Shown: one piece after another, positions 1-64,000 of the stretch
How the letters are laid out: each line of letters begins with the position of its first letter
Position numbering within the stretch: the stretch's first letter is position 1
Source: Sistotremastrum niveocremeum HHB9708
Taxonomy: Eukaryota; Basidiomycota; Agaricomycetes; Sistotremastrales; Sistotremastraceae
NCBI GenBank assembly: GCA_001630475.1
Contig: KV419412.1
Span: 62,001-126,000, forward strand
Length of the DNA: 64,000 bases
Direction: 5' to 3'
Translations under genes and position numbers: made by a program
Notes under the pieces: model-generated
The model's input: the letters and a program-made list of their open reading frames with translations, nothing else
Databases searched by the model: none
Told to the model about the DNA's origin: nothing

Positions 1-1
1 C

Positions 2-223
2 ATTCATCATCGCAACGGCATCTACGACGTCGCCCTCCTTCCATCGCGTTCCATGAAACGGAAACTCCAGCTGCTCGAATCGGAAGAAGACATCGAAACT
101 TCTTACTTTGTCGGTGATTTGAGGAACAGTGGTTATTTGGATTGGTTTTCGTGGAAAGGCTCGAAAATAGAGTTCTTTTGTCAGCGTGGAGATTCGGAGC
201 TCTCGTTTGAAGATGAGGATTGA
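2..223 (+). CDS. 3' end of an unrecognised gene (partial)
   Basis: An open frame enters from the left edge and stops at TGA 221-223, giving the last 73 residues of a protein. The peptide is charged and hydrophilic, with an RSMKRKLQLL stretch, a central YFVGDLRNSGYLDWFSWKG and a very acidic end (SFEDED). There is no internal ATG near the edge, so the start lies outside the window. I do not recognise the family; the Trp/Phe-rich centre suggests a folded domain edge rather than disorder. The reading frame and codon use look like real coding sequence, but an upstream splice acceptor inside the first bases cannot be excluded. Confidence 0.5.
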   Translation: MHHRNGIYDVALLPSRSMKRKLQLLESEEDIETSYFVGDLRNSGYLDWFSWKGSKIEFFCQRGDSELSFEDED

Positions 224-821
224 CTGCCTCAGCGTTGCCTTCGTCCGTATATAGTGCTTATATTTATTGCAACGTCATGACATCGTTTCTGTAAATTTGT
301 CCTTGTAACCATCGTATCTCGAGAGGCTCATATATTTTCTGAGAATGACAACAATTTTCAATTGATTTCAAAACAATGAGGGCGCTAATATACATTGTGA
401 AGTTGTTAGTAGAAGCTAGCCAACCCGACGCGCCAGAGTAAGATCGCTATTATAGGAAGACCGCTCGAAATTGAGTAAAGGAAATGATGCAAGAACGTCA
501 GCTCATGGGAATGTAAGAGAGAATGTGGGTGTCAGTAACGCGGAATCGATCCGGCACGAATGATGGAAAAGACAATGCAAAATGTGAAGATCGGGGAACA
601 ATGCATGCGTGAGAATGAGAAGCGAAAGAAAATCATGGAATGAACAGAAGAGAAAGCATGGTGTGCCAGATAGAATGAGGAGAGAAGGGGAATCACAAAG
701 CATGATGTGCGAAAGAGAAGGAAAACAAAACCAAGAAAGCAGCAATCACTCAGTCGAGATGCAAAAGATCATGACGTCATAATCCAAGACCACGAAAGCA
801 ACTCAAAGTCGAACGCAAGGC
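224..821. other. intergenic, 3' flanks of convergent genes
   Basis: About 600 bases between two convergent genes. The stretch is A/G-rich on the plus strand around 480-730. The short open frames here have low-complexity products and no splice support. Nothing else is seen. Confidence 0.5.
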
Positions 822-3800
822 TCATCTCAACCTCCTCAAAACAGCCATAACCTCCTGCATCCCCATCTCATCCTCCTGATCCACCACCACACCCCGTCCC
901 GCCTCAACGAACACTCTCGATTTCGTCCCTGCTCTCGGTCTACCGGCAGTTCGGGGTCTAGACCCTGAAGTTCTAGGATGACCTTCGTCACTAGCAGTCG
1001 CAGTGTGCGAATCGGCACGGGATCGTGAACGTCCTGGAGTGGGCGGACGATCTGTTGATGAGCGTGTGGTTGACTTTTGAAGTTTGCGGGATTGACGGCC
1101 TGTAGAGTCTGGAATAGGTGTGATAGTGTCGAGTGAAGGCCGAGTCGGATTCGCAGGCGAATTGATCGTTGGATCGATTGTCGGTAGAGCCGCGGATGGC
1201 GCTGGTGGTGGTGGTGGTGGTGGTGGTGGTGGAAGAGGAGATGGAGGAGGAAGATGGGGAGTATCAACCCCGAAGAAATTACTCAATTTCTTCGCTCGAA
1301 GACGACGAAGCTCATGAGGTGAAGGTTGGGACGGGACGACTTGAGTCGTAATCGTTGATAATGAACTGACGCTGACACTAGCGAATGAAAGGAGGGACAA
1401 CGTATCTGCTCCCTTCGCTCCATTCCCAGCGGGAAGAGGAACTGAAAGTCCGTCAGTACCTTCGATGAAGAAGATGGATTGAGCGTGTGGATGGTGATCG
1501 GAATGATCGGAAGATATGACGAGGACGGAATCTTCGAATGTCGTCGAGGCAGGTGTTATATTCGGATACTCATTATCATCGTCAGGCGTAACAGGCGATA
1601 CGAGTGGTCCACCATCCATTCGACGATTATGACTCCCAGCATTCGAAGGCGACGCAGGCGGCGTATTCGATTCATCCGCCTCAGCAGAGGACGGGGTGGC
1701 ATATGCATAGTTATGCGCGTACGCATAAGGATGTGTCGGTCTTTGCTCATGGGCCTTCGCCGAAGAAGATTTACGCGGCGACGAAGGTGTCGAATGAGTC
1801 TTCACCCCCTTCAAAGCTGCACTCGTACCAGAGCCCGTTGCTTTTCCGAGCGACGATTTCCGAGTCGGATACGAATATTTGGACTGAGTCGGTGACTTGA
1901 GGGAGACTTTGTATAGTGCCGCAGGAGGCTCTGATCCGAACACCTAAGAAAATGTATCAGTCTCAATCACGTCAAGCTGAACATGACGAGGCGATACCTT
2001 CGTCATCTTCCTCGCTCTCCATACATTCCGCATCCTCTCCATCTCCTTCTCATCTTCACTTTCCTCGGCACCTTCTCCCTCGCCTTCCGAAATCATGGAG
2101 CGTCTCGAAGAACCGGCGTCCCAGAGGCTTCGGGATCTCTTCAATCCACCATCATCATACTCAAAGACAACTCCTCCAAGCTTTCTCCCTTTCGTCCGTG
2201 CCTGTGCGTGATCTGGAGGATGAGAATGGCCTGCGGTAGCGACATCCGAAGGTGAATGAGGAGCAAAGCCAGGCGATGAAGTGAGCAAGCTCAGATCGAC
2301 GCTATAAGATTTCGTCGACACTCGTCCGCTTCTTCCGCTCCTGCCAGATCGTACAGATCTCCCAGAACGGCCGCTCCGAATAGATGATCCTCGTCCTTCG
2401 CCTATCCCATATCGAACGTCTCGCACGCTCAAGTTCTGCCCCACATCGATCCACTCTCCCTCTCCCTCTCCCTCTCTTTCCGCATCCTCATCTCCATCCG
2501 CACCTCGTTCAACTCCTAGGTGACTGAGACCCCGAATAGACGAATGTACATCCTCCAGCTCAACCCCAATATCCAAACTCAACTTCACCCCACCCCTCCC
2601 CACACTTCCATCCCTAATCACAACGCCCTCCTCAACCTCAGCAAACCCTTCCAGTCCAGGTGTAGATGGGTCGTACACCGACTTCGGCACATCGATCGAA
2701 TGAGCTCTCCATTCTGTGGGTATCGTACGTCGGGAGGGAAGTTTTTGAGGAGAACGAGGGGAGGAGTAGAGGTATTGATTCGACGTATTCGACGAGGGAG
2801 GATGATCACTCGGGGCTGTGGTGGGAGGGAGATCGTGGGGAGGGATGGAGGCGGAGGTGGTAAAAGAGAGTCGAAGAGGCGAAGAAGGAAGAATGGACGC
2901 CTCGAAAACCTGTTCCAAATCAATCTCGTCCCCGTCCCCATCACCCTCTCTATCCGAGCCCCTCGTCGAAGTCGATCGCACACTATCCGTAATGGTATCC
3001 AAAAAGGACGTTCCAGATATCCTCATCCCTCCCGTCCCAATCCCCGTCCCCTCCGTATCGAGTGTACTGAGCGTCGACATCCTCAAGGACAAAGACGCGA
3101 TAGAGTTGATTGAGGAGAATGGATCAAGATCCGATCCAAGCGTCATCCTCGAGTCTCTAACACTCGACCTCTCCTCATCTCCTCCCCTCACCGCAATGGG
3201 TACGGCTCTAGAACGAGCGCTCTCAAAGTCGATCAAAAGAACATCACCCGCAGTAGAAGCATTGGATGAGGGAGATGCGGTAGACGCGGTGGAAGAAGGA
3301 AGTGAAGGAGGTTCCACGACACACGATTTGAACGATCCCGCGTCTTCGTCAGAGGACGAAGATTGGATAGAAGGAGGATATGCATCTACGCTCGGCGCAC
3401 TCGCTCTCGTCGAAGGATTCATCACGCCAGGTCTAATTTCTCGCATATGGTCCTTCGACTCTTCACTCGGCAAGGGAGGTGCAGAAGAATCAGGACCGGA
3501 AGCTTTAGCTGAGGCAGAGGGGGAGGAAAGAGGAAGGATCAATTCAACAGGAACGACCTCCCCGAACTGATGATACAGCTTCGCAACTCTAGCCCTCAAA
3601 ATCCTCGCATCCCTCGCTGAATTAACCGTCCTCATCGTCCCTGCAGATCCTCCCGACGCACCCGAATATCGTTTGCCTTGAGGGTCGGTGGAGTAATCGA
3701 GTGAGCGAGAATGGGTATGGGAATTGGTGGAAGAGTAGGATGATTGACGAAGATGAGAATGGGGTGAAGGTGAGGCGGGTGGGTGGACAGTCGAATTCGT

Positions 3801-5253
3801 CCCAGTCGACGAACTCGAGATTGAACTCGTCGAATAAGCTCGTCGATGTCTCTCGCTTCCGAACGAAGATCTCATACCCGGTGACGCCGGAGGGGCTAGG
3901 GTATCAGAGGCAGGAGTCAGGGCTGATGGATGCGATGAAGGGAGTGGAGGAAGAGGAGGTGCAGGATGGAACGACACTTTCGGCAGACTCGTCTGGTCCT
4001 GACTTTGATCTTGAGCATGTCGCAAAGGCGAAGGACTGCTCGGAACACTCTTCGCTCCCAGACCTATCCTTTCGCTGAACGACCGCCTCCCTTCCTCCCC
4101 ATCCCTATCTTCCTTCGTCGCATTCAAAGGAGAAGGTCCGAGAGACGAAGAAGGACCCAACGACAAGAAAGCAGCAAGACTCGGAACACTCGCTCTCCTC
4201 CCAATACTCATCCCCATCACACGCATCGACGTACTCGTACTCGTACTCTGACCCTTCGAAGCTCTTCGCTTCACTTTCCCTCCTCCACCCACAGGAGAAA
4301 TAGGAGAAACGCCTCCAGTTGAGGAGCCGAACGTAAAGGAGGGATTTACACCCATTCCCATTCCCATCCCATCGCCCGCTGAAAGTGGTCTTCGAACCTT
4401 CTTCGACCCTTTCCTCCTAATTCTCATCCCTACTCCAACGCTAGCAGAAAGAGGCGAACCCTCAAAGGACGATGGCGCGGTAAACGACCCTTCCTGCCCT
4501 TGGGTACTAGTGCGAGTGAGCAGGGAAGGGGCCACTGTAACGCCTAACACGCGTTCAAGCTTCTTAGAGGACTGAAGCATCTGAGCGCGAGATTTCGGCG
4601 ACGGAGTGTTCGTATTCGTATTTGTGTGGGAAGTGGGAGTAGGAGTAGCAGTGACGGGCGCAGGTTTATGTTTAGGAGAGAAGGTAAGTGGATGGGAAGT
4701 ATACCCGCCACCATGACCCAACGACGAAGAAGGTTTATACTCGCTCTCCGAAGACGAAGACGATTCCGAATCTTTAGAGATAGAGTGTTGATGATGTAGA
4801 GGACGATCCGTCGTGTGAATGGTATGAGTGTGGTTATGAAGAGGAGTTCGTTTGAACGAAGGTGTCATGGCAGACATCATACTCCCAAATGCCCCCAACG
4901 GCGTCTTCGGTCTTGCCGTATAATCTCGTTCGCTCGAAATGATATTTTCAAATGAGGGAGAAGAAGGACGAGCGTATGAAGCGGGCGTTGGAGTAGCGGA
5001 TCTAGAACGGGGAGGTGTGACGGTCCACTGACCTCCTCCTGTTGCGGCTGTTCGTCGATTCAGAGGAAGTGAAGGGATGGAGAGCGGGATGGAGATGATA
5101 GAGCGTCGTTTTGGTTTGGGGGATTTAAGCTCAAACGAAGATGAACTGTAGCAATGCGGAAGAGGGGAGAGACAACACGTGTTAGTCTCGCGTCGAATTT
5201 AATTTCAAGAAGATATACCTTAGAGGCGAATATACTCGTTCTTCCATGGCCAT
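822..5253 (-). CDS. large Ser/Pro-rich disordered protein with two LR-x-KL-x2-F-G motifs
   Basis: Three exons: 5253-5219, 5145-1998 and 1943-822, encoding 1,434 residues. Intron 1 (5218-5146) has donor GTATAT and a canonical CTAAC branch site. Intron 2 (1997-1944, 54 nt) has donor GTATCG and acceptor TTCTTAG; without splicing the frame stops exactly at that acceptor's TAG. The ATG (MAMEERVYSPL) has a good GGAGATGG context, and no ATG lies upstream in the long central frame. The protein is mostly Ser, Thr, Pro and charged runs, with a ten-Pro tract near the C-terminus. Two related basic segments stand out: LRARVAKLYHQFGEVVP (about residue 520) and LRRLRAKKLSNFFG (about 1270). I know no function; a cortical or signalling scaffold is possible, but that is a guess. 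Gene structure is confident, function unknown. Confidence 0.8.
1203..1232. repeat. GGT microsatellite encoding a poly-proline tract
   Basis: About ten tandem GGT units on the plus strand. Read on the minus strand they encode the Pro run of the large disordered protein, just downstream of its second LR-x-KL-x2-F-G motif. Such repeats vary in length between strains. Confidence 0.85.
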
Positions 5254-8200
5254 CTCCCTCGTGCGGATTCGTGAAAAGTGCAAGTGAGACACTGGCTATA
5301 TTGAGACAGAGTCAATTTTTGATAGGAGTCATCACGAATGCAGTACGCACCGAAATTAGATGATGGCTGCCGGACCGCGTACACCGTGCGGAAAGTCAGA
5401 CTATCACGCTACCAGTACTAGGACGAGCCTTGATGTCGATCTCGATGTCGAAGATATCAATGAGAATAGGATGTGGCTGATGCTATCGAAGATGTAGATG
5501 AAGACGTGGATGGATGTGGATGTCGATAGATGCAGATGCAGGGATAGGTGAGAATGTCCGTGTCGGTATCGAGTCGGCGTCGAGTCGCAATACCAGTTCA
5601 AGCAGCAGCAGCAGTCGCAGTCGTCGTCGACCAGCGCGCGTCGGGCGAATATCCCGAGACGGATGACTCCTTGATGCTAACAGAGTGCCTAGCCGTGACA
5701 CGTCCGAGTCCGTCGCGTCGCGTCAAAATCACGCACCGTTCCAATGATCCCGCCGACGTTGAAGACGATGAAGATGGACGCGTCGAGGACAAGACGAACG
5801 GGATATATACTCCGCCCTGGAGAATGAACGCGGCGCTGTCCCACGTATTTCATTTCCATTTCTCGTGGAAATAAGAATTTTTTACGAAGTACGTAATCAA
5901 TCGGGGTGGAGTGAAGAAGGACCCTCGATCGGATCTGGTCGGGACGAGCGATGACGAGATCGGAAGCCCGTTACTAAGGGATCTGACACGTGTTTTCCCG
6001 CTCGGTCTAAGCGCTCGATTATTTCTGTGGAGTGGAGCGTGCTTCAAACCTTGTTTGACCGTCCTGTGTTGAGCGTGTTGACAGAGGCTCACTTGCATCT
6101 GCACAAAATAATTTCGTCAGATCTCCGGGACATAGGAGTATCGGCCGAAAGTCCGGATGCAACCCTGCGAGGCAATCTCCGCTGTCTTCCAGACCTTCTT
6201 AGACTTGGCCGTCCTCTTCTCCGTCCGATTCGCGATCTTCCAAGGAGCGAGGCACGCTTCTTTCAGTCCATCTCCGAGTCACCAGGAACGTCTAGACCAG
6301 GCGTCGTCTATTTTCGTGAGACCAAGCCGAGGTACGCTCAATGGCGGGATCAATTCGTTTGCTTTATCCCTGCTGAGCAAAGGGCAAGCAGGTACGTCGA
6401 GGTACGTCAAGGCACTACTAGATCTTTGATGGCACCCTCCAGGCTTCACTCCCAGCCCGGAACATCCAACGAATGTTAGTCCTTGAAAGACGCGGCCCGA
6501 TGAATCGGCGATGAAATCTGTTTTAATGAAATCGGGTCGTCCAATCTTGGATGATGTCTCGTGCCAACCACGCTAGAGGCGGCTAGACTGGCCTGATCGA
6601 ATATAATGGTCTCATGGCATCAACGGCTGACCGCGTTATCGGCGTGAGCTAGAAGCTGTGTCGAACTTGCGGTAGCCAATTTTGATGTTTCACGCCAATC
6701 TAGTCTCAAACTTAGGCTGAACTTGTGCCAAATCGTAGAAAATCTCTTTAAAGTGTATCGAGGTATCAAGCTCGTACGATAACAGCCGGCTCAAGGATGA
6801 AATAGTTGTCTTGTCGGTTTAAATCTCTCAGCGCGGTTAGTGATCATTTGACCACGTCATCCACGAGTTTCATTCCCTTGCTTCCGACACTCTCGCTCAT
6901 TCTCACATAATTCTACCTTTCCCAAAGTAGTCATCTTCATTGGATCGAAGCACCCGACGCCTCCCATCAACCCCTGAAAAATCGTCTCAGACTTTCTCGA
7001 GCGATGAAGCTGACTCTCGAAGGGTTGAAGCAACGATGTAATATTTTCTTGGTAAATTCGAATTTTCCCGTATCCTCAGGCGTTCTAATGACCGCGTCAT
7101 AGAGAAGCTTCATTCTCTCAATTTCAACCCGAACCTCTGTCTCGCTTCTTCCCACATCGTCCTCCCTCAATCCAGTACCCGAATACTCCTTAGAATAATC
7201 ATCTACGAACATCCCACAGTATTGGCGACAGCTCGTCGTCCGACTCCGCCATAACACCTCCAAATCGTCTTCTCAATCTCTTGTCGCTCTGTAAGTACTG
7301 TCAGTAACTACAACGAACTCGAAGAGGTTTTCATTCCATTTATTGTATTATCTGTTATAGGAACCGACAAGGGTAGAACCAGAACCATCAGCCAAGACGA
7401 TTCACCCGGAATGAAAATTCCCCATTTCATTCCGCATTCATCCCGTGGTCATCTTGCACATGTCTTCTCGCCGACTTGGTCTCGTGGCGATCGCGTGTCA
7501 CCGTCACCGTCGCCAAGATCTACGCCTTCGCTCTTATATTCTTCGATGATTCTTGAAGAGCTCGGGTTGCCCTGGGAGATCTGAGATGAAGATTCTCTGT
7601 CTACCTCTCTCCCTCCTTCGAAAATATTGGCCCGAACCTTCCACAATATACCTACATGGAAATCCAGGATTCCTGAGGCCGTGGAGATAATCGTCAAGGA
7701 AATCAAACGGATCCTCACCTCGTACTTCTGAATACCTGCGCGAGAATCTAGCTGGTTTCTACGCTGGCAGTTTCTCCCGTTGTTTTCGACTCAGTGATGG
7801 CCGCTCGATTCTGCACGCCTCGAGATCATCCTGCGAATCGTCTACGGTGTCACATATGTTCTGAGTCATCTGACAACGTTATTCGGCTTGGATTTCAATT
7901 TCAATTTCAGATCCCCTGATGATAGCAATATTCCGAGTTGAGACTATGACTCTCGTCTCATTTTCTGATTCGCTGAGATGATACTCAAGCGTCAATGCAT
8001 CAGCCGACGAACACGAAGCTCATGGCCGTCTTCTGCTGATAACAAGTTGAACGTTAAAGCAAGGCGAGCTGGAAGCCCGAGATGACCGAAGGTCTGGACC
8101 ATCTTGCTCCCGAGTTGCGATCTCCGACGGCAAGATAACGCGTGACGTCACGTCGCTTTGCGAAAATATTGTCGCTCGTAACCACATCGGTGCTCGACCA

Positions 8201-8300
8201 GCTCTTATCTACATCCTACACAAGGTATGAAGTACTCCGTGGTTGTCATCAATTTGTATCAGGATCGTTTCGCTCTGTCCTAGATCACGTCACGAGAACT
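5254..8300. other. about 3 kb without a supportable gene
   Basis: Many short open frames are present, but none has a known domain or a consistent exon chain. The most gene-like is a 98-codon minus frame (6967-7263) rich in Glu/Arg (VRVEIERMKLLYDAVIR). A well-formed plus-strand intron shape (GTAAGT at 7291 to TTATAG near 7360) exists, but its flanking frames close quickly. The left part (5400-5870) is low-complexity and may hold the promoter of the minus gene starting at 5253. I report no gene here. Confidence 0.4.
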
Positions 8301-9376
8301 ATGGATCCAACGCAACCGATTGCCACACCCATACCTCCAGCCTCTCATCTCTCATATCACGACGGCGATCTTACTGTCCGAACTTCGGACAAGAAAGACT
8401 TCAAAGTCCACAAGATAGTAATGGCCCTCGCATCCCCCGTCTTCCGAGACATGCAATCGCTAAACCACGCTACATCTTCTACTCCTCCCCAGCTCCCAAT
8501 CGTCGACATCTCCGAATCATCCAAAACATTCGACGCAGTCCTACGCCTGATATACCCCGTTCCTCCACCCAGTCTTACATCCCTCAACCTCGTCGCAGAT
8601 ATTCTAGTTGTCGCCGATAAATATCTTATGACATCCGTCCTCCGACAACTCGCAGACCATCTCCTCTCCCGCTCATTCGAGAAGCTCGACGCTCTCCGAG
8701 CTCACTGCTTCGCCAAACGATATTCCTTCCCTCGTTTACTCAAAGCAACGATGAAAGAAGTCATCTGTATCGACATCACGAAGATACACCCCGCCGCTCT
8801 CCCGAAAGAAGCCAACGTCTTGACTCTCCAAGACTGGCACAAATACAAGATCTTCAAAGAGATCCGATTCAGGAAAATCACGAAATTATTCGCTGCATTC
8901 GCCATGACAATGTCGTCAACTTCGCAATGCGCCTGTGTTCGACAACAGACACGTCAAAGGCTGAACGATCTGATCGGAGAACCCGATAGCGAATGGGCCG
9001 ATGAATACGATTCCTCCGACAATGAAGTGTTTGAGAATATCCAATGCTTCGTCTGGGAAGAGTTCTTCAAACTTTGCAGGGAAAAGCTCAAGAAAGACCT
9101 GAAGGCAAACGTATTAGATGACTTCTCTCTCAGAATGGAAGCTGATGATCTTTGCGATTGTCGGGGGATTGATGACGAGTTTTTGAGAGATAGTTCGAAG
9201 CAGATGGTGAAGCTCAAACTAGATCTCGATGCTTTGCCTTGGAGCTACGAAGAAGAATATGCTAAGTGAGTTAGTTCTATATGGTGTCGCCTAATGCTCA
9301 TCCTCTAATCTTAAGGTTCCAAACGAAAAATCCAAAATCGTCTTGGCATACTTCTCTCGCTATCCAAGGATGGTGA
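8301..9376 (+). CDS. BTB/POZ domain protein (tandem copy 1)
   Basis: Two exons, 8301-9265 and 9316-9376, encode 341 residues; the intron (GTGAGT to CTTAAG, 50 nt) is phase 2. Residues about 20-130 form a BTB/POZ fold (YHDGDLTVRTSDKKDFKVHK, then ASPVFRDM, then VLRLIYPVPPPSLTS and VADKYL), a dimerisation and protein-interaction domain. A helical C-terminal half follows with LRAHCFAKRYSFPRL and a CACVRQQTR segment. The frame is open upstream of 8301 without an ATG, so MDPTQPIA is the first methionine in context. The last exon was found by comparison: its product FQTKNPKSSW matches RQTEQPKASW in the next gene. This is a close tandem paralog of the gene at 10063. Basidiomycete BTB proteins of this type usually lack other known domains; a partner is unknown. 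Confidence 0.88.
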
Positions 9377-10062
9377 TTGCGCTTAATATGCTCTCCCCTT
9401 TTGGTGTACGTGACATCATCCAGTGCTAAGTGAATACCGTACTGATTCTGCTTGTCATTTATAGTACTACCGTTCAACGTCTTCGAGTCCGCAACGATTG
9501 TATTATCTGGATGTATATGTTGTCATGTATGATTTGGTTCTTGGATGAGGTCGATGGATGAGTCATCTGCAAGTCAAGACGGAGGACTCGTGAGGATTTT
9601 AACAGGATCTCGAAATTGATGTTTTCTTAAGTCATTGATCTTTATCGATATTATTGCTTTGGGTATAGGTTGATACGCCGCTTATCGCCGTCACAAACGC
9701 GCAGTCGAGAGAATGAAACTCGTCCAATGTCTCCAATATTGGCAGAAACGAGGCCGAATGTGTATTATCTTCATCAAACGAGGGTCGAACACAGCAGTTG
9801 CACGGCGATTAACTGCAAAAGAATGTCGAACGGTGACACCAGGAGAAGACCGACATGACCCACGGTCCAGCCCGTGCCTGAAAGAACACGTGATGTCACA
9901 GTCACTCTATTCAACCTAGCACGCCCACATCGATTCCGCGTGTTGACCAGCTATACAGCTAATATCGATCCTAATTTTATCACACGAAGTAAGCAATACA
10001 ACTCAAATGCGCGTCCAAACTCACGATTAATGTTCATCCGTATCAGACGCCGCACAGGATCC
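9377..10062. other. intergenic between tandem BTB genes
   Basis: It holds the 3' end of the first BTB gene and the leader of the second. The frame of the second gene stays open back to about 9874 but has only a GTG there. No separate gene is supported. Confidence 0.5.
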
Positions 10063-11159
10063 ATGAGTGCATCTCGTGATGCAACCGCGGATGCACAAAA
10101 TGCTCAGCCTGCGCCTCTCCTCTCTCCTCTCTCATACAACGACGGCGACATTGTCATTCGTTCTTCCGACAAGACAGTCTTCAAACTCCACAAAATAGTC
10201 TTGTCATTGGCCTCGCAAGTCTTCCGAGACATGCTGTCACTGGACCAAGCCGCCACGTTTACCGCCACGCCTGAGAATCCACTCCCCGTCGTCGACATCT
10301 CAGAATCATCTCAAACATTCGACGGCATCGTCCGTCTCATATATCCCGTCTCTCCACCCGACCTCACTTCCATGGATTTCATCGCCGACCTATTAATCGT
10401 TGCCGATAAATATCTTATGTCCTCCGTCATGCGACAACTCGAGGAACATCTCCTACATTGTTCATTCGCGAAGCTGGAAGGCTTACGCGCTCATTGTTTG
10501 GCCAAGAGATACTCCCTCTCTCGTCTACTATTGGCAACAACGAAGCATGTCGTTTGTCTCGACATTTCCCTTATACACCCCGCTCATCTCCCCAAAGAAG
10601 CCAGTGCTCTAACTCTTCAAGATTGGCACAAATACCAATTCTTTCGGGATAAACGTTTTCAGGAATGTTATAACCTGTTTATCGACTTTACCACGACAAT
10701 GTCTGGACGCTCGAAGTGTCTCTGCATTGGAAGACAGACCCGTGTACACCTTGATGATCTCATGAAACAACCAGGCAACGAGTGGGCTGAAGAATATCAT
10801 TCTGATAGTGAAGAGTTTGAGTTTCAATGCGAGGTCTGGAATTACTTCTTCAAACTGTGTATGAAGAGTCTGAAAAAAGATATCGGAGCCAACGTCTTGG
10901 ACGATTTTGGTCTCAGAGTCGAAGCCGATGACGCAACCGACTGCCGAGGCGTTGAGGACGATTTTCTCAAGGATAGTCATTGGCAGACATCCAAGCTCAA
11001 GGAGGATATGGACGCTCTGCCTTGGTCTTACGACACAGACTATCAAGCGTAAGTGAATATTCTATGACAATACCGGATGCTGATTGAACTCTTACCAGAC
11101 GTCAAACAGAACAACCTAAAGCATCGTGGCGACCTTTCAGCGCCTTGAGTTGGGAATGA
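10063..11159 (+). CDS. BTB/POZ domain protein (tandem copy 2)
   Basis: Exons 10063-11048 and 11099-11159 give 348 residues. The 50-nt intron (GTAAGT to TTACCAG) is phase 2, at the same place as in the copy at 8301. The BTB domain covers about residues 25-150 (SYNDGDIVIRSSDKTVFKLH, ASQVFRDMLSLD, VRLIYPVSPPDLTSMD). The C-terminal half is colinear with the neighbour: LRAHCLAKRYSLSRLL, CLCIGRQTR, EWAEEYHSDSEEFEF, and DALPWSY before the last intron. I chose the ATG at 10063 because it sits at the same distance from the BTB start as in the neighbour; an in-frame ATG at 10030 is the alternative. Both genes read the same way and look like a recent tandem duplication, diverged mainly in the disordered N-terminus. 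Confidence 0.88.
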
Positions 11160-12101
11160 CCTCAGGGTGCCATCCTGGCCTGCCTTCGTCAAGCTGGCAA
11201 CAGGAGCATCAAGTAGAGATATTACCAACCCCGATTGTTGAGCTTCGTTGTGCCCGAGAATTGAGCACATCTTCCCAGCATTGTTAACATCCTATCGGCA
11301 ATACGCTGCTTCAGTAATCAGAGGACAGCGTCGCGGAGAAAAACATCTCTTTTTTGATAATCCCATTGCGCAGATTTGGAGATCTTGTCACTCGATATTT
11401 AGTTGCGTTCTGCGTTCTGAGCCCGTCTGCGTCTCCGCCAAGATGTATGCAAATTTCGTACCCTCTGGGTAGTCCCTCATGGATGAATTTTTGAAACATT
11501 TCCATTTCTCGATTCAAGAGTTCTCCACGGAGCAAAAGTGGTCCGTTTCTAAAGCAAAGCCTAGGCCTGATGTGAATGCTCGGCTATTACTTGGGGACAT
11601 CTCCATGATTCGATCGCCTCGCGTCCCTTTCATTCCGCCACTCGAGCGGTCTTGTTACCCCCGCGGCCAGGTTTCCGAGTGGGCTGTTCTATGGCTACAG
11701 TCGCATTCTCCATTACCTCATCGAGACATCTCACAGCAAGTTGAACCAGGTCACCAGGTCACATTTTCCAGAGCTTGGAAACTGCCAGGGAAAAAATTGC
11801 TCAAACTACGCGAGCCAGTGAAACTTGCAGCGGAACGCCTCCAGTTGTGCGCGATGAAGCAATTTTTCCTGACTGTTTGAAACCCGACGAAACGTTTTCC
11901 GATGTCAAGCCGAGTGGAGAAACTCTCGTGAACCAACGGATATAATAGCCTAGTATGGCAATATCTCCATGTGGACTAAAGGAGTCGCGTGCCTGGATTC
12001 CGCCACTGTGAGTGGTCTTGTAATTCTACTTATAACCCTCGTTGGCTCGGATCACCCCGTGCTTTCCTCCTCGACCTCGGACATTCTTCCAGTGATATTC
12101 A
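11160..12101. other. intergenic, no supported gene
   Basis: Overlapping short frames on both strands near 11250-11940 have no domain or splice logic. The sequence just before 12102 is probably the promoter of the next small gene. Confidence 0.4.
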
Positions 12102-12906
12102 ATGTCTACCAATATTACCGGTAATCGAAAGCGGGCTCTCACGTTACCCTCGATCTTGAGGAAAACAGTGAACATCTTCAGGCGTGGATCAGTGACGAAC
12201 AGCAGTGTTAGTGGCGACAATCATCCAGAAACGCAGAGCATTTCCCAATGGGCATGCGATGTCGCGGAGAGTGAAAGACGAATGGATCTCAAAGAATTCT
12301 TATCCGATCCGGTGGATCGACTATCACTCGCTCAACCTGTGAGTCCCTAAATTCGGCGTCTTAATATTAAAGCTATTCTTAATTATAAACCAAGAGCGTT
12401 GAACCGGAAGAAGAAAATGACAAGATTGCTTTGAGTTCCCTCGATGCTCCAGTTCAAGTACATGCGATTCTCAAGCTGTGAAAACAGGCTGTCAATAACA
12501 CTGCCGCGATATTTAATCATATAGCAGTCTCTTCTTCTCTTACACCGGCTTCCACTATCATGCTTGACCGTCCTCAAACGGCGATTTCTGGTCCATCAGA
12601 TTTCCAAGGACCTTCAATCAACCACTCCATGACAGAGTACAAGCACTCGTAAGTCGTTATGCATCTTCCACCGGAGACGAGCTAATTGGTTCGGCCGTTA
12701 TCTTTAGAACACAGACACACCAAGTAGCGGACATTCTCTCAGTGGATGAGCCTCCAACTTCCGAGAATGACGGAGATAACAGTGACACCGAGCACCTATT
12801 ATCAGGTCCTGAATCCACGCATATCGTCAAATCGAACCAGAGATCACCAAGACTTCGGAAAATCGCGTCTACTCTCAGTTTGGGAGTGCTTCGGAAGCAG
12901 AAGTAA
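12102..12906 (+). CDS. small charged hypothetical protein, multi-exon
   Basis: Exon 1 (12102-12338) begins MSTNITGNRKRALTLP and ends at GTGAGT. Exon 2 starts after AACCAAG (12395) with an acidic SVEPEEENDK. A later intron, GTAAGT (12651) to CTTTAG, leads into a last exon ending at TAA 12904-12906 (RKIASTLSLGVLRKQK). The join between exon 2 and the exon covering about 12527-12650 is uncertain, because no donor with the right phase is strong. The product is about 180 residues, Ser/Glu-rich, with two basic amphipathic segments (SILRKTVNIFRRGS near the start and RLRKIASTLSLGVLRKQ at the end). I do not recognise it. The end resembles the product of the next short gene at 13276. Confidence 0.45.
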
Positions 12907-13275
12907 TCTTGGAATGGCACCAGTGAGTTGATGACCAGACTTCTCACGAAACACCAGAACCATGACTTACCGTAAGTAGCGTATATAGGAACCATAAGCA
13001 AAGGTCTTGAAAAATGGGACATCAGCACGAGGATGAAGAAATGTCAGTCAAAGTCGAACATACGATCGTCATCTGTACATCGATCATAGAATGCAATCAT
13101 TTGTGAATCCCGTTCCATCTTCGACCCTAGACAAGCAAAATGTTTTCATCGGCATCTGTTTATCCGAGTCAAAAAATAAATCAAAGAAGAGCCGCATCTT
13201 CCTCACGGTGGAATCATCCGAGGCCTGAGCTTTTCATATTATCTCGTGGCCGGAGCTCACAGAACCGAATTCAAC

Positions 13276-13524
13276 ATGAAAGCACCGCCTTTTCCCGTTG
13301 AACAGGGACCAAGCATTGAAGCTGACATCGCTAGCAGCTCACGCGGAGAGACAGCCGGAGAGTCTCAACTGCTGCATCCAGGGCTGAAGCGCAAGAAAGG
13401 CGAGCAGAGTCTCCGGCAAAGAGTCTCCGTGATGAGCCTGCGAGCGTTCCGAAAGCAAGAAGTAGTTCTGATAACGGTATGCTTCTCTCGAATTCCTTTG
13501 CCGATGGATGGAGAGCTGATATAG
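13276..13524 (+). CDS. short hypothetical protein related to the tail of the 12102 gene
   Basis: This 82-codon frame (MKAPPFPVEQ...) contains SLRQRVSVMSLRAFRKQE, which parallels the C-terminal RLRKIASTLSLGVLRKQ of the gene 400 bases upstream; both are preceded by an acidic Ser-rich stretch with a Leu-Leu pair. It may be a truncated or decaying duplicate, or the last exon of a gene whose 5' end I cannot place (an AG at 13260 could be an acceptor). The downstream part after FRKQE may be intronic, since a GTATGC donor occurs at 13478. Function unknown. Confidence 0.35.
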   Translation: MKAPPFPVEQGPSIEADIASSSRGETAGESQLLHPGLKRKKGEQSLRQRVSVMSLRAFRKQEVVLITVCFSRIPLPMDGELI

Positions 13525-14051
13525 TGAAATCAGTACTCAACGAAGTGCACAAACTGTCTGAAACGAGGGAGGGTGATGACTCCAATACGTGGCATGTGTG
13601 ACCATGTAACACTTGTCCTGATTGTGCGATAAAAATATGCCTGAATAGCGTAACAGCAATCGGAAATATGAGCTTTCGTATTCCCTTCTAAGACCCTTGC
13701 GATGCGAGAATCGAGAGGTTCGAAGCTGATGACAGGCGATAAAGGCACTCGGCAGTTGCCGCGTGATGCGAGAAACCCGTGTCGAACCAGTGGACCGAGT
13801 CGAATTTGATAGTATTAAATTCTGAATCAAACATGAAACGTCGAAAGTCATCGAACTGTCCGATTCAGTGACCGAATCTTGCGTCTCCGTATCTCGGAAA
13901 TATTTACGCAGACATTGCATCCGGATTTATTAATTTCTCGGCTCTGACGCAGAACTGGTCTTTAGCGAGCTCGGAGAAGTCCGACCACGCTGTTCTCTCA
14001 ACCACTCTCCAAGCCACTCTCTCTTCCACTGGCATTATCATCTCGAATTCA
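13525..14051. other. intergenic, no supported gene
   Basis: Minus-strand frames here (127 and 72 codons) have unremarkable composition, no domain and no consistent introns. It is probably the promoter region of the module gene starting at 14052. Confidence 0.4.
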
Positions 14052-16035
14052 ATGGACAATAGGTATGAACACATGATAAAGCTGCGCGCCGTTCAGTAAT
14101 TGGATAACAACGCACCCAGTATGGTATACTGCGAAGTATGCTTTGAACCGATTCGAGCAAGTGGACCTGCCACAGGCCTCGGACGTTTGGAAATGTGGAA
14201 TACCCACAGAACGACCTGTCCAGGTCCAAGGTGCGAGTATGTTCCTTCGCTCCTATAGGCCCCATGAACCTGACTCCCAATATTATCATACAGATACGAT
14301 GGACCGTCACGGCCCTCTGATGCGGCTGGCTCGGTTTCGCGAGGATTCATGAATCCAGGAACGTGAGTGGCCTGTATCAACTTCGACCAAGTAACGCATT
14401 TGACGACGGAGTATTCCTTGTATCAGAGAGTTACGGTTTAGACCCGAGCACCATGACACAAGGAGCGATCCTATACAACCCATGGCCGTAGGCGAAAGAC
14501 GAGCTATCCTTCATCTGCAACAACAAAGTTCGTCAGGGAGAAGACGCGGCACTGATAATAATGGAAATGCACAACATGTGGGAGACATCGATCAGATAGA
14601 GTGAGCAACGCCCATTTCCGGCGCTCATTTTCGGTATTGATGCCACGGTCTGATACGCGGATACGACTCGTCAGTGAATGGGCCCCAAGAAACAACACCT
14701 GGACCGCACGTCATCCTTCCCAATTCCCGGACTCAATACTACTTCCTGAGTCAGTCTATCCCATCATCTTCTTGCTCTCGTCGCTCAAAGCTGATTACAC
14801 CTTGGTAACTTCTTATCGTCCGAAATCGGCAGACAAGCGCACGATAATCGAGACGCTAGGAAGATCCCACACCGTGTACTACCTCGCTGGATGCGAGATA
14901 TTGATCTGGACAGCGATTGCCAGCAGCTCTTCGACAACGGATGTATTTGCAAATGGTGCTCCAGTTTGATCTCTTTCGAAGTCGAGGGAGCTCCCACTGC
15001 TCCTTGGCAAGCGCACAAGTTGAGTTGTGCAGCGAGAAGGTGTGTCTCCATTTTTGCCCAAATCGAATCGGCTGATGGTGACATACAGAGCGGCTTTATG
15101 TTCGTCCTCTTCGCCGATGTCGTCTTTGGCATCAGGATCCGAAACACATCCAGCCCATTTAAGAAATAACCCGAGCACTCAGATCCCAGGTCATGATGCA
15201 GTTGCAATCAACGAGCCATCTCCGGTCTCCGACGCCGAACTCTCTAGAGTAAGCGCCTATGGCGTTTGGCCTTTAACAACGTCCGCAGCCAGGACGAGCT
15301 ATGAACCCGATTCCTTTGAACGATTTCCAACGTCTGGAGGTCCTCATCCATATCTTCAAGGGTCAAATGCAGGTCTATCTTGGGACGAACATCAAGTTAC
15401 TATTCCGGATCGTACGTCGCATCGGTTCAAGTTCGTTACCATTCTCTCGTCCAGTCCTTCAGAAAAATACTTATCACGGCATTATTAATGATATCAATAG
15501 AGTAGACACCGGTAATTCTCATTCTGGGAGATCTGTCTCTCGAGCTCATGAAAACTCTCCACCATTTGAATCGGTCTTTGACTCTTTAGCTCCCGAGTCA
15601 GTCACAAAAGCGGAAAAGAATTCAGAAACGACCAGGCCAGGTGAGATTTTACCTCTCACTGCCAATTCATTCCTGTATTCATACATATTGATTGCTAGAT
15701 ACTCCGTCCCATTGATTGTCTTTCGAAAAGGTCGTCCCAAGATTGCAAGAAAGGCAGAAAGCTGGATGTATGAACTGGAATCAGACCCTCAATGCCAATA
15801 TTGGACCAAAAAGAACTTCGTTTGCTCTTACTGCTGGAAAAGCTTCGCCTTCGGCGATGGGAACGATGCTTCGAAGATCGAGCTTTATATGGAGCACAAG
15901 TCTTCGTGTAGGACGCCGCTTCATGGGTATGTTTGAACCCTCGTCCATCGTATTGTGCTTTATCCCATCTCATCGGTCGATTATAGGTCATCCGCAAATA
16001 TCTCCAAAGAAGATCATAACCAGGTGATCCAGTAG
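14052..16035 (+). CDS. three-copy Cys/His-module protein (family member 1)
   Basis: My model has ten exons: 14052-14062, 14120-14230, 14294-14362, 14427-14600, 14675-14749, 14833-15039, 15089-15430, 15501-15596, 15699-15926 and 15987-16035, giving 453 residues. All nine introns are phase 2; two use a GTCAGT donor. The product carries three copies of a small Cys/His module: YCEVCFEPI...WNTHRTTC at residues 7-37, CICKWCSSLI...WQAHKLSC mid-protein (exon 6) and FVCSYCWKSF...YMEHKSSC near the end (exon 9). The last two are preceded by the family signature WMxxLExDxQC. The Cys and His spacing (C-x2-C-x20-H-x3-C) suggests one bound zinc per module. Linkers are Ser/Pro-rich. After 16020 a different frame continues for 35 codons with PVESLEQF, resembling PVEHEQRL in the homolog at 61.1-63.8 kb, so the true tail may be frame-shifted. 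No named family is recognised. Confidence 0.7.
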
Positions 16036-16239
16036 AATCGCTAGAGCAATTCCGACACCTTTTTGAGCAAGGAGAGTGGCAGAAAATCGATACACGCATC
16101 GAAGTAAATTTGAAAGGGTTCTAGAGAATACAGATTAAGAGTACATACATCTAAGGCGTTACAAATCGCAGGGCTACACTCGCAAGAGAAATAAAATAAT
16201 CACAAAGAGGATATCACCGATACCGCCCAGCACACCGAG

Positions 16240-18337
16240 TCAACCACGTCGAACCCGAAGATTTTTCTGTCTCGTCGAAATCCCAATCACCGCATTCCAC
16301 ACACCATCTTCCTCCTCACTCGAGCTCCCACTTCCATCAGGCGAAATACGACCGTTCCACACCCGCGTACCCTTCTCCAAGCCTTCATTAATCGCAGCGA
16401 AGACTTGCCACCGGATATCCCATTCGGTCTCCCAAGGTCTCTCAGCACTCCGATGAAGCCCGTCCAATGCGATAACACAGCTCTCATCATCCTCCGGCGT
16501 CCGACACTCTTCTTCTTCGTCGGAGGAACACCATGACGCAGAGTCGTTATCGAGGAATCGGAGAGCATCGAGACGCTGCTCGAGGTCGAAGAAGAATAAC
16601 GAACGGTGGATGTTTGCGAGAGGGGTTGAGCGGAAGTGCCAGTCGAGTTCGATGGAGGGGTGAACGGTCTTGCGAGGCTTCGATGAAAGCATGGATTTTG
16701 AAGACGGAAGGGGAGATAGCGAAGGAAAGGTGAGCTCGCAATTCGGAGTCAAAGGCGGCGAAGGGGAGCGGGAAGGAGGGGTAGGATGAAGATCGCGAAG
16801 GTTACCCATGCGAGGGAATATATCCTTGCAATACTTCTTTTCTTTCTTCACATCTTCCTTCCCGGCCGAAGATCGCCCGTTAGCGGCAGCTGCTGCGAAA
16901 CGAGGATCGCGCTTCTTCCACAAAGCTTCCTCCCACTTCTCACTCCAGAACCCGCGCTTTGCGTCCAGAGCACTTTTGGTCAGCCCGTGATACTCCCAAA
17001 TACGTTCACATCGTCTAGCGGCCATCTCCCAAGGATACCTGACATCTCCACCTTTTTGTTCCGCATCTTCGTCGTCTTCATCTTCGTCGGACTCGTCATC
17101 ATCCATGGAAGACGCAGATGCTTCCGATACGACCTTTCCGGACATGATCGCTCGGAATCGGCGAACAGTGTTATGGTATAGCTCTGCTCGCGGCGATAGC
17201 AGGGAGGGTCTTTTGGGAACGTAGATGGCGAAAGGATTCTTGACGAGCAGCGGAAGAGGGCATGCTACACCTGGAGGACGACAAGGAGATGGTGAAGATG
17301 CTGAGGAAGGATGTTGAGCGGAACTTGAGGGGGATGTTGGTGGGGATGTATGCGCCGTCGAAGATGATGAAACAGAGGACGATACCGACGCGACACTGGA
17401 TGAGGAGGAAGACGTTGATACTGGAGAAGGTACTGGAGGAGCAGGTCGTGTTAACGCAGTCCGGATTGGAGGCTTCGGCGAGGTCGAAGTAGCGTTCGAA
17501 GATCCTTTAGCCGAATGTGCACTGTTCTCTTTCCCAATAGAGGCGCTGCTAACGGATGCACTGATGGGTTCGGCGGTGCGAGGGCGTCCGATGCCATGAC
17601 GTTCGTATATGCCTCGTAATAAAGCAGCGACTTCGGATTCGGATTTGTTATCCCAGTCGTCGTCGTCAGCATCTTCAACGGAGTCCTGACAGATAACGGT
17701 CAATCTCTGTGAGGAGATAGATAAAGCAGCAACTTACATTGACCTCTGGATCAGACTTTGTTCGAGCCATAGGAGCAGAATTTACGTCCTTCTCCGTAAG
17801 CGCGCGTCTCGATGAAGGCGAGGCTGAACCACGAGGGACCGTCTCGGACCTAGCACGCCCGCCGAATACTGGCTTTTGGATGACAGGGGGAGTAGGACGT
17901 TGACGCTGAGGAGTGGAATAGATAATGACCTCCTCCGTATTGACCTGCTTCGGCCCGCGCAGAGAATCGGAGCCGATCGTCGTCGTCGACGAGCTAGGTG
18001 AGGATGGTGTAGTCGGTATCGTTCTTCTCCTGACGAGATCCTTCATATTCTTCGACAAATCTGTTCTGCTAGTCGCAGCTGCATATGATCGAGGCGTATG
18101 AGGACGCTGCGGCTCTCGCGATTGAGACGAATGACGACGATTGGTCGTACGACCTAGACTATAGCCATCCGCTGCAATGCGCTCAGGCGTACGAGATGTT
18201 TTGGTGGGACTGATAGGAGTTGGACTGGGTACGGAGACCCTAGATGCCAATGGAGGCGTCGAATGAGCCCTGGATCGCGTGCTGGAGTAGTAGGTGGGAG
18301 ATGTAGTAGGCAACGAGGGGAAGTGGATTGTAGACAT
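16240..18337 (-). CDS. disordered hypothetical protein with a conserved basic core
   Basis: Two exons (18337-17738 and 17685-16240) separated by a 52-nt phase-0 intron (GTAAGT, TTGAC branch, GTCAG acceptor) encode 681 residues. MSTIHFPSLP is the first ATG; the frame upstream has only TTG. The first 380 residues are Ser/Pro/Thr-rich. A compact block follows: NPFAIYVPKRPSLLSPRAEL, an acidic stretch, then YPWEMAARRCERIWEYHGLT and FWSEKWEEALWKKRDPRF. Near the C-terminus, ELDWHFRSTPLANIHRSLFF and WDIRWQVFAAINEGLEKG look folded. I do not recognise the family. The clustered Trp/Arg residues suggest a basidiomycete-restricted protein-interaction core inside a disordered regulator, but this is inference. 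It lies convergent to one Cys/His-module gene and divergent from another. Confidence 0.82.
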
Positions 18338-19361
18338 TTTGATGTCGTTGAAGAGATACAGTAATAGTCGATTGATAGTGTACTTGAGATACAAGACGAG
18401 ACGTCGAAGAGAGTGGGAGGGTCGTGGCTGTAGGATGTCTTAATTGAGTGCAATGAATGAAGGAACGAATGAGATGAAGTGTAATAGTCGAGAGTATTGT
18501 AATGGTCGTGGACCGTGTTTGAAGGGAAAGTGTTCAAGTCTAGCAGTTCAACTGGCCAAGTCTGAGCGGGAAAGAGGACAGGTTGAGCCGTTCAACGGTC
18601 TGCATTTTGAACTGCCATCGTGCTCGACGCGAGACCTTGCGCGAGACACGATCGCCGGATATTTCGTTCCGACTCCGACGCGTCTCGCGGGTGTTCGGCC
18701 TCGGGTTTCGGTTTCGGTGTCGGCTGTCCCGTTTAGGTCTCAGATCGACCGGCTAATGCCGGGTCCCGACCGTTTCAACTTTCAGCTTCCTATCCATTTG
18801 TGTGTGCATTATGAGCAAAATGATGTTCGCGAACGCGATAGTGAAATTATAGAGGCTAGATTTCAGATTATCGATGCCACCGTGTGACAGGCTTTGGTGT
18901 TCTAAACTTCGAGTGCAATCTCTTGGCTATTTTCGCCCGCACTTTTGAGGACAAAGCGACCTTCTCGTCCCAGCGTCAGATCTAATTGAGGATGCGGGAA
19001 ATAAATAGAGACATTATTCGAGACCGAGATACCCGAGTTCGAGACCGTTCTCGCGACTCGCCGAACTTTTAGCGCCGAACCGGCAACGCCGAGACTGCTC
19101 CCGCGCGGTCGGTGCGCGCAACTCCAAGATAAAATATTCACAACGAACTTGATTCTTCTCAAACAGGCGCTAATAGATCTGCCAAACACTTATCCATTGC
19201 ATGTTATGCCACGTAATGTTCTTGTTATACACCAAAAAATCCACCACTGAGTTATGCCCGTGAACAGGGTTCGAATCGAAGGTCCCTAGCCGACGGAGCT
19301 TGGATTTCCGACGCTCTTCGCTTGACCACCACTCTTTTCCTTAACCCACTCACGCACCGAC
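18338..19361. other. divergent promoter region
   Basis: About 1 kb lies between the start of the minus gene at 18337 and the plus gene at 19362. It contains GC-rich inverted fragments and a TTCGAAT box near 19270, but no gene with coherent splice signals. A 147-codon plus frame (18444-18887) looks like chance. Confidence 0.4.
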
Positions 19362-21739
19362 ATGGCATTTCAAAACCCCCTCGACAGCGATATCGCCAAC
19401 GATCCTCAATGTGCAACATGGAATCCAACAAGCGTGCAGTGCGTCTGCGGCAAATGGATCCCACTGCGCCCATCACCGAGTAGTAGGTTGGAGCCATGGG
19501 AGGTCCATAAAACCCTTTGCCCACTCCAGACGTTGTGAGTCGATTCAAGCGATCAAAGCACCCAATGAACTCTGACACACGCCAGTAGCACGTCAATGGA
19601 TTCAAGACGACCGCCAACTCCTCTATGGCAAAATCTTTGTGCTCCTCATCTTGATCGACAGGCCTTACGGTAAGTCTGATGATCTTCTAGGCATCCATGC
19701 TGAGCGTCATCTTATTCCCGATATCAGGCCTTCGTATGATGATCCACACCAAAACCAGATATCAGGTGACTCCCGAGTGAACACCGCATCAATCAACAGC
19801 AGTAACCTGCCTCTGGCGTCGCATGTCTCGACAAGACAGATCTCAAGCAACGCAACAGAACCATTCCGGACGCAATATCAGATTGGGTAATTCATCCAAT
19901 GTTCATTCTCAGAATCCGCACCGTTGAGTAATATGACATCTGCCAGATCTCCAGGACCGTCGACCACGAGAAGCCGAAAGGGAAGAAAGCATCTGTGGTC
20001 TTCCGGACCGTCACTGGATCCCATCGACTCTGGCGAACCATCGCGGGTTCAAACAAGATCGATAGGATATGAGTGAGTGTCCATCTTGTTGTATACGCCC
20101 TAACTTAGCAAAACTGCCCTTTACTAGTGATTCACTACAAGATATCAGCATCAGAACGGAACCGATGGACGTTGATGTTGGCCTGTCGCCCATAATGATC
20201 CATCCATCGTCAGCGTCTAATACTGCTCATAATCCCATGGCTAACATTTGGACCGGTATCGCGTGTACATTCAGATTCAGAGTCAAGTGGAAAGACCCGG
20301 AGTCGGATGGTACAGGCCACGGACATGGAGGGAGTGAGGAAGTGTTGGCACCGAACTCAGCGGGTGGGTCTATCAGGTGAGTCACTATCCTCTCCCACGC
20401 TTGCATTGTCTTACGGCCCCTTCAGCGGAAATACTTCCGGAACCCCAATCGTGGTTGATGAAGACTCTCGGACATCCGCTTGGATATCCGACTCCGACAA
20501 CAACCCTCTGGACGTCCAAACAAGTGTCCAAAGGCCCAAAATCACTGAGCTATGCGCTCAGCGTGGATTTTCTCCAGATAAATCGGACCTCCCAACATCA
20601 ACACCTCGCCCACCTATTTATTTTCGACCGCAATATCCTTCATTCTTCCCCGACTCGCACCAAGAACCCCTCAATAAATTGACTTCCAGAATCCCAGTTC
20701 AATGGTTTCAACAGGGAGTGAGGGAGACAATGGACCGTCAGGAAGCTGGCTATCCAGATCTGGTCGGGGCGTGCGTCCATGCAATTCCTCCCTGCGTTAA
20801 CCATTTATTTATAGTCTTCCAGATATCTGAACGCTCCCGTATCTTACGCCGACGATTCTGCGAACACCATTGCTCGTGATAATCAACCCGAAATTGTCGC
20901 GGCCTCGGCCTATGAAGATCCTGCAATCGCTTCCCAGTGAGTCTTCGTGTGTTTACGTGTGCGATAATTCAACTCTTTTGTAGCTATAGGAGAATGTTAT
21001 ATCCGAAATCTCCCCGAGTATTCAGAAAGGGAGGATGCTCACTGTGGACGAATCGAAATGTAGCGCACTGGATGTTGAGTTTGGAAGAAGACTGGCAATG
21101 CCGCAATTGGTCCGAGTCGGAAGTCATATGTGCATTCTGTGAAGAAAAAATCCCTGTGGGCGCCGGATGTCGACCGAAACTCGCTTTCTGGGATGCTCAT
21201 AAACTGACGTGTTCAATGGAGTGGTTCGTGTCGATTCACCGCGGATATCTGAAAGAGTTCCTCATGCTTTATAACCAGGCCCCATGATTTAGCAACGCGG
21301 CCTTATGACTCATTATCCGAGAATGATCGTAAACTCTTGGCTCTGCTCAAGAGAAGTAGGAGTAGCATGAAGAAAAATGGCGGTGGGTAAGTACTTGGTT
21401 TATCCGAGGCTCCTTCGGTCTTGCAAGACATGAACTTTCATTCTTCTGTAATACTGACTCGTTCATTTGCTACGTAGGAATATTTCATTCGGGGTCGCAA
21501 AGCCCTATCTCGAAAAAATCGACCTTGCGGGCTCAACACGTCCTGGTCATCTTTTAGTGTGGATGGTCAGTCTCGAACTCGATACTCAATGTACTCGCTG
21601 GACTGTCGATGAAGCGACTTGCGGATATTGTCACAAATCCGTTACGATTGCTAGAAAAAGTCGGAAAGGTTATGAAGATCGCCTTCTTCTCTGGAGAGAT
21701 CATAAACTTAATTGCGTTCCTCCGCACTCCTCAGCCTGA
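19362..21739 (+). CDS. three-copy Cys/His-module protein (family member 2)
   Basis: Ten exons: 19362-19534, 19586-19669, 19728-19886, 19947-20072, 20128-20376, 20426-20770, 20823-20936, 20984-21223, 21279-21386 and 21478-21739, giving 619 residues. Every one of the nine introns is phase 2, so all internal exons are multiples of three. Module 1 (residues 14-53) is DPQCATW...VQCVCGKWI...WEVHKTLC, with one residue fewer between its paired Cys. Modules 2 and 3, in exons 8 and 10, read EVICAFCEEKI...WDAHKLTC and ATCGYCHKSV...WRDHKLNC, each preceded by W-M-x2-LE. Between modules 1 and 2 lies about 360 residues of Ser/Pro/Asp-rich linker. This is the clearest member of the family; the layout matches the gene at 61.1-63.8 kb almost exon for exon. 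Likely zinc-binding and possibly nucleic-acid or protein binding, but function is not known. Confidence 0.85.
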
Positions 21740-22233
21740 GTGGAAAGGTGTTCGTTATAGTACATTGAGATTTATTATACTGTACAATGTATCTTTAATC
21801 TGTTGTCACTGAGAGACCGCTTTGGTCTATACGGTCCAGTACTGTACATGACTCGCATATATACTACGCAAAGAAACTGTTGTCAATGTTGTGATGACGA
21901 CGGCGAGTGTCGGATAGCGGAATGTTTCCGCAATCATAAGCCTGGACCAATCAAAGTGAAAATGAACATGAGTCCTTATTGTGGCTTGAGACAAGGGAGA
22001 ACGCTGACTAATACATTATTTATGTGGCATCTCTCTCGATGATTGTTTGCCTGTTTGTCTCCCCTTCTACCTCTGTTCTTGAACACAGTCTCGGTGAGTG
22101 GGTCAGCCTTTCTCTTCTTCGCGAGTCAGTACTGAGCCAATCCAAAGCCGTGCAGGTCACGAAAGCCATTCTTTACTTCCCCAAAGCCCATCCGCTGCCA
22201 CTCTTCCCACCGTCACCCTCGTCCTGGATTTGA
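21740..22233. other. intergenic, no supported gene
   Basis: About 500 bases between a Cys/His-module gene and a BTB gene, both on the plus strand. Short frames only. An upstream untranslated exon of the BTB gene could lie here, but I see no convincing one. Confidence 0.4.
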
Positions 22234-23248
22234 ATGATCTGCATACGAATGCCAGATTCCGACCTGACCATCCGCTCGATTGATGGTCAAGATTTTGAAG
22301 TGCACCGAAGCATCATTTGTTTCGCTTCCGCAGTCATCGAAGGAATGCTGCCTCGCAATCTTCGATCAACTACACTCTTCGGAAACCCCATCATCCAACT
22401 ACCAGAACGCGGTCACGTCATAAATACCCTAATCCAATTCATCTATCCGACAATCCCACCTAAATTCACCTCTCTCTTCAACGCCGCAGAGGTACTGGAG
22501 GCCGTTGACTGTTATGAGATGTACGGCGTTCGTGCCGCCATTCAGGACTCGTTACGTCTCAGTCAATTCCCTACCACCGAACCTATCGCACTATACATCC
22601 TCGCTCGCAATTACCGTCTCGACCTCGTCATGAGCAGAGTCATGAAAGACTTCGTATCCGCAGATTTCCAAAGGCTGCCCGACAACGTCCTGTCATCAGA
22701 TATCGGTCGCTTGAGAAGCGACGATTATCTTCGTGCACTCTCGTACGCGAGAGACAGGGCTCGAAAATGTCTCAAGATCCTGAGGGACTCTAAATTGCAT
22801 TATAAACACATCTGCAGGTGTCAAACCCGCGCCATCGAGTTCGATAAATCCACCGGCATACTTCACCCCAAGTTCCAGCCGACAATTCAAGACTACCCAT
22901 GCTACGCATTCCTTCGATTCAAGGCGCTGGCTGCAGAGCAACTCCAGCGCGAAGCTATCGACTTCGACATTTTCAAGCCATCATTGCGGCTTTCAGCTTG
23001 CGAAGAGGAGCAGTATAGATGCCCGGACGGACTGCTGAACTTGATGAGAAATTTTTCTCAATATTTCACCGATCTACAGAGGGCTGTGGAAGCTGTTGGG
23101 TGGGAGTATCCTGAAGGATACAAAAGGTACGCGAAACTATCGCTCACTTCCAAGAAGCTTGTCAATGACACATTCGCCTGATAGTCAGCTTTATATCGAT
23201 TTGATAAAATCGCCTATGGATGACGATGGCGAAGATTTCGGCCTATAA
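22234..23248 (+). CDS. BTB/POZ domain protein, divergent copy
   Basis: Exons 22234-23126 and 23185-23248 encode 318 residues; the intron (GTACGC to CTGATAG, 58 nt) is phase 2 and sits after WEYPEGY, the same relative place as in the other BTB genes here. The BTB core is recognisable (SDLTIRSIDGQDFEVHRSII, LIQFIYPTIPPKFTSLFNA, AVDCYEMYGVR), but residues 95 onward differ from the tandem pair. In the C-terminal half CRCQTRAIEF replaces the C-x2-C-x4-C-x-W motif of other copies. The N-terminus is short: the usual acidic leader is missing, so either the second ATG (22249) is used or an upstream exon is not seen. The last exon gives an acidic tail, SPMDDDGEDFGL. Confidence 0.82.
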
Positions 23249-23495
23249 GCGATCACATGTCGATCTTGTAATAGTTGTATAGATATCATAGCTGCCTTTA
23301 CCCTACTCAACCGCTTTCTAATCATTGTTCGAATATAACGACTACTACAAGTATCTGCGATATGAGAAATGAAGATCGAAACGTGGTACATACTGATACA
23401 CAGAGGAGATAACGAAACTCTACACAAACAACCCAAGATGATCACAGAAAACAAGATGATACACGATATCGTACACTTGCACAGATGATTACATT

Positions 23496-25484
23496 CTATA
23501 CACGCCACTCCATCAAAAACTTGTCTATAAGAATAAGTCAGCAACGATTCCCCATCAACCGCAGGAGGAAATTTGCGCGCACCTCGAGCCTGTCGAGCCA
23601 CGCTTTCCATAGCCGAATAAATCTGCCAAAAAGATCTCCATTTCACCCATTCATCAGGTCTACACGACGCAACAATAGCCTGTTGCAGATCCCGCGCAGA
23701 TATCGAATTTCCATACGCTTTGATACATCGTTCGATTTCATCGTGTGATAGTCGATCTCGCTTGTGACCCAGTATCTGGAGAACAATCCACAGGTCTATA
23801 AGATGACTCAGCGCATGTTCAGAGTCGATAGAGCAAGGTACGTACCACATAATGCTTGTATTCGTACTGCGAGTCCGCGGAGATGCTGTGTCGGCAGATG
23901 CCGGTAGACCTCATTCGGCCGATGATCGACATGTTTGGCCATAGCATCCGAAATCTTGGGATCTATCAGAAAGAAAGAACGCTAGAGATACTTGATGAAA
24001 CGTACGACGATCTCATAGTTCTCCGGAGCCCAGAATGTCATGTATGTTGTTGGATCGTTGATAGGACTTCGGGTGTTATTGCCCGGGCCTAGGCTTGAGG
24101 ATATGCTTCCGATTGTGTTTACTGATCTCAGCTTTGGTCTTTGATAAAGGTCTAGGAAGCGGGATATCAGACATGATGCCAACTTCGATATAACGCGGTC
24201 AACATACGGTACGAAAGTCTACACGTCTTTGTCAGCGTTGAATTGATATGAGGTGAGATGATGAATGACGTACAAAGCGAAGAAGCTAGGATCCGCTTCA
24301 TCCGACCCTCTCGCTCTCGCAAAGACCATCAAGATATCCGTATCAGAATCCTTGATACACCTCATAGTAGCCTGCGTCAAATCCCTCAACAGTTCTTTCG
24401 AGCTGATAGCACAGTCTTCGGCTACAAAGATATTTATTCACACGAACGAAGGATGATGGCAAGAGCTTACCATGTTCCAGGCGGACAATGGCATTGGGCG
24501 GATATTTCATCCGCACTAAAGGTTCTTTGCAGTGCGATTGGAATATCTTGTGTGCGCGTGTTCGGGCCCATGCTTCTTCGTCCTTTAGACTTTGATCTGG
24601 ATCTGAAACATCATCGAATGACTTCCGATCGTCCTCGATATCTTGGAGACAACTCTCGATGAGAGTGTCGTATTTAGTCACGATGACAATGACGGGAACT
24701 ACAGTGCGAGTGAACAAAGTGTTCCATAGAGAGTAAGTCGAAAAGACGAACCTTTGCCATGATCTGTCGAAAAGAACTGTCGTTCTGATGCTTGAATAGG
24801 GCGCTCGTTAGCTTGAATACAGTACCTGACATCACGAGCTAAAGTTAATGAGAGAAGACAGAAGATGACGTAAGTGGCTCACCAAATTGCGTGTATCCTC
24901 TGCGTCGCCTCCATGTTTCCTCTTTCGTGGATGAAATTCATAAACGTGGTGTACTCCTCATCGCTACCAGCCTCGGCACCGCGAGAATCATGCGCGACGA
25001 ATGAAGGATTCTTGTCGGAAACGAGTTCGTGGTCAATTCTGTGAAGGCCGCGCTATATGTCGCTCGATAAGAATCTGATGCTTGGAATTAAAACTCAAAG
25101 ACTCAGTACTCACGTGTTCTCCCGGAGAATCAGCCTAAAGATGAAAATCGTGGTCAGATAGTGCTCGCAATGGGATGAGATGAAGACGCACAATGTTGGC
25201 ACCACAAAATCTACTCAAAATCGTCGTCTTCCCACACCCTGCTCGCCCTACGATAAGAACTCTGAATCGTCCTGTCGAGTTGTGCCTATCATGCCCACGG
25301 ATCAGAGTAACACAAAGGGAAAGACGATCAGGGGTTTGCTCAGTCTGCAAAGCCACGTGAAGACTCACTTTGGCGAAGAAAGCCACTTGGTCACCGTAGC
25401 GACGGGATGGACTAGTGCAAAGAAGTCAAATCATCAGCTCAGAGAACCGCATGGACGTTGGATCCCACTGTACATTTCATGCAT
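23496..25484 (-). CDS. P-loop GTPase, copy 1 (basidiomycete GRAxxGKT family)
   Basis: Thirteen exons: 25484-25469, 25411-25369, 25285-25192, 25134-25114, 25052-24883, 24825-24752, 24698-24471, 24421-24274, 24218-24208, 24151-24006, 23954-23846, 23795-23583 and 23524-23496; 433 residues. The G domain has a Walker A loop GRAGCGKT (residues 33-40), a switch/G3-like AHDSRGAEAG and a G4 VTKYD, so GTP binding is likely. A C-terminal helical half follows (YMTFWAPENYE, DLWIVLQILG, FWQIYSAMESVARQ). Each exon was checked against the paralog at 40265: internal exons 3-6, 9, 11, 12 and 13 have the same length in both. Exon 1 is tiny and the least certain. This family is abundant in Agaricomycetes and its cellular role is, to my knowledge, unproven; resemblance to defence-type or cytoskeletal GTPases is only inference. 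Confidence 0.85.
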
Positions 25485-26536
25485 GTCATAGTTCAAGTTA
25501 GCCGAATGGCGTCTAAGCTGATGAATATCACACGCTGATTGCGTTGGTGTAGTAGGGGTACTGCCAAAGGTTCGATGTAACCGGGAGAGTTTGGAGCATG
25601 TGGCGACCCCGCCACGAAATCGCTCTAATGTATGAGGTGGCTGAGCGAGAGAGGGTACAGGCGGTGCTCCTGCCCTGCTCAATGCCGACACCGAGGGCTT
25701 CAGGTACAGTCAACTGACGATGAGTGCACTTTGGCATGCTATTTGCGGCACAAGGCTGTGTTACTGGACCCCCATGAGCGACCTGCTTGAGAAAATTCAG
25801 TTAATATGACACACGATTGGGTTAAGCTTACTATTTATGTCGGCAAAGCACGAGAGTAGCACAGCATGATCGTCCTCGAAGCGTGATGGATGCCATATAC
25901 AGCGGACTGTTCGACGTCGGTGACGAAAAAATACAAGACAAAGAGGCACCCTGAGGACCCCGAGCACTCCAGGAGGCTTTGTCGGCACTCCGGAAGCTTT
26001 CTTCTTTAGGTTAACTCAGGCTTGCGGCGATCATGGCACTGTGTTCATCATTGAGCTGGAACACGCGTTAATACACGAGGTATCATCCTGCTGCCTTGTA
26101 TCGTTCAACGAATCTGAAAGATAGGCATCTCAAAATTTCGCCATGAGCTTACGCGGCCGCCGCGGCCAACCGCAACGAGGACAACATGATGTCTGGGTCG
26201 CTGCATTTGACCGCAGGTCTTGAACGCAGTCGACCACATCAGGTAGAGGTCGATTTTCGTCTGCCGAGTCACGGCATAGGATTGCAGGCTCTATTCGCCT
26301 AAACCGCCATGCTCTCGGTTGGAGCCCAACCTGCTCTATGGTGCTTGGCTTCGTACTTTAGCCTCCAATGAAAGTAGCCTCTGCGGTTCAACGACCACGA
26401 ACGTGCCTTATACACTGTCTATACGACTTGAGAACATTCGCATCGCCAAGATGCTCCACTGCTCCGTCTCATCCCTCCTTTCATCACCACCACGAAGTCG
26501 CAGCCTCAACGGATTATTGTTACGTAGCTTGAATTG
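25485..26536. other. divergent promoter region
   Basis: About 1 kb lies between the minus GTPase and the plus TVP38 gene. There are no supported open frames. A GCGGCCGCCGCGGCC-like GC island occurs near 26155. It probably contains both promoters. Confidence 0.45.
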
Positions 26537-28227
26537 ATGGAACAAGCTTCATCTCATCCTTCGACTCTTACCAATCATGATCCAATCGCCTTAGATATTC
26601 CTACACGCTCCGGCAGTCCCACTCCGTCAGAAATCGAAGAGATGAACGAGCCATTCATAAACCTCAACTTTCGTCGCTACATAACTCTAGACTTTATCTC
26701 ACAACCCAAGAACATCGGTATGCTTCCCAGTGCAGCGATTTCGCACTACTAAAAATCTGACATAAATATACTAGTTATTATTGTGATCATTGCTCTAACA
26801 GTTGCAGGTGGAATCTCAATCGGGGTCAAACACACTCAAGCAGAGGCTTTATTTCGTCCCGCAGCTGTATGGATGAAAGACGCTCCCGGTGGATGGCTCA
26901 TACCCGTCGCTATTCTCTTCATAATCTCATTCCCTCCTTTATTCGGCCATGAAGTCGTCGCTATCCTCTGCGGAGATGTATGGGGATTGTGGATCGGATT
27001 CGCTCTGGTCACTTTGGGCAGTACATTAGGAGAGATTGGGAATTTTTAGTACGTCCCTCTCAGTGATTCCCACCATCTTTCAGGCGTGATAAATTGCAAA
27101 ATATTGACTTTGGTTTAGCGCCTTCAAATACATGTGTTCCGCCCGAGGGGATAAACTGGAGCGCACATCGTGGCTTTATGCTTGTTTAGCTCGGACAGTC
27201 CGAGATGGCGGATTCTTCGTGGCCCTTATAGCACGTTTATCGGCGATACCCGGTCATTGTGAGTTTCAGCGTCAGCGCTTCATGCCGCGTCTATATTCTT
27301 AACTTGTGGACAGTTGTGACTGCGGTGTTTTCGACTGCCGGAATGAATTTCGTCATTTTCGTGATTGCGGCTGTTTTATCAAGTCCAAAACAATTCGTTG
27401 CGATATACATAGGAGGTATGTGCTCGAAGTTGCTTTATATTCTGGGCCCGTAAATTGATTTTGTGATAGTGGTCCTTGAGCGATCTTCGGCAACAGGCGA
27501 TCCGCCCTCCAAAGAGTCTAACATCGTCTCCGACGTCGCCGTCGTCATTACCGTCCTAACATCCATCGGATCCGGATTGTATATGTGGAGGAAAATGCAT
27601 GCAGCTAGAATTATGGTGGTCAGAGAACGAAGAGCTCGAAGAGCTATGAAGATGAAAGAGCTCGATGCTCTGCGTCACGACGGCCTTGACGCATGGGACG
27701 GAAAACGAGCGAGGACGGTTCATTTTCCTTTACACCGTGGAAATGGGGGTGATGGATTGGAAGTTAGGCATTCGAGCACGAGCACTCCTGTGCTTTCCCG
27801 CAAGCCCGACCTCGAAACCGAAGCCGACGCCGACCTCGAGATGGGGGAGGTGTCAACTCAGCCCCCGCCGTATGCATCTACGAGTGGACATGCTTTTGTA
27901 GATGGGCAACTCCCAGACACTACAGATCTATCATCCGAGTCCACTTCTTCTGCTATTCCTCCGGCCGTTCCTCCATCTTCATATCAACCAAATCGTGCGG
28001 TAGCAAACCTTGATCGAACGTACGAGATGCTGTCAAGAGACAACACTGTCATGACTGCTACCCCAAAGACGAGTAACAGTTCTCCATTCGCTTCGTTTTA
28101 TAATACTACCTTGGGAGAGAGCAGGCGGAGCTCTAATTCCAGGACATCGAGAAACTCTCTCGAGACCACGAGTGTTGGATATTTCTTTTTCTGGCTTGCT
28201 AGCATTATTGTTCCGCCGTTCTTGTAG
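26537..28227 (+). CDS. TVP38/TMEM64 (VTT-domain) membrane protein, copy 1
   Basis: Five exons (26537-26717, 26775-27048, 27119-27258, 27314-27415 and 27470-28227) give 484 residues. Residues about 60-270 carry the SNARE-associated/VTT domain of the TVP38/TMEM64-DedA superfamily: a first membrane helix (IIVIIALTVAGGISIGV), WLIPVAILFIISFPPLFGHE with the conserved re-entrant FPP/G motif, YACLARTVRDGGFFVALIAR and GMNFVIFVIAAVLSSPKQF. After a further helix comes a positively charged then Ser/Thr-rich cytosolic tail, ending in a hydrophobic GYFFFWLASIIVPPFL. Yeast Tvp38 is a Golgi/vesicle membrane protein; VTT relatives have lipid-scramblase activity. The tail is much shorter than in the next gene, with which it shares all intron positions and phases, so the two are a tandem duplication. 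Confidence 0.92.
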
Positions 28228-28815
28228 GCGTCTCAGCTCGGATATTATTTTTAACGCATTGCTTCCGCTTCCGTTATCATGTGCTAATGCTAAACTCTAT
28301 GTACTCAAAAATTCAATTCATGTTTTGGATAGCTTGACTTCTGCTAGCGCTGTTGCATCCACTTTATACTCGCCCGTGCCCGAGTACCTTATTGTCATTA
28401 TCCGCTGAGCGCGGTATTATTGTGGGCGCCAGGGGGATGCTGTGCCTGCGTCAGGTCGGTCATCGGCGATCGGATTTTTATTCCCGAATTTTGAATTTTA
28501 TGGTCGCCATTCTTACAGCATCTCGAATGAGGCCACAACGGACAGTTAATCTTTTGTTCGACATTTTGATCGAGCCTTTTGCCTACCGGCAATTATTTAA
28601 GATGACGACCAACTCTAAATGATCCCGGATAATGATCCGGAGTTCACCGAAGTTGAGATTCCGACGCCGAGCCCCGCCCTCTCCAGCTGCGGTCTTGCAT
28701 AGCCCAGCATTATCTTGACGTTAAACGACGACGACGACACGTCCCACGAGCTGGTCTCCTTGAAATATACCTCAAATAACCTCTTGCGACCTCCCCTTTC
28801 TTCTAATCCACTCCC
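28228..28815. other. intergenic between tandem TVP38 copies
   Basis: It contains the 3' flank of copy 1 and the promoter of copy 2. No gene is supported. Confidence 0.5.
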
Positions 28816-31329
28816 ATGGCTCAGGCTCAGGCTTACGACCCTCCACAAGGACTGCCGCCTCCATCGTTACAGACATCATATCCTCAAGCAGGAGCTTCGT
28901 CTTCATCTTTTCAGTTTACGAGTCCTTATCCTCAACCTCAATATGATTACCCTACCGCTCACAAACGGACGCGAAGCGAGCAGTCCCTGACTGCAGGGAG
29001 ACCACCAAGCCCTACACCTTCCGAATTGGAGGAGATCAATCAACCGTTCTTTAACCTCAGTCCCCGTAAATTCATCACTAAGGAGTGGCTCAGCAAGCCA
29101 AAGAATATTGGTGCGTTTCCTGTCTTCAACACGTGAAACTTGGCTGATGTCGGACCTCGTTCTCCAGCTATTCTTGTGGCTGTCGTCGTATTGACGGTCT
29201 TGACTATCCTAATCGCCGTGGAACATAAACAAATTGAGGACTGGCTACGTCCTGCAGCCAATTGGATGCGAAGCCTGAAGTTCGGGTGGCTCATTCCAGT
29301 AGCCATTCTGTTCGTCATATCATTCCCCCCGTTATTCGGCCATGAAATCGTCGCTGTATTGTGCGGAAACGTCTGGGGATTGTGGGAGGGTTTTGGTATC
29401 GTGGCTCTGGGCACACTTATTGGCGAAGTTGGCAACTTTTAGTACGTCATTGTTACCCTCTTCCTCCCCCCAGCCTCCATGCATCCACGAGCGTCTCAGA
29501 ATGCTTATTCATCTTCTTTAGCGCCTTCAGATACATGTGCAGAGCGCGTGCGGAAAAACTTGAGCGGGATGTCTGGTGGTATGCATGTCTCGCTAGAACG
29601 GTCCGTGAGGGCGGTTTCATCATTGCTATTGTGGCACGTTTATCCGCAATTCCCGGCCATTGTGAGTCGTCCTCTTTGTCGTGTGATCCCCAAAGCTCTT
29701 ATGTATCCCTCAACTTCCAGTCACGACTGCTGTATTCGCAACCGCTGGAATGAACATATTCGTGTTCTTAGTAGCAGCAATTTTATCCAGTCCGAAACAG
29801 TTTGCAACGGTCTATGTCGGAGGTATGTTATCACATGTCTCGCCGATCTTTCTTGATGCTGATCTTGATCTTCAGTTATTCTTGAAGAATCGGCATCCTC
29901 TACCCAGCCCGACACCAAGTCCCGAATCATCTCTGACACCGTCCTTGGCATTTCTATCTTCATCACAATCGCGGCCGGATGGTATATCAATAAAAAGATG
30001 AAGGCCGCGCGCATTTTCGTCGTCCGCGAACGTCGCCAGCGCGAAGCGCTAAAGATGGGCGGTATCCCTGGTCATCGGCCTGGAGGAGCCAGTGAATACG
30101 CGTCTACCGCACATCTTCCTTTAACCGCGAATAACAACGATTCAACAAGTACGCTTGGAGGTACTGATGATCGACGTGGCCCTAGTCCTGGAACGGGTGT
30201 ATTCAATCCACGTGCAAGTGACGTTGAACTCGTCGCCCCGAATGCTCGACCTGGTGCCAGTTCGACTTCTCTAGCTCCGGATCGTTACGCGTATGAACCG
30301 AGGGTGGGAGCACAGCAATGGGATGATAAAGGAAAGGCAGTGGGTGACGGATATGGATATCAGTATGGCTATGGTGGAGGCGACAGAGAGAGGAGAGGAG
30401 GAAATGGCTATGATGATCCCTACGCACCTTCATCATTCTCAAGTGGACCGTCGTCACAGACACCGCGCTTTCAACCACCTTCAACGACATCATCAACCGC
30501 GACTATCACAGCCCAAGATCAACCCTTCCGTCCTCCATCGGGTCCTCCACCGCCATCTCATTACCCACCGCAAGACCAGCCCGCGTATCCAATCCAAAAG
30601 CGTATTCCTCCCCCCGCAGCTCCTCAACCAATCCGACAAGCTCCCATATCACTTCTCCAATCCCAAACTTCGTCCACCCCTCCCGTTCCACTACTTCCTC
30701 CACCGAATACCGGGGCACAACTAAATTCTAGCCCGGGATTCCCGAATCCCCAAATGCCATCTTCGAATATAAGTACGAACCAAGATTCATATCCGAATCC
30801 ATTTGGGGAAACGAGCCCCGAAGCGCACCAGACGTCCTTCAATATGAATCCCACGCCGATCGCGACTGGAACTCGAAGATACGACGAACAAGGCGGGGAC
30901 ATCGAACCGGAAAGTCCGTTCGCGGATGTAAATGCTATTCGAGTCCAACCTCCATCTATACATTCGACTCAGGAACCTAGTATCCCAGGATCGGCACCTG
31001 GATCTCAAGGAGGGAATCTCTCCGCTATTCCTCCATCTTCATCGCATTCTTCACCCAGCTCAGGAGCATCATCTTCTCTCCCTTCTTCGCTTCCTTCCGC
31101 TGTATCTTCCTTGTCTCCAACTGCTTCCGGACAAGGACAGACAAGTCAGCGTGTTGCTCAACAACAACAACAATTCTTGGGCGTCAAGAGATATCAATTG
31201 ACTGATCCCGGAAGCGGAAGTGCTAGTGCGGAGACGAGTCCAAGCGGTGGCAACTCGTCGTTCTATAGCGCCGATTCCAGGAACAACTCGCCTGCGAAAG
31301 AGCGAGCCGATGATGAGGGATTGAGGTGA
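28816..31329 (+). CDS. TVP38/TMEM64 (VTT-domain) membrane protein, copy 2, long tail
   Basis: Five exons (28816-29110, 29168-29441, 29522-29661, 29721-29822 and 29876-31329) encode 754 residues. Exons 2, 3 and 4 are exactly 274, 140 and 102 nt, as in the upstream copy. The N-terminus is Pro/Gln-rich (YPQPQYDYPTAHKR). The VTT core matches copy 1: WLIPVAILFVISFPPLFGHE, LARTVREGGFIIAIVARLSA, GMNIFVFLVAAILSSPKQFA. After the last membrane helix (GISIFITIAAGWYI) comes a basic KKMKAARIFVVRERR linker and some 430 residues of Pro/Ser/Gln-rich tail with a QQQQQ run. It probably acts in Golgi/endosomal membrane or lipid traffic. The tail has expanded or been replaced relative to copy 1, while the membrane core is conserved. 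Confidence 0.93.
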
Positions 31330-31800
31330 TCAGATTCTTTAGCCGAGATGAGATGATATCTTGGATGACTTTGTGGCGTTGTGGGAATGGGGAAAGGCGA
31401 TCATTGGACGTTTGTAGATCTCGGATGGGGTACTATGCGAGATGTAGTTATATACCGTTTGCCGAGTTTTCATATTCTGTTGTTGGATCTGTGATTTTAT
31501 GCTATGCTCTTTTCTCTTACTTTCTTTCTTTGGTACATATATCCGTTTGAGAGGTATATAAAACGATGATGAGGATGATGAGCTATTTACGATGTGATTG
31601 TACAATAAAAGAAATTCCTTCCACAACAGACGATAGACAACAAGTGACGAACAACGGTATAGTGAACAAGTCCTGGGTAAATAAGATCCAAGATTATGGA
31701 TGGGGTATAGAATAAAGAGGGATAAAAGACGTTGGGCGATATCCGGGGGAGAAAAGTTCCGTAAAAATGTAGTAAAATGAGTCGTTAGAGATGGTAGTCT
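31330..31800. other. intergenic, 3' flanks of convergent genes
   Basis: An A/T-rich stretch between convergent genes. An AATAAA-like motif (ACAATAAAAG near 31602) could serve polyadenylation of the plus gene. Nothing else is seen. Confidence 0.45.
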
Positions 31801-32655
31801 TCACCTCAAAGGCATAGGTTCATGGAACCACTTGGCCTTCCACTCGTCCTCGCGAACTCCATCCAAATTAGCTTTCAACAAGCAGTCCGTCTTCGTCTTT
31901 CTCAAATGGCTCACAAAGGCGCATTTCCGATTAAACGCCCGTCGACAATTCGGACATTCCCAATACTCCTTTAACGCGTCGGGGAGGTGAGTTTGGATGT
32001 GTCTCTCCCACATGGCAGGTCGCCAATCGGTCCGTTGACATGAGGGTTTGGAAGACCACGGACACGACACGCCTGGGGGAGGGAGAACGACGAGCTGGGG
32101 GTCGATGTTGAAGTGCCGCAGCTTTGTGCATGACTGGGCAGGGATTGAGCTCGGGTTTTGAGAAGGTGAGTTACGGTTTGGTGTGGATGGCACTATGAGA
32201 GGTTGGAATGGGGTGTGGGAGGGGGGTGTGGACGATGAAGAGCGCGAATGAGTGGACGATGAGGATGAGATGGATGATGCGGGTGGGTAGTTGTGCGTAT
32301 ATGCGTTTGAACGCGAGAATGAAGGCGCGTGAATTGGAGGGAGTACGTGGCGTGGCATGGATGTAGACGTGCTAGACGCAGACGACGAATAGTGAGCCAA
32401 CGACGGGTGGGCCGTTCCACGGGGGTAAGCTGACGGTGGTGGTGGCGACCGAGGGTAGTGCTCGTCGTCTGAGACGTCGTCGTCATCGTCGTGGCGAACA
32501 TCGCGGGAATGGGAGACGTGGCGGGGTCGAGCGTTGCTCGTTGGGTAAGTGGGTTGTTCGTCGTCATCGTCAGAGAAGACAGGGGACGGACAATCAATGT
32601 CCTCGTCCTCGCTGGGGAGGTCAGGGCTAGAGTGACGAACAGTCGAATAGGGCAT
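31801..32655 (-). CDS. C2H2-like zinc-finger protein with disordered N-terminus
   Basis: A single-exon frame of 284 residues starts at MPYSTVRHSSPDLPSEDED. The first 190 residues are acidic then Ser/Pro-rich and probably disordered. The last 90 hold two finger-like units: VSCPWSSKPSC followed by MWERHIQTH (C-x7-C...H-x3-H), and WECPNCRRAFNRKCAFVSHL followed by a Cys (C-x2-C-x12-H-x6-C). The second finger therefore ends in Cys rather than His. This fits a fungal C2H2-type DNA-binding protein, but the unusual spacing leaves room for protein binding. It lies convergent to the long-tailed TVP38 gene. The short frames opposite it are shadows. Confidence 0.82.
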   Translation of the reverse strand: MPYSTVRHSSPDLPSEDEDIDCPSPVFSDDDDEQPTYPTSNARPRHVSHSRDVRHDDDDDVSDDEHYPRSPPPPSAYPRGTAHPSLAHYSSSASSTSTSMPRHVLPPIHAPSFSRSNAYTHNYPPASSISSSSSTHSRSSSSTPPSHTPFQPLIVPSTPNRNSPSQNPSSIPAQSCTKLRHFNIDPQLVVLPPPGVSCPWSSKPSCQRTDWRPAMWERHIQTHLPDALKEYWECPNCRRAFNRKCAFVSHLRKTKTDCLLKANLDGVREDEWKAKWFHEPMPLR

Positions 32656-35600
32656 CGTCGCAGACAGAGACGAGCAAGCGGGGTGTCGGCGGGGGAGCGA
32701 CCATCGCTGGCAGGACAGACCGCCTTTTTATTCAAATGCCCGCGAGAATATTTGAATTCGAGCCATGCCATCTGCCCTCCGAATGCGGCAGGCGGAGTTG
32801 AAGAACCCTTTTGCCCTGATTTGGTAAGTCCAAGTCGCCGAGCCGACGTTGCCTAAGAAGGCAATTTCGACTCGCTCCTTGCAGTTCGTGTACTGCTGCC
32901 CCCCCGCTATTTCGCCCAAACGCAGCCACTAATGCGACCCGGGCAAAATGAGGTTAGTCTCCGAACTGACATTTCCCTCTGGAACTTCGACGCCTTCCCC
33001 ACGTGATGCCATCTTCCGCAGACGCCGTAAAGCTGTGCCCTCCGCTTCAGGCAACTCCAAACCACACCAAGGTCAGCAACGATCACGATCTGTAACTCGC
33101 GTCCTGTGCCGTGGCAGAGCTACTATACTCCATGCTATTACCATTGCCATCGTCTCGTTTTTTCTCCGGATCCGTTGTCAACATCATTACTGCTACGCTA
33201 CTGCAACCCGGCAATTTATCAACTCGATCCCGTTCGTCTCGAGGGTACACTAGTCGTGGTAGCCCCCGACCGGCGTCGCCGAATATTTTCTCAAGCTTCC
33301 ATCATTGGCCCGGTTACGAGTGCGTGGTTTTGTGTTTCGTGTGCCCTGACCGCGACCGTCGGACTTGGGATAAGCACTGCTTCCATATCCCACTCGTTTG
33401 TGGCGGGATGCCATTCAGTATATTCTCTTGATTCCTAATCTGGGTTTCTCTTGTGCCTTTATTCGGCTCCTCTTCTCATCGCTTACCATTGACTTAACAT
33501 AACTTGACTTAAGCTTATTATCGACAGCGGGTGCATTCACCTCGCAACAAGACCCAAGCGCATAATAAGACCCAAGTCACGATCGCGAATGCAACAGTGC
33601 AACAATAAACTACCAGAGACCCCGCTCCCGCATCATCAAATGCAATATCTGACTGGACAACGTAAGCATTTTACTTCCGCAGGCTCGAATCATATACCGC
33701 ACATCCGACGAACATAGCACAGGTCATGGCATCCATCCAATGTCCGCCGCCTGCCCTCGCTAATATCATGCGCCGGTTATCGCAAGCGAAACGCTGTGGG
33801 CGGCGGGATGACTCCCTCGTCCGGTCATTTCTCTCCGCGGAGCCTCCTTTCAGCGTATTCGCCATCCAACCACTCATGATCCATCGAAGAGTCACCGTCG
33901 GCCCATCCAATTCTTATACCAATCGAGACAATGTGCCCATCAACCTCACCTATTCATGCACTACTAGCATCCATTTTGCTCCACCTTACTTCCTCTTGCT
34001 CTCCTCCCTTGAGATGTACCGAGGAAGAACCTTAACCTTACCATTATTCTTTGCTTTATTGTTCATGGTTCGGTTAGAGCAAGGTGCCGCTCCCTCCCTT
34101 GCATGCATCACGATGCATCGTGATGAACCCGCGACCCCTGATCTCAAATGGCTGGCATCCTGGATCTCGTGATCCAAGTCTCTGATCTAGATCCCTTTCG
34201 GCTATCTGTCTTCTCCACGTTTCGCTTAGCGCGGTTTTCTTTTTTAGGATACGCGCCTGAAAGTGTTGGAGCATGATTATTTTCGTCCCTTTGGGAGCTT
34301 TGGATCAGGCGACTCGTTCGTTGTATTTGACCCTTTGCACTACGTGAACTTAATCAGGTTCCTTGCTACCCTGGGCGTCTAAAACCTCGATGGCATCCAG
34401 CTCACCTGCCAGCGCGCTCAGGAACCAAAGATAGAAGAAAAAAACTGAATGGCACAACCTTTCATCCATAGCACCGAGCGCTCCCCGGATCCTTATCCGG
34501 ATATGGATCCGGACGATCATACTTGATCTATTCGTCGATCCAAAAATGTTTCATAAATTCACACCGGATCCACCTATTCACATGCGCACGGCAGCCCGCA
34601 TTTTAATCACGAAGCTTCCCAACCCGCTGTGTACATAAGCGACGACTCCAATATTTTCATCACGAAGCAATGCGCACCTAACTGATATGATCCCCACTTA
34701 AAGCATCTTTGATCACTTTCTGGATAGATGCCAAATATGACATGCTAATCACAAATCACGACTCGGGAGACGACACGGCCAAGGTTCGCCTCGAACGATC
34801 GGATTGATCGATTGGATATTAGATCGAGGATCAGTGACGGGAGTCGTGACGTGTAAAGCACTATATCACTCGTTCGAACGACCGCCCGTCATATTTTGAA
34901 TCTGGATGTTCATGCTACTCAGGTTTTTCCAACCAGTCGGTTGATATACTCCTTTTTCCAAGATTCACCGGCGTGACATTTATAACTCACCTTATTCCGA
35001 TACCGGACACGGGGCGATCAGGGCAATAGCAGATCGGAAACATTGCTACATGCCCGGGCAGTAAGTCATAATGAGGTCCACTTAATATTATCCACAGACC
35101 TGCCGACTCCACCGTGCCCCAGTTCTTCGAGGGCTTATCAACTTGATGTAGTGGACTATCTCAGCCAGGGTTCGGTTTGTTTGCGCTCCTGAAACTTCTG
35201 AAACGTGATGGGAATGTCATAGAGGGTCCGTGGCATGCTCATTTCAATATCCGAGACGTAACTGGTGTGCATATGGGCTTAAATTCCGGCACATGAATTG
35301 TCACCAGCGGCTCGCTCAAACTCCCAAACGCCTCTTTCTTCGATCTGGCATCTTTCCAGGGACACGGCCAGCGAAGCTCGATTGAAAGCACCCAAGTGCT
35401 TTATTTCAGCTCCCGAATCATGCCATCGCTCCTCCAGGACGCTTTCTCAGACTCAGGAACTTACCGGACTATGTTTCGACATTCAGGCTCCCCGCAGCTC
35501 CTATCAGCGGCTCCTATTTGATCACATGTCTCGTGCTGATGGGACGACTGAAGTGACTTGAAACCTTGGCAAATGAGCAGAACTATCCCGATATATTCTT

Positions 35601-38600
35601 GGAACCGAATAACTTGGATGGGACAGATGGCACTAGTCTGGACAGTACGGCAACTTTTCCTATTCGAGTGTGCTCTGTTGGAGGACCCACATGCACATGG
35701 ACTTAGTTTGACTTTGCTCGGATTTGTCCATCGACTCATTTCTCCGTGAACATGATGCCATTCGACTTTTTCCCTTTACTACCGTACTATCTCGGCCCGA
35801 TTCTTTTTATTCCGGCGATGAACTCACCGATGCCGTTGGGAACGCACTGCTCGTGCTACTCGCAACCACTGCTGCGCAAAGTCGACCGGTGTGATACTAT
35901 CCCGAATTGCTCATCTAATTCCCCGGGATCGACGACTCAAAGCTATCGCACAACAGTGACTTGAATCTCATGCATTGCCAATTGCCAGTGGATTCAAGAT
36001 ACAAGTTGCAGTTCAACAAGCCTATATCACTGCTCAACAGCAAAGATATCATTATTTCCATCACAAAGCGCATTATCATTTTCGTTGGTACACCGCCACC
36101 GACTCCGCCGCCCTCTAGAATTCAGAATCTCCAGATGAACACGACGAGGCTGTGCAACTTACGCGCTCGCCTCAGTTCAAGTACGGCTTTCTTTCCTTCT
36201 ATAGTATTCGCCATCACATTCCGTTGCTTCGTTGATCTGATCATAAGTGCGCCACATCCCTTAGATCGCCGAGGCGAAGCGCCAATGATCTTCGCAATGT
36301 TGACGAGTCGTACCATGATTATTTAGTGCTAGTAGATTGGGGATTCACTGCCGTCGATTAATATTCTGTGGGAGACGGGCATAATTATATTGCTTCCGGT
36401 TGGAAATCAACGCCTCGATTGGCAGAAATGTGGTGCCAAAAGCAGTATATTGGCTCACTCTCGAGGCGTGTTCCGGCCAGCCCATAAAGAGCACATGGGG
36501 TTCTTGAGCCTTTCCACTATGTCGGGCAATGTATGGTACTTTAGCACCAGTTCCCAAATAAATCTCGATACGAACGCGAATTTATTTCACCGTCGCTCTA
36601 GGAATATTTTAATCGGAACAACTTCCAATAACAGATTGCCAGAATGGATTAATGAGTTGTTCTACCTCTTTTGTTCTCGTATATACTGTCTAAGACCCTC
36701 CTTCCTCGTTGGAGGACTAGAACTCTGAAAATCGGAGAATCACCGACCGGTCCTGTTATCTTCTGCCATATCACAGATCGCAGCCAACTCAACGTTCATA
36801 AAGCCTAATCCGAAGTAATTGAGGAGTCAGACCACGTCGACAACTTTGTCAACCTTGCACAGCCACTCAAAATAAACCGTCTTAGATTCGGACGATTAAT
36901 CGATGGTGCATGGCTTCTGTTGCCTGGTCTTCTCTGGCTCCATGATTTGATGCACTGATCGCTGCCATGATCGCTAAGTTCTCAAGAAGATGAGCCTCGA
37001 TCTGGAGCCGGTGTCAGGTCCTTCGGCCATCTTAGGCGATTCTTCACCCATAATCGGCAAGCGACTAACAAAAATGCCCTCGGATCCTGATAATACTGAA
37101 TGGAGCGATCTAGTGTCTATGGTTTCATTACTCTTCATCAAAAGGAGGGGTGAATTCGGCATGAGAATCACTCACGGCTGCCATTGGCCCGACAGAACCT
37201 GTTGTGATATAATTTCTCTCGATGCCACAAATATTCAATAGGTTATTCTGTCCGACATCTGCCAATGTACGCAAGGTGGAAAAGGCTTGCTGTAGTCATT
37301 ATCGTCTGTACGGCTGATATTCCATGGGTATCTTCGGTCGCCCTATGGCTGCCGGAAATTGCATATTAATCATCAGCCCCTCGACCGAAAAATATTAACC
37401 CGCCATTTTCGTCCTTTCCAACTCTGCCTCTTGAAACGAGGGACTAGTAAGTATAAAGCATGAACGTGCCATCGCGTTACCACTTTTCTCACTCCTGGAA
37501 ATAAATGGAGATGGATTGGTACATTCTGAAGCTCCGACATTAGCGGCAAGATAGTGTCATTAGCTGCACTATTGAGATTCCATGAGATCTCTTTGATGTT
37601 ATCACTAATTCCACCTTTATGCCTGTCCTTGGACTTACGGCTGGGAGATCAGGGCTCGATTTTGGGCTTTGAAACGGCTGTTTCCACTTTGGCGCTAAAT
37701 GAAGCCTCTACACCTCGGTGTAGTCTAATCAATATTGATGGTCACTGAGACTACAACGTTTCTAACCCACCTGCCAGTCATCTATCTTGATCTGTGGTGG
37801 CTGAATTATCTCTGGCGTTTCAACCTTGGGAATTGAAATCGGAATGAGATACATCGCTCTTGCTAGCCTCAGAAATCTGAATTCGGCAGTCTACGAAAGG
37901 TCCAGATATATATATCAATAACAAGGCATTTGACGACAGGCTAGCTAGCTGAGTAAGGACAGACTCACCGCAAATCGCAAATATATTCGTAGCCCGCGAG
38001 CAATAAGATTTCAATCACGCCCTCGGATAATTGCAACGGCTTTATGATACCCGAGCAAAGTCCATGCCTCTACGGACCGGACGAACCCACATGAAATGTG
38101 GGAAGCGTCCAAGAATCCCCGCTGTTCGTGAGTGTTTTGGAGTATTTTGAGCCTGAGGTCCCGATGTTCATTCATCTCGTCCAGGAAGTAACGCACATCC
38201 ATCAACACCACCATCTTTGGCTGATCAGCTAGTATGGGGCGACCGAGATGTCATGCACGAGGCACGAACAATATCAGGAAACGATCAATTCCCAGTGTTC
38301 CGTGGTCGATTTCACTACAACTCTCGAGCTCCAAAGGCGTTAGACAGAATTCTCCAAGTGCATCAAGTGGTGTATCAATCGTAGCAGCGACCGTTACCTC
38401 GATTTAGAGGCTGTCGAGCATAATGTGAGTCCCATTCGTTGCCGAGGTGAGTAGAACCTGATAGGCGCCCGATCCATTAACGCCAATGCCACGATGTTCA
38501 AACTTAGAGTATCGCAGTTTAGGGCTTGACAAAAAGCGGGAATTCCGAGCCGATAGTTTTGGTGAGTTCATATGCATCGATGGCAGGGGAAGAGAGATAC

Positions 38601-40264
38601 CGAGGTCCCCAGAGGCCCCGTCGAGATACATTGACAAGAGTGTGCTGCGCTCTATTTCCGTTTTCGCTCCTCGTCGGTCCAGACTCGGATATGAATCTTG
38701 TGGTCTGACAAAGGACTAGCGCTGGATCGTTTTCGTGGTCGCTACGTAATCACCTGTGTGCCTGAGAAACATGCTGCAAGCAACGATCAAAAAGCACCCT
38801 CCTGGTGGTAACTTGAAGCTCCGGACCATCTCATGCGATACATTACGCAGACAACACCAATTCAATGAAGGTAAGTCGAGAGAACATGCGTCCTGATTTA
38901 CACATAATGTCTTAGCCACTAAACGCTTTGGTTAGATTGGTCAGCTTACACGAAGTGCCGATCGTTTGATCATCAAAATGCTGTCGTTGATGATGGTGAG
39001 CAATGTGCTTCTCTTTGGAGCCATCGGGGAGCCGAGCTCGACTTGTTTTTCTTTTACAGAGATTCGTAGAAATGAGTGGTTATCGTCTGTTGTGAATGTG
39101 GAGAAATTGTGCCTTGCTAGGGCTGCAGATGCGCCGCTGTCATTCGAAGCTCTACGATTCTCCTAAGAGTTTAAGCAGGAGCTGAGCGTTCTTTGTAATG
39201 ACCATGATTATTTTCCCAATCGACCGCAAGAAGAGCGCGACGAATCGTTTCAACGTCAATTTTTTAGAGTTCCCAGGTCACGAGGCTTTACTAGTGGCTT
39301 TGATCAGCTATATTGGTGAGTAACCACCCATTTTCCTAGACCGTTGGTGCCACAAATCATCAGTGTCTATGGCATTTTGATCCAGTGAGATCGTACCGTC
39401 ATCTATCAGCGCCAATCATGAGTATGATATTCCTTCTGGACTTCGATCAACTGCTTTCTTACGCATTTGATTGCAGGAGAGAGCCGAGCGGTTGGGGAGA
39501 TGAGGTGATAACGAGTGCGACGTGAAGAGATCTGAACAGGAAGCAATCTTAGTCCCTTCTGAAATGCCATACATGAGACAATCAGTGGTACCGTTCGGAA
39601 GCCTCCTTTGCGTCTCTTCGTCCATCCCAAATCTAGAGACTGTGTGGGTGTATAGGGTCAAAAATTTCGTAATTATAAAAGGCGTACTTGATACTTGATA
39701 CAGCTTCACTAGAGGCACGTTGGCGGGCAGGGTGTACGCTCTCCTGTCCGAGTTCCAGGAACTGCGGCGACTCGGAGTCAGAAACGGGGTCAAATTTGCT
39801 GCCGTGCCGTGCCGGCAATGACAGATTATTACATAAGCAAGGACTGATCTGGGTTGGGCGCTCAACCATAAAACTTCACTTACCACGACTCACCCATGCT
39901 GTCTGGTCGAACCGCACTTAGCTGGCTATTTTGACGAAATGTTTCCACTTTATCTTGCGCCATATTTAAACCTTTTATATCTCCAATTCTTCCCGGTTGC
40001 ACAGGCAGATGCAATATTTTATTTGAGGTTGAGTCGACTCTGCAGCCTAGACCAGTCTGTTCCTGGCCGAACCAAGAAAGGGAAATGAAAGTGCGGCTAT
40101 GCTGGGTAACGTCCTCAGTCAGTGCACCACGGTTTTGAAGGCTCTCTCTCAGCGACGACCCCACCCCCTCCTTGTGCTCAATCTCGATCGAGTTGCATGG
40201 ACTAAGCATCTCGCCAGTCCCATCGAGAATATCTCCTAAACCGAGAAAGCGCGTGGATTAAATT
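32656..40264. other. gene-poor 7.6-kb stretch
   Basis: There is no frame longer than about 150 codons, no recognised domain and no exon chain I could support on either strand. Weakly gene-like fragments exist, such as the plus frames 36390-36728 and 38486-38719 and the minus frames 38011-38214 and 39416-39886, but their products match nothing I know. The density of stops in every frame contrasts with the gene-dense flanks, so this could be decayed genes or a non-coding island. No transposase, reverse transcriptase or terminal repeats were recognised. A 20-bp palindrome lies at 34106. Confidence 0.45.
34106..34125. repeat. perfect 20-bp palindrome
   Basis: The sequence CATCACGATGCATCGTGATG is its own reverse complement with no spacer. 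It lies in the gene-poor stretch. It could be a binding site for a dimeric regulator or simply chance; there is no flanking gene to assign it to. Confidence 0.6.
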
Positions 40265-42191
40265 ATGGGTCGTCAGTCGATCAGTGATTAGGGGCATCTC
40301 AACTGCTGATGCGAACGTCATTCAGTCAAAGGGTTTATCAAAACTGTGTTCGGGTCTGGGTACGCACAACTGTCATTCGTCTGCGAGCCCTCGTTAATGT
40401 TTGTGATAGCCCGAATCATCATGGTCGCTTTCGCGCCCTGGTTATCGGAAGAGCTGGATGTGGGAAAACCTCTATACTAGATCGCTTCTGTGGAGAGAAT
40501 ATCGTACGTGATGCTTTCATGAATGTATTTCAAATCCTGCTAATCATTGGAGACAGTCTGACATGCCTGGCGAATCGGTAAGCCACCGAGATATATTGAA
40601 AAATCGGTCAATCTTGCTAAATGTATCACGTTACCCTTAGAGAGGTCTTCACAAGATCGGAAAGGAGCTCATGTCCAAGAATAACCCTTCATTCGTCGCC
40701 CACGATTCCCGCGGAACAGAAGCTGGAAGTGATGAAGAGTTTGAAACTGTCATGAGCTTTATTGAGGAACGGTCTCGTATGGGGCCATTACATCGGATAC
40801 ACGTCATATGGTGCGAGATACCAGTAGTGCCAACCCCATGATAGTTCAACCCTTTCTAGGTATTGCATCCCGATTGGAGATAGAGCCATCCAAGAGGCCG
40901 AGAAGAAGTTCTTCTCCGGGAACCGTTTCAACAGTACGTTCACCACAACACAGACACTGCACCGATTAATGCTCATGCACTCCCGTTCTCCAGTTCCCGT
41001 CATAGCAATTGTCACCAAATACGATCTCCTGATCGAAGAATGTCAACAAATCATCGAAGAGGACTGGGAGAACGACCCCGCATTCGACCCCAGCCAAAAT
41101 GATCAACTTGAGGATTTATCCGCCCAGGCTCGCACAGCGGCTCGACGAGTATTTCATACTCATTACCAAGATAAATTAATGCGGATGCCATTTCCTCCTG
41201 AAAGCGTCGTTCGGCTTGCGAATGGTAATATCTCCGTATTTTCATCGATCACCAAGTGAGCTAAAGGAGCGCAGTTCATATCAATAAAAATTCAAAGGAC
41301 CTACTACATGATTTAAACCTCGCAACGTTAAGAGCAATCAAGGACACCGATACCGATGTCTTGATGGTATTTGCGCGGGCTCAGAAAATCGATGAATCGT
41401 TGCCCTCCTTTTTCGCACTGTGAGTCATCCTATACCCGACCTTTATATTTCTTAATCATCCTCCGTTTGCTCGCAGACTATCATATCGTGCGTATCATTC
41501 GACCTCTTCTTACCAATGTCATCTGACCACTTAATGAAGATATATACGAGCGACCTAAGATCAAGAAACGAACTCTGACCGCAAGCGCCAATGTCGGGAC
41601 CTTTACGAAAGCTACTCCAGTCTACAACGATCCAACAACGTTCATGACGTTCTGGGCTCCTGAGAACTACGAGATTGCAGTATAAAAATCCTTCCGAACA
41701 TATACATACGACTCATCTATTCCTATGCTTAGATCTGTGATGCGCTCGCTGAGTTTGTGGACTCACGTTCCCGAGATTGCTATAAAATTCTCTCCTCCCA
41801 AGGATTACAAGAACGAGCATTCCGAGCCCAAGTAGTCTGCGGTACGCGTTCCTCTCCTCCCTTTCCCCCATCATCTGAAACTGAACCTAAAGACCTCTGG
41901 ATCGTCCTTCAATCCCTCGGCAAGAAGCGTGAAAAGCTCGAAGTTCCCCTAATCCGAAAAGCGATTTGCGCATATGGGAAATCAGAAGCTGCGAAAGAAG
42001 TTCAAAGAGCCATCATCGACTCGTGTAATCCGCTACAGTGGGCGGAGTGGAAGTCATTTTGGCAGATTTATGAGGCTGTTCAACAGATTGCGCGGCATGG
42101 AAGAGGTGAGATTCTTATTTGATATTTGATTCCGGTGGGCTGAATTAAACTTGCGTTCACAGAACAGTTTGCTATAGAATCCCAAGGTTGA
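40265..42191 (+). CDS. P-loop GTPase, copy 2 (basidiomycete GRAxxGKT family)
   Basis: Thirteen exons: 40265-40271, 40326-40359, 40410-40503, 40557-40577, 40641-40810, 40860-40933, 40994-41224, 41275-41419, 41477-41487, 41540-41679, 41733-41841, 41893-42105 and 42163-42191; 425 residues. The Walker A loop GRAGCGKT is at residues 27-34, AHDSRGTEAG follows, and VTKYD is the G4 element. The C-terminal half includes FMTFWAPENYE, DLWIVLQSLGKKREKL and FWQIYEAVQQIARHGRG. Intron positions and phases are the same as in the minus-strand copy at 23.5-25.5 kb, including an 11-nt exon. The first exon has only seven bases (ATGGGTC) and a GTCAGT donor; it restores phase but is the weakest call. The catalytic and membrane roles are unknown. 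Confidence 0.86.
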
Positions 42192-42851
42192 GACAGAGTT
42201 CCGATGGATACTTCGATCTCCTGGTGTTCCAGTCTTATATATGGTATCTATTAGCTTGCAGCGAGATTGATAAACTGGTGTATTTTCGACGGATGGAATT
42301 TTTCTTACAGTGTACTATCGGTCTTATTTTGAGGAACAGCCTAACGCAAGCAGTTAGAACATCTTGGTCAAAGCTAACCACTGGCACTTGCTTCATGTTC
42401 GTTCGATTCGACAAAGACTAGGACGTAACCGGAATATATATACCGCAAGTGTGTGGGTTAACCCACACCCGCTAACGAAATGAGTCATGGTCGCTGACTC
42501 ATCGGCAAAACCGATACACGCTACACTCTCTCGCTCTCCATATGGCAGCACCCTCTCGCGATATCTGACAACTCTATTCAATTCTAGAGTTAAAAAAAGC
42601 GCTGAACTAGGGAGATCCGAGCTCGCTCTAGACTAGATTCGTAAGAAGGGCTACACATGAAGAGGTCGTGTGACATGAAATAGAACCGAGAACAATGTAC
42701 GTATGTATAATGCGTGTGATTAGGGGTGTGTAAAATAGTACTGGTGTGCGAAGGCGTGGTCCAAGAAAGCAGAATGTATGCATTGAGTCGATGTGAAGAG
42801 AAATGGAACGGAAACGAAGATGGATAGGGGACATGAATTGACTTTAGACGA
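42192..42851. other. intergenic, convergent 3' flanks
   Basis: About 660 bases between the GTPase (plus) and the transporter (minus). Only short frames are seen. Confidence 0.5.
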
Positions 42852-45031
42852 TTATGCTTTGGTCTGGGGCGGATTCGTCTTTTTGGCTGAGGCGCTCGAA
42901 TATTTGCTCCGCAGACGGATGCGTTCGCCGTATTTCCAGAATATCCATGGCCTGATTAACGTGTTAGCGCACAGTAGATAAATTAAGCATGGTTAAAACT
43001 TACGCAGGGCATCCAATCACAATAGCAAGCGCAGCAAGAACAGTATCTCCAACCCCATACCCGAGCTTATTATACATGGCCGGGGCGAACAACGGGAATC
43101 CGAAGCCACAGACTGATCGAAGGAAAGACGTAGCAGCGAGTGCGGAAGCAGCATGTAAAGTGAATGCGTCAATCACATAGGTCTGGATCCCCTGGAAGTT
43201 CAGGATAACACCTGCTCCGATGAATGCAAGACCCTAGTACAGCATGCGTGAGGGACGCAAGGAGACGTGAGTTCAAAAGACTTACGATATCTGGAAGGAT
43301 CCAGTGTACGTGTTTTTCGGTACCCCAGCCTGTCATGAACAGGCCGATCGGGAGCAGAATAGTCCCTGGAATCATACTCGCTAAATATTGAAATCAGCAT
43401 CAATCGATCGGAGAGAACTTTCACCGAGGTGACCGACTGTCAAGAGGACTTACGTAATCTAAATTCGGGACGTCCTACGCCGCCTGCACGGTTCTTGTAG
43501 TATATGTATACCTTGTCGAGGATGCGAGCGTTAACTTGAGATGCAACGGAGAGGCCCATGCCGAGGGCGATGTAGTGGAGACCTCCGATTCCGACCGATT
43601 CGTGATAGACACCGGTGTAAATTTGAGGGATCGTGGTCAACTTGAGATACATCAGGCCATAGCTGGAAGTTAAAGAAGTCAGCTCGGCGAAATAGAAGTG
43701 CGGAACAGTCGGAAGACCCACATGAATGCCATGTACACTCCCAGGAGCTGGACAATGGGCTCGCGGGCCCACAATACGAACGGTCGTGTGAGGGCTTTGG
43801 CGAAGATCCTCTTCCAATGTCGGTCCTCATTCTGGAAAGGAGTGCGAACGGTATGGAAATCGTCCTTGTCGATGCCTCGCTCCTTCCGGATTGCGGCTGC
43901 TTTCCGTTCAAGGAGAACCGGTGCGAAGGTCTCTTGCAGCCAGATAATGCCAGCACATTGAACCAAAGCATCGACGATGCTGGTCGACCAAAACTAAAGC
44001 GGAAAAATAACGTATTTAGCACGAGAACACAATCTGTTTGGAGATTTACATACCACCCAACGCCACGTCGATTTGGTGGCAATCCAGGCGCCGGCTACGG
44101 GCCCAACGACTGGTCCTAACAAAGGAGCTAAGGAATAGACGGCGATGGCTTTTCCTCTTTGTTCGGGATGCCAACAATCGCCAAGTACGCCTCCACCGAT
44201 CTGATTAAAAGGTAAGTCTGGAAACACGATCCATATCGAGGCGACGTACAGCTAGGGGTGCACTACCTCCCAAACCCGAAAGGAAACGGAATGCAATCAG
44301 CTGACCGCTAGTTTGAGCGAACCCAGCTGCAATATTGAATATCAAGAAGAATAAATTGGCCAGCTGCAACACGCGCGAGCGTCCGTAGAGTTCGGATAAG
44401 GGTCCAAGGAATAACGGGCCGAATGCTAAAGCAAGTTCACCTGAGTATAGTCTAGTATCGGGAGAAGCGAGTAGCGTACCGTATGCCAAGACGAACACGC
44501 TGATAGTCATTGCAAGAATAGCACTGTTGGTTATACCAAAATCGGCCCCTAATTGAGCGGCGGCTGGTGCGACCATGGATGAGGAAACGGGGGAGATGAA
44601 AGTGAAGGCGGAGACGATGGATGTTGCTGCCCATTTGCGTCCAAATGACCAGCTAGCATGCCTTATAAGTAATTAATTAACATCTTATAATATAGCACTT
44701 ACTTTTTAGGGTTTTCGGGATCGTTGGGTCCCGACCAGTCGACGATGAAGACCTCGTCTTTCTTCGCCTCTCCTAATTCGCCAGATTCTAACGCTTTGGG
44801 ATGGGGTTGAGCACAACATGAATGTGGATCTCGAGGCACATGCGGTCGTTCGTGACCTTCATGTTCTTCGCCATCTATCGTCTGCTTTTCTGATGCTGCG
44901 TTGGATGGACGAGGCTGAGGTGATGATCCGTCATTATAGTCATAAAGTGTAGCATCTTCACGATCTACATCTGCTTCTAATGCTGAGGGCGTCCTAGACG
45001 GTTCCAAGCTGGAACTGGTGGGTGTAGACAT
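42852..45031 (-). CDS. MFS transporter, DHA1-type (drug/polyamine family)
   Basis: Nine exons: 45031-44703, 44652-44480, 44425-44250, 44200-44054, 43993-43722, 43662-43454, 43380-43286, 43233-43004 and 42951-42852, giving 576 residues. A disordered acidic N-tail of 100 residues leads into DPENPKNWSFGRKW, the classic start of fungal DHA1 transporters. Twelve membrane helices follow, with AFGPLFLGPLSELYGRSR (motif A region), FLSGLGGSAPLAIGGG, GPVVGPVAGAW (motif C-like), WRWVFW, YGLMYLKLTTIP and VGRPEFRLPSMIPG. It probably exports drugs, polyamines or metabolites by proton antiport at the plasma membrane. Intron 2 (44479-44426) is 54 nt with no stop, so retention would insert 18 residues in frame between helices. 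No biosynthetic cluster surrounds it. Confidence 0.93.
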
Positions 45032-45327
45032 CAGGGAGAACTTTGAGCGTATACAGCATGGTGCAGTTCCCCTAGGTCATATATAAGGAACGCCTGGCAA
45101 TCGATAGCCTGTGGGGCGCCCACGGCTCGCGTAATTCGGCATCGTAATCGGCCGAGAAAAGGAACCGAAACGTCCGACCGATTCTTCTAGTAGCGAAGCC
45201 GAGCATGCCGATGCCCTAATCCGTCGGCGTCAGCAGCTATCGGCCCCCGGATGTCCCGAAACCCACTCTCTTCGTCATGCCACGGAACTCGATGACATCA
45301 TCACGAAACTTGTACTGAACCACAACC

Positions 45328-45899
45328 ATGAGCGACGAATACGAAAATTCTGGCAAAGCAGGTTCTCTGGTCGACCCATGTATGTCTCTCCATATTCTGG
45401 GGAATTTTTAATTTTAATGTCGTTGAGCAGCATTGCAAACCAACGATGCAAGCGAAACCGGAAATTATCCGCCTGAAGGAGATAGTGAGTCCAAGTTCTA
45501 CAGCCATCGCTCGGCCCGCTCAGTAGCGGAATGTAGCGACATCTTCAGGCGGCTATGGAGGATCAGGCAACTCGTATTCAGACAAGAGTCAGAGAGGCCT
45601 AGTTGACTCATCTCAGCCGGATGGAACCGACCAATCGGGAGAAGATTCAGGACCAGGATTCGCAGAGCCTCAAACTCAATCAGATTCCGAAGGTTCGTCA
45701 TAGGGTTGTATTTCGTTACGTTAAGCTGCCGGTATTAATAGTTTATTTTCTATCCTTAGCACTGAATCCTTATGCTAATTCCTCACAGACAAAGGAAGAA
45801 GCAGAACAAAACCTGGCTTCAGCGTATTCTGATTCTCGGAGCAGACAATATGAGAGCGGAGGCGCTGGCTCCTTGGAAGAAGGTTCCGGGATCCAGTGA
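45328..45899 (+). CDS. small disordered Ser/Gly/Glu-rich protein
   Basis: Four exons (45328-45379, 45431-45484, 45549-45692 and 45760-45899), all introns phase 1, encode 129 residues starting MSDEYENSGKAGSLV. Donors are GTATGT, GTGAGT and GTTCGT. The product is almost wholly polar (DSSQPDGTDQSGEDSG, then YANSSQTKEEAEQN) and ends GSLEEGSGIQ. No domain is recognised. It is divergent from the MFS transporter, with about 300 bases between the starts, so the two may share a promoter. The consistent phase and exon logic make it a real gene candidate despite its composition. Confidence 0.6.
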
Positions 45900-48101
45900 A
45901 GGCCATCATTACCCGTTTTCTCGATGTCATCTCGTGAGAATGCAGTCGCACGGTGAGACGAACGCCTGAGCTGTTTAGCCAGATTAGGTATCCATGTTTG
46001 TAATCGTGACATATGCGAAAACGTGGCATCCAATGAAGCTTGACTCGGAAACTTGCAATAAAAGATAAGAGACCTAAGTACTGACATATTTAACCATGAC
46101 AGTCGTGAAGATCAGCCAAAAGGAAGAAAGGGTCATTTACATTGCTAGATTGCCTTCCGGTCTCTCTTGACTATCTTCGTCATCGGAAACTGACGATCAG
46201 GATACCGGAATTACTGGCAATTCACCGACTACCGTTGTGAATTTCCGAAGTGTCAAGCATACTCGCCAAACAAGATCTGAGCACTACATTGACTACAAGT
46301 GTTCTTTAGATGCGCATCAGAGAACAGAACAAAGAACTATCTCATACCGATGATCTCTGAAACCTCTGGAACGATCTGGGAGAAAGGGTCCGCACAAGAG
46401 ATCACCGTAGCGATCCCTAGTGAAGATGCTTGGAAGACGGAGGAGCGCGATTGCCATCCATAGCGTTTAATATATCAAGGATTGAGACCACAAAGCGGTG
46501 AGGATACGGTAGGGCTCGGACATAAGCGCCGTTCCCTGAGCCCAAATACCCTTGAAAGAGAAGAGCAGTATGCGGGATACGAACACCATGTTCAATGGAA
46601 GAAAGTGCTAAGCCCTAACACAGAAAATCGGCGGAGATCTGTTGTGTCCAGACAGAAGTACAGTAGAAAAGTCTCTCAGGCGCATTGACAAGTCGAAGAC
46701 ATTGGTCTGTCTTCGATCGCATACATCTCGAGAGATCATTGGCTTTGCTTCTCCGAAGGTTCGTCCGCTCCCACATGTTATGTCCTACGAATGTGAGCGG
46801 CTCGTTCACGTCAGACCTATAAACTGAGAGCGACATCAGTATCTGGCGCCAAAAGCGAACATGACAACAGGAAGGCCACCCAGCTAGGTACCATGGCTAG
46901 GACGCAGCGCTCTGTCTTCCATCATCCTGTGAGAACGCTTAGGCCTTTTGAAGTGATTGGGATTGGGGAGCAGCTAATGGATCAAGAGCGTATTTCCAGC
47001 TAGAAGCAGGCTCGGACAACGTGAGTCCGAAAACGTATCGGCTTTGACATAGGTATAGGGACGGCCTTCGAGCGTCTGTTCATTTATATTCGGAAGCAGC
47101 GGCACTTCTATAACGTCGATGAGCGCCTTTTGTCTAGAGCACAGGCAGCTCAGGGAAAAGACGGGCAGCAGAAGCGGCTCCGGGTGTTAGATGTCCGTGA
47201 GCATCGGCATATTGAGTAGAAGATCGTATCGTCGCTTTTGTGAGGACTAGAAAGCAGAAGACGATCTAGACGAACCCTTCGGGTGACTCGGGGATGTACC
47301 CGTTACGCGGACGTTATCTGGGAATCATCATAGTTGCCGGTGTGTATATGTTGACGTCTTCTGCGAGAGCTTGTAAAGGTTCACATGGCGTAGAGTCGAA
47401 AGTCCGAGCTTGCCGAGCCATTTACGAGTAATCCCCAGGTCAAGATACTGCACGATGTTGGGATGATTATCGCTTCATGAGAGGCCCTCTGGCCCTCTCA
47501 GATAGGCGTTGATTCGTGGACTCTCCTGCGAAGCGCGCAAGACATTGGCTAGGTTCAGCCAATAAAACTAGGAGTAAAACTTTGACGTCGGCATCTCGGT
47601 CGGCGCCTAATACAGTCGTCACTGAGATAATTGTTCCCAATATTTTGAAAGCGCCGGGAGAGAAATGAGAGCGCCATCCAGAGATGCTCGTGCTAGTAGG
47701 TAGCTCTCGGAGAACAGTGGAATATTTTGGGTCGCCAGGGTCGTCATGACGTGTGCCGGCTAGTTTCCAGGCCGACATCGCAACTTCACAAGCAGAGTTC
47801 CTATCGATTTTTGGGGATGCGTGGTCACGAAGGACGACCATGGCATAACCAGTTATCAGAAAGAATAGAGACAGTCAGAGGTCGGATTGATTGCTTTCGA
47901 AGAAGTTCATAGGGTGGTGAAAGTGGGGTCAAAAGACGGTGATGTCGGAGACTCGGAGACTCCGAGGCGGTCGAGGCGAAAGCCTTGCGCCTGCCCTAGA
48001 CAATCAGAGATCATCTCTGACACGACTACGAAATCTAGGAAAATCCACATTCGTCCCAAATTTTATTCACCCTCCAAAATCTCCAATTCCGAAAATTGAT
48101 C
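45900..48101. other. 2.2 kb without a supportable gene
   Basis: The longest frames are a 124-codon minus frame (47467-47841) and a 68-codon plus frame (46482-46688). Neither shows a domain or intron-linked neighbours. The plus frame's product is highly basic (HKRRSLSPNTLEREEQ) and could be a decayed gene piece. Confidence 0.4.
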
Positions 48102-48827
48102 ATGGGAGGCACCTCCAAAGGAAAGTCATCAGCTTCCTCCACTGGAAGCTCAGCGTCTTCTCCACGGAAGAATAGCACGCCTGCTGAGATACAGGAACGA
48201 ATTAAACATGCATTGTCTACTTCTGCGGAAGCTCTACGACTCCCGATACGTCCACTGAAACTGGAGACTCTGATATTAATATGCAAAGACTTCGCCATTC
48301 CCGCTCCCGGAACCGATCGGCAGCGAGTCGAGAGATTCGTTGATATGGGGCTCTGTACGTATACTCCAGAAATCATTTACGTCTAATAATGTGCCGTGCG
48401 GAACGTAGTTTTGCCTCGCAAAGGAAAAGGTTCGACCAGTCGGGAAGCTTTACTGTCAACTTATTCAAATCCATTCAGATATAATGGAGGGCTATTTCTA
48501 TCTCCCGGTGTCATTTTTCAAGACCGAGACCCTCAGATCTATCTCCTTCGATTTGGGCGTTTCACCGAGAACCAGGAAAATCGAATCGATTGAGAGGATT
48601 CGCGAAGGCGTCGAGGGTATTCATTGACGTCTCCATTTACAAATTTCAAAATCTCTAATGTACACACAGACTACGAAGAGGAATTGGAAGACGTGGAAGA
48701 CGTGGAACAAGTTGCCGAAACGCTTTCACGTGTACCATCTGAAGCGTCGATGAAGAGAAAGGCATCTACGGAACCCGAAGAACCCGAAGAAGCATCTCGG
48801 AAGAAGAAAAATAAAGAAAACGTATAG
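48102..48827 (+). CDS. small SAP-like nuclear protein (hypothetical)
   Basis: Exon 1 (48102-48354) encodes a Ser/Lys-rich start and a SAP-like helix pair: IRPLKLETLILICKDFAIPA then GTDRQRVERFVD. SAP motifs bind DNA in chromatin proteins. The last exon (from about 48671 to the TAG at 48825-48827) encodes an acidic DYEEELEDVEDVEQ and a basic bipartite nuclear signal (MKRKASTEPEEPEEASRKKK) ending NKENV. The middle exon (48409 to about 48620) is uncertain. The reading frame that follows from a GTACGT donor at 48355 runs 60 codons (FLPRKGKGSTSREALLS) and stops, while another frame is open right to the GTATTC donor. One intron or frame is misjudged. Total length is roughly 175 residues. I infer a nuclear, DNA-associated role. 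Confidence 0.55.
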
Positions 48828-49379
48828 CTTGTGTGCGTATGCGATTTGAGCTTGTCATTTGAGATCGAGTTCTCACTAATGTCATGCTTCACAATAGATC
48901 AAAAGGCAGGATGGGACAGGACGGGCAGGTCACAGCCATCAGCGTCTCTACCTGCACCGGAGGAAATTCTGGCTGTACTCTAGTCTATATTGGTTCCAAG
49001 GTTACTTCTCCTGGAAGGCCGGGGTGTACATGTACAGCACATATCCAGCAATTGTACTTTCGTCTCGTGATGGTCTCGTCAAGGTCTCGATGTACGTAGT
49101 ACAATGGAGAAAATAAAAATGATGTATGATCGGTTGGAAGGCACAAGAGATCTAAAATGTGTGAGTCACGTGGTCGTTCGCAAAACGACATAATGCGTAC
49201 TGGCGTAGATATAAATGATGAATAAAAAAGACGCGTCTGAGAAAAATGAGTTGTTCACAAATGTAGACCGGACCTCTCAGAGCTCCACCATGATAATTTG
49301 GGGATGGAAGAACTTCCACAGAAGCCATGGATCTGCAGCGCCTGAGGGCCAATGATAAGACATTAGTGACCATGAAAAT
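48828..49379. other. intergenic, convergent 3' flanks
   Basis: About 550 bases between the SAP-like gene and the minus-strand BTB gene. No supported gene. Confidence 0.5.
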
Positions 49380-50418
49380 TTACGGCGGCGGCGGCGACTT
49401 CCGTTTCTTGGTGTCGGTCGGCACGCTTGTCCTAAGTCCAGACGGATATGAGGAGCAAGTATATGACGATGAAATGGTTCACTGACGGAGGGGTGTAGAC
49501 CCAGGGAAGCGCGTCGATAGAAGCTATCACGGTATCCAACCATTTGTCTTGATATATAGCAAGCATCGCTGATTCGAATTTCCCCGGGCACGCTAGCGTC
49601 GGTTTCTCTCCCACCGCTACGCTCTTTGAAAAAGCTGCGTGGAGGACTTCCCCTGTCGGACAAGCTCGGAGTGCAGCTTCAGCATAAGCTAGAAAGCTTG
49701 GATGCCATGCACAGCCGACGGCTTTACAGAGTAAGCAACTTTTCGGAAGCTGAGCTTTCGCTCTCAGGGTAGTGACTGCTGCACGTGTACGACGGTCCTT
49801 GGAGTAGATCAGGCGCTGAAAGTCTTTCAAGCTAAGATGCACGAGCTCTGGAGAGTCTAAAACGCTCGAATCGGTCGCAAGCGCGACCGACAAGCTGTGT
49901 CGAAAAGCCTGTTCTACCACTTCTTTATACCCATAGCGACGTGCGATTGAGAAGACACGAAGAGGAGCATCTTTCAGCCATTGATCCGACGCCATCGTGA
50001 GCTTCAAGACCTCCTTTGCGGCTGAGACGTTATATTTCTCGGCTGCATCGATGAGCAGGCTGAGTTCGTCAAAGGTCGTGATCTGTGGGTTCGGGACCGG
50101 ATAAACGAACGACAGAAGCTGAGTGAAGACCTTGCTATCTTCATCTACGCCAACCACACGGATAGCTCCTCCACCCGGGCCTGCTATCGAATTCACATCT
50201 GCGACGTGAAAGGTAGGGGGTGCCAGGTCGTGGAATAAGGGTGAAGCCTTAGCCATCAACCACTGATATACGATGAAGTCGACTCCGTCTGAGGTGCGAC
50301 ATACAAGATCTGCGTCGGCATCATTGAACTGCGGTGAAGTTCGTGGTTTCTTGGGCTCATCGACGAGAGTCTCAGCGACGTCGGCGGGCGCTTCAATCGC
50401 TTCAAGATGAGAAGACAT
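49380..50418 (-). CDS. BTB/POZ domain protein with basic C-terminal tail
   Basis: Exons 50418-49487 and 49431-49380 give 327 residues. The 55-nt phase-2 intron uses a GTCAGT donor and CTTAG acceptor; reading through it gives a hydrophobic tail unlike any relative, whereas splicing gives TSVPTDTKKRKSPPPP, a likely nuclear signal. The BTB domain (about residues 30-150) contains FNDADADLVCRTSDGVDFIV, ASPLFHDL, LLSFVYPVPNPQITTFDEL and AAEKYNVSAAK. The second half has RVFSIARRYGYKEVVEQAF and CLLCKAVGCAWHPSF, the C-x2-C-x4-C-x-W motif shared with its neighbours, then SIDALPWVY. MSSHLEAIEAP is the first ATG; the longer frame begins only with TTG. It is one of four BTB genes packed into 5.5 kb. Confidence 0.87.
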
Positions 50419-50891
50419 ATACGTGTCGTATAGACATAGACTAGGATGAGAATGCTTGGTCGACTCAGTACGTTGCCACCACAAATGCTGGAACTGAGGA
50501 CGAGAGCTGTGGCTGCTCTGCGGGGAGGGGATCTGACGTAAGCCCTTACGTGACTGTCACGCGGTAACTCACTCGGGCTGTAACTTTGTTCGAGGCTCTC
50601 TTATCCTCGAGACCTCAACTGACGAAGTACAAAACCTATTTGCATTTTGAAAAATGTTACATGAGAGACGTGAGTCTGGCTATATACTGGTAAGGACCAA
50701 TCACCACAGCGTTCTCTGAAACTCCCAAGAAAGTTGAATGAAAACTTTTCAAGTTAGGAAAATAGGTACTGATTTATAGCCTCGTAGTCGCGACCTGACC
50801 CAACAGACAAGCCAAAACCCTAAGATGAGTGTATAAAGCACAGTATAAATTGATTTTAGTGAGTCACGACCGACTGGCTTGATTGATGTGG
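50419..50891. other. intergenic between minus-strand BTB genes
   Basis: It holds the promoter of the 49.4-kb gene and the 3' flank of the next. No other gene. Confidence 0.5.
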
Positions 50892-51849
50892 TCACCTATA
50901 CGTTTTTGTAAGCCAAATTGTTTGCTAATCATGATACAAAGCAATGTGATACGTACGGATAACCGTATTCCCATGGTAGAGCATCAATTGAGGCCTTTAG
51001 TCTGGGGAGAATATGGGAATTTCGAACCACGTCTTCGCAGTTCCGAGAACATTGCGTATTTGCGTCACCTTCAGCCAATTCAGCGGCCTGTAGCATCATT
51101 GCGAAGGTGATGCCTTCGGATGAGGGGCAATCCTCGAGAGCCTCACGAGCAGATTGATAGAATCTGGGCCACCAAGCGCAACCTTGTTGATGGCAGACGC
51201 GACATTTCTTGATGTTCATCTGAAATTTAGGCAATTTCGCAATTGCCTCTTTCGTCCTCTTCTGTTTGAAGACAATTAACTTGTGCAAATCTAGCGCACC
51301 CAGATTTTTTGTTTCCGGATACGAAAGGAGCCACGGCTCTCCTAGATCCAGCCCGTAACACTTCTTCAACGCTGCGTCCTCCACGTCCGAGAATGAGTAA
51401 CGTTTCGCTATGGCGTATACTCTGAGAGGCCACTGAGAAAGGAAACGATCTTCGAGGAGCAATGATCGAACGTAGCTGATTGCTGCGCCGACGTCATATT
51501 TGACTGCTGCGTCTGTAAGCGAACTCAAGAGTTCTATAGTGTTGATGGCTGGATTTGGGAGAGGATATATGACCCGTAGGAGGGCTTCGAGGGTTTCGCC
51601 AGTTTCCATTAGCTGTACTGAAAGTAGCCCGCCGTGCGCATCATGCGTCGTGCGATCTTTCGGATGATGATCCCCTATCGTCAACATGTCGCTAAAGATG
51701 GGAGAGGACATCGCTAGAGGCCATTTGTGGACGAAAAACGGAAACTGATCAGAGCTGAAAAGGATCAATTCTGCGTCGCCTTTCGCGTTGTCGAAGTCGA
51801 CTGGTGGAGGGTGGGGGTTGATTCCGGGGGGTGGGGAAGTGGCTGACAT
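50892..51849 (-). CDS. BTB/POZ domain protein
   Basis: Exon 1 (51849-50957) encodes nearly all of the 298 residues. A phase-2 intron (GTACGT to CGTATAG, 61 nt) follows PWEYGYP, and the second exon then holds one base of a Pro codon and the stop (TGA 50894-50892). Unspliced, the frame adds only YVSHCFVS. The BTB domain: GDAELILFSSDQFPFFVHKW, SSPIFSDMLTIG, LRVIYPLPNPAINTIELL, AAVKYDVGAA. The C-terminal half contains RVYAIAKRYSFSDVEDAAL and CRVCHQQGCAWWPRF, a C-x2-C-x4-C-x-W motif, then a CSRNC pair. MSATSPPP is the first ATG in frame. It is closest to the copy at 53.9-54.8 kb; both begin the core with AELxLxSSDxxxFxVHKWPLA. Confidence 0.87.
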
Positions 51850-52224
51850 GTCAGAACAGATATTCACTGCAACTGTTTTGCTATACTAAGCCAACAGTCA
51901 ATGGCACATGGAACGATGCAAAGGACTACTCACCTGCTCGCGATGGGCTTGGATTAGGGCGAAGTTGGGCTGACAAGGAAATTGAGTAATTCAGGGTTCA
52001 AGTTCGAGAGCCGGAATCCGACTTCAAGTTACTAGTCCTAAATTGGTTGGTTTAATTCGTTATTGATTGTTTTATTTCTTACAACCCGTTTAACCATTTT
52101 TCGTTGTCAAGGGCGAGGGTTTTTGTCTCCACGCTGGTCCGCTCCGTCTTGTCTTTTGTCTTCTTCACTCGCGCGGCCTTGATTACGTGAACATTCACAT
52201 CTTCCGAGTACATCAACCCATCCA
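51850..52224. other. divergent promoter between two BTB genes
   Basis: About 375 bases separate the divergent BTB genes at 51849 (minus) and 52225 (plus). They may share control elements. No gene. Confidence 0.5.
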
Positions 52225-53154
52225 ATGGCGGAGCCTACTCAACATTCTGGAAAAGATATCTCTCCAAGTACTTCTGTGAAAAGAGAGGAGGAGGGTGCAG
52301 ACTCTTTGGGGGCATCAGATCCGAGCCCCCCAAAAAGTGGATCCTTTCACTTCAGCGACGGCGACTTGCTCGTATACACATCTGATAATTTCGAGTTCTG
52401 TGTCCACAAGCTCATCATGTCATACGCTTCGGGAACATTTCGAGACATGATATCTCTCGATCAGTTCAATATTTCCGTCAAGGCTGAGAAGGATTCTGTC
52501 CATATCAGCGAGAAAAGTCTCGTGCTCGAGAGCCTCCTGCACTTTGTCTACCCCATGCCAAAACCTCGACTCACCTCTCTCGACCTCGTCGGCTCGGTTC
52601 TCGAAGCCGCGAGGAAATATCATATCGAATCCGTTCCGTCTATGATAGAAGCTCAACTCATGAGCTCTGAACTGTGGACTAAACAGCCCCTGTCGGTCTA
52701 CGCATTCGGAAAGATCTATGATCTCCCACTCGCCGCTGCGGCTGCTCTCCCACTCTGTATACCGCTCGATTTGACTGGAAACGTTGCCATCATGAAGGAT
52801 AAGCACGTGGCCGCGCTTCCCTCTCTCTACTTTCACCACCTCCTATACTGCAAAGCAACACGCAGCGCTCGAGCTCTCAAGCTCATCGCAGAAGTGACCA
52901 GAGGCTATGGATGGGGGCCTTGCTATGCTTGTCGAGCAAGCAACTGTGATTGGGTGGCGAAGTTTGTGACTGAGTGTTCGCCACGAGTGGAGAAGTGCCC
53001 TACCTCGGAGGCTATCGAAGAAGCTAGAAATGAAGCAACCCGGAAAGCCTCTTGTAGGGGAAGTGTAGCTCACGCCTATGCTACATGCCGCAAAGAAATG
53101 AAACAGTTGATGGATGAAGTGGACAGTCTGCCTTGGGATTACGAACGACCTTGA
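52225..53154 (+). CDS. BTB/POZ domain protein, intronless copy
   Basis: One exon of 309 residues starting MAEPTQHSGKDI, ending WDYERP. The terminal WDYxRP-stop matches the spliced ends (WEYxYP-stop) of the two neighbouring minus genes, so this copy has lost, or never had, the last intron. The BTB domain spans about residues 40-150: FHFSDGDLLVYTSDNFEFCV, SGTFRDMISLDQ, LLHFVYPMPKPRLTSLDL, AARKYHIESV. The second half has CYACRASNCDWVAKF, the shared C-x2-C-x4-C-x-W motif, then CPTSEAIEEARNE. It has a Ser/Glu-rich leader of 40 residues. Role inferred only as a BTB adaptor. Confidence 0.9.
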   Translation: MAEPTQHSGKDISPSTSVKREEEGADSLGASDPSPPKSGSFHFSDGDLLVYTSDNFEFCVHKLIMSYASGTFRDMISLDQFNISVKAEKDSVHISEKSLVLESLLHFVYPMPKPRLTSLDLVGSVLEAARKYHIESVPSMIEAQLMSSELWTKQPLSVYAFGKIYDLPLAAAAALPLCIPLDLTGNVAIMKDKHVAALPSLYFHHLLYCKATRSARALKLIAEVTRGYGWGPCYACRASNCDWVAKFVTECSPRVEKCPTSEAIEEARNEATRKASCRGSVAHAYATCRKEMKQLMDEVDSLPWDYERP

Positions 53155-53875
53155 AGTTTCGATGTTCTTTGCTTGTTGATTCAAGGCCTATGGTGAGTAT
53201 TCGATGGAAGCATACGTACACATTCTAATGGTTCATCTCTGACAGATGATTATCGCAGAGTGTTGTTCAGTCAGACCAGATCAGCGCCGGCTATCCCCTT
53301 GTAACTGTGGTCAAATTTCAGTCAAATCGTTATATCTTGAGTGCGATTGCTTCATTGAGGAGCTTGTGCCTACAATCACCCTGGACTAACAGATGTTGTT
53401 CGACAATGAGAGACGTTACATCAAATTCTTCACGTTGGAGGGCCGTAAGAGATCAAACGATCGAAGCACCTGAATTGCAGACACTGAATTTGAGCATTTG
53501 TCTGAGGTCGGATTGAACGACGAGTGGATTTTCTTCGATCTCATAAAGAACAACAGATGATCATGGATCCCGAGCCTGCAGAACCACCCCTGCCAGGGCG
53601 CCGCTCGTCGAAATGGGCGAGAGCAAGGATCCGCTTGAACGAAGGTATTCGTTGGCGCGTTGGCTATGAAACACCGCTTGCAAGCTCGAGCTGGGAGTAG
53701 TCCACTTCTTTACATGAACCAAGATAGCATATCAAGAAAACATGGCAGTAATAGTCGTTAAAATCTGTTCGACCCCTCCTTCACCTTCTTCCTGTTGCGA
53801 GTCAGCTTTGAAGCGATTCTGTCAGTTTAAAGGACCCACTTACCAATGTACTGTGGCATAATCCGTTTGAATTAT
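53155..53875. other. intergenic, convergent BTB 3' flanks
   Basis: About 720 bases between convergent BTB genes. A short plus frame (53307-53516) is not convincing. Confidence 0.45.
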
Positions 53876-54817
53876 CTATCTACAAAGATCAGTCTACTCT
53901 GTGCTGAGAATCGATAAATCAAGACGACCATACGGGTACTCATATTCCCATGGAAGGGCGTCAATCAATGTTTGAAGATTAGTGATCAATTTATCGTTGC
54001 GGAGGATGTCGTTGCGGAAATTTGGACATGTAGGAGAATTAGGATTATTTGAAATGTAGGAAATGACCGAGTTGAGCGCACGACTGAGCGTTCGACTAAT
54101 CGGTCGTTCACGCAATTGCTCGCTGACCAAGCGGACGAAATAGGGCCACCAGATGCATCCGTATGTCTGACAACGTTGACACCTCTGGATTCGAGAGACT
54201 TCAATGCTTCTGACAATATCGATAGCATCATTAGCCCTAGCTCTCCTGTATATCAAAAGTCGATGCAAATCACGAGCCGAGAGATACTCCATTTCTGGGA
54301 AAGAAAGGAGTGAGGGATCGCTGGCCGGATTGATCCCGTAGCATTGTCTGATGGCCGCCTTTTCCACGTCTCGAAAGTCATATCGTTTAGCGATTGCGTA
54401 TACTCGTAGGGGTTGGGAATCCATGAATTGGGATTCTTGCAATAACATCCGAACAGCCTTCAAAACCGTCGCGATGTCATACTTGAAGGCAGCATCAGTG
54501 ATACTGCTTAGATGCTCGAACCTCGAGATTGTGGGGTTTGGGCAGGGATAGATAAATCGGAGCAAGGCTTTGAGAGTCGCAGACGTCTCCGTCATTTCGA
54601 CGATTGGGAGACCCTGCTCATCCTCCGTTTCACCTGCAGAGTGAGGATAGCGATCACCGATGGATAGCATATCCTTAAATACTGCTGAACTCTTAGCCAA
54701 CGGCCACTTGTGTACGTAGAAATACACGTTGTCCGAAGATTGGAGTACAAGTTCTGCGTCATTCTCCGAGTTATTGAAGGACCTAGAAACGTGTCTGGGA
54801 GATTCAGGAGAATCCAT
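53876..54817 (-). CDS. BTB/POZ domain protein
   Basis: Exon 1 (54817-53934) and a terminal mini-exon (53879-53876) give 295 residues. The 54-nt phase-2 intron (GTATGG to TTTGTAG) removes the read-through tail, and the last exon carries one base of Pro plus a TAG stop, as in the 50.9-kb gene. Without splicing the frame ends at 53894. The BTB core has NDAELVLQSSDNVYFYVHKW, SSAVFKDMLSIGDR, LLRFIYPCPNPTISRFEHL and AAFKYDIATV. The second half includes RVYAIAKRYDFRDVEKAAI and CQRCQTYGCIWWPYF, then PTCPNF. It is the closest relative of the 50.9-kb gene. The short leader (MDSPESPRHVSRS) is the first ATG. Confidence 0.86.
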
Positions 54818-56058
54818 TTCTGGAATTTAGAGCGCTATGGCTACGGCCCGTCTTGAACCTGAAATCGAATTCAGGCTAAGTACCATTAGATAAGTGACCA
54901 ACCAGTAAAAGTGACTATTCACCTATCAAAAATCAAGCCAGAGAAGCTATAAAGTGGCTGCTGCAGATAAGATGCTTGGTGTCTCCCTGAAAGAAGGCAC
55001 GAGGCAAGCACGAGGTGGCTGTGTGAACGAAAAATCAGAGAAAGTCGAACGAAATCACAAGCGCCAATGTCCAAAAGCCGATCCTATCCGATATTCGAGA
55101 ATGGTCGCATGACGTCACAATCAGTTCCTTCCGTCTCGTTCTGCAGCAAGCCCAAACAGTCGTTGATATCTGTCAGTATTGTATAGTTGTTGGCTAGGGA
55201 GACTCACTATTGAATTTTACCAGTGGGACGACCAAGCCGATCCAGACCATTCAGAGGCCCACGGGTCGACGACCACACCTGGTCCACGCTCATGCCCTTC
55301 TAAGGCTGAAGGACCCGAGTTTCCATTCACTACTCGAGATCTGCTGAATGAAACTTGAGATAACATGGTATCTGGCATGCACAAATTTGCCACAAAGTGA
55401 TATGTCTTACGCAATATTAGGGACTTTCAAGGATATCGTATCTTGGAAAAATTCAATGATACCACGAAAATGAACTGGATTCGGTTCATATGATTGGAAC
55501 CGCCCTCGAGTATGATTTGCACGATGTTCGCATTGCAAGTTCAGGTGCATGGATTGTTGTGGTTTCTTTGTACAAGGATAGCCGAATCTAGCTCGCTAGC
55601 CGATCGTCCCGATCCGCATCTCCGGTTGCCCACGTTCTCTCACACGAAAATATTTTCGGATAAAATTAGGATGCCACCGAAATATTCGTGGCATCATCAA
55701 CATTATCACTGAGCCACTGAATGCACGTTCTCAAAGAGGTGGCACCGAAATTCAAGGATGCCGACGATGCCGAGTGGAGTGCCGGCCCATCGAGTCGCTG
55801 ACGTAAGCCGGCATATGCAGCCGACAGGCTATTGTTCGACTTTTGTTCTTGTTCATCGTCTCCGTCTCCGACTCCCTCAATCTCTTCCTTCCCGACCATC
55901 TCTTTCTTGCTCTGTCTTACTTCCTGTCTCTCCATTTTCTGCATAGACCTGCTCCACGACTCGCATTTTCTACTTAAACTCACGACAAATCTTCTCAAGT
56001 TCTTTTGTTCAAGACAGCCCCGACCAACTTGCACACTCGCTGCTCATTGTCGAACGCG
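54818..56058. other. 1.2 kb intergenic
   Basis: It lies between the divergent BTB gene and the AA14 gene. Frames here (for example the minus frame 55666-56034) are low in information and have no domain. The C/T-rich stretch at 55830-56000 is likely the AA14 promoter and leader. Confidence 0.45.
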
Positions 56059-58419
56059 ATGTCCTCGACTTTACGCTCTCTCTTTATTGCCACAGCTCTC
56101 TTCACTACCGTACTCGGACATGCCAGTGCGTTGCGCTCATTTACTATGCGTTGTGGACTGCATTGACTGACTATGCCACCCATTTGCAGGTATCTGGAAC
56201 CCAGCGATGTGGGGGTGGAACATCACTGGAGCCAACAATGCTGCAGATCCCCTCCGCGATCTCCCATTCGACCAATGGTGGTTCCATGGCCACCTAGGCT
56301 CGCCACCTCACCCAGAGGACGTCGTCGAACTTCCCGCCGGCGGGAAATGGACTGCCGAAGTTGCTTGCAACAAGGCGTTTACTTCCTACTGGCCTGAGAA
56401 CAACGGGTACGTCGCAGCATATCTATACGCGGAATTTTGGATATTGATCAATGTTGCAGGACCGCCGGCGATTATCCCTGTCCCGGCGCACCCACCAAGG
56501 AATTTCACGCGAACAACCTCGCAGACGTCCAAGGATGTGGCTTGGCCATTGCCTACACTCCTCCTTCCCACGTCAACGATATCAAACCTGAAGATTTCGT
56601 CATCTTCTCCGTCAATCATACCTGTGTCTGGACTCTCCACACCGACTTCCACGTCCCAGCCAAGATGCCCGCTTGTCCCGAAGGCGGTTGCACCTGTGCC
56701 TGGTTCTGGGAACATGCCTCCGACTCTGGCACCGAACAGATCTACATGACCGGATTCCAGTGCAACGTCACCGGTGCCACCAGCGATGTTCCAGTCGCGA
56801 AGCCTAACCTCGCTAGAAGATGTGGCAATGATCCCCAATACAAGGAAGTCGCAGATCCCCAAAACTGCACGTATGGCGCCAAACAACCTTTTTATTGGTT
56901 GCAGCAGGAAGGAAACAACGTTCGTCGCCTTCTTATCTTAATAGAGGTACAGATACTGACTTGTCCCCCAGATGTTCGAGAACTCCTTCATGCCACCAGT
57001 CTACAATCAAATCTACGGCTTCGAAGACGGTTCTCAGGACGATATCTTCGTCGACTCTCCTTTGTCGTCGATGACCTGGGCTGGAGCTCCTACACCCGGC
57101 ATGCTGACTCCCGTCACTTTCTTTGGATTCACAGCCACGGAGACCACAGCCTGGCCCAAGGCTACAGGCACCGTTGACGCGACTGTCTCCGTTACGCCTG
57201 CTGCAACTGCGACCCCGACGACTTCATCTATCCCTGGAGCCACGTATGTCACGGTTCATTCGACTGCAGTGTCCTACATCACGGTCACTTCCGCTTCTCC
57301 CACTTCGACTGCGACGGCTACATCGTCTTCTATGACGACGAAAGCTGCTTCAGTTTCTTCGGAATCTTCGTCTCTGTCGTCGTCCGTATCGACCTCAACT
57401 TCGACTTCGACCACCGAGTCGGCCGAACAGTCCGGAAGTCATCGCACAGGCCCCGAACCCGATTTGATTATCTCCTCCACGATGATCTCATTGGACGACA
57501 TCACCGTCTCGCTCCCAGGCGCATCTTCCACTCCCTCAACTACTTCTTCAGAGTCTGTCCACGTTACGACTGTCGCGACAGTCTTATCGACGTCTACGTC
57601 CTTCGTATTCGTTAATAACGTCGCTCTTGGGAGCTCGAAGACGGAGTATTCGTACACGCCTAGCAGTCGTCCGACTCCGAACTTGGTGTACATCGGATCG
57701 TCATCTTCCTCTTCGTCAAGTGCGGATTGTACAATGATGGGATCGTCCTCTTCTTCGGCCGCAACGTCGACACCTGCCCCGAACTTCGCTGCTGCGTCTT
57801 CCTCGTCTTCCTCTCCTGTCTCTTCGGCTTCGAGCTCGACGGAGGGAGAAGCTGATGCGACGACTTCCTACATCACCGTTCAAGTGACCATCACGGAAGG
57901 TGCTCCATCTTCGACGGCTACGTCCTCTGCTTCCGGAGACGTAGTATACGCAACCACTACGCAGACGATCACGGTTATCGAAGGAGGACCTTCTACTACG
58001 TCCTCCGCTGAAGTAGAATCCGCCACGGGAACCGACTCGTCTTCTATCTCTCCGTCATCAAGTGCGACCACGTCGTCAGCTTCGGGTACACCTTCAGTCA
58101 TTGTTACACCCGTCGCGTCAGGGAACAACACCAGTCATGTAAACGGAACCCATTGGTGAGTTCACTCTATCCTCGTATAAGCCAGATGCTAATTTCCTGT
58201 TACAGCTCTCCAAGTTCTACCAAACGCGCCCTCCTTCGCCGACACATCCCTCGCGTCCCAATCTCCATCCGAGCACCCCATCCAGGCCCTGGACCTTCAT
58301 CCCCTGTATCAGTCCCTATCGCTCGCTCAGCCGAGCCAGGCGCTGAAGCAGCTGCTGAACCTGTCGCAATAAAGAGTCATCGAAGACATGCGCGTGCGCG
58401 TGTTCATGGATGGTTCTAA
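56059..58419 (+). CDS. AA14-type lytic polysaccharide monooxygenase with Ser/Thr-rich tail
   Basis: Five exons (56059-56125, 56190-56406, 56460-56919, 56972-58155 and 58206-58419) give 713 residues. Residues 1-20 are a signal peptide; cleavage after LG leaves His21 as the N-terminus, the first ligand of the copper histidine brace. The catalytic domain (about 280 residues) matches AA14: WNPAMWGWNITGANN, FDQWWFHGHL, CPGAPTKEFH, GCGLAIAY, FSVNHTCVW, CAWFWEHASDSGTEQIYM, FQCNVTGA, NCTYGAKQPFYW, YGFEDGSQDDIF. By memory of characterised AA14s the second brace His is probably that of KEFH (mature residue 91). These enzymes oxidise xylan coating cellulose, outside the cell. A Ser/Thr tail of about 320 residues follows, then a basic Arg-rich end with no GPI-like hydrophobic stretch; the family often stops soon after the core. 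Confidence 0.94.
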
Positions 58420-58835
58420 ACCTACACTTCTTGAACAACCCTTACCTGAGAACAACTACCTGATTACGCATTTTCATTGATTTACGCCTTACTCACGACG
58501 AGCACTTGATGCGCTCTTCCTGTCTTTTTCCTTTCTTTCTCGTTCTCCCTCTATTACTGATTCACGAAATGCGATTGTATCGTTTGATAGCCTGCGGCAT
58601 CTTTGACATTCTTTGTAAATCGTTTGGACTCCTTTCCTCTTATTCCTCCCCGTATTAGTATAATTTCTTGTATCTGACGGCGACCCATGGTGTTCGCCCC
58701 ATCTGTAGTAATATGTTACGTCCCGGCCATAGCTCCTCATACTGAATAAAAAGTTCCTTGATGATTGATTCTATCCCAAATCGTACATGCACTGAGTTAT
58801 ATCCAATATCCAATATCAACCGCGGCGAGCCCAGA
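58420..58835. other. intergenic, convergent 3' flanks
   Basis: About 400 bases between the AA14 gene and isocitrate dehydrogenase. Nothing further is seen. Confidence 0.5.
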
Positions 58836-60379
58836 TTACGCCTTGGCAAGCTCCGCTAACTTGCCTCCTCTCGCTCTCAACTTCTCCTTCAGCTTCGCCT
58901 AGAAGACACGTCAGCACAACGAGGAAGACGACCGAAAGGAGGACGAACATTAACAGCATCCATATATACATCCGTGACCACCCAATGTTCCCTCTTCATC
59001 GCCTTCCCGTGAATGGCAAGCGCCAGATCCTTTGTCATGATCCCATCTTGATCAATGACCTCGACACAAGCACTCTCCAAGTCTCCCGTCCACTGCTCAA
59101 GCTCCTTGTTCCCATCCAATCTCGCCCGATGCGCAAGTCCACGTGTCCAAGCAAAGATACTCGCAACAGGATTCGTAGACGTCTCCTTGCCCTTCTGCCA
59201 TTCGCGATAATGTCTCGTAACCGTTCCATGAGCAGCTTCACTCTCGACCGTCTTTCCATCAGGCGTAACGAGTTCAGAAGTCATCATTCCCAGACTTCCG
59301 AATCCCTGCGCGAGAATATCGGACTGGACATCCCCATCGTAGTTCTTGCAGGCCCATACGAATCCTCCGGAGGATTTGATAGCTTGAGCGACCATGTCGT
59401 CGATGAGACGATGTTCGTAGTAGATCCCTTTGGCTTCGAATTCGGATTTGTATGTTGATTCGTAGAGACCGGCGAAGATGTCTTTGAATCGGCCGTCGTA
59501 TTTTTTGAGGATGGTGTTCTTCGTGCTGAGGAAGAGAGGGAGGGATTTCTGGAGGGCCATTTTGAAGGATGCGTGAGCGAAGCCTTCAATTGACTGTATG
59601 ACCTTGGGTAAGGATGATGTTCAAAAGAACGAATGAGAGCACATACCTCGTCGGTGTTGTACATGCTCATCGCTACACCTTTGCCCTTGAAGTCGTATAC
59701 GTTCATCACGACCTTCTCGCCCTCGGTCGGTGTATAGATCAATTGCAGCTTTCCAGGTCCAGGAGCAACAAAGTCGGTGGAGCGATACTGATCACCAAAC
59801 GCATGTCGTCCAATGACGATAGGCTTGATCCATCCAGGAACTGGTCTAGGGATCTTCTCAAGCACGATAGGCTCGCGGAAGACAGTTCCGTTCAAGATGT
59901 TACGGATCGTTCCATTAGGAGACCTCCACATTTGTTTCAGATCGAATTCGATGACTCGATCTTCGTCAGGGGTGATAGTTGCGCATTTAATGCCAACGTT
60001 ATATTTGAGAATGGCCTCAGCGCTGTCGATTGTGACCTGATCTTCGGTGGCATCACGATGTTCAAGTCCAAGATCAAAGTACTTAATGTCGAGTTTGAGA
60101 TAGGGAAGGACAAGCTATTGAATGCGAATGAGACGGAGGCCCGTGTGAGAGAGTTGCGGCGATGAGCAGAAGAGGGCGACGTACCTCTTCTCTGATCTTC
60201 TTCCATATAATCCTGGTCATCTCATCTCCATCCAATTCGACAACAGGGTTGGCCACCACGATTCTGTTATCAGTCGACACTGTCCAAATCAGCGTTAGCA
60301 CTGTTGACTTCAATTATCGTCAGAAAATTTATTACTCACTCCAGGCCCGCCGCATACCCGCCACGCCCAACTGCCTCAT
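58836..60379 (-). CDS. NADP-dependent isocitrate dehydrogenase
   Basis: Five exons: 60379-60340, 60279-60185, 60114-59647, 59593-58949 and 58898-58836; 436 residues, the usual length for the dimeric eukaryotic enzyme. It oxidises isocitrate to 2-oxoglutarate with NADP+ and Mg2+/Mn2+. Hallmarks: [55 protein letters not shown] (substrate loop with SPNGTIRN), [12 protein letters not shown], the signature [20 protein letters not shown], and [20 protein letters not shown]. Exon 1 adds [14 protein letters not shown], Arg-rich without acids, resembling a mitochondrial presequence. A downstream Met (before [11 protein letters not shown]) would make a cytosolic form, so dual targeting is possible. The C-terminus (LAELAKA) shows no clear peroxisomal signal. 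Confidence 0.95.
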
Positions 60380-60701
60380 CGGCCTCCTGAGAGACGCAAC
60401 ATTTGAGGAAATAATTGATCGTCTCATCGTCGTTCACGTCAGTAATGAGGGCAGGCTCAGGACAGCAAGGTGACGGTGAGCTGGCGATTAGAAGCGAACG
60501 CCCGTCGGCACTCGGCATTCGGCGTCCCGTTCTCCGGTGCTGTCATGGCCCTTGCTCCGAGGCTGGCAGATAATGTTTTCCTTGATAACTCTGTCAAGGC
60601 ATGCAAACGACGATGATGTGAGGAGGAAGGGACAAACTATCGGGGACGTTGGGGAAATATTGGCTGCCCCAAGATTTACCTTGAAGTTCGATCTAGAAGT
60701 T
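60380..60701. other. promoter region of isocitrate dehydrogenase
   Basis: About 320 bases upstream of the dehydrogenase. A short upstream ATG reading MLRLSGGR then stop (minus strand, near 60400) could be an upstream open frame if transcribed. No other gene. Confidence 0.4.
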
Positions 60702-60986
60702 TCATTCAGGGTTGTGATAGGGATCGTCTAAGCTAAATACCCGACAAAACTGGTACAGAGAACGTACTCTTTCATACAATAAAGTGAGTTCAGCATATCC
60801 CATTCGATTGGATACATCAATCCCAAAAGGTATGTTCTCTTCACAATGATTGCACGAGACGCCTTCGTGGTTCCAATTGCGCAATGAAAGGGTGCGCGTA
60901 CAGAGAGAAGAGTCGTATAGAAAGGGTAGGCTTTGGAGGCAATTTTCAGAGGCATCTCGCTGCCTCCAACCGAAGTCCATGGTCAA
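60702..60986 (-). pseudogene. degenerate Cys/His-module fragment
   Basis: A minus frame reads LRNWNHEGVSCNHCEENIPF, clearly the first half of the family module (compare SWNREGVSCRICGEDT in the adjacent gene). However, the segment that should give W-x2-H-K-x2-C reads LTLLYERVRSLYQ instead, so the His and last Cys ligands are missing. The upstream DPQC part is also distorted (YDSSLCTRTLSL). It lies just downstream of the stop of the intact three-module gene and is best read as a decayed extra module or remains of a tandem copy. A real exon of that gene, joined by an unseen splice, is less likely because the phase-2 frame closes. Confidence 0.55.
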
Positions 60987-61109
60987 TGTGTCGATGAATC
61001 AAAATCACGGCGTTCGGACCCTCTATGTATAGTACATGTATACAAAGCAAAGAATCGGCATACCACATAGCAGGCGAGCTGCAAATCTTTAGAGCATCAA
61101 GAGAACGTA

Positions 61110-63811
61110 CTATTCAGAACATAACAACTTGTGATTCTCCCACATATCCAGCCTCAAATTGTGATGAGCATTGTCGATAGGTGTATCCTCCCCACAAATC
61201 CGACAGGAGACACCTTCGCGATTCCAACTTTGGCACTGAGGGTCCAATTCCAGCCTAAGCATCCACAGAACGCCTCCCGTAGGGTTGTTTCTCGGCGGAC
61301 CAACATTTCTTTTCCTAAAATGCTTTGAAACATGGGAATATAAGATCTTCCTGATCGTAAAGTCAGCCTCTCGAAAATTTCATACCGCTTGTAGGACCAT
61401 CCGCTCAGAACGAGCCGAGACGTTCGACGATAGAGCAAATTAAGTCACTCACCCATCTAAGTTATTGTTTTGTATGTGATTCATCATGTTTTGCAGGCGT
61501 TGTTCGTGTTCGACGGGGCCATCAGGTGAGGCATTTCTGAGCATGTTCAATATGTAATAATCTGTAAAAATTAGGGAAACATACCTTTCCTGAGTACAAT
61601 GCGTTTTATGTTGCCGCCAAAGTGCCAGACGCGTTTGAGCCTTTCCCTTGGGAGGTATATCTATCTGGGCCTCGCAGAATTGGCAGACAACGATTTTCTT
61701 ATCCCATTGTCGACACTGCGAATCGTCTTCCAATTTATTCATCCAGATCATAATGGCACTCGTTTTGATCGAGATTCCTTTGGTGAAGTAGGTATATTCC
61801 ATATCAAAGGTCCTGTCAACACAAAAGTATTGAGCTTGAGCCGCTTGACAGGATATCGAATATATACGTCTGTTTTCCCAGCGGAACCTCTTGGCCGGTT
61901 TTCGCGCTGAAGGATGGGTATGAGTAGGCAGGAACTCGTGTAGTTGAACGACTGCCAAGCCTAGAGTCATAGTCAACAAGGGAAATTTTGGTGACCCAAT
62001 ACAGAAATACTGTACCTACATGACCTCGACATACTTCACACGCTAAGCGCCCACGGAGCGCCCACGGAGATGGACGATTTTCGACACTCTTAGCTCTCTC
62101 TTGCGCGAACACATCTATCGACACACTTTATAACTCTCGGAAACATAGTATACCATCGATTGTGAATATTTGAATATATATCGGTATTTGTATGTCGTGT
62201 TTTAAAAAACGTAACGCCGTAACGGCAGTATGTCGTGGTCGTGTAAGTACAGTAGTCTTCTCACATTTCTTTCTCGATTTCCGTGTCGCCATATTCACGA
62301 TCCGAGATGTATGAAGAATTGCCATCGTACGTCCCAGACGGTACAACGTCGCTGTGGCTCTTGTTGTAGCTGGGTTGAGTTATTTGATGGGGTCGGGATG
62401 ATTTCGTCCGAATGACGGTTGTGGGCCGGCCAAAACCCGCTCGCTCTACATTTGGCGATGTTCGAGGCAAAAAGTCATACTTTTGCCGGATTCTTGCATC
62501 TGGAGAAATGATTGCACAAGTGGTTGGGGCATCGCGCCGTTCGGCATCGGAGGTCGGATACACCGAGTCTACAGCGATTGGTTCATCGGAACTATTTTCT
62601 CTGATGGGTCTCTTCAGACCATTTGCCTCACTGATGAATGATAACTCACGACGAAGATGGGGAACGTTCATGCGCCACGGCGCTCGCACATCTGTCTTCC
62701 CTTCTACCTAACTCTCGTTCGTCTCCTTCAAGTTGCATCAATGATCCATCCCAATCATCACGCAGGGCCCTCGACACGGCACCGCTTCCCTTATGCTCAG
62801 CATCCGGGGCAAAATCGATGCGTCCACGAGCTTGAAGCTTGCTGAGACTAGCCGCTTTCACATCCGCCGGCGCGAGTTGGGGAGCTTGAGAAAGATACTC
62901 CCTGCGAAATTCGACGTCAGTTCATTAGCCACTGTCATAAAAACCGTAGTCTCACGTTTGCGAAACGCAGTTGTCAAGCTCTGACTCTCTCTGACTGCGA
63001 TAATTGAGAGAGCGAATCGCAGGTTGACTATCGGCACCATCTAAGTTCAGGATGAAACTAGCAATTGATCAACACCCATGCTTTAACCGATACCTCAGGT
63101 CGTACCTCAATCCTGTGCGCGGTCCCGAAGATGACGAATTCTTCGGGGATGATCTGGGCGATGGTGTACAGGATGATCGCCTTGCGTATTCCGCTACTCC
63201 ATCCTCATAATCAAGCCTGCATGATGATCTCGCCAGTCAACACTAAATAGTCTACACGGCAATAGTTGGCTTACCTCCTTAGACTCTCACTCACTATTGG
63301 TGGATCGGCTTGAGGAAGAGATGACTCTCTTGAGGCCGAAGACAATCGTAACGTGGGTTGAGGGCGGGCGTCGGTCACATGTGCCTGATCGCTCCTAATA
63401 TCTGTTTGTGTTGTGGATCCATCTTGCAACGAACTGATATTCGGAGTGGATGGCATGTCAGTGACAACGGCCGACGGTTGAGATGAACAAAGGAGGAAGA
63501 CTTACTTCTTTGAAATCGGAGCGATGGGCGAAGCTGGCGGCGACCATGCGTGGTGAATGTAGGCGTCGTTGACACTACGGTGTCAGGAAAGAACAGGTAT
63601 GTCAGCAGTATTGAGTGAGGCTCAAAGGGAGAAAGGCGCACTTTGCTCGTCCACAGACAGTTTTATGATTGTACCATGGTACAAGTCTCTCTTCCCCACT
63701 CCCCAGCACAATGCTGGCATGGCAGATGCGACATCGCGCTTCCTTTACTGAACAAGCCCGACATTGTGGATCTGAAGCAAGTGCGATATAAGAGTCCCAT
63801 TCTTTCTCCAT
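61110..63811 (-). CDS. three-copy Cys/His-module protein (family member 3)
   Basis: Eleven exons: 63811-63642, 63574-63506, 63433-63275, 63216-63106, 63057-62956, 62901-62650, 62600-62265, 61960-61868, 61812-61585, 61536-61453 and 61314-61110, giving 602 residues. All ten introns are phase 2. Modules: residues about 13-53 (DPQCRAC...ARCRICHASI...WYNHKTVC), exon 9 (DSQCRQW...VVCQFCEAQI...WRQHKTHC) and exon 11 (DPQCQSW...VSCRICGEDT...WENHKLLC, then SE-stop). The start MEKEWDSY is chosen by analogy with the 19.4-kb gene; an upstream in-frame ATG exists at 63901. Exon 3 is 159 nt in both genes. Intron 7 (62264-61961) is unusually long at 304 nt; if it is not real, the gene splits into two, the first ending EIEKEM. 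The linker is Ser/Pro/Asp-rich. Function unknown; probably zinc-binding. Confidence 0.78.
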
Positions 63812-64000
63812 TTTTTGCGAGAGATATTGGAGGGCCTGGGAGGACCTGTATGAGTGGTCTCGCCGAAAGAGAGGTGTCGGACTTCCCCGCTCGGTTATCA
63901 TAGCACGAGTACTCCATGCGCCCCGATTTTAGTGGCGGAAACATGAATCAATTTCATTATTTTTTATCGATTGTATCCGTACATCAACCTTTGGGTCACC
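63812..64000. other. promoter region at the right edge
   Basis: Upstream of the third module gene. An in-frame ATG at 63901 (MITERGSP) could extend it by 30 residues. An A/T-rich run occurs near 63955. No other gene is seen. Confidence 0.4.

Follow-up and report, generated by a model that had tools for sequence, protein, structure and literature searches.

The 64-kb window, as the whole stretch of DNA analyzed is called here, contains eight full copies of a Cys/His module, identified from reading frames and a profile search. By position and frame, they appear to belong to three genes (Table 1), whose models and exon borders were drawn from sequence alone, with the borders set by eye. A profile built from seven full copies was searched for the eighth in each case, and all eight were recovered this way (30.1-61.6 bits, E 4.2e-8 to 5.1e-18). 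With the half and decayed copies set aside, the best remaining window match of these profiles was 8.4 bits, and 20 block-shuffled windows gave a top score of 11.6 bits vs 30-62 bits for the full copies.

The original prediction counted nine copies in three genes, of which eight are full modules. The ninth, at 14.1 kb, is the second half alone, C-x2-C ... W-x2-H-R-x2-C, with HR instead of HK. A tenth copy at 60.8 kb, missing from that earlier list, is decayed; it was also matched in the protein search of the genome (C19:122822-122884, E 0.04).

Table 1. Module copies, remnants and linkers in the window (window coordinates) and copies on contigs of the genome assembly
Feature	Position	Strand	Evidence
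Half module (C-x2-C to last Cys), putative gene 1	about 14118..14226	+	20-26 bits, profiles built without it
Module, putative gene 1	14882..15040	+	Leave-one-out E 4.2e-8
Module, putative gene 1	15757..15921	+	Leave-one-out E 4.5e-13
N-terminal module, putative gene 2, begins at ATG; C-x-C replaces C-x2-C	19362..19532	+	Leave-one-out E 4.6e-11; sequence
Module, putative gene 2	21063..21224	+	Leave-one-out E 1e-15; AlphaFold2 model pLDDT 86.6
C-terminal module, putative gene 2, then in-frame stop	21554..21736	+	Leave-one-out E 6.2e-16; sequence
N-terminal module, putative gene 3 (ATG at 63811)	63641..63799	-	Leave-one-out E 5.9e-13; core Ka/Ks 0.16
Linker, putative gene 3, weak constraint, disorder-type composition	63277..63432	-	Ka/Ks 0.47
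Linker, putative gene 3, weak constraint, disorder-type composition	62267..62623	-	Ka/Ks 0.55
Module, putative gene 3	61584..61751	-	Leave-one-out E 9.7e-18; core Ka/Ks 0.08; AlphaFold2 model pLDDT 80.4
C-terminal module, putative gene 3; TAG in frame two codons past last Cys	61113..61271	-	Leave-one-out E 5.1e-18; core Ka/Ks 0.13
Decayed module remnant, downstream of putative gene 3	about 60821..60881	-	17-20 bits, profiles built without it
Three modules	C19:143-145 kb		Protein searches of genome
One module	C19:369 kb		Protein searches of genome
One module	C10:943 kb		Protein searches of genome
Three modules	C22:109 kb		Protein searches of genome
Module fragments with in-frame stops	C81 (two), C15 (one)		Protein searches of genome

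Conservation and distribution of the module

The pattern first proposed for all copies, D-x-Q-C-x2-W-x4-V-x-C-x2-C-x3-I ... W-x2-H-K-x2-C, holds strictly in part. Asp, the upstream Cys, the His-Lys pair and the last Cys are invariant in the eight full window copies. Gln, C-x2-C and the Trp of W-x2-H are each kept in seven, the 19.4-kb copy having C-x-C and the 15.8-kb copy having Tyr for the Trp. The remainder is looser, with the Trp after Q-C-x2 in 6/8, the Ile in 5/8 and the Val before x-C in 4/8 copies. Directly before five of seven modules examined (those at 15.8, 21.1, 21.6, 61.2, and 61.6 kb, not those at 14.9 and 63.7 kb) lies a short stretch reading VFRK, VFRK, YLEK, HFRK or YFTK, which may be part of the unit.

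The genome searched comprises 34.7 Mb in 111 contigs, the window included. Protein searches gave eight further modules with significant E-values beyond the window, one of them without the last Cys. A profile comparison (hhalign) of the eight window modules with the five modules of C19:369, C10 and C22 scored 56.5, and none of 100 permutations that kept the seven pattern columns reached this score (best 31.3); thus, the two sets are homologous beyond the spacing of Cys and His. Together with the leave-one-out recovery, this places the copies in one homologous module family.

A pattern search of the genome for W-x2-HK-x2-C returned 72 places vs 31 for the reversed control, seven of them in the window and 58 in other regions that were inspected. 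Outside the window, full modules were found in the inspected regions only at C19:143-145, C19:369, C10:943 and C22:109, and the best non-module match there was 12.5 bits, bar one antisense match of 14.5 bits at C22. Five other W-x2-HK-x2-C places are MYND fingers. The pattern C-x2-C-x-K-W showed no excess (38 vs 36). Single-protein scans, the reach of which is close relatives only, gave no relatives on viral, bacterial or archaeal contigs, and a Mesorhizobium plasmid match (E 0.4) was rejected as a relative, as it has one Cys and no C-x2-C. Similar sequences are presumably present in unnamed proteins of other Agaricomycetes.

Fifteen copies were aligned, without the half copy, the decayed copy, the C81 and C15 fragments and the first C19:143 kb copy. 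The His with its adjacent Lys is kept in all 15. The upstream Cys, which had been suggested as a possible fifth zinc ligand, is replaced by Val in all three C22 copies (Q-V, K-V, Y-V) and is therefore no general ligand, so that this suggestion is abandoned. The remaining ligand set is broken in two copies, by C-x-C at 19.4 kb and by a last Cys missing in frame in one C22 copy.

Selection and candidate exon borders

At C19:143-145 kb, about 17 kb beyond the 61-64 kb gene, lies its paralogue in inverted orientation, 74-78% identical to it in three blocks. Compared with this paralogue, the three module cores have a pooled Ka/Ks of 0.12 (139 codons), vs 0.54 (193 codons) for three linker stretches, the third of which, beside the two in Table 1, has 0.72; these are point estimates without confidence limits over codon ranges chosen by eye. 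The exon parts immediately 5' of two modules have values of 0.37 and 0.30. Module Ka/Ks is partly lowered because Ks is higher in the modules (0.99) than in the linkers (0.41); by Ka alone, the values are 0.118 for modules vs 0.225 for linkers. In this comparison of paralogues, the modules are thus the more constrained parts of the genes and the linkers are fast-evolving.

Disorder-promoting residues make up 0.52-0.62 of two gene 3 linkers and one stop-free gene 2 stretch vs 0.46 of the modules, and order-promoting residues 0.17-0.29 of the same linker stretches vs 0.38 of the modules. The original prediction of a constrained, repeated Cys/His unit amid disordered proteins is borne out, with the disorder of the linkers judged by residue composition alone.

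Eleven of 16 copies have a donor-like splice site exactly 11 bases past their last Cys (+11). Other donor-like sites lie at +8 in two copies, at +14 in one and at +17 in one, all in phase 2, and 15 of the 16 copies thus carry a phase-2 donor-like site at +8 to +17; the 21.6-kb copy, which ends in a stop, has none. Among Cys triplets on either strand of the window, the background is 35/3563 (1.0%) for the +11 site and 175/3563 (4.9%) for a phase-2 site at +8 to +17. Some of the module sites have a weak donor (GTTCGT, GTGCGC, GTGCGA) or GC in place of GT, an additional candidate donor in another phase is seen in three copies, and the 14.1-kb copy has a stronger donor-like site at +17, likewise in phase 2. 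Both +8 sites overlap an in-frame TAG, which may be the true gene end. On the acceptor side, a strict branch-site rule gave candidates for four of ten copies, all four in phase 2, and none for the other six. The placement of these candidate sites suggests that the module was spread by copying of an exon whose borders are in phase 2.

Predicted fold and comparison with known families

AlphaFold2 models were computed for the 61.6-kb copy (model 1, pTM 0.59) and the 21.1-kb copy (model 2, pTM 0.67) from an input alignment of only the nine window modules (pLDDT in Table 1). Both show strands at residues 13-16, 20-23 and 29-31 and, from residue 41 on, a helix; model 2 has a further helix at its N-terminus. 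C23 and C26 are predicted where strand two ends and in the turn that follows, the His (48 or 46) inside the last helix and the Cys (52 or 50) just past it. The claim of one zinc per module gains from this prediction, which places the four best-kept ligand candidates so that a single zinc site could form, and loses the upstream Cys as a ligand. Conservation and predicted fold taken together point to a single Cys3His zinc per module as likely.

That the Cys and His residues hold the fold through another metal or through disulfides, with no zinc finger at all, is very improbable. The presence of the upstream Cys in 8/8 full window copies would agree with it, but across the 15 aligned copies it is the His-Lys pair that is kept and not this Cys, and the spacing and predicted fold would fit a single Cys3His site.

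The module was expected to differ from BED, C2H2, MYND, zf-CCHC and RING fingers and to match no curated family. In Pfam, nothing scored above cut-off with eight module open reading frames (ORFs) or with sets of eight and 15 modules, nor did anything in NCBIfam with eight modules; this upholds the expectation for these libraries, although MYND had been dismissed too lightly, as set out below. PDB sequences gave no significant match; the best ones, to WDR48 (E about 0.05), do not keep the C-x2-C spacing in the alignment listed and were taken as chance. The module is not described in the titles and abstract starts of the open-access literature among the matches listed. The Pfam family DUF7828 (PF25165) was matched weakly across C-x2-C to H/C by 4/15 modules (best E 5.5e-4), but its best score was 20.0 bits vs a cut-off of 25.7, and the DUF7828 profile had no match above cut-off in this genome.

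No PDB structure was matched significantly by Foldseek (model 1, best E 0.27; model 2, best E 1.3). The weak matches, among the best 50 of 209 for model 1 and the best 50 of 145 for model 2, include BED domains, BIR domains, the Sec23 zinc finger and ribosomal proteins. The BIR domains (XIAP and others) have TMq 0.28-0.40, not significant, and BIR is absent from the Pfam families listed for the 15 modules.

BED zinc fingers have a C-x2-C followed by a His and a last ligand on a helix, and the module resembles them in this layout. A DNA-binding finger of BED or C2H2 type, in genes for transcription regulators or domesticated DNA-binding parts of transposons, would also agree with the Foldseek ranks of the ZBED2 BED domain (first for model 2, TMq 0.41; tenth for model 1, TMq 0.39), ZBED1 (rank 22, model 1) and the Hermes BED domain (rank 49, model 2), with the basic charge of the C19:369, C10 and C22 modules, and with the one module of 15 touched by Pfam zf-BED (PF02892; E 0.019). 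Yet that score, 15.4 bits, lies below the cut-off of 20.6, none of these fold matches within the best 50 per model is significant (ZBED2 has E 1.3 with model 2), and the last ligand of the module is a Cys after H-x3. The window modules are of mixed charge, and a scan of 10 of the 57 listed window ORFs showed no transposase domain. We therefore regard such a DNA-binding finger as somewhat unlikely.

MYND fingers use seven Cys and one His to bind two zincs. The ending C-x2-C ... W-x2-H-K-x2-C, including the non-ligand Trp and Lys, is common to the module and to five MYND fingers of the same genome, all of which match Pfam zf-MYND (PF01753). The module could in principle be a MYND finger reduced to its second zinc site with its protein-binding role kept, and a comparison with MYND by hhalign gave probability 81, E 1.2e-5 and score 27.4 (23.5 and 23.1 in repeat runs), the 27.4 being reached by 1/60 permutations that kept the pattern columns and approached by none of 60 in which all columns were permuted (best 13.3). 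In the setting of the real 23.1, however, 30/100 pattern-keeping permutations reached that score, and the likeness to MYND is thus the shared pattern itself; no similarity beyond the ligand pattern was found by this comparison. The further MYND cysteine pairs are missing, only C-x2-C and H-x3-C being general in the module alignments, and zf-MYND matched 0/15 modules. A reduced MYND finger is accordingly improbable, and the exclusion of MYND stands as regards similarity beyond layout, but not as regards the ending, which is shared. We file the module under neither MYND nor BED.

Proposed role and spread of the module

The best overall explanation, to which we give a probability of about 0.55, is that the module is a zinc finger that serves for binding and was spread by exon duplication. 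It would be a compact finger of ~50 residues with most likely one structural zinc, bound by C-x2-C in the turn behind strand two and by H-x3-C where the final helix ends. Probable core positions are the invariant Asp, the residue four positions further on, which is usually aromatic, and the Leu or Trp that precedes the His. Multiplication would have proceeded via a duplicated exon ending in phase 2, usually 11 bases past the last Cys. Genes 2 and 3, as modeled, would each have a single module close to the N-terminus and a C-terminal pair, with fast-evolving linkers of disorder-type composition between them.

The most likely role is that of a recognition unit, in which a flexible chain would carry several fingers that bind a partner. 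The net charge of the eight window modules ranges from -4 to +3, without a uniformly basic surface, and their putative partner is somewhat more likely a protein than DNA. Those at C19:369, C10 and C22, five in number, have a basic net charge (+3 to +5), and binding of nucleic acid by these is possible.

More tentatively, the module may represent a fungal zinc-finger superfamily outside the curated libraries searched, a unit with one zinc, three strands and a helix that is copied as a phase-2 exon and assembled into fast-diverging multi-finger proteins; we consider this possible rather than probable. If true, fungi would have a lineage-specific recognition repertoire with a logic comparable to that of animal C2H2 arrays. 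If the module itself holds up, a set of fungal proteins without a name would acquire a domain of defined extent and predicted ligands, and annotation libraries would acquire a family. The pattern of copies would also give a compact example of how proteins gain domains when an exon of fixed intron phase is duplicated.

Duplications and BTB/POZ matches

Two inverted match pairs, 24010-24060/41625-41675 (90%) and 24953-25055/40638-40740 (74%), lie one nested within the other, as if they were the remains of an inverted duplication. A direct duplicate (26891-27264 and 29284-29667) has 70% identity, and the ORFs following its two stretches (27454-28224 and 29869-31326) partly resemble each other; a Pfam scan of ORF 29869-31326 gave no match. 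Tandem duplicates at 8342-9250 and 10122-11033 share 68% identity, the first being covered by an ORF encoding a BTB/POZ protein, and the window contains other BTB matches (table).

Module surroundings and fragments

Of seven modules inspected, five have upstream of them a short F/L-x-K stretch, with an aromatic or aliphatic residue or His before it; this stretch may belong to the repeated exon. Elsewhere in the genome, module fragments on contigs C81 and C15 represent either decayed module copies or read-through of exon edges.

Features by window position or contig
Feature	Coordinates
F/L-x-K stretch upstream of module	15691-15762
F/L-x-K stretch upstream of module	20985-21068
F/L-x-K stretch upstream of module	21476-21562
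F/L-x-K stretch upstream of module	61266-61349
F/L-x-K stretch upstream of module	61746-61817
BTB match	22234-23178
BTB match	53897-54826
Module fragment, one in-frame stop	C81:14908-15009
Module fragment, one in-frame stop	C81:15401-15463
Module fragment, one in-frame stop	C15:9841-9948

Divergence of gene 3 and its paralogue

Between gene 3 (61113-63811) and its inverted paralogue (L031), Ks was higher in the module cores (0.99) than in the linkers (0.41), and despite this, non-synonymous divergence was lower in the cores.
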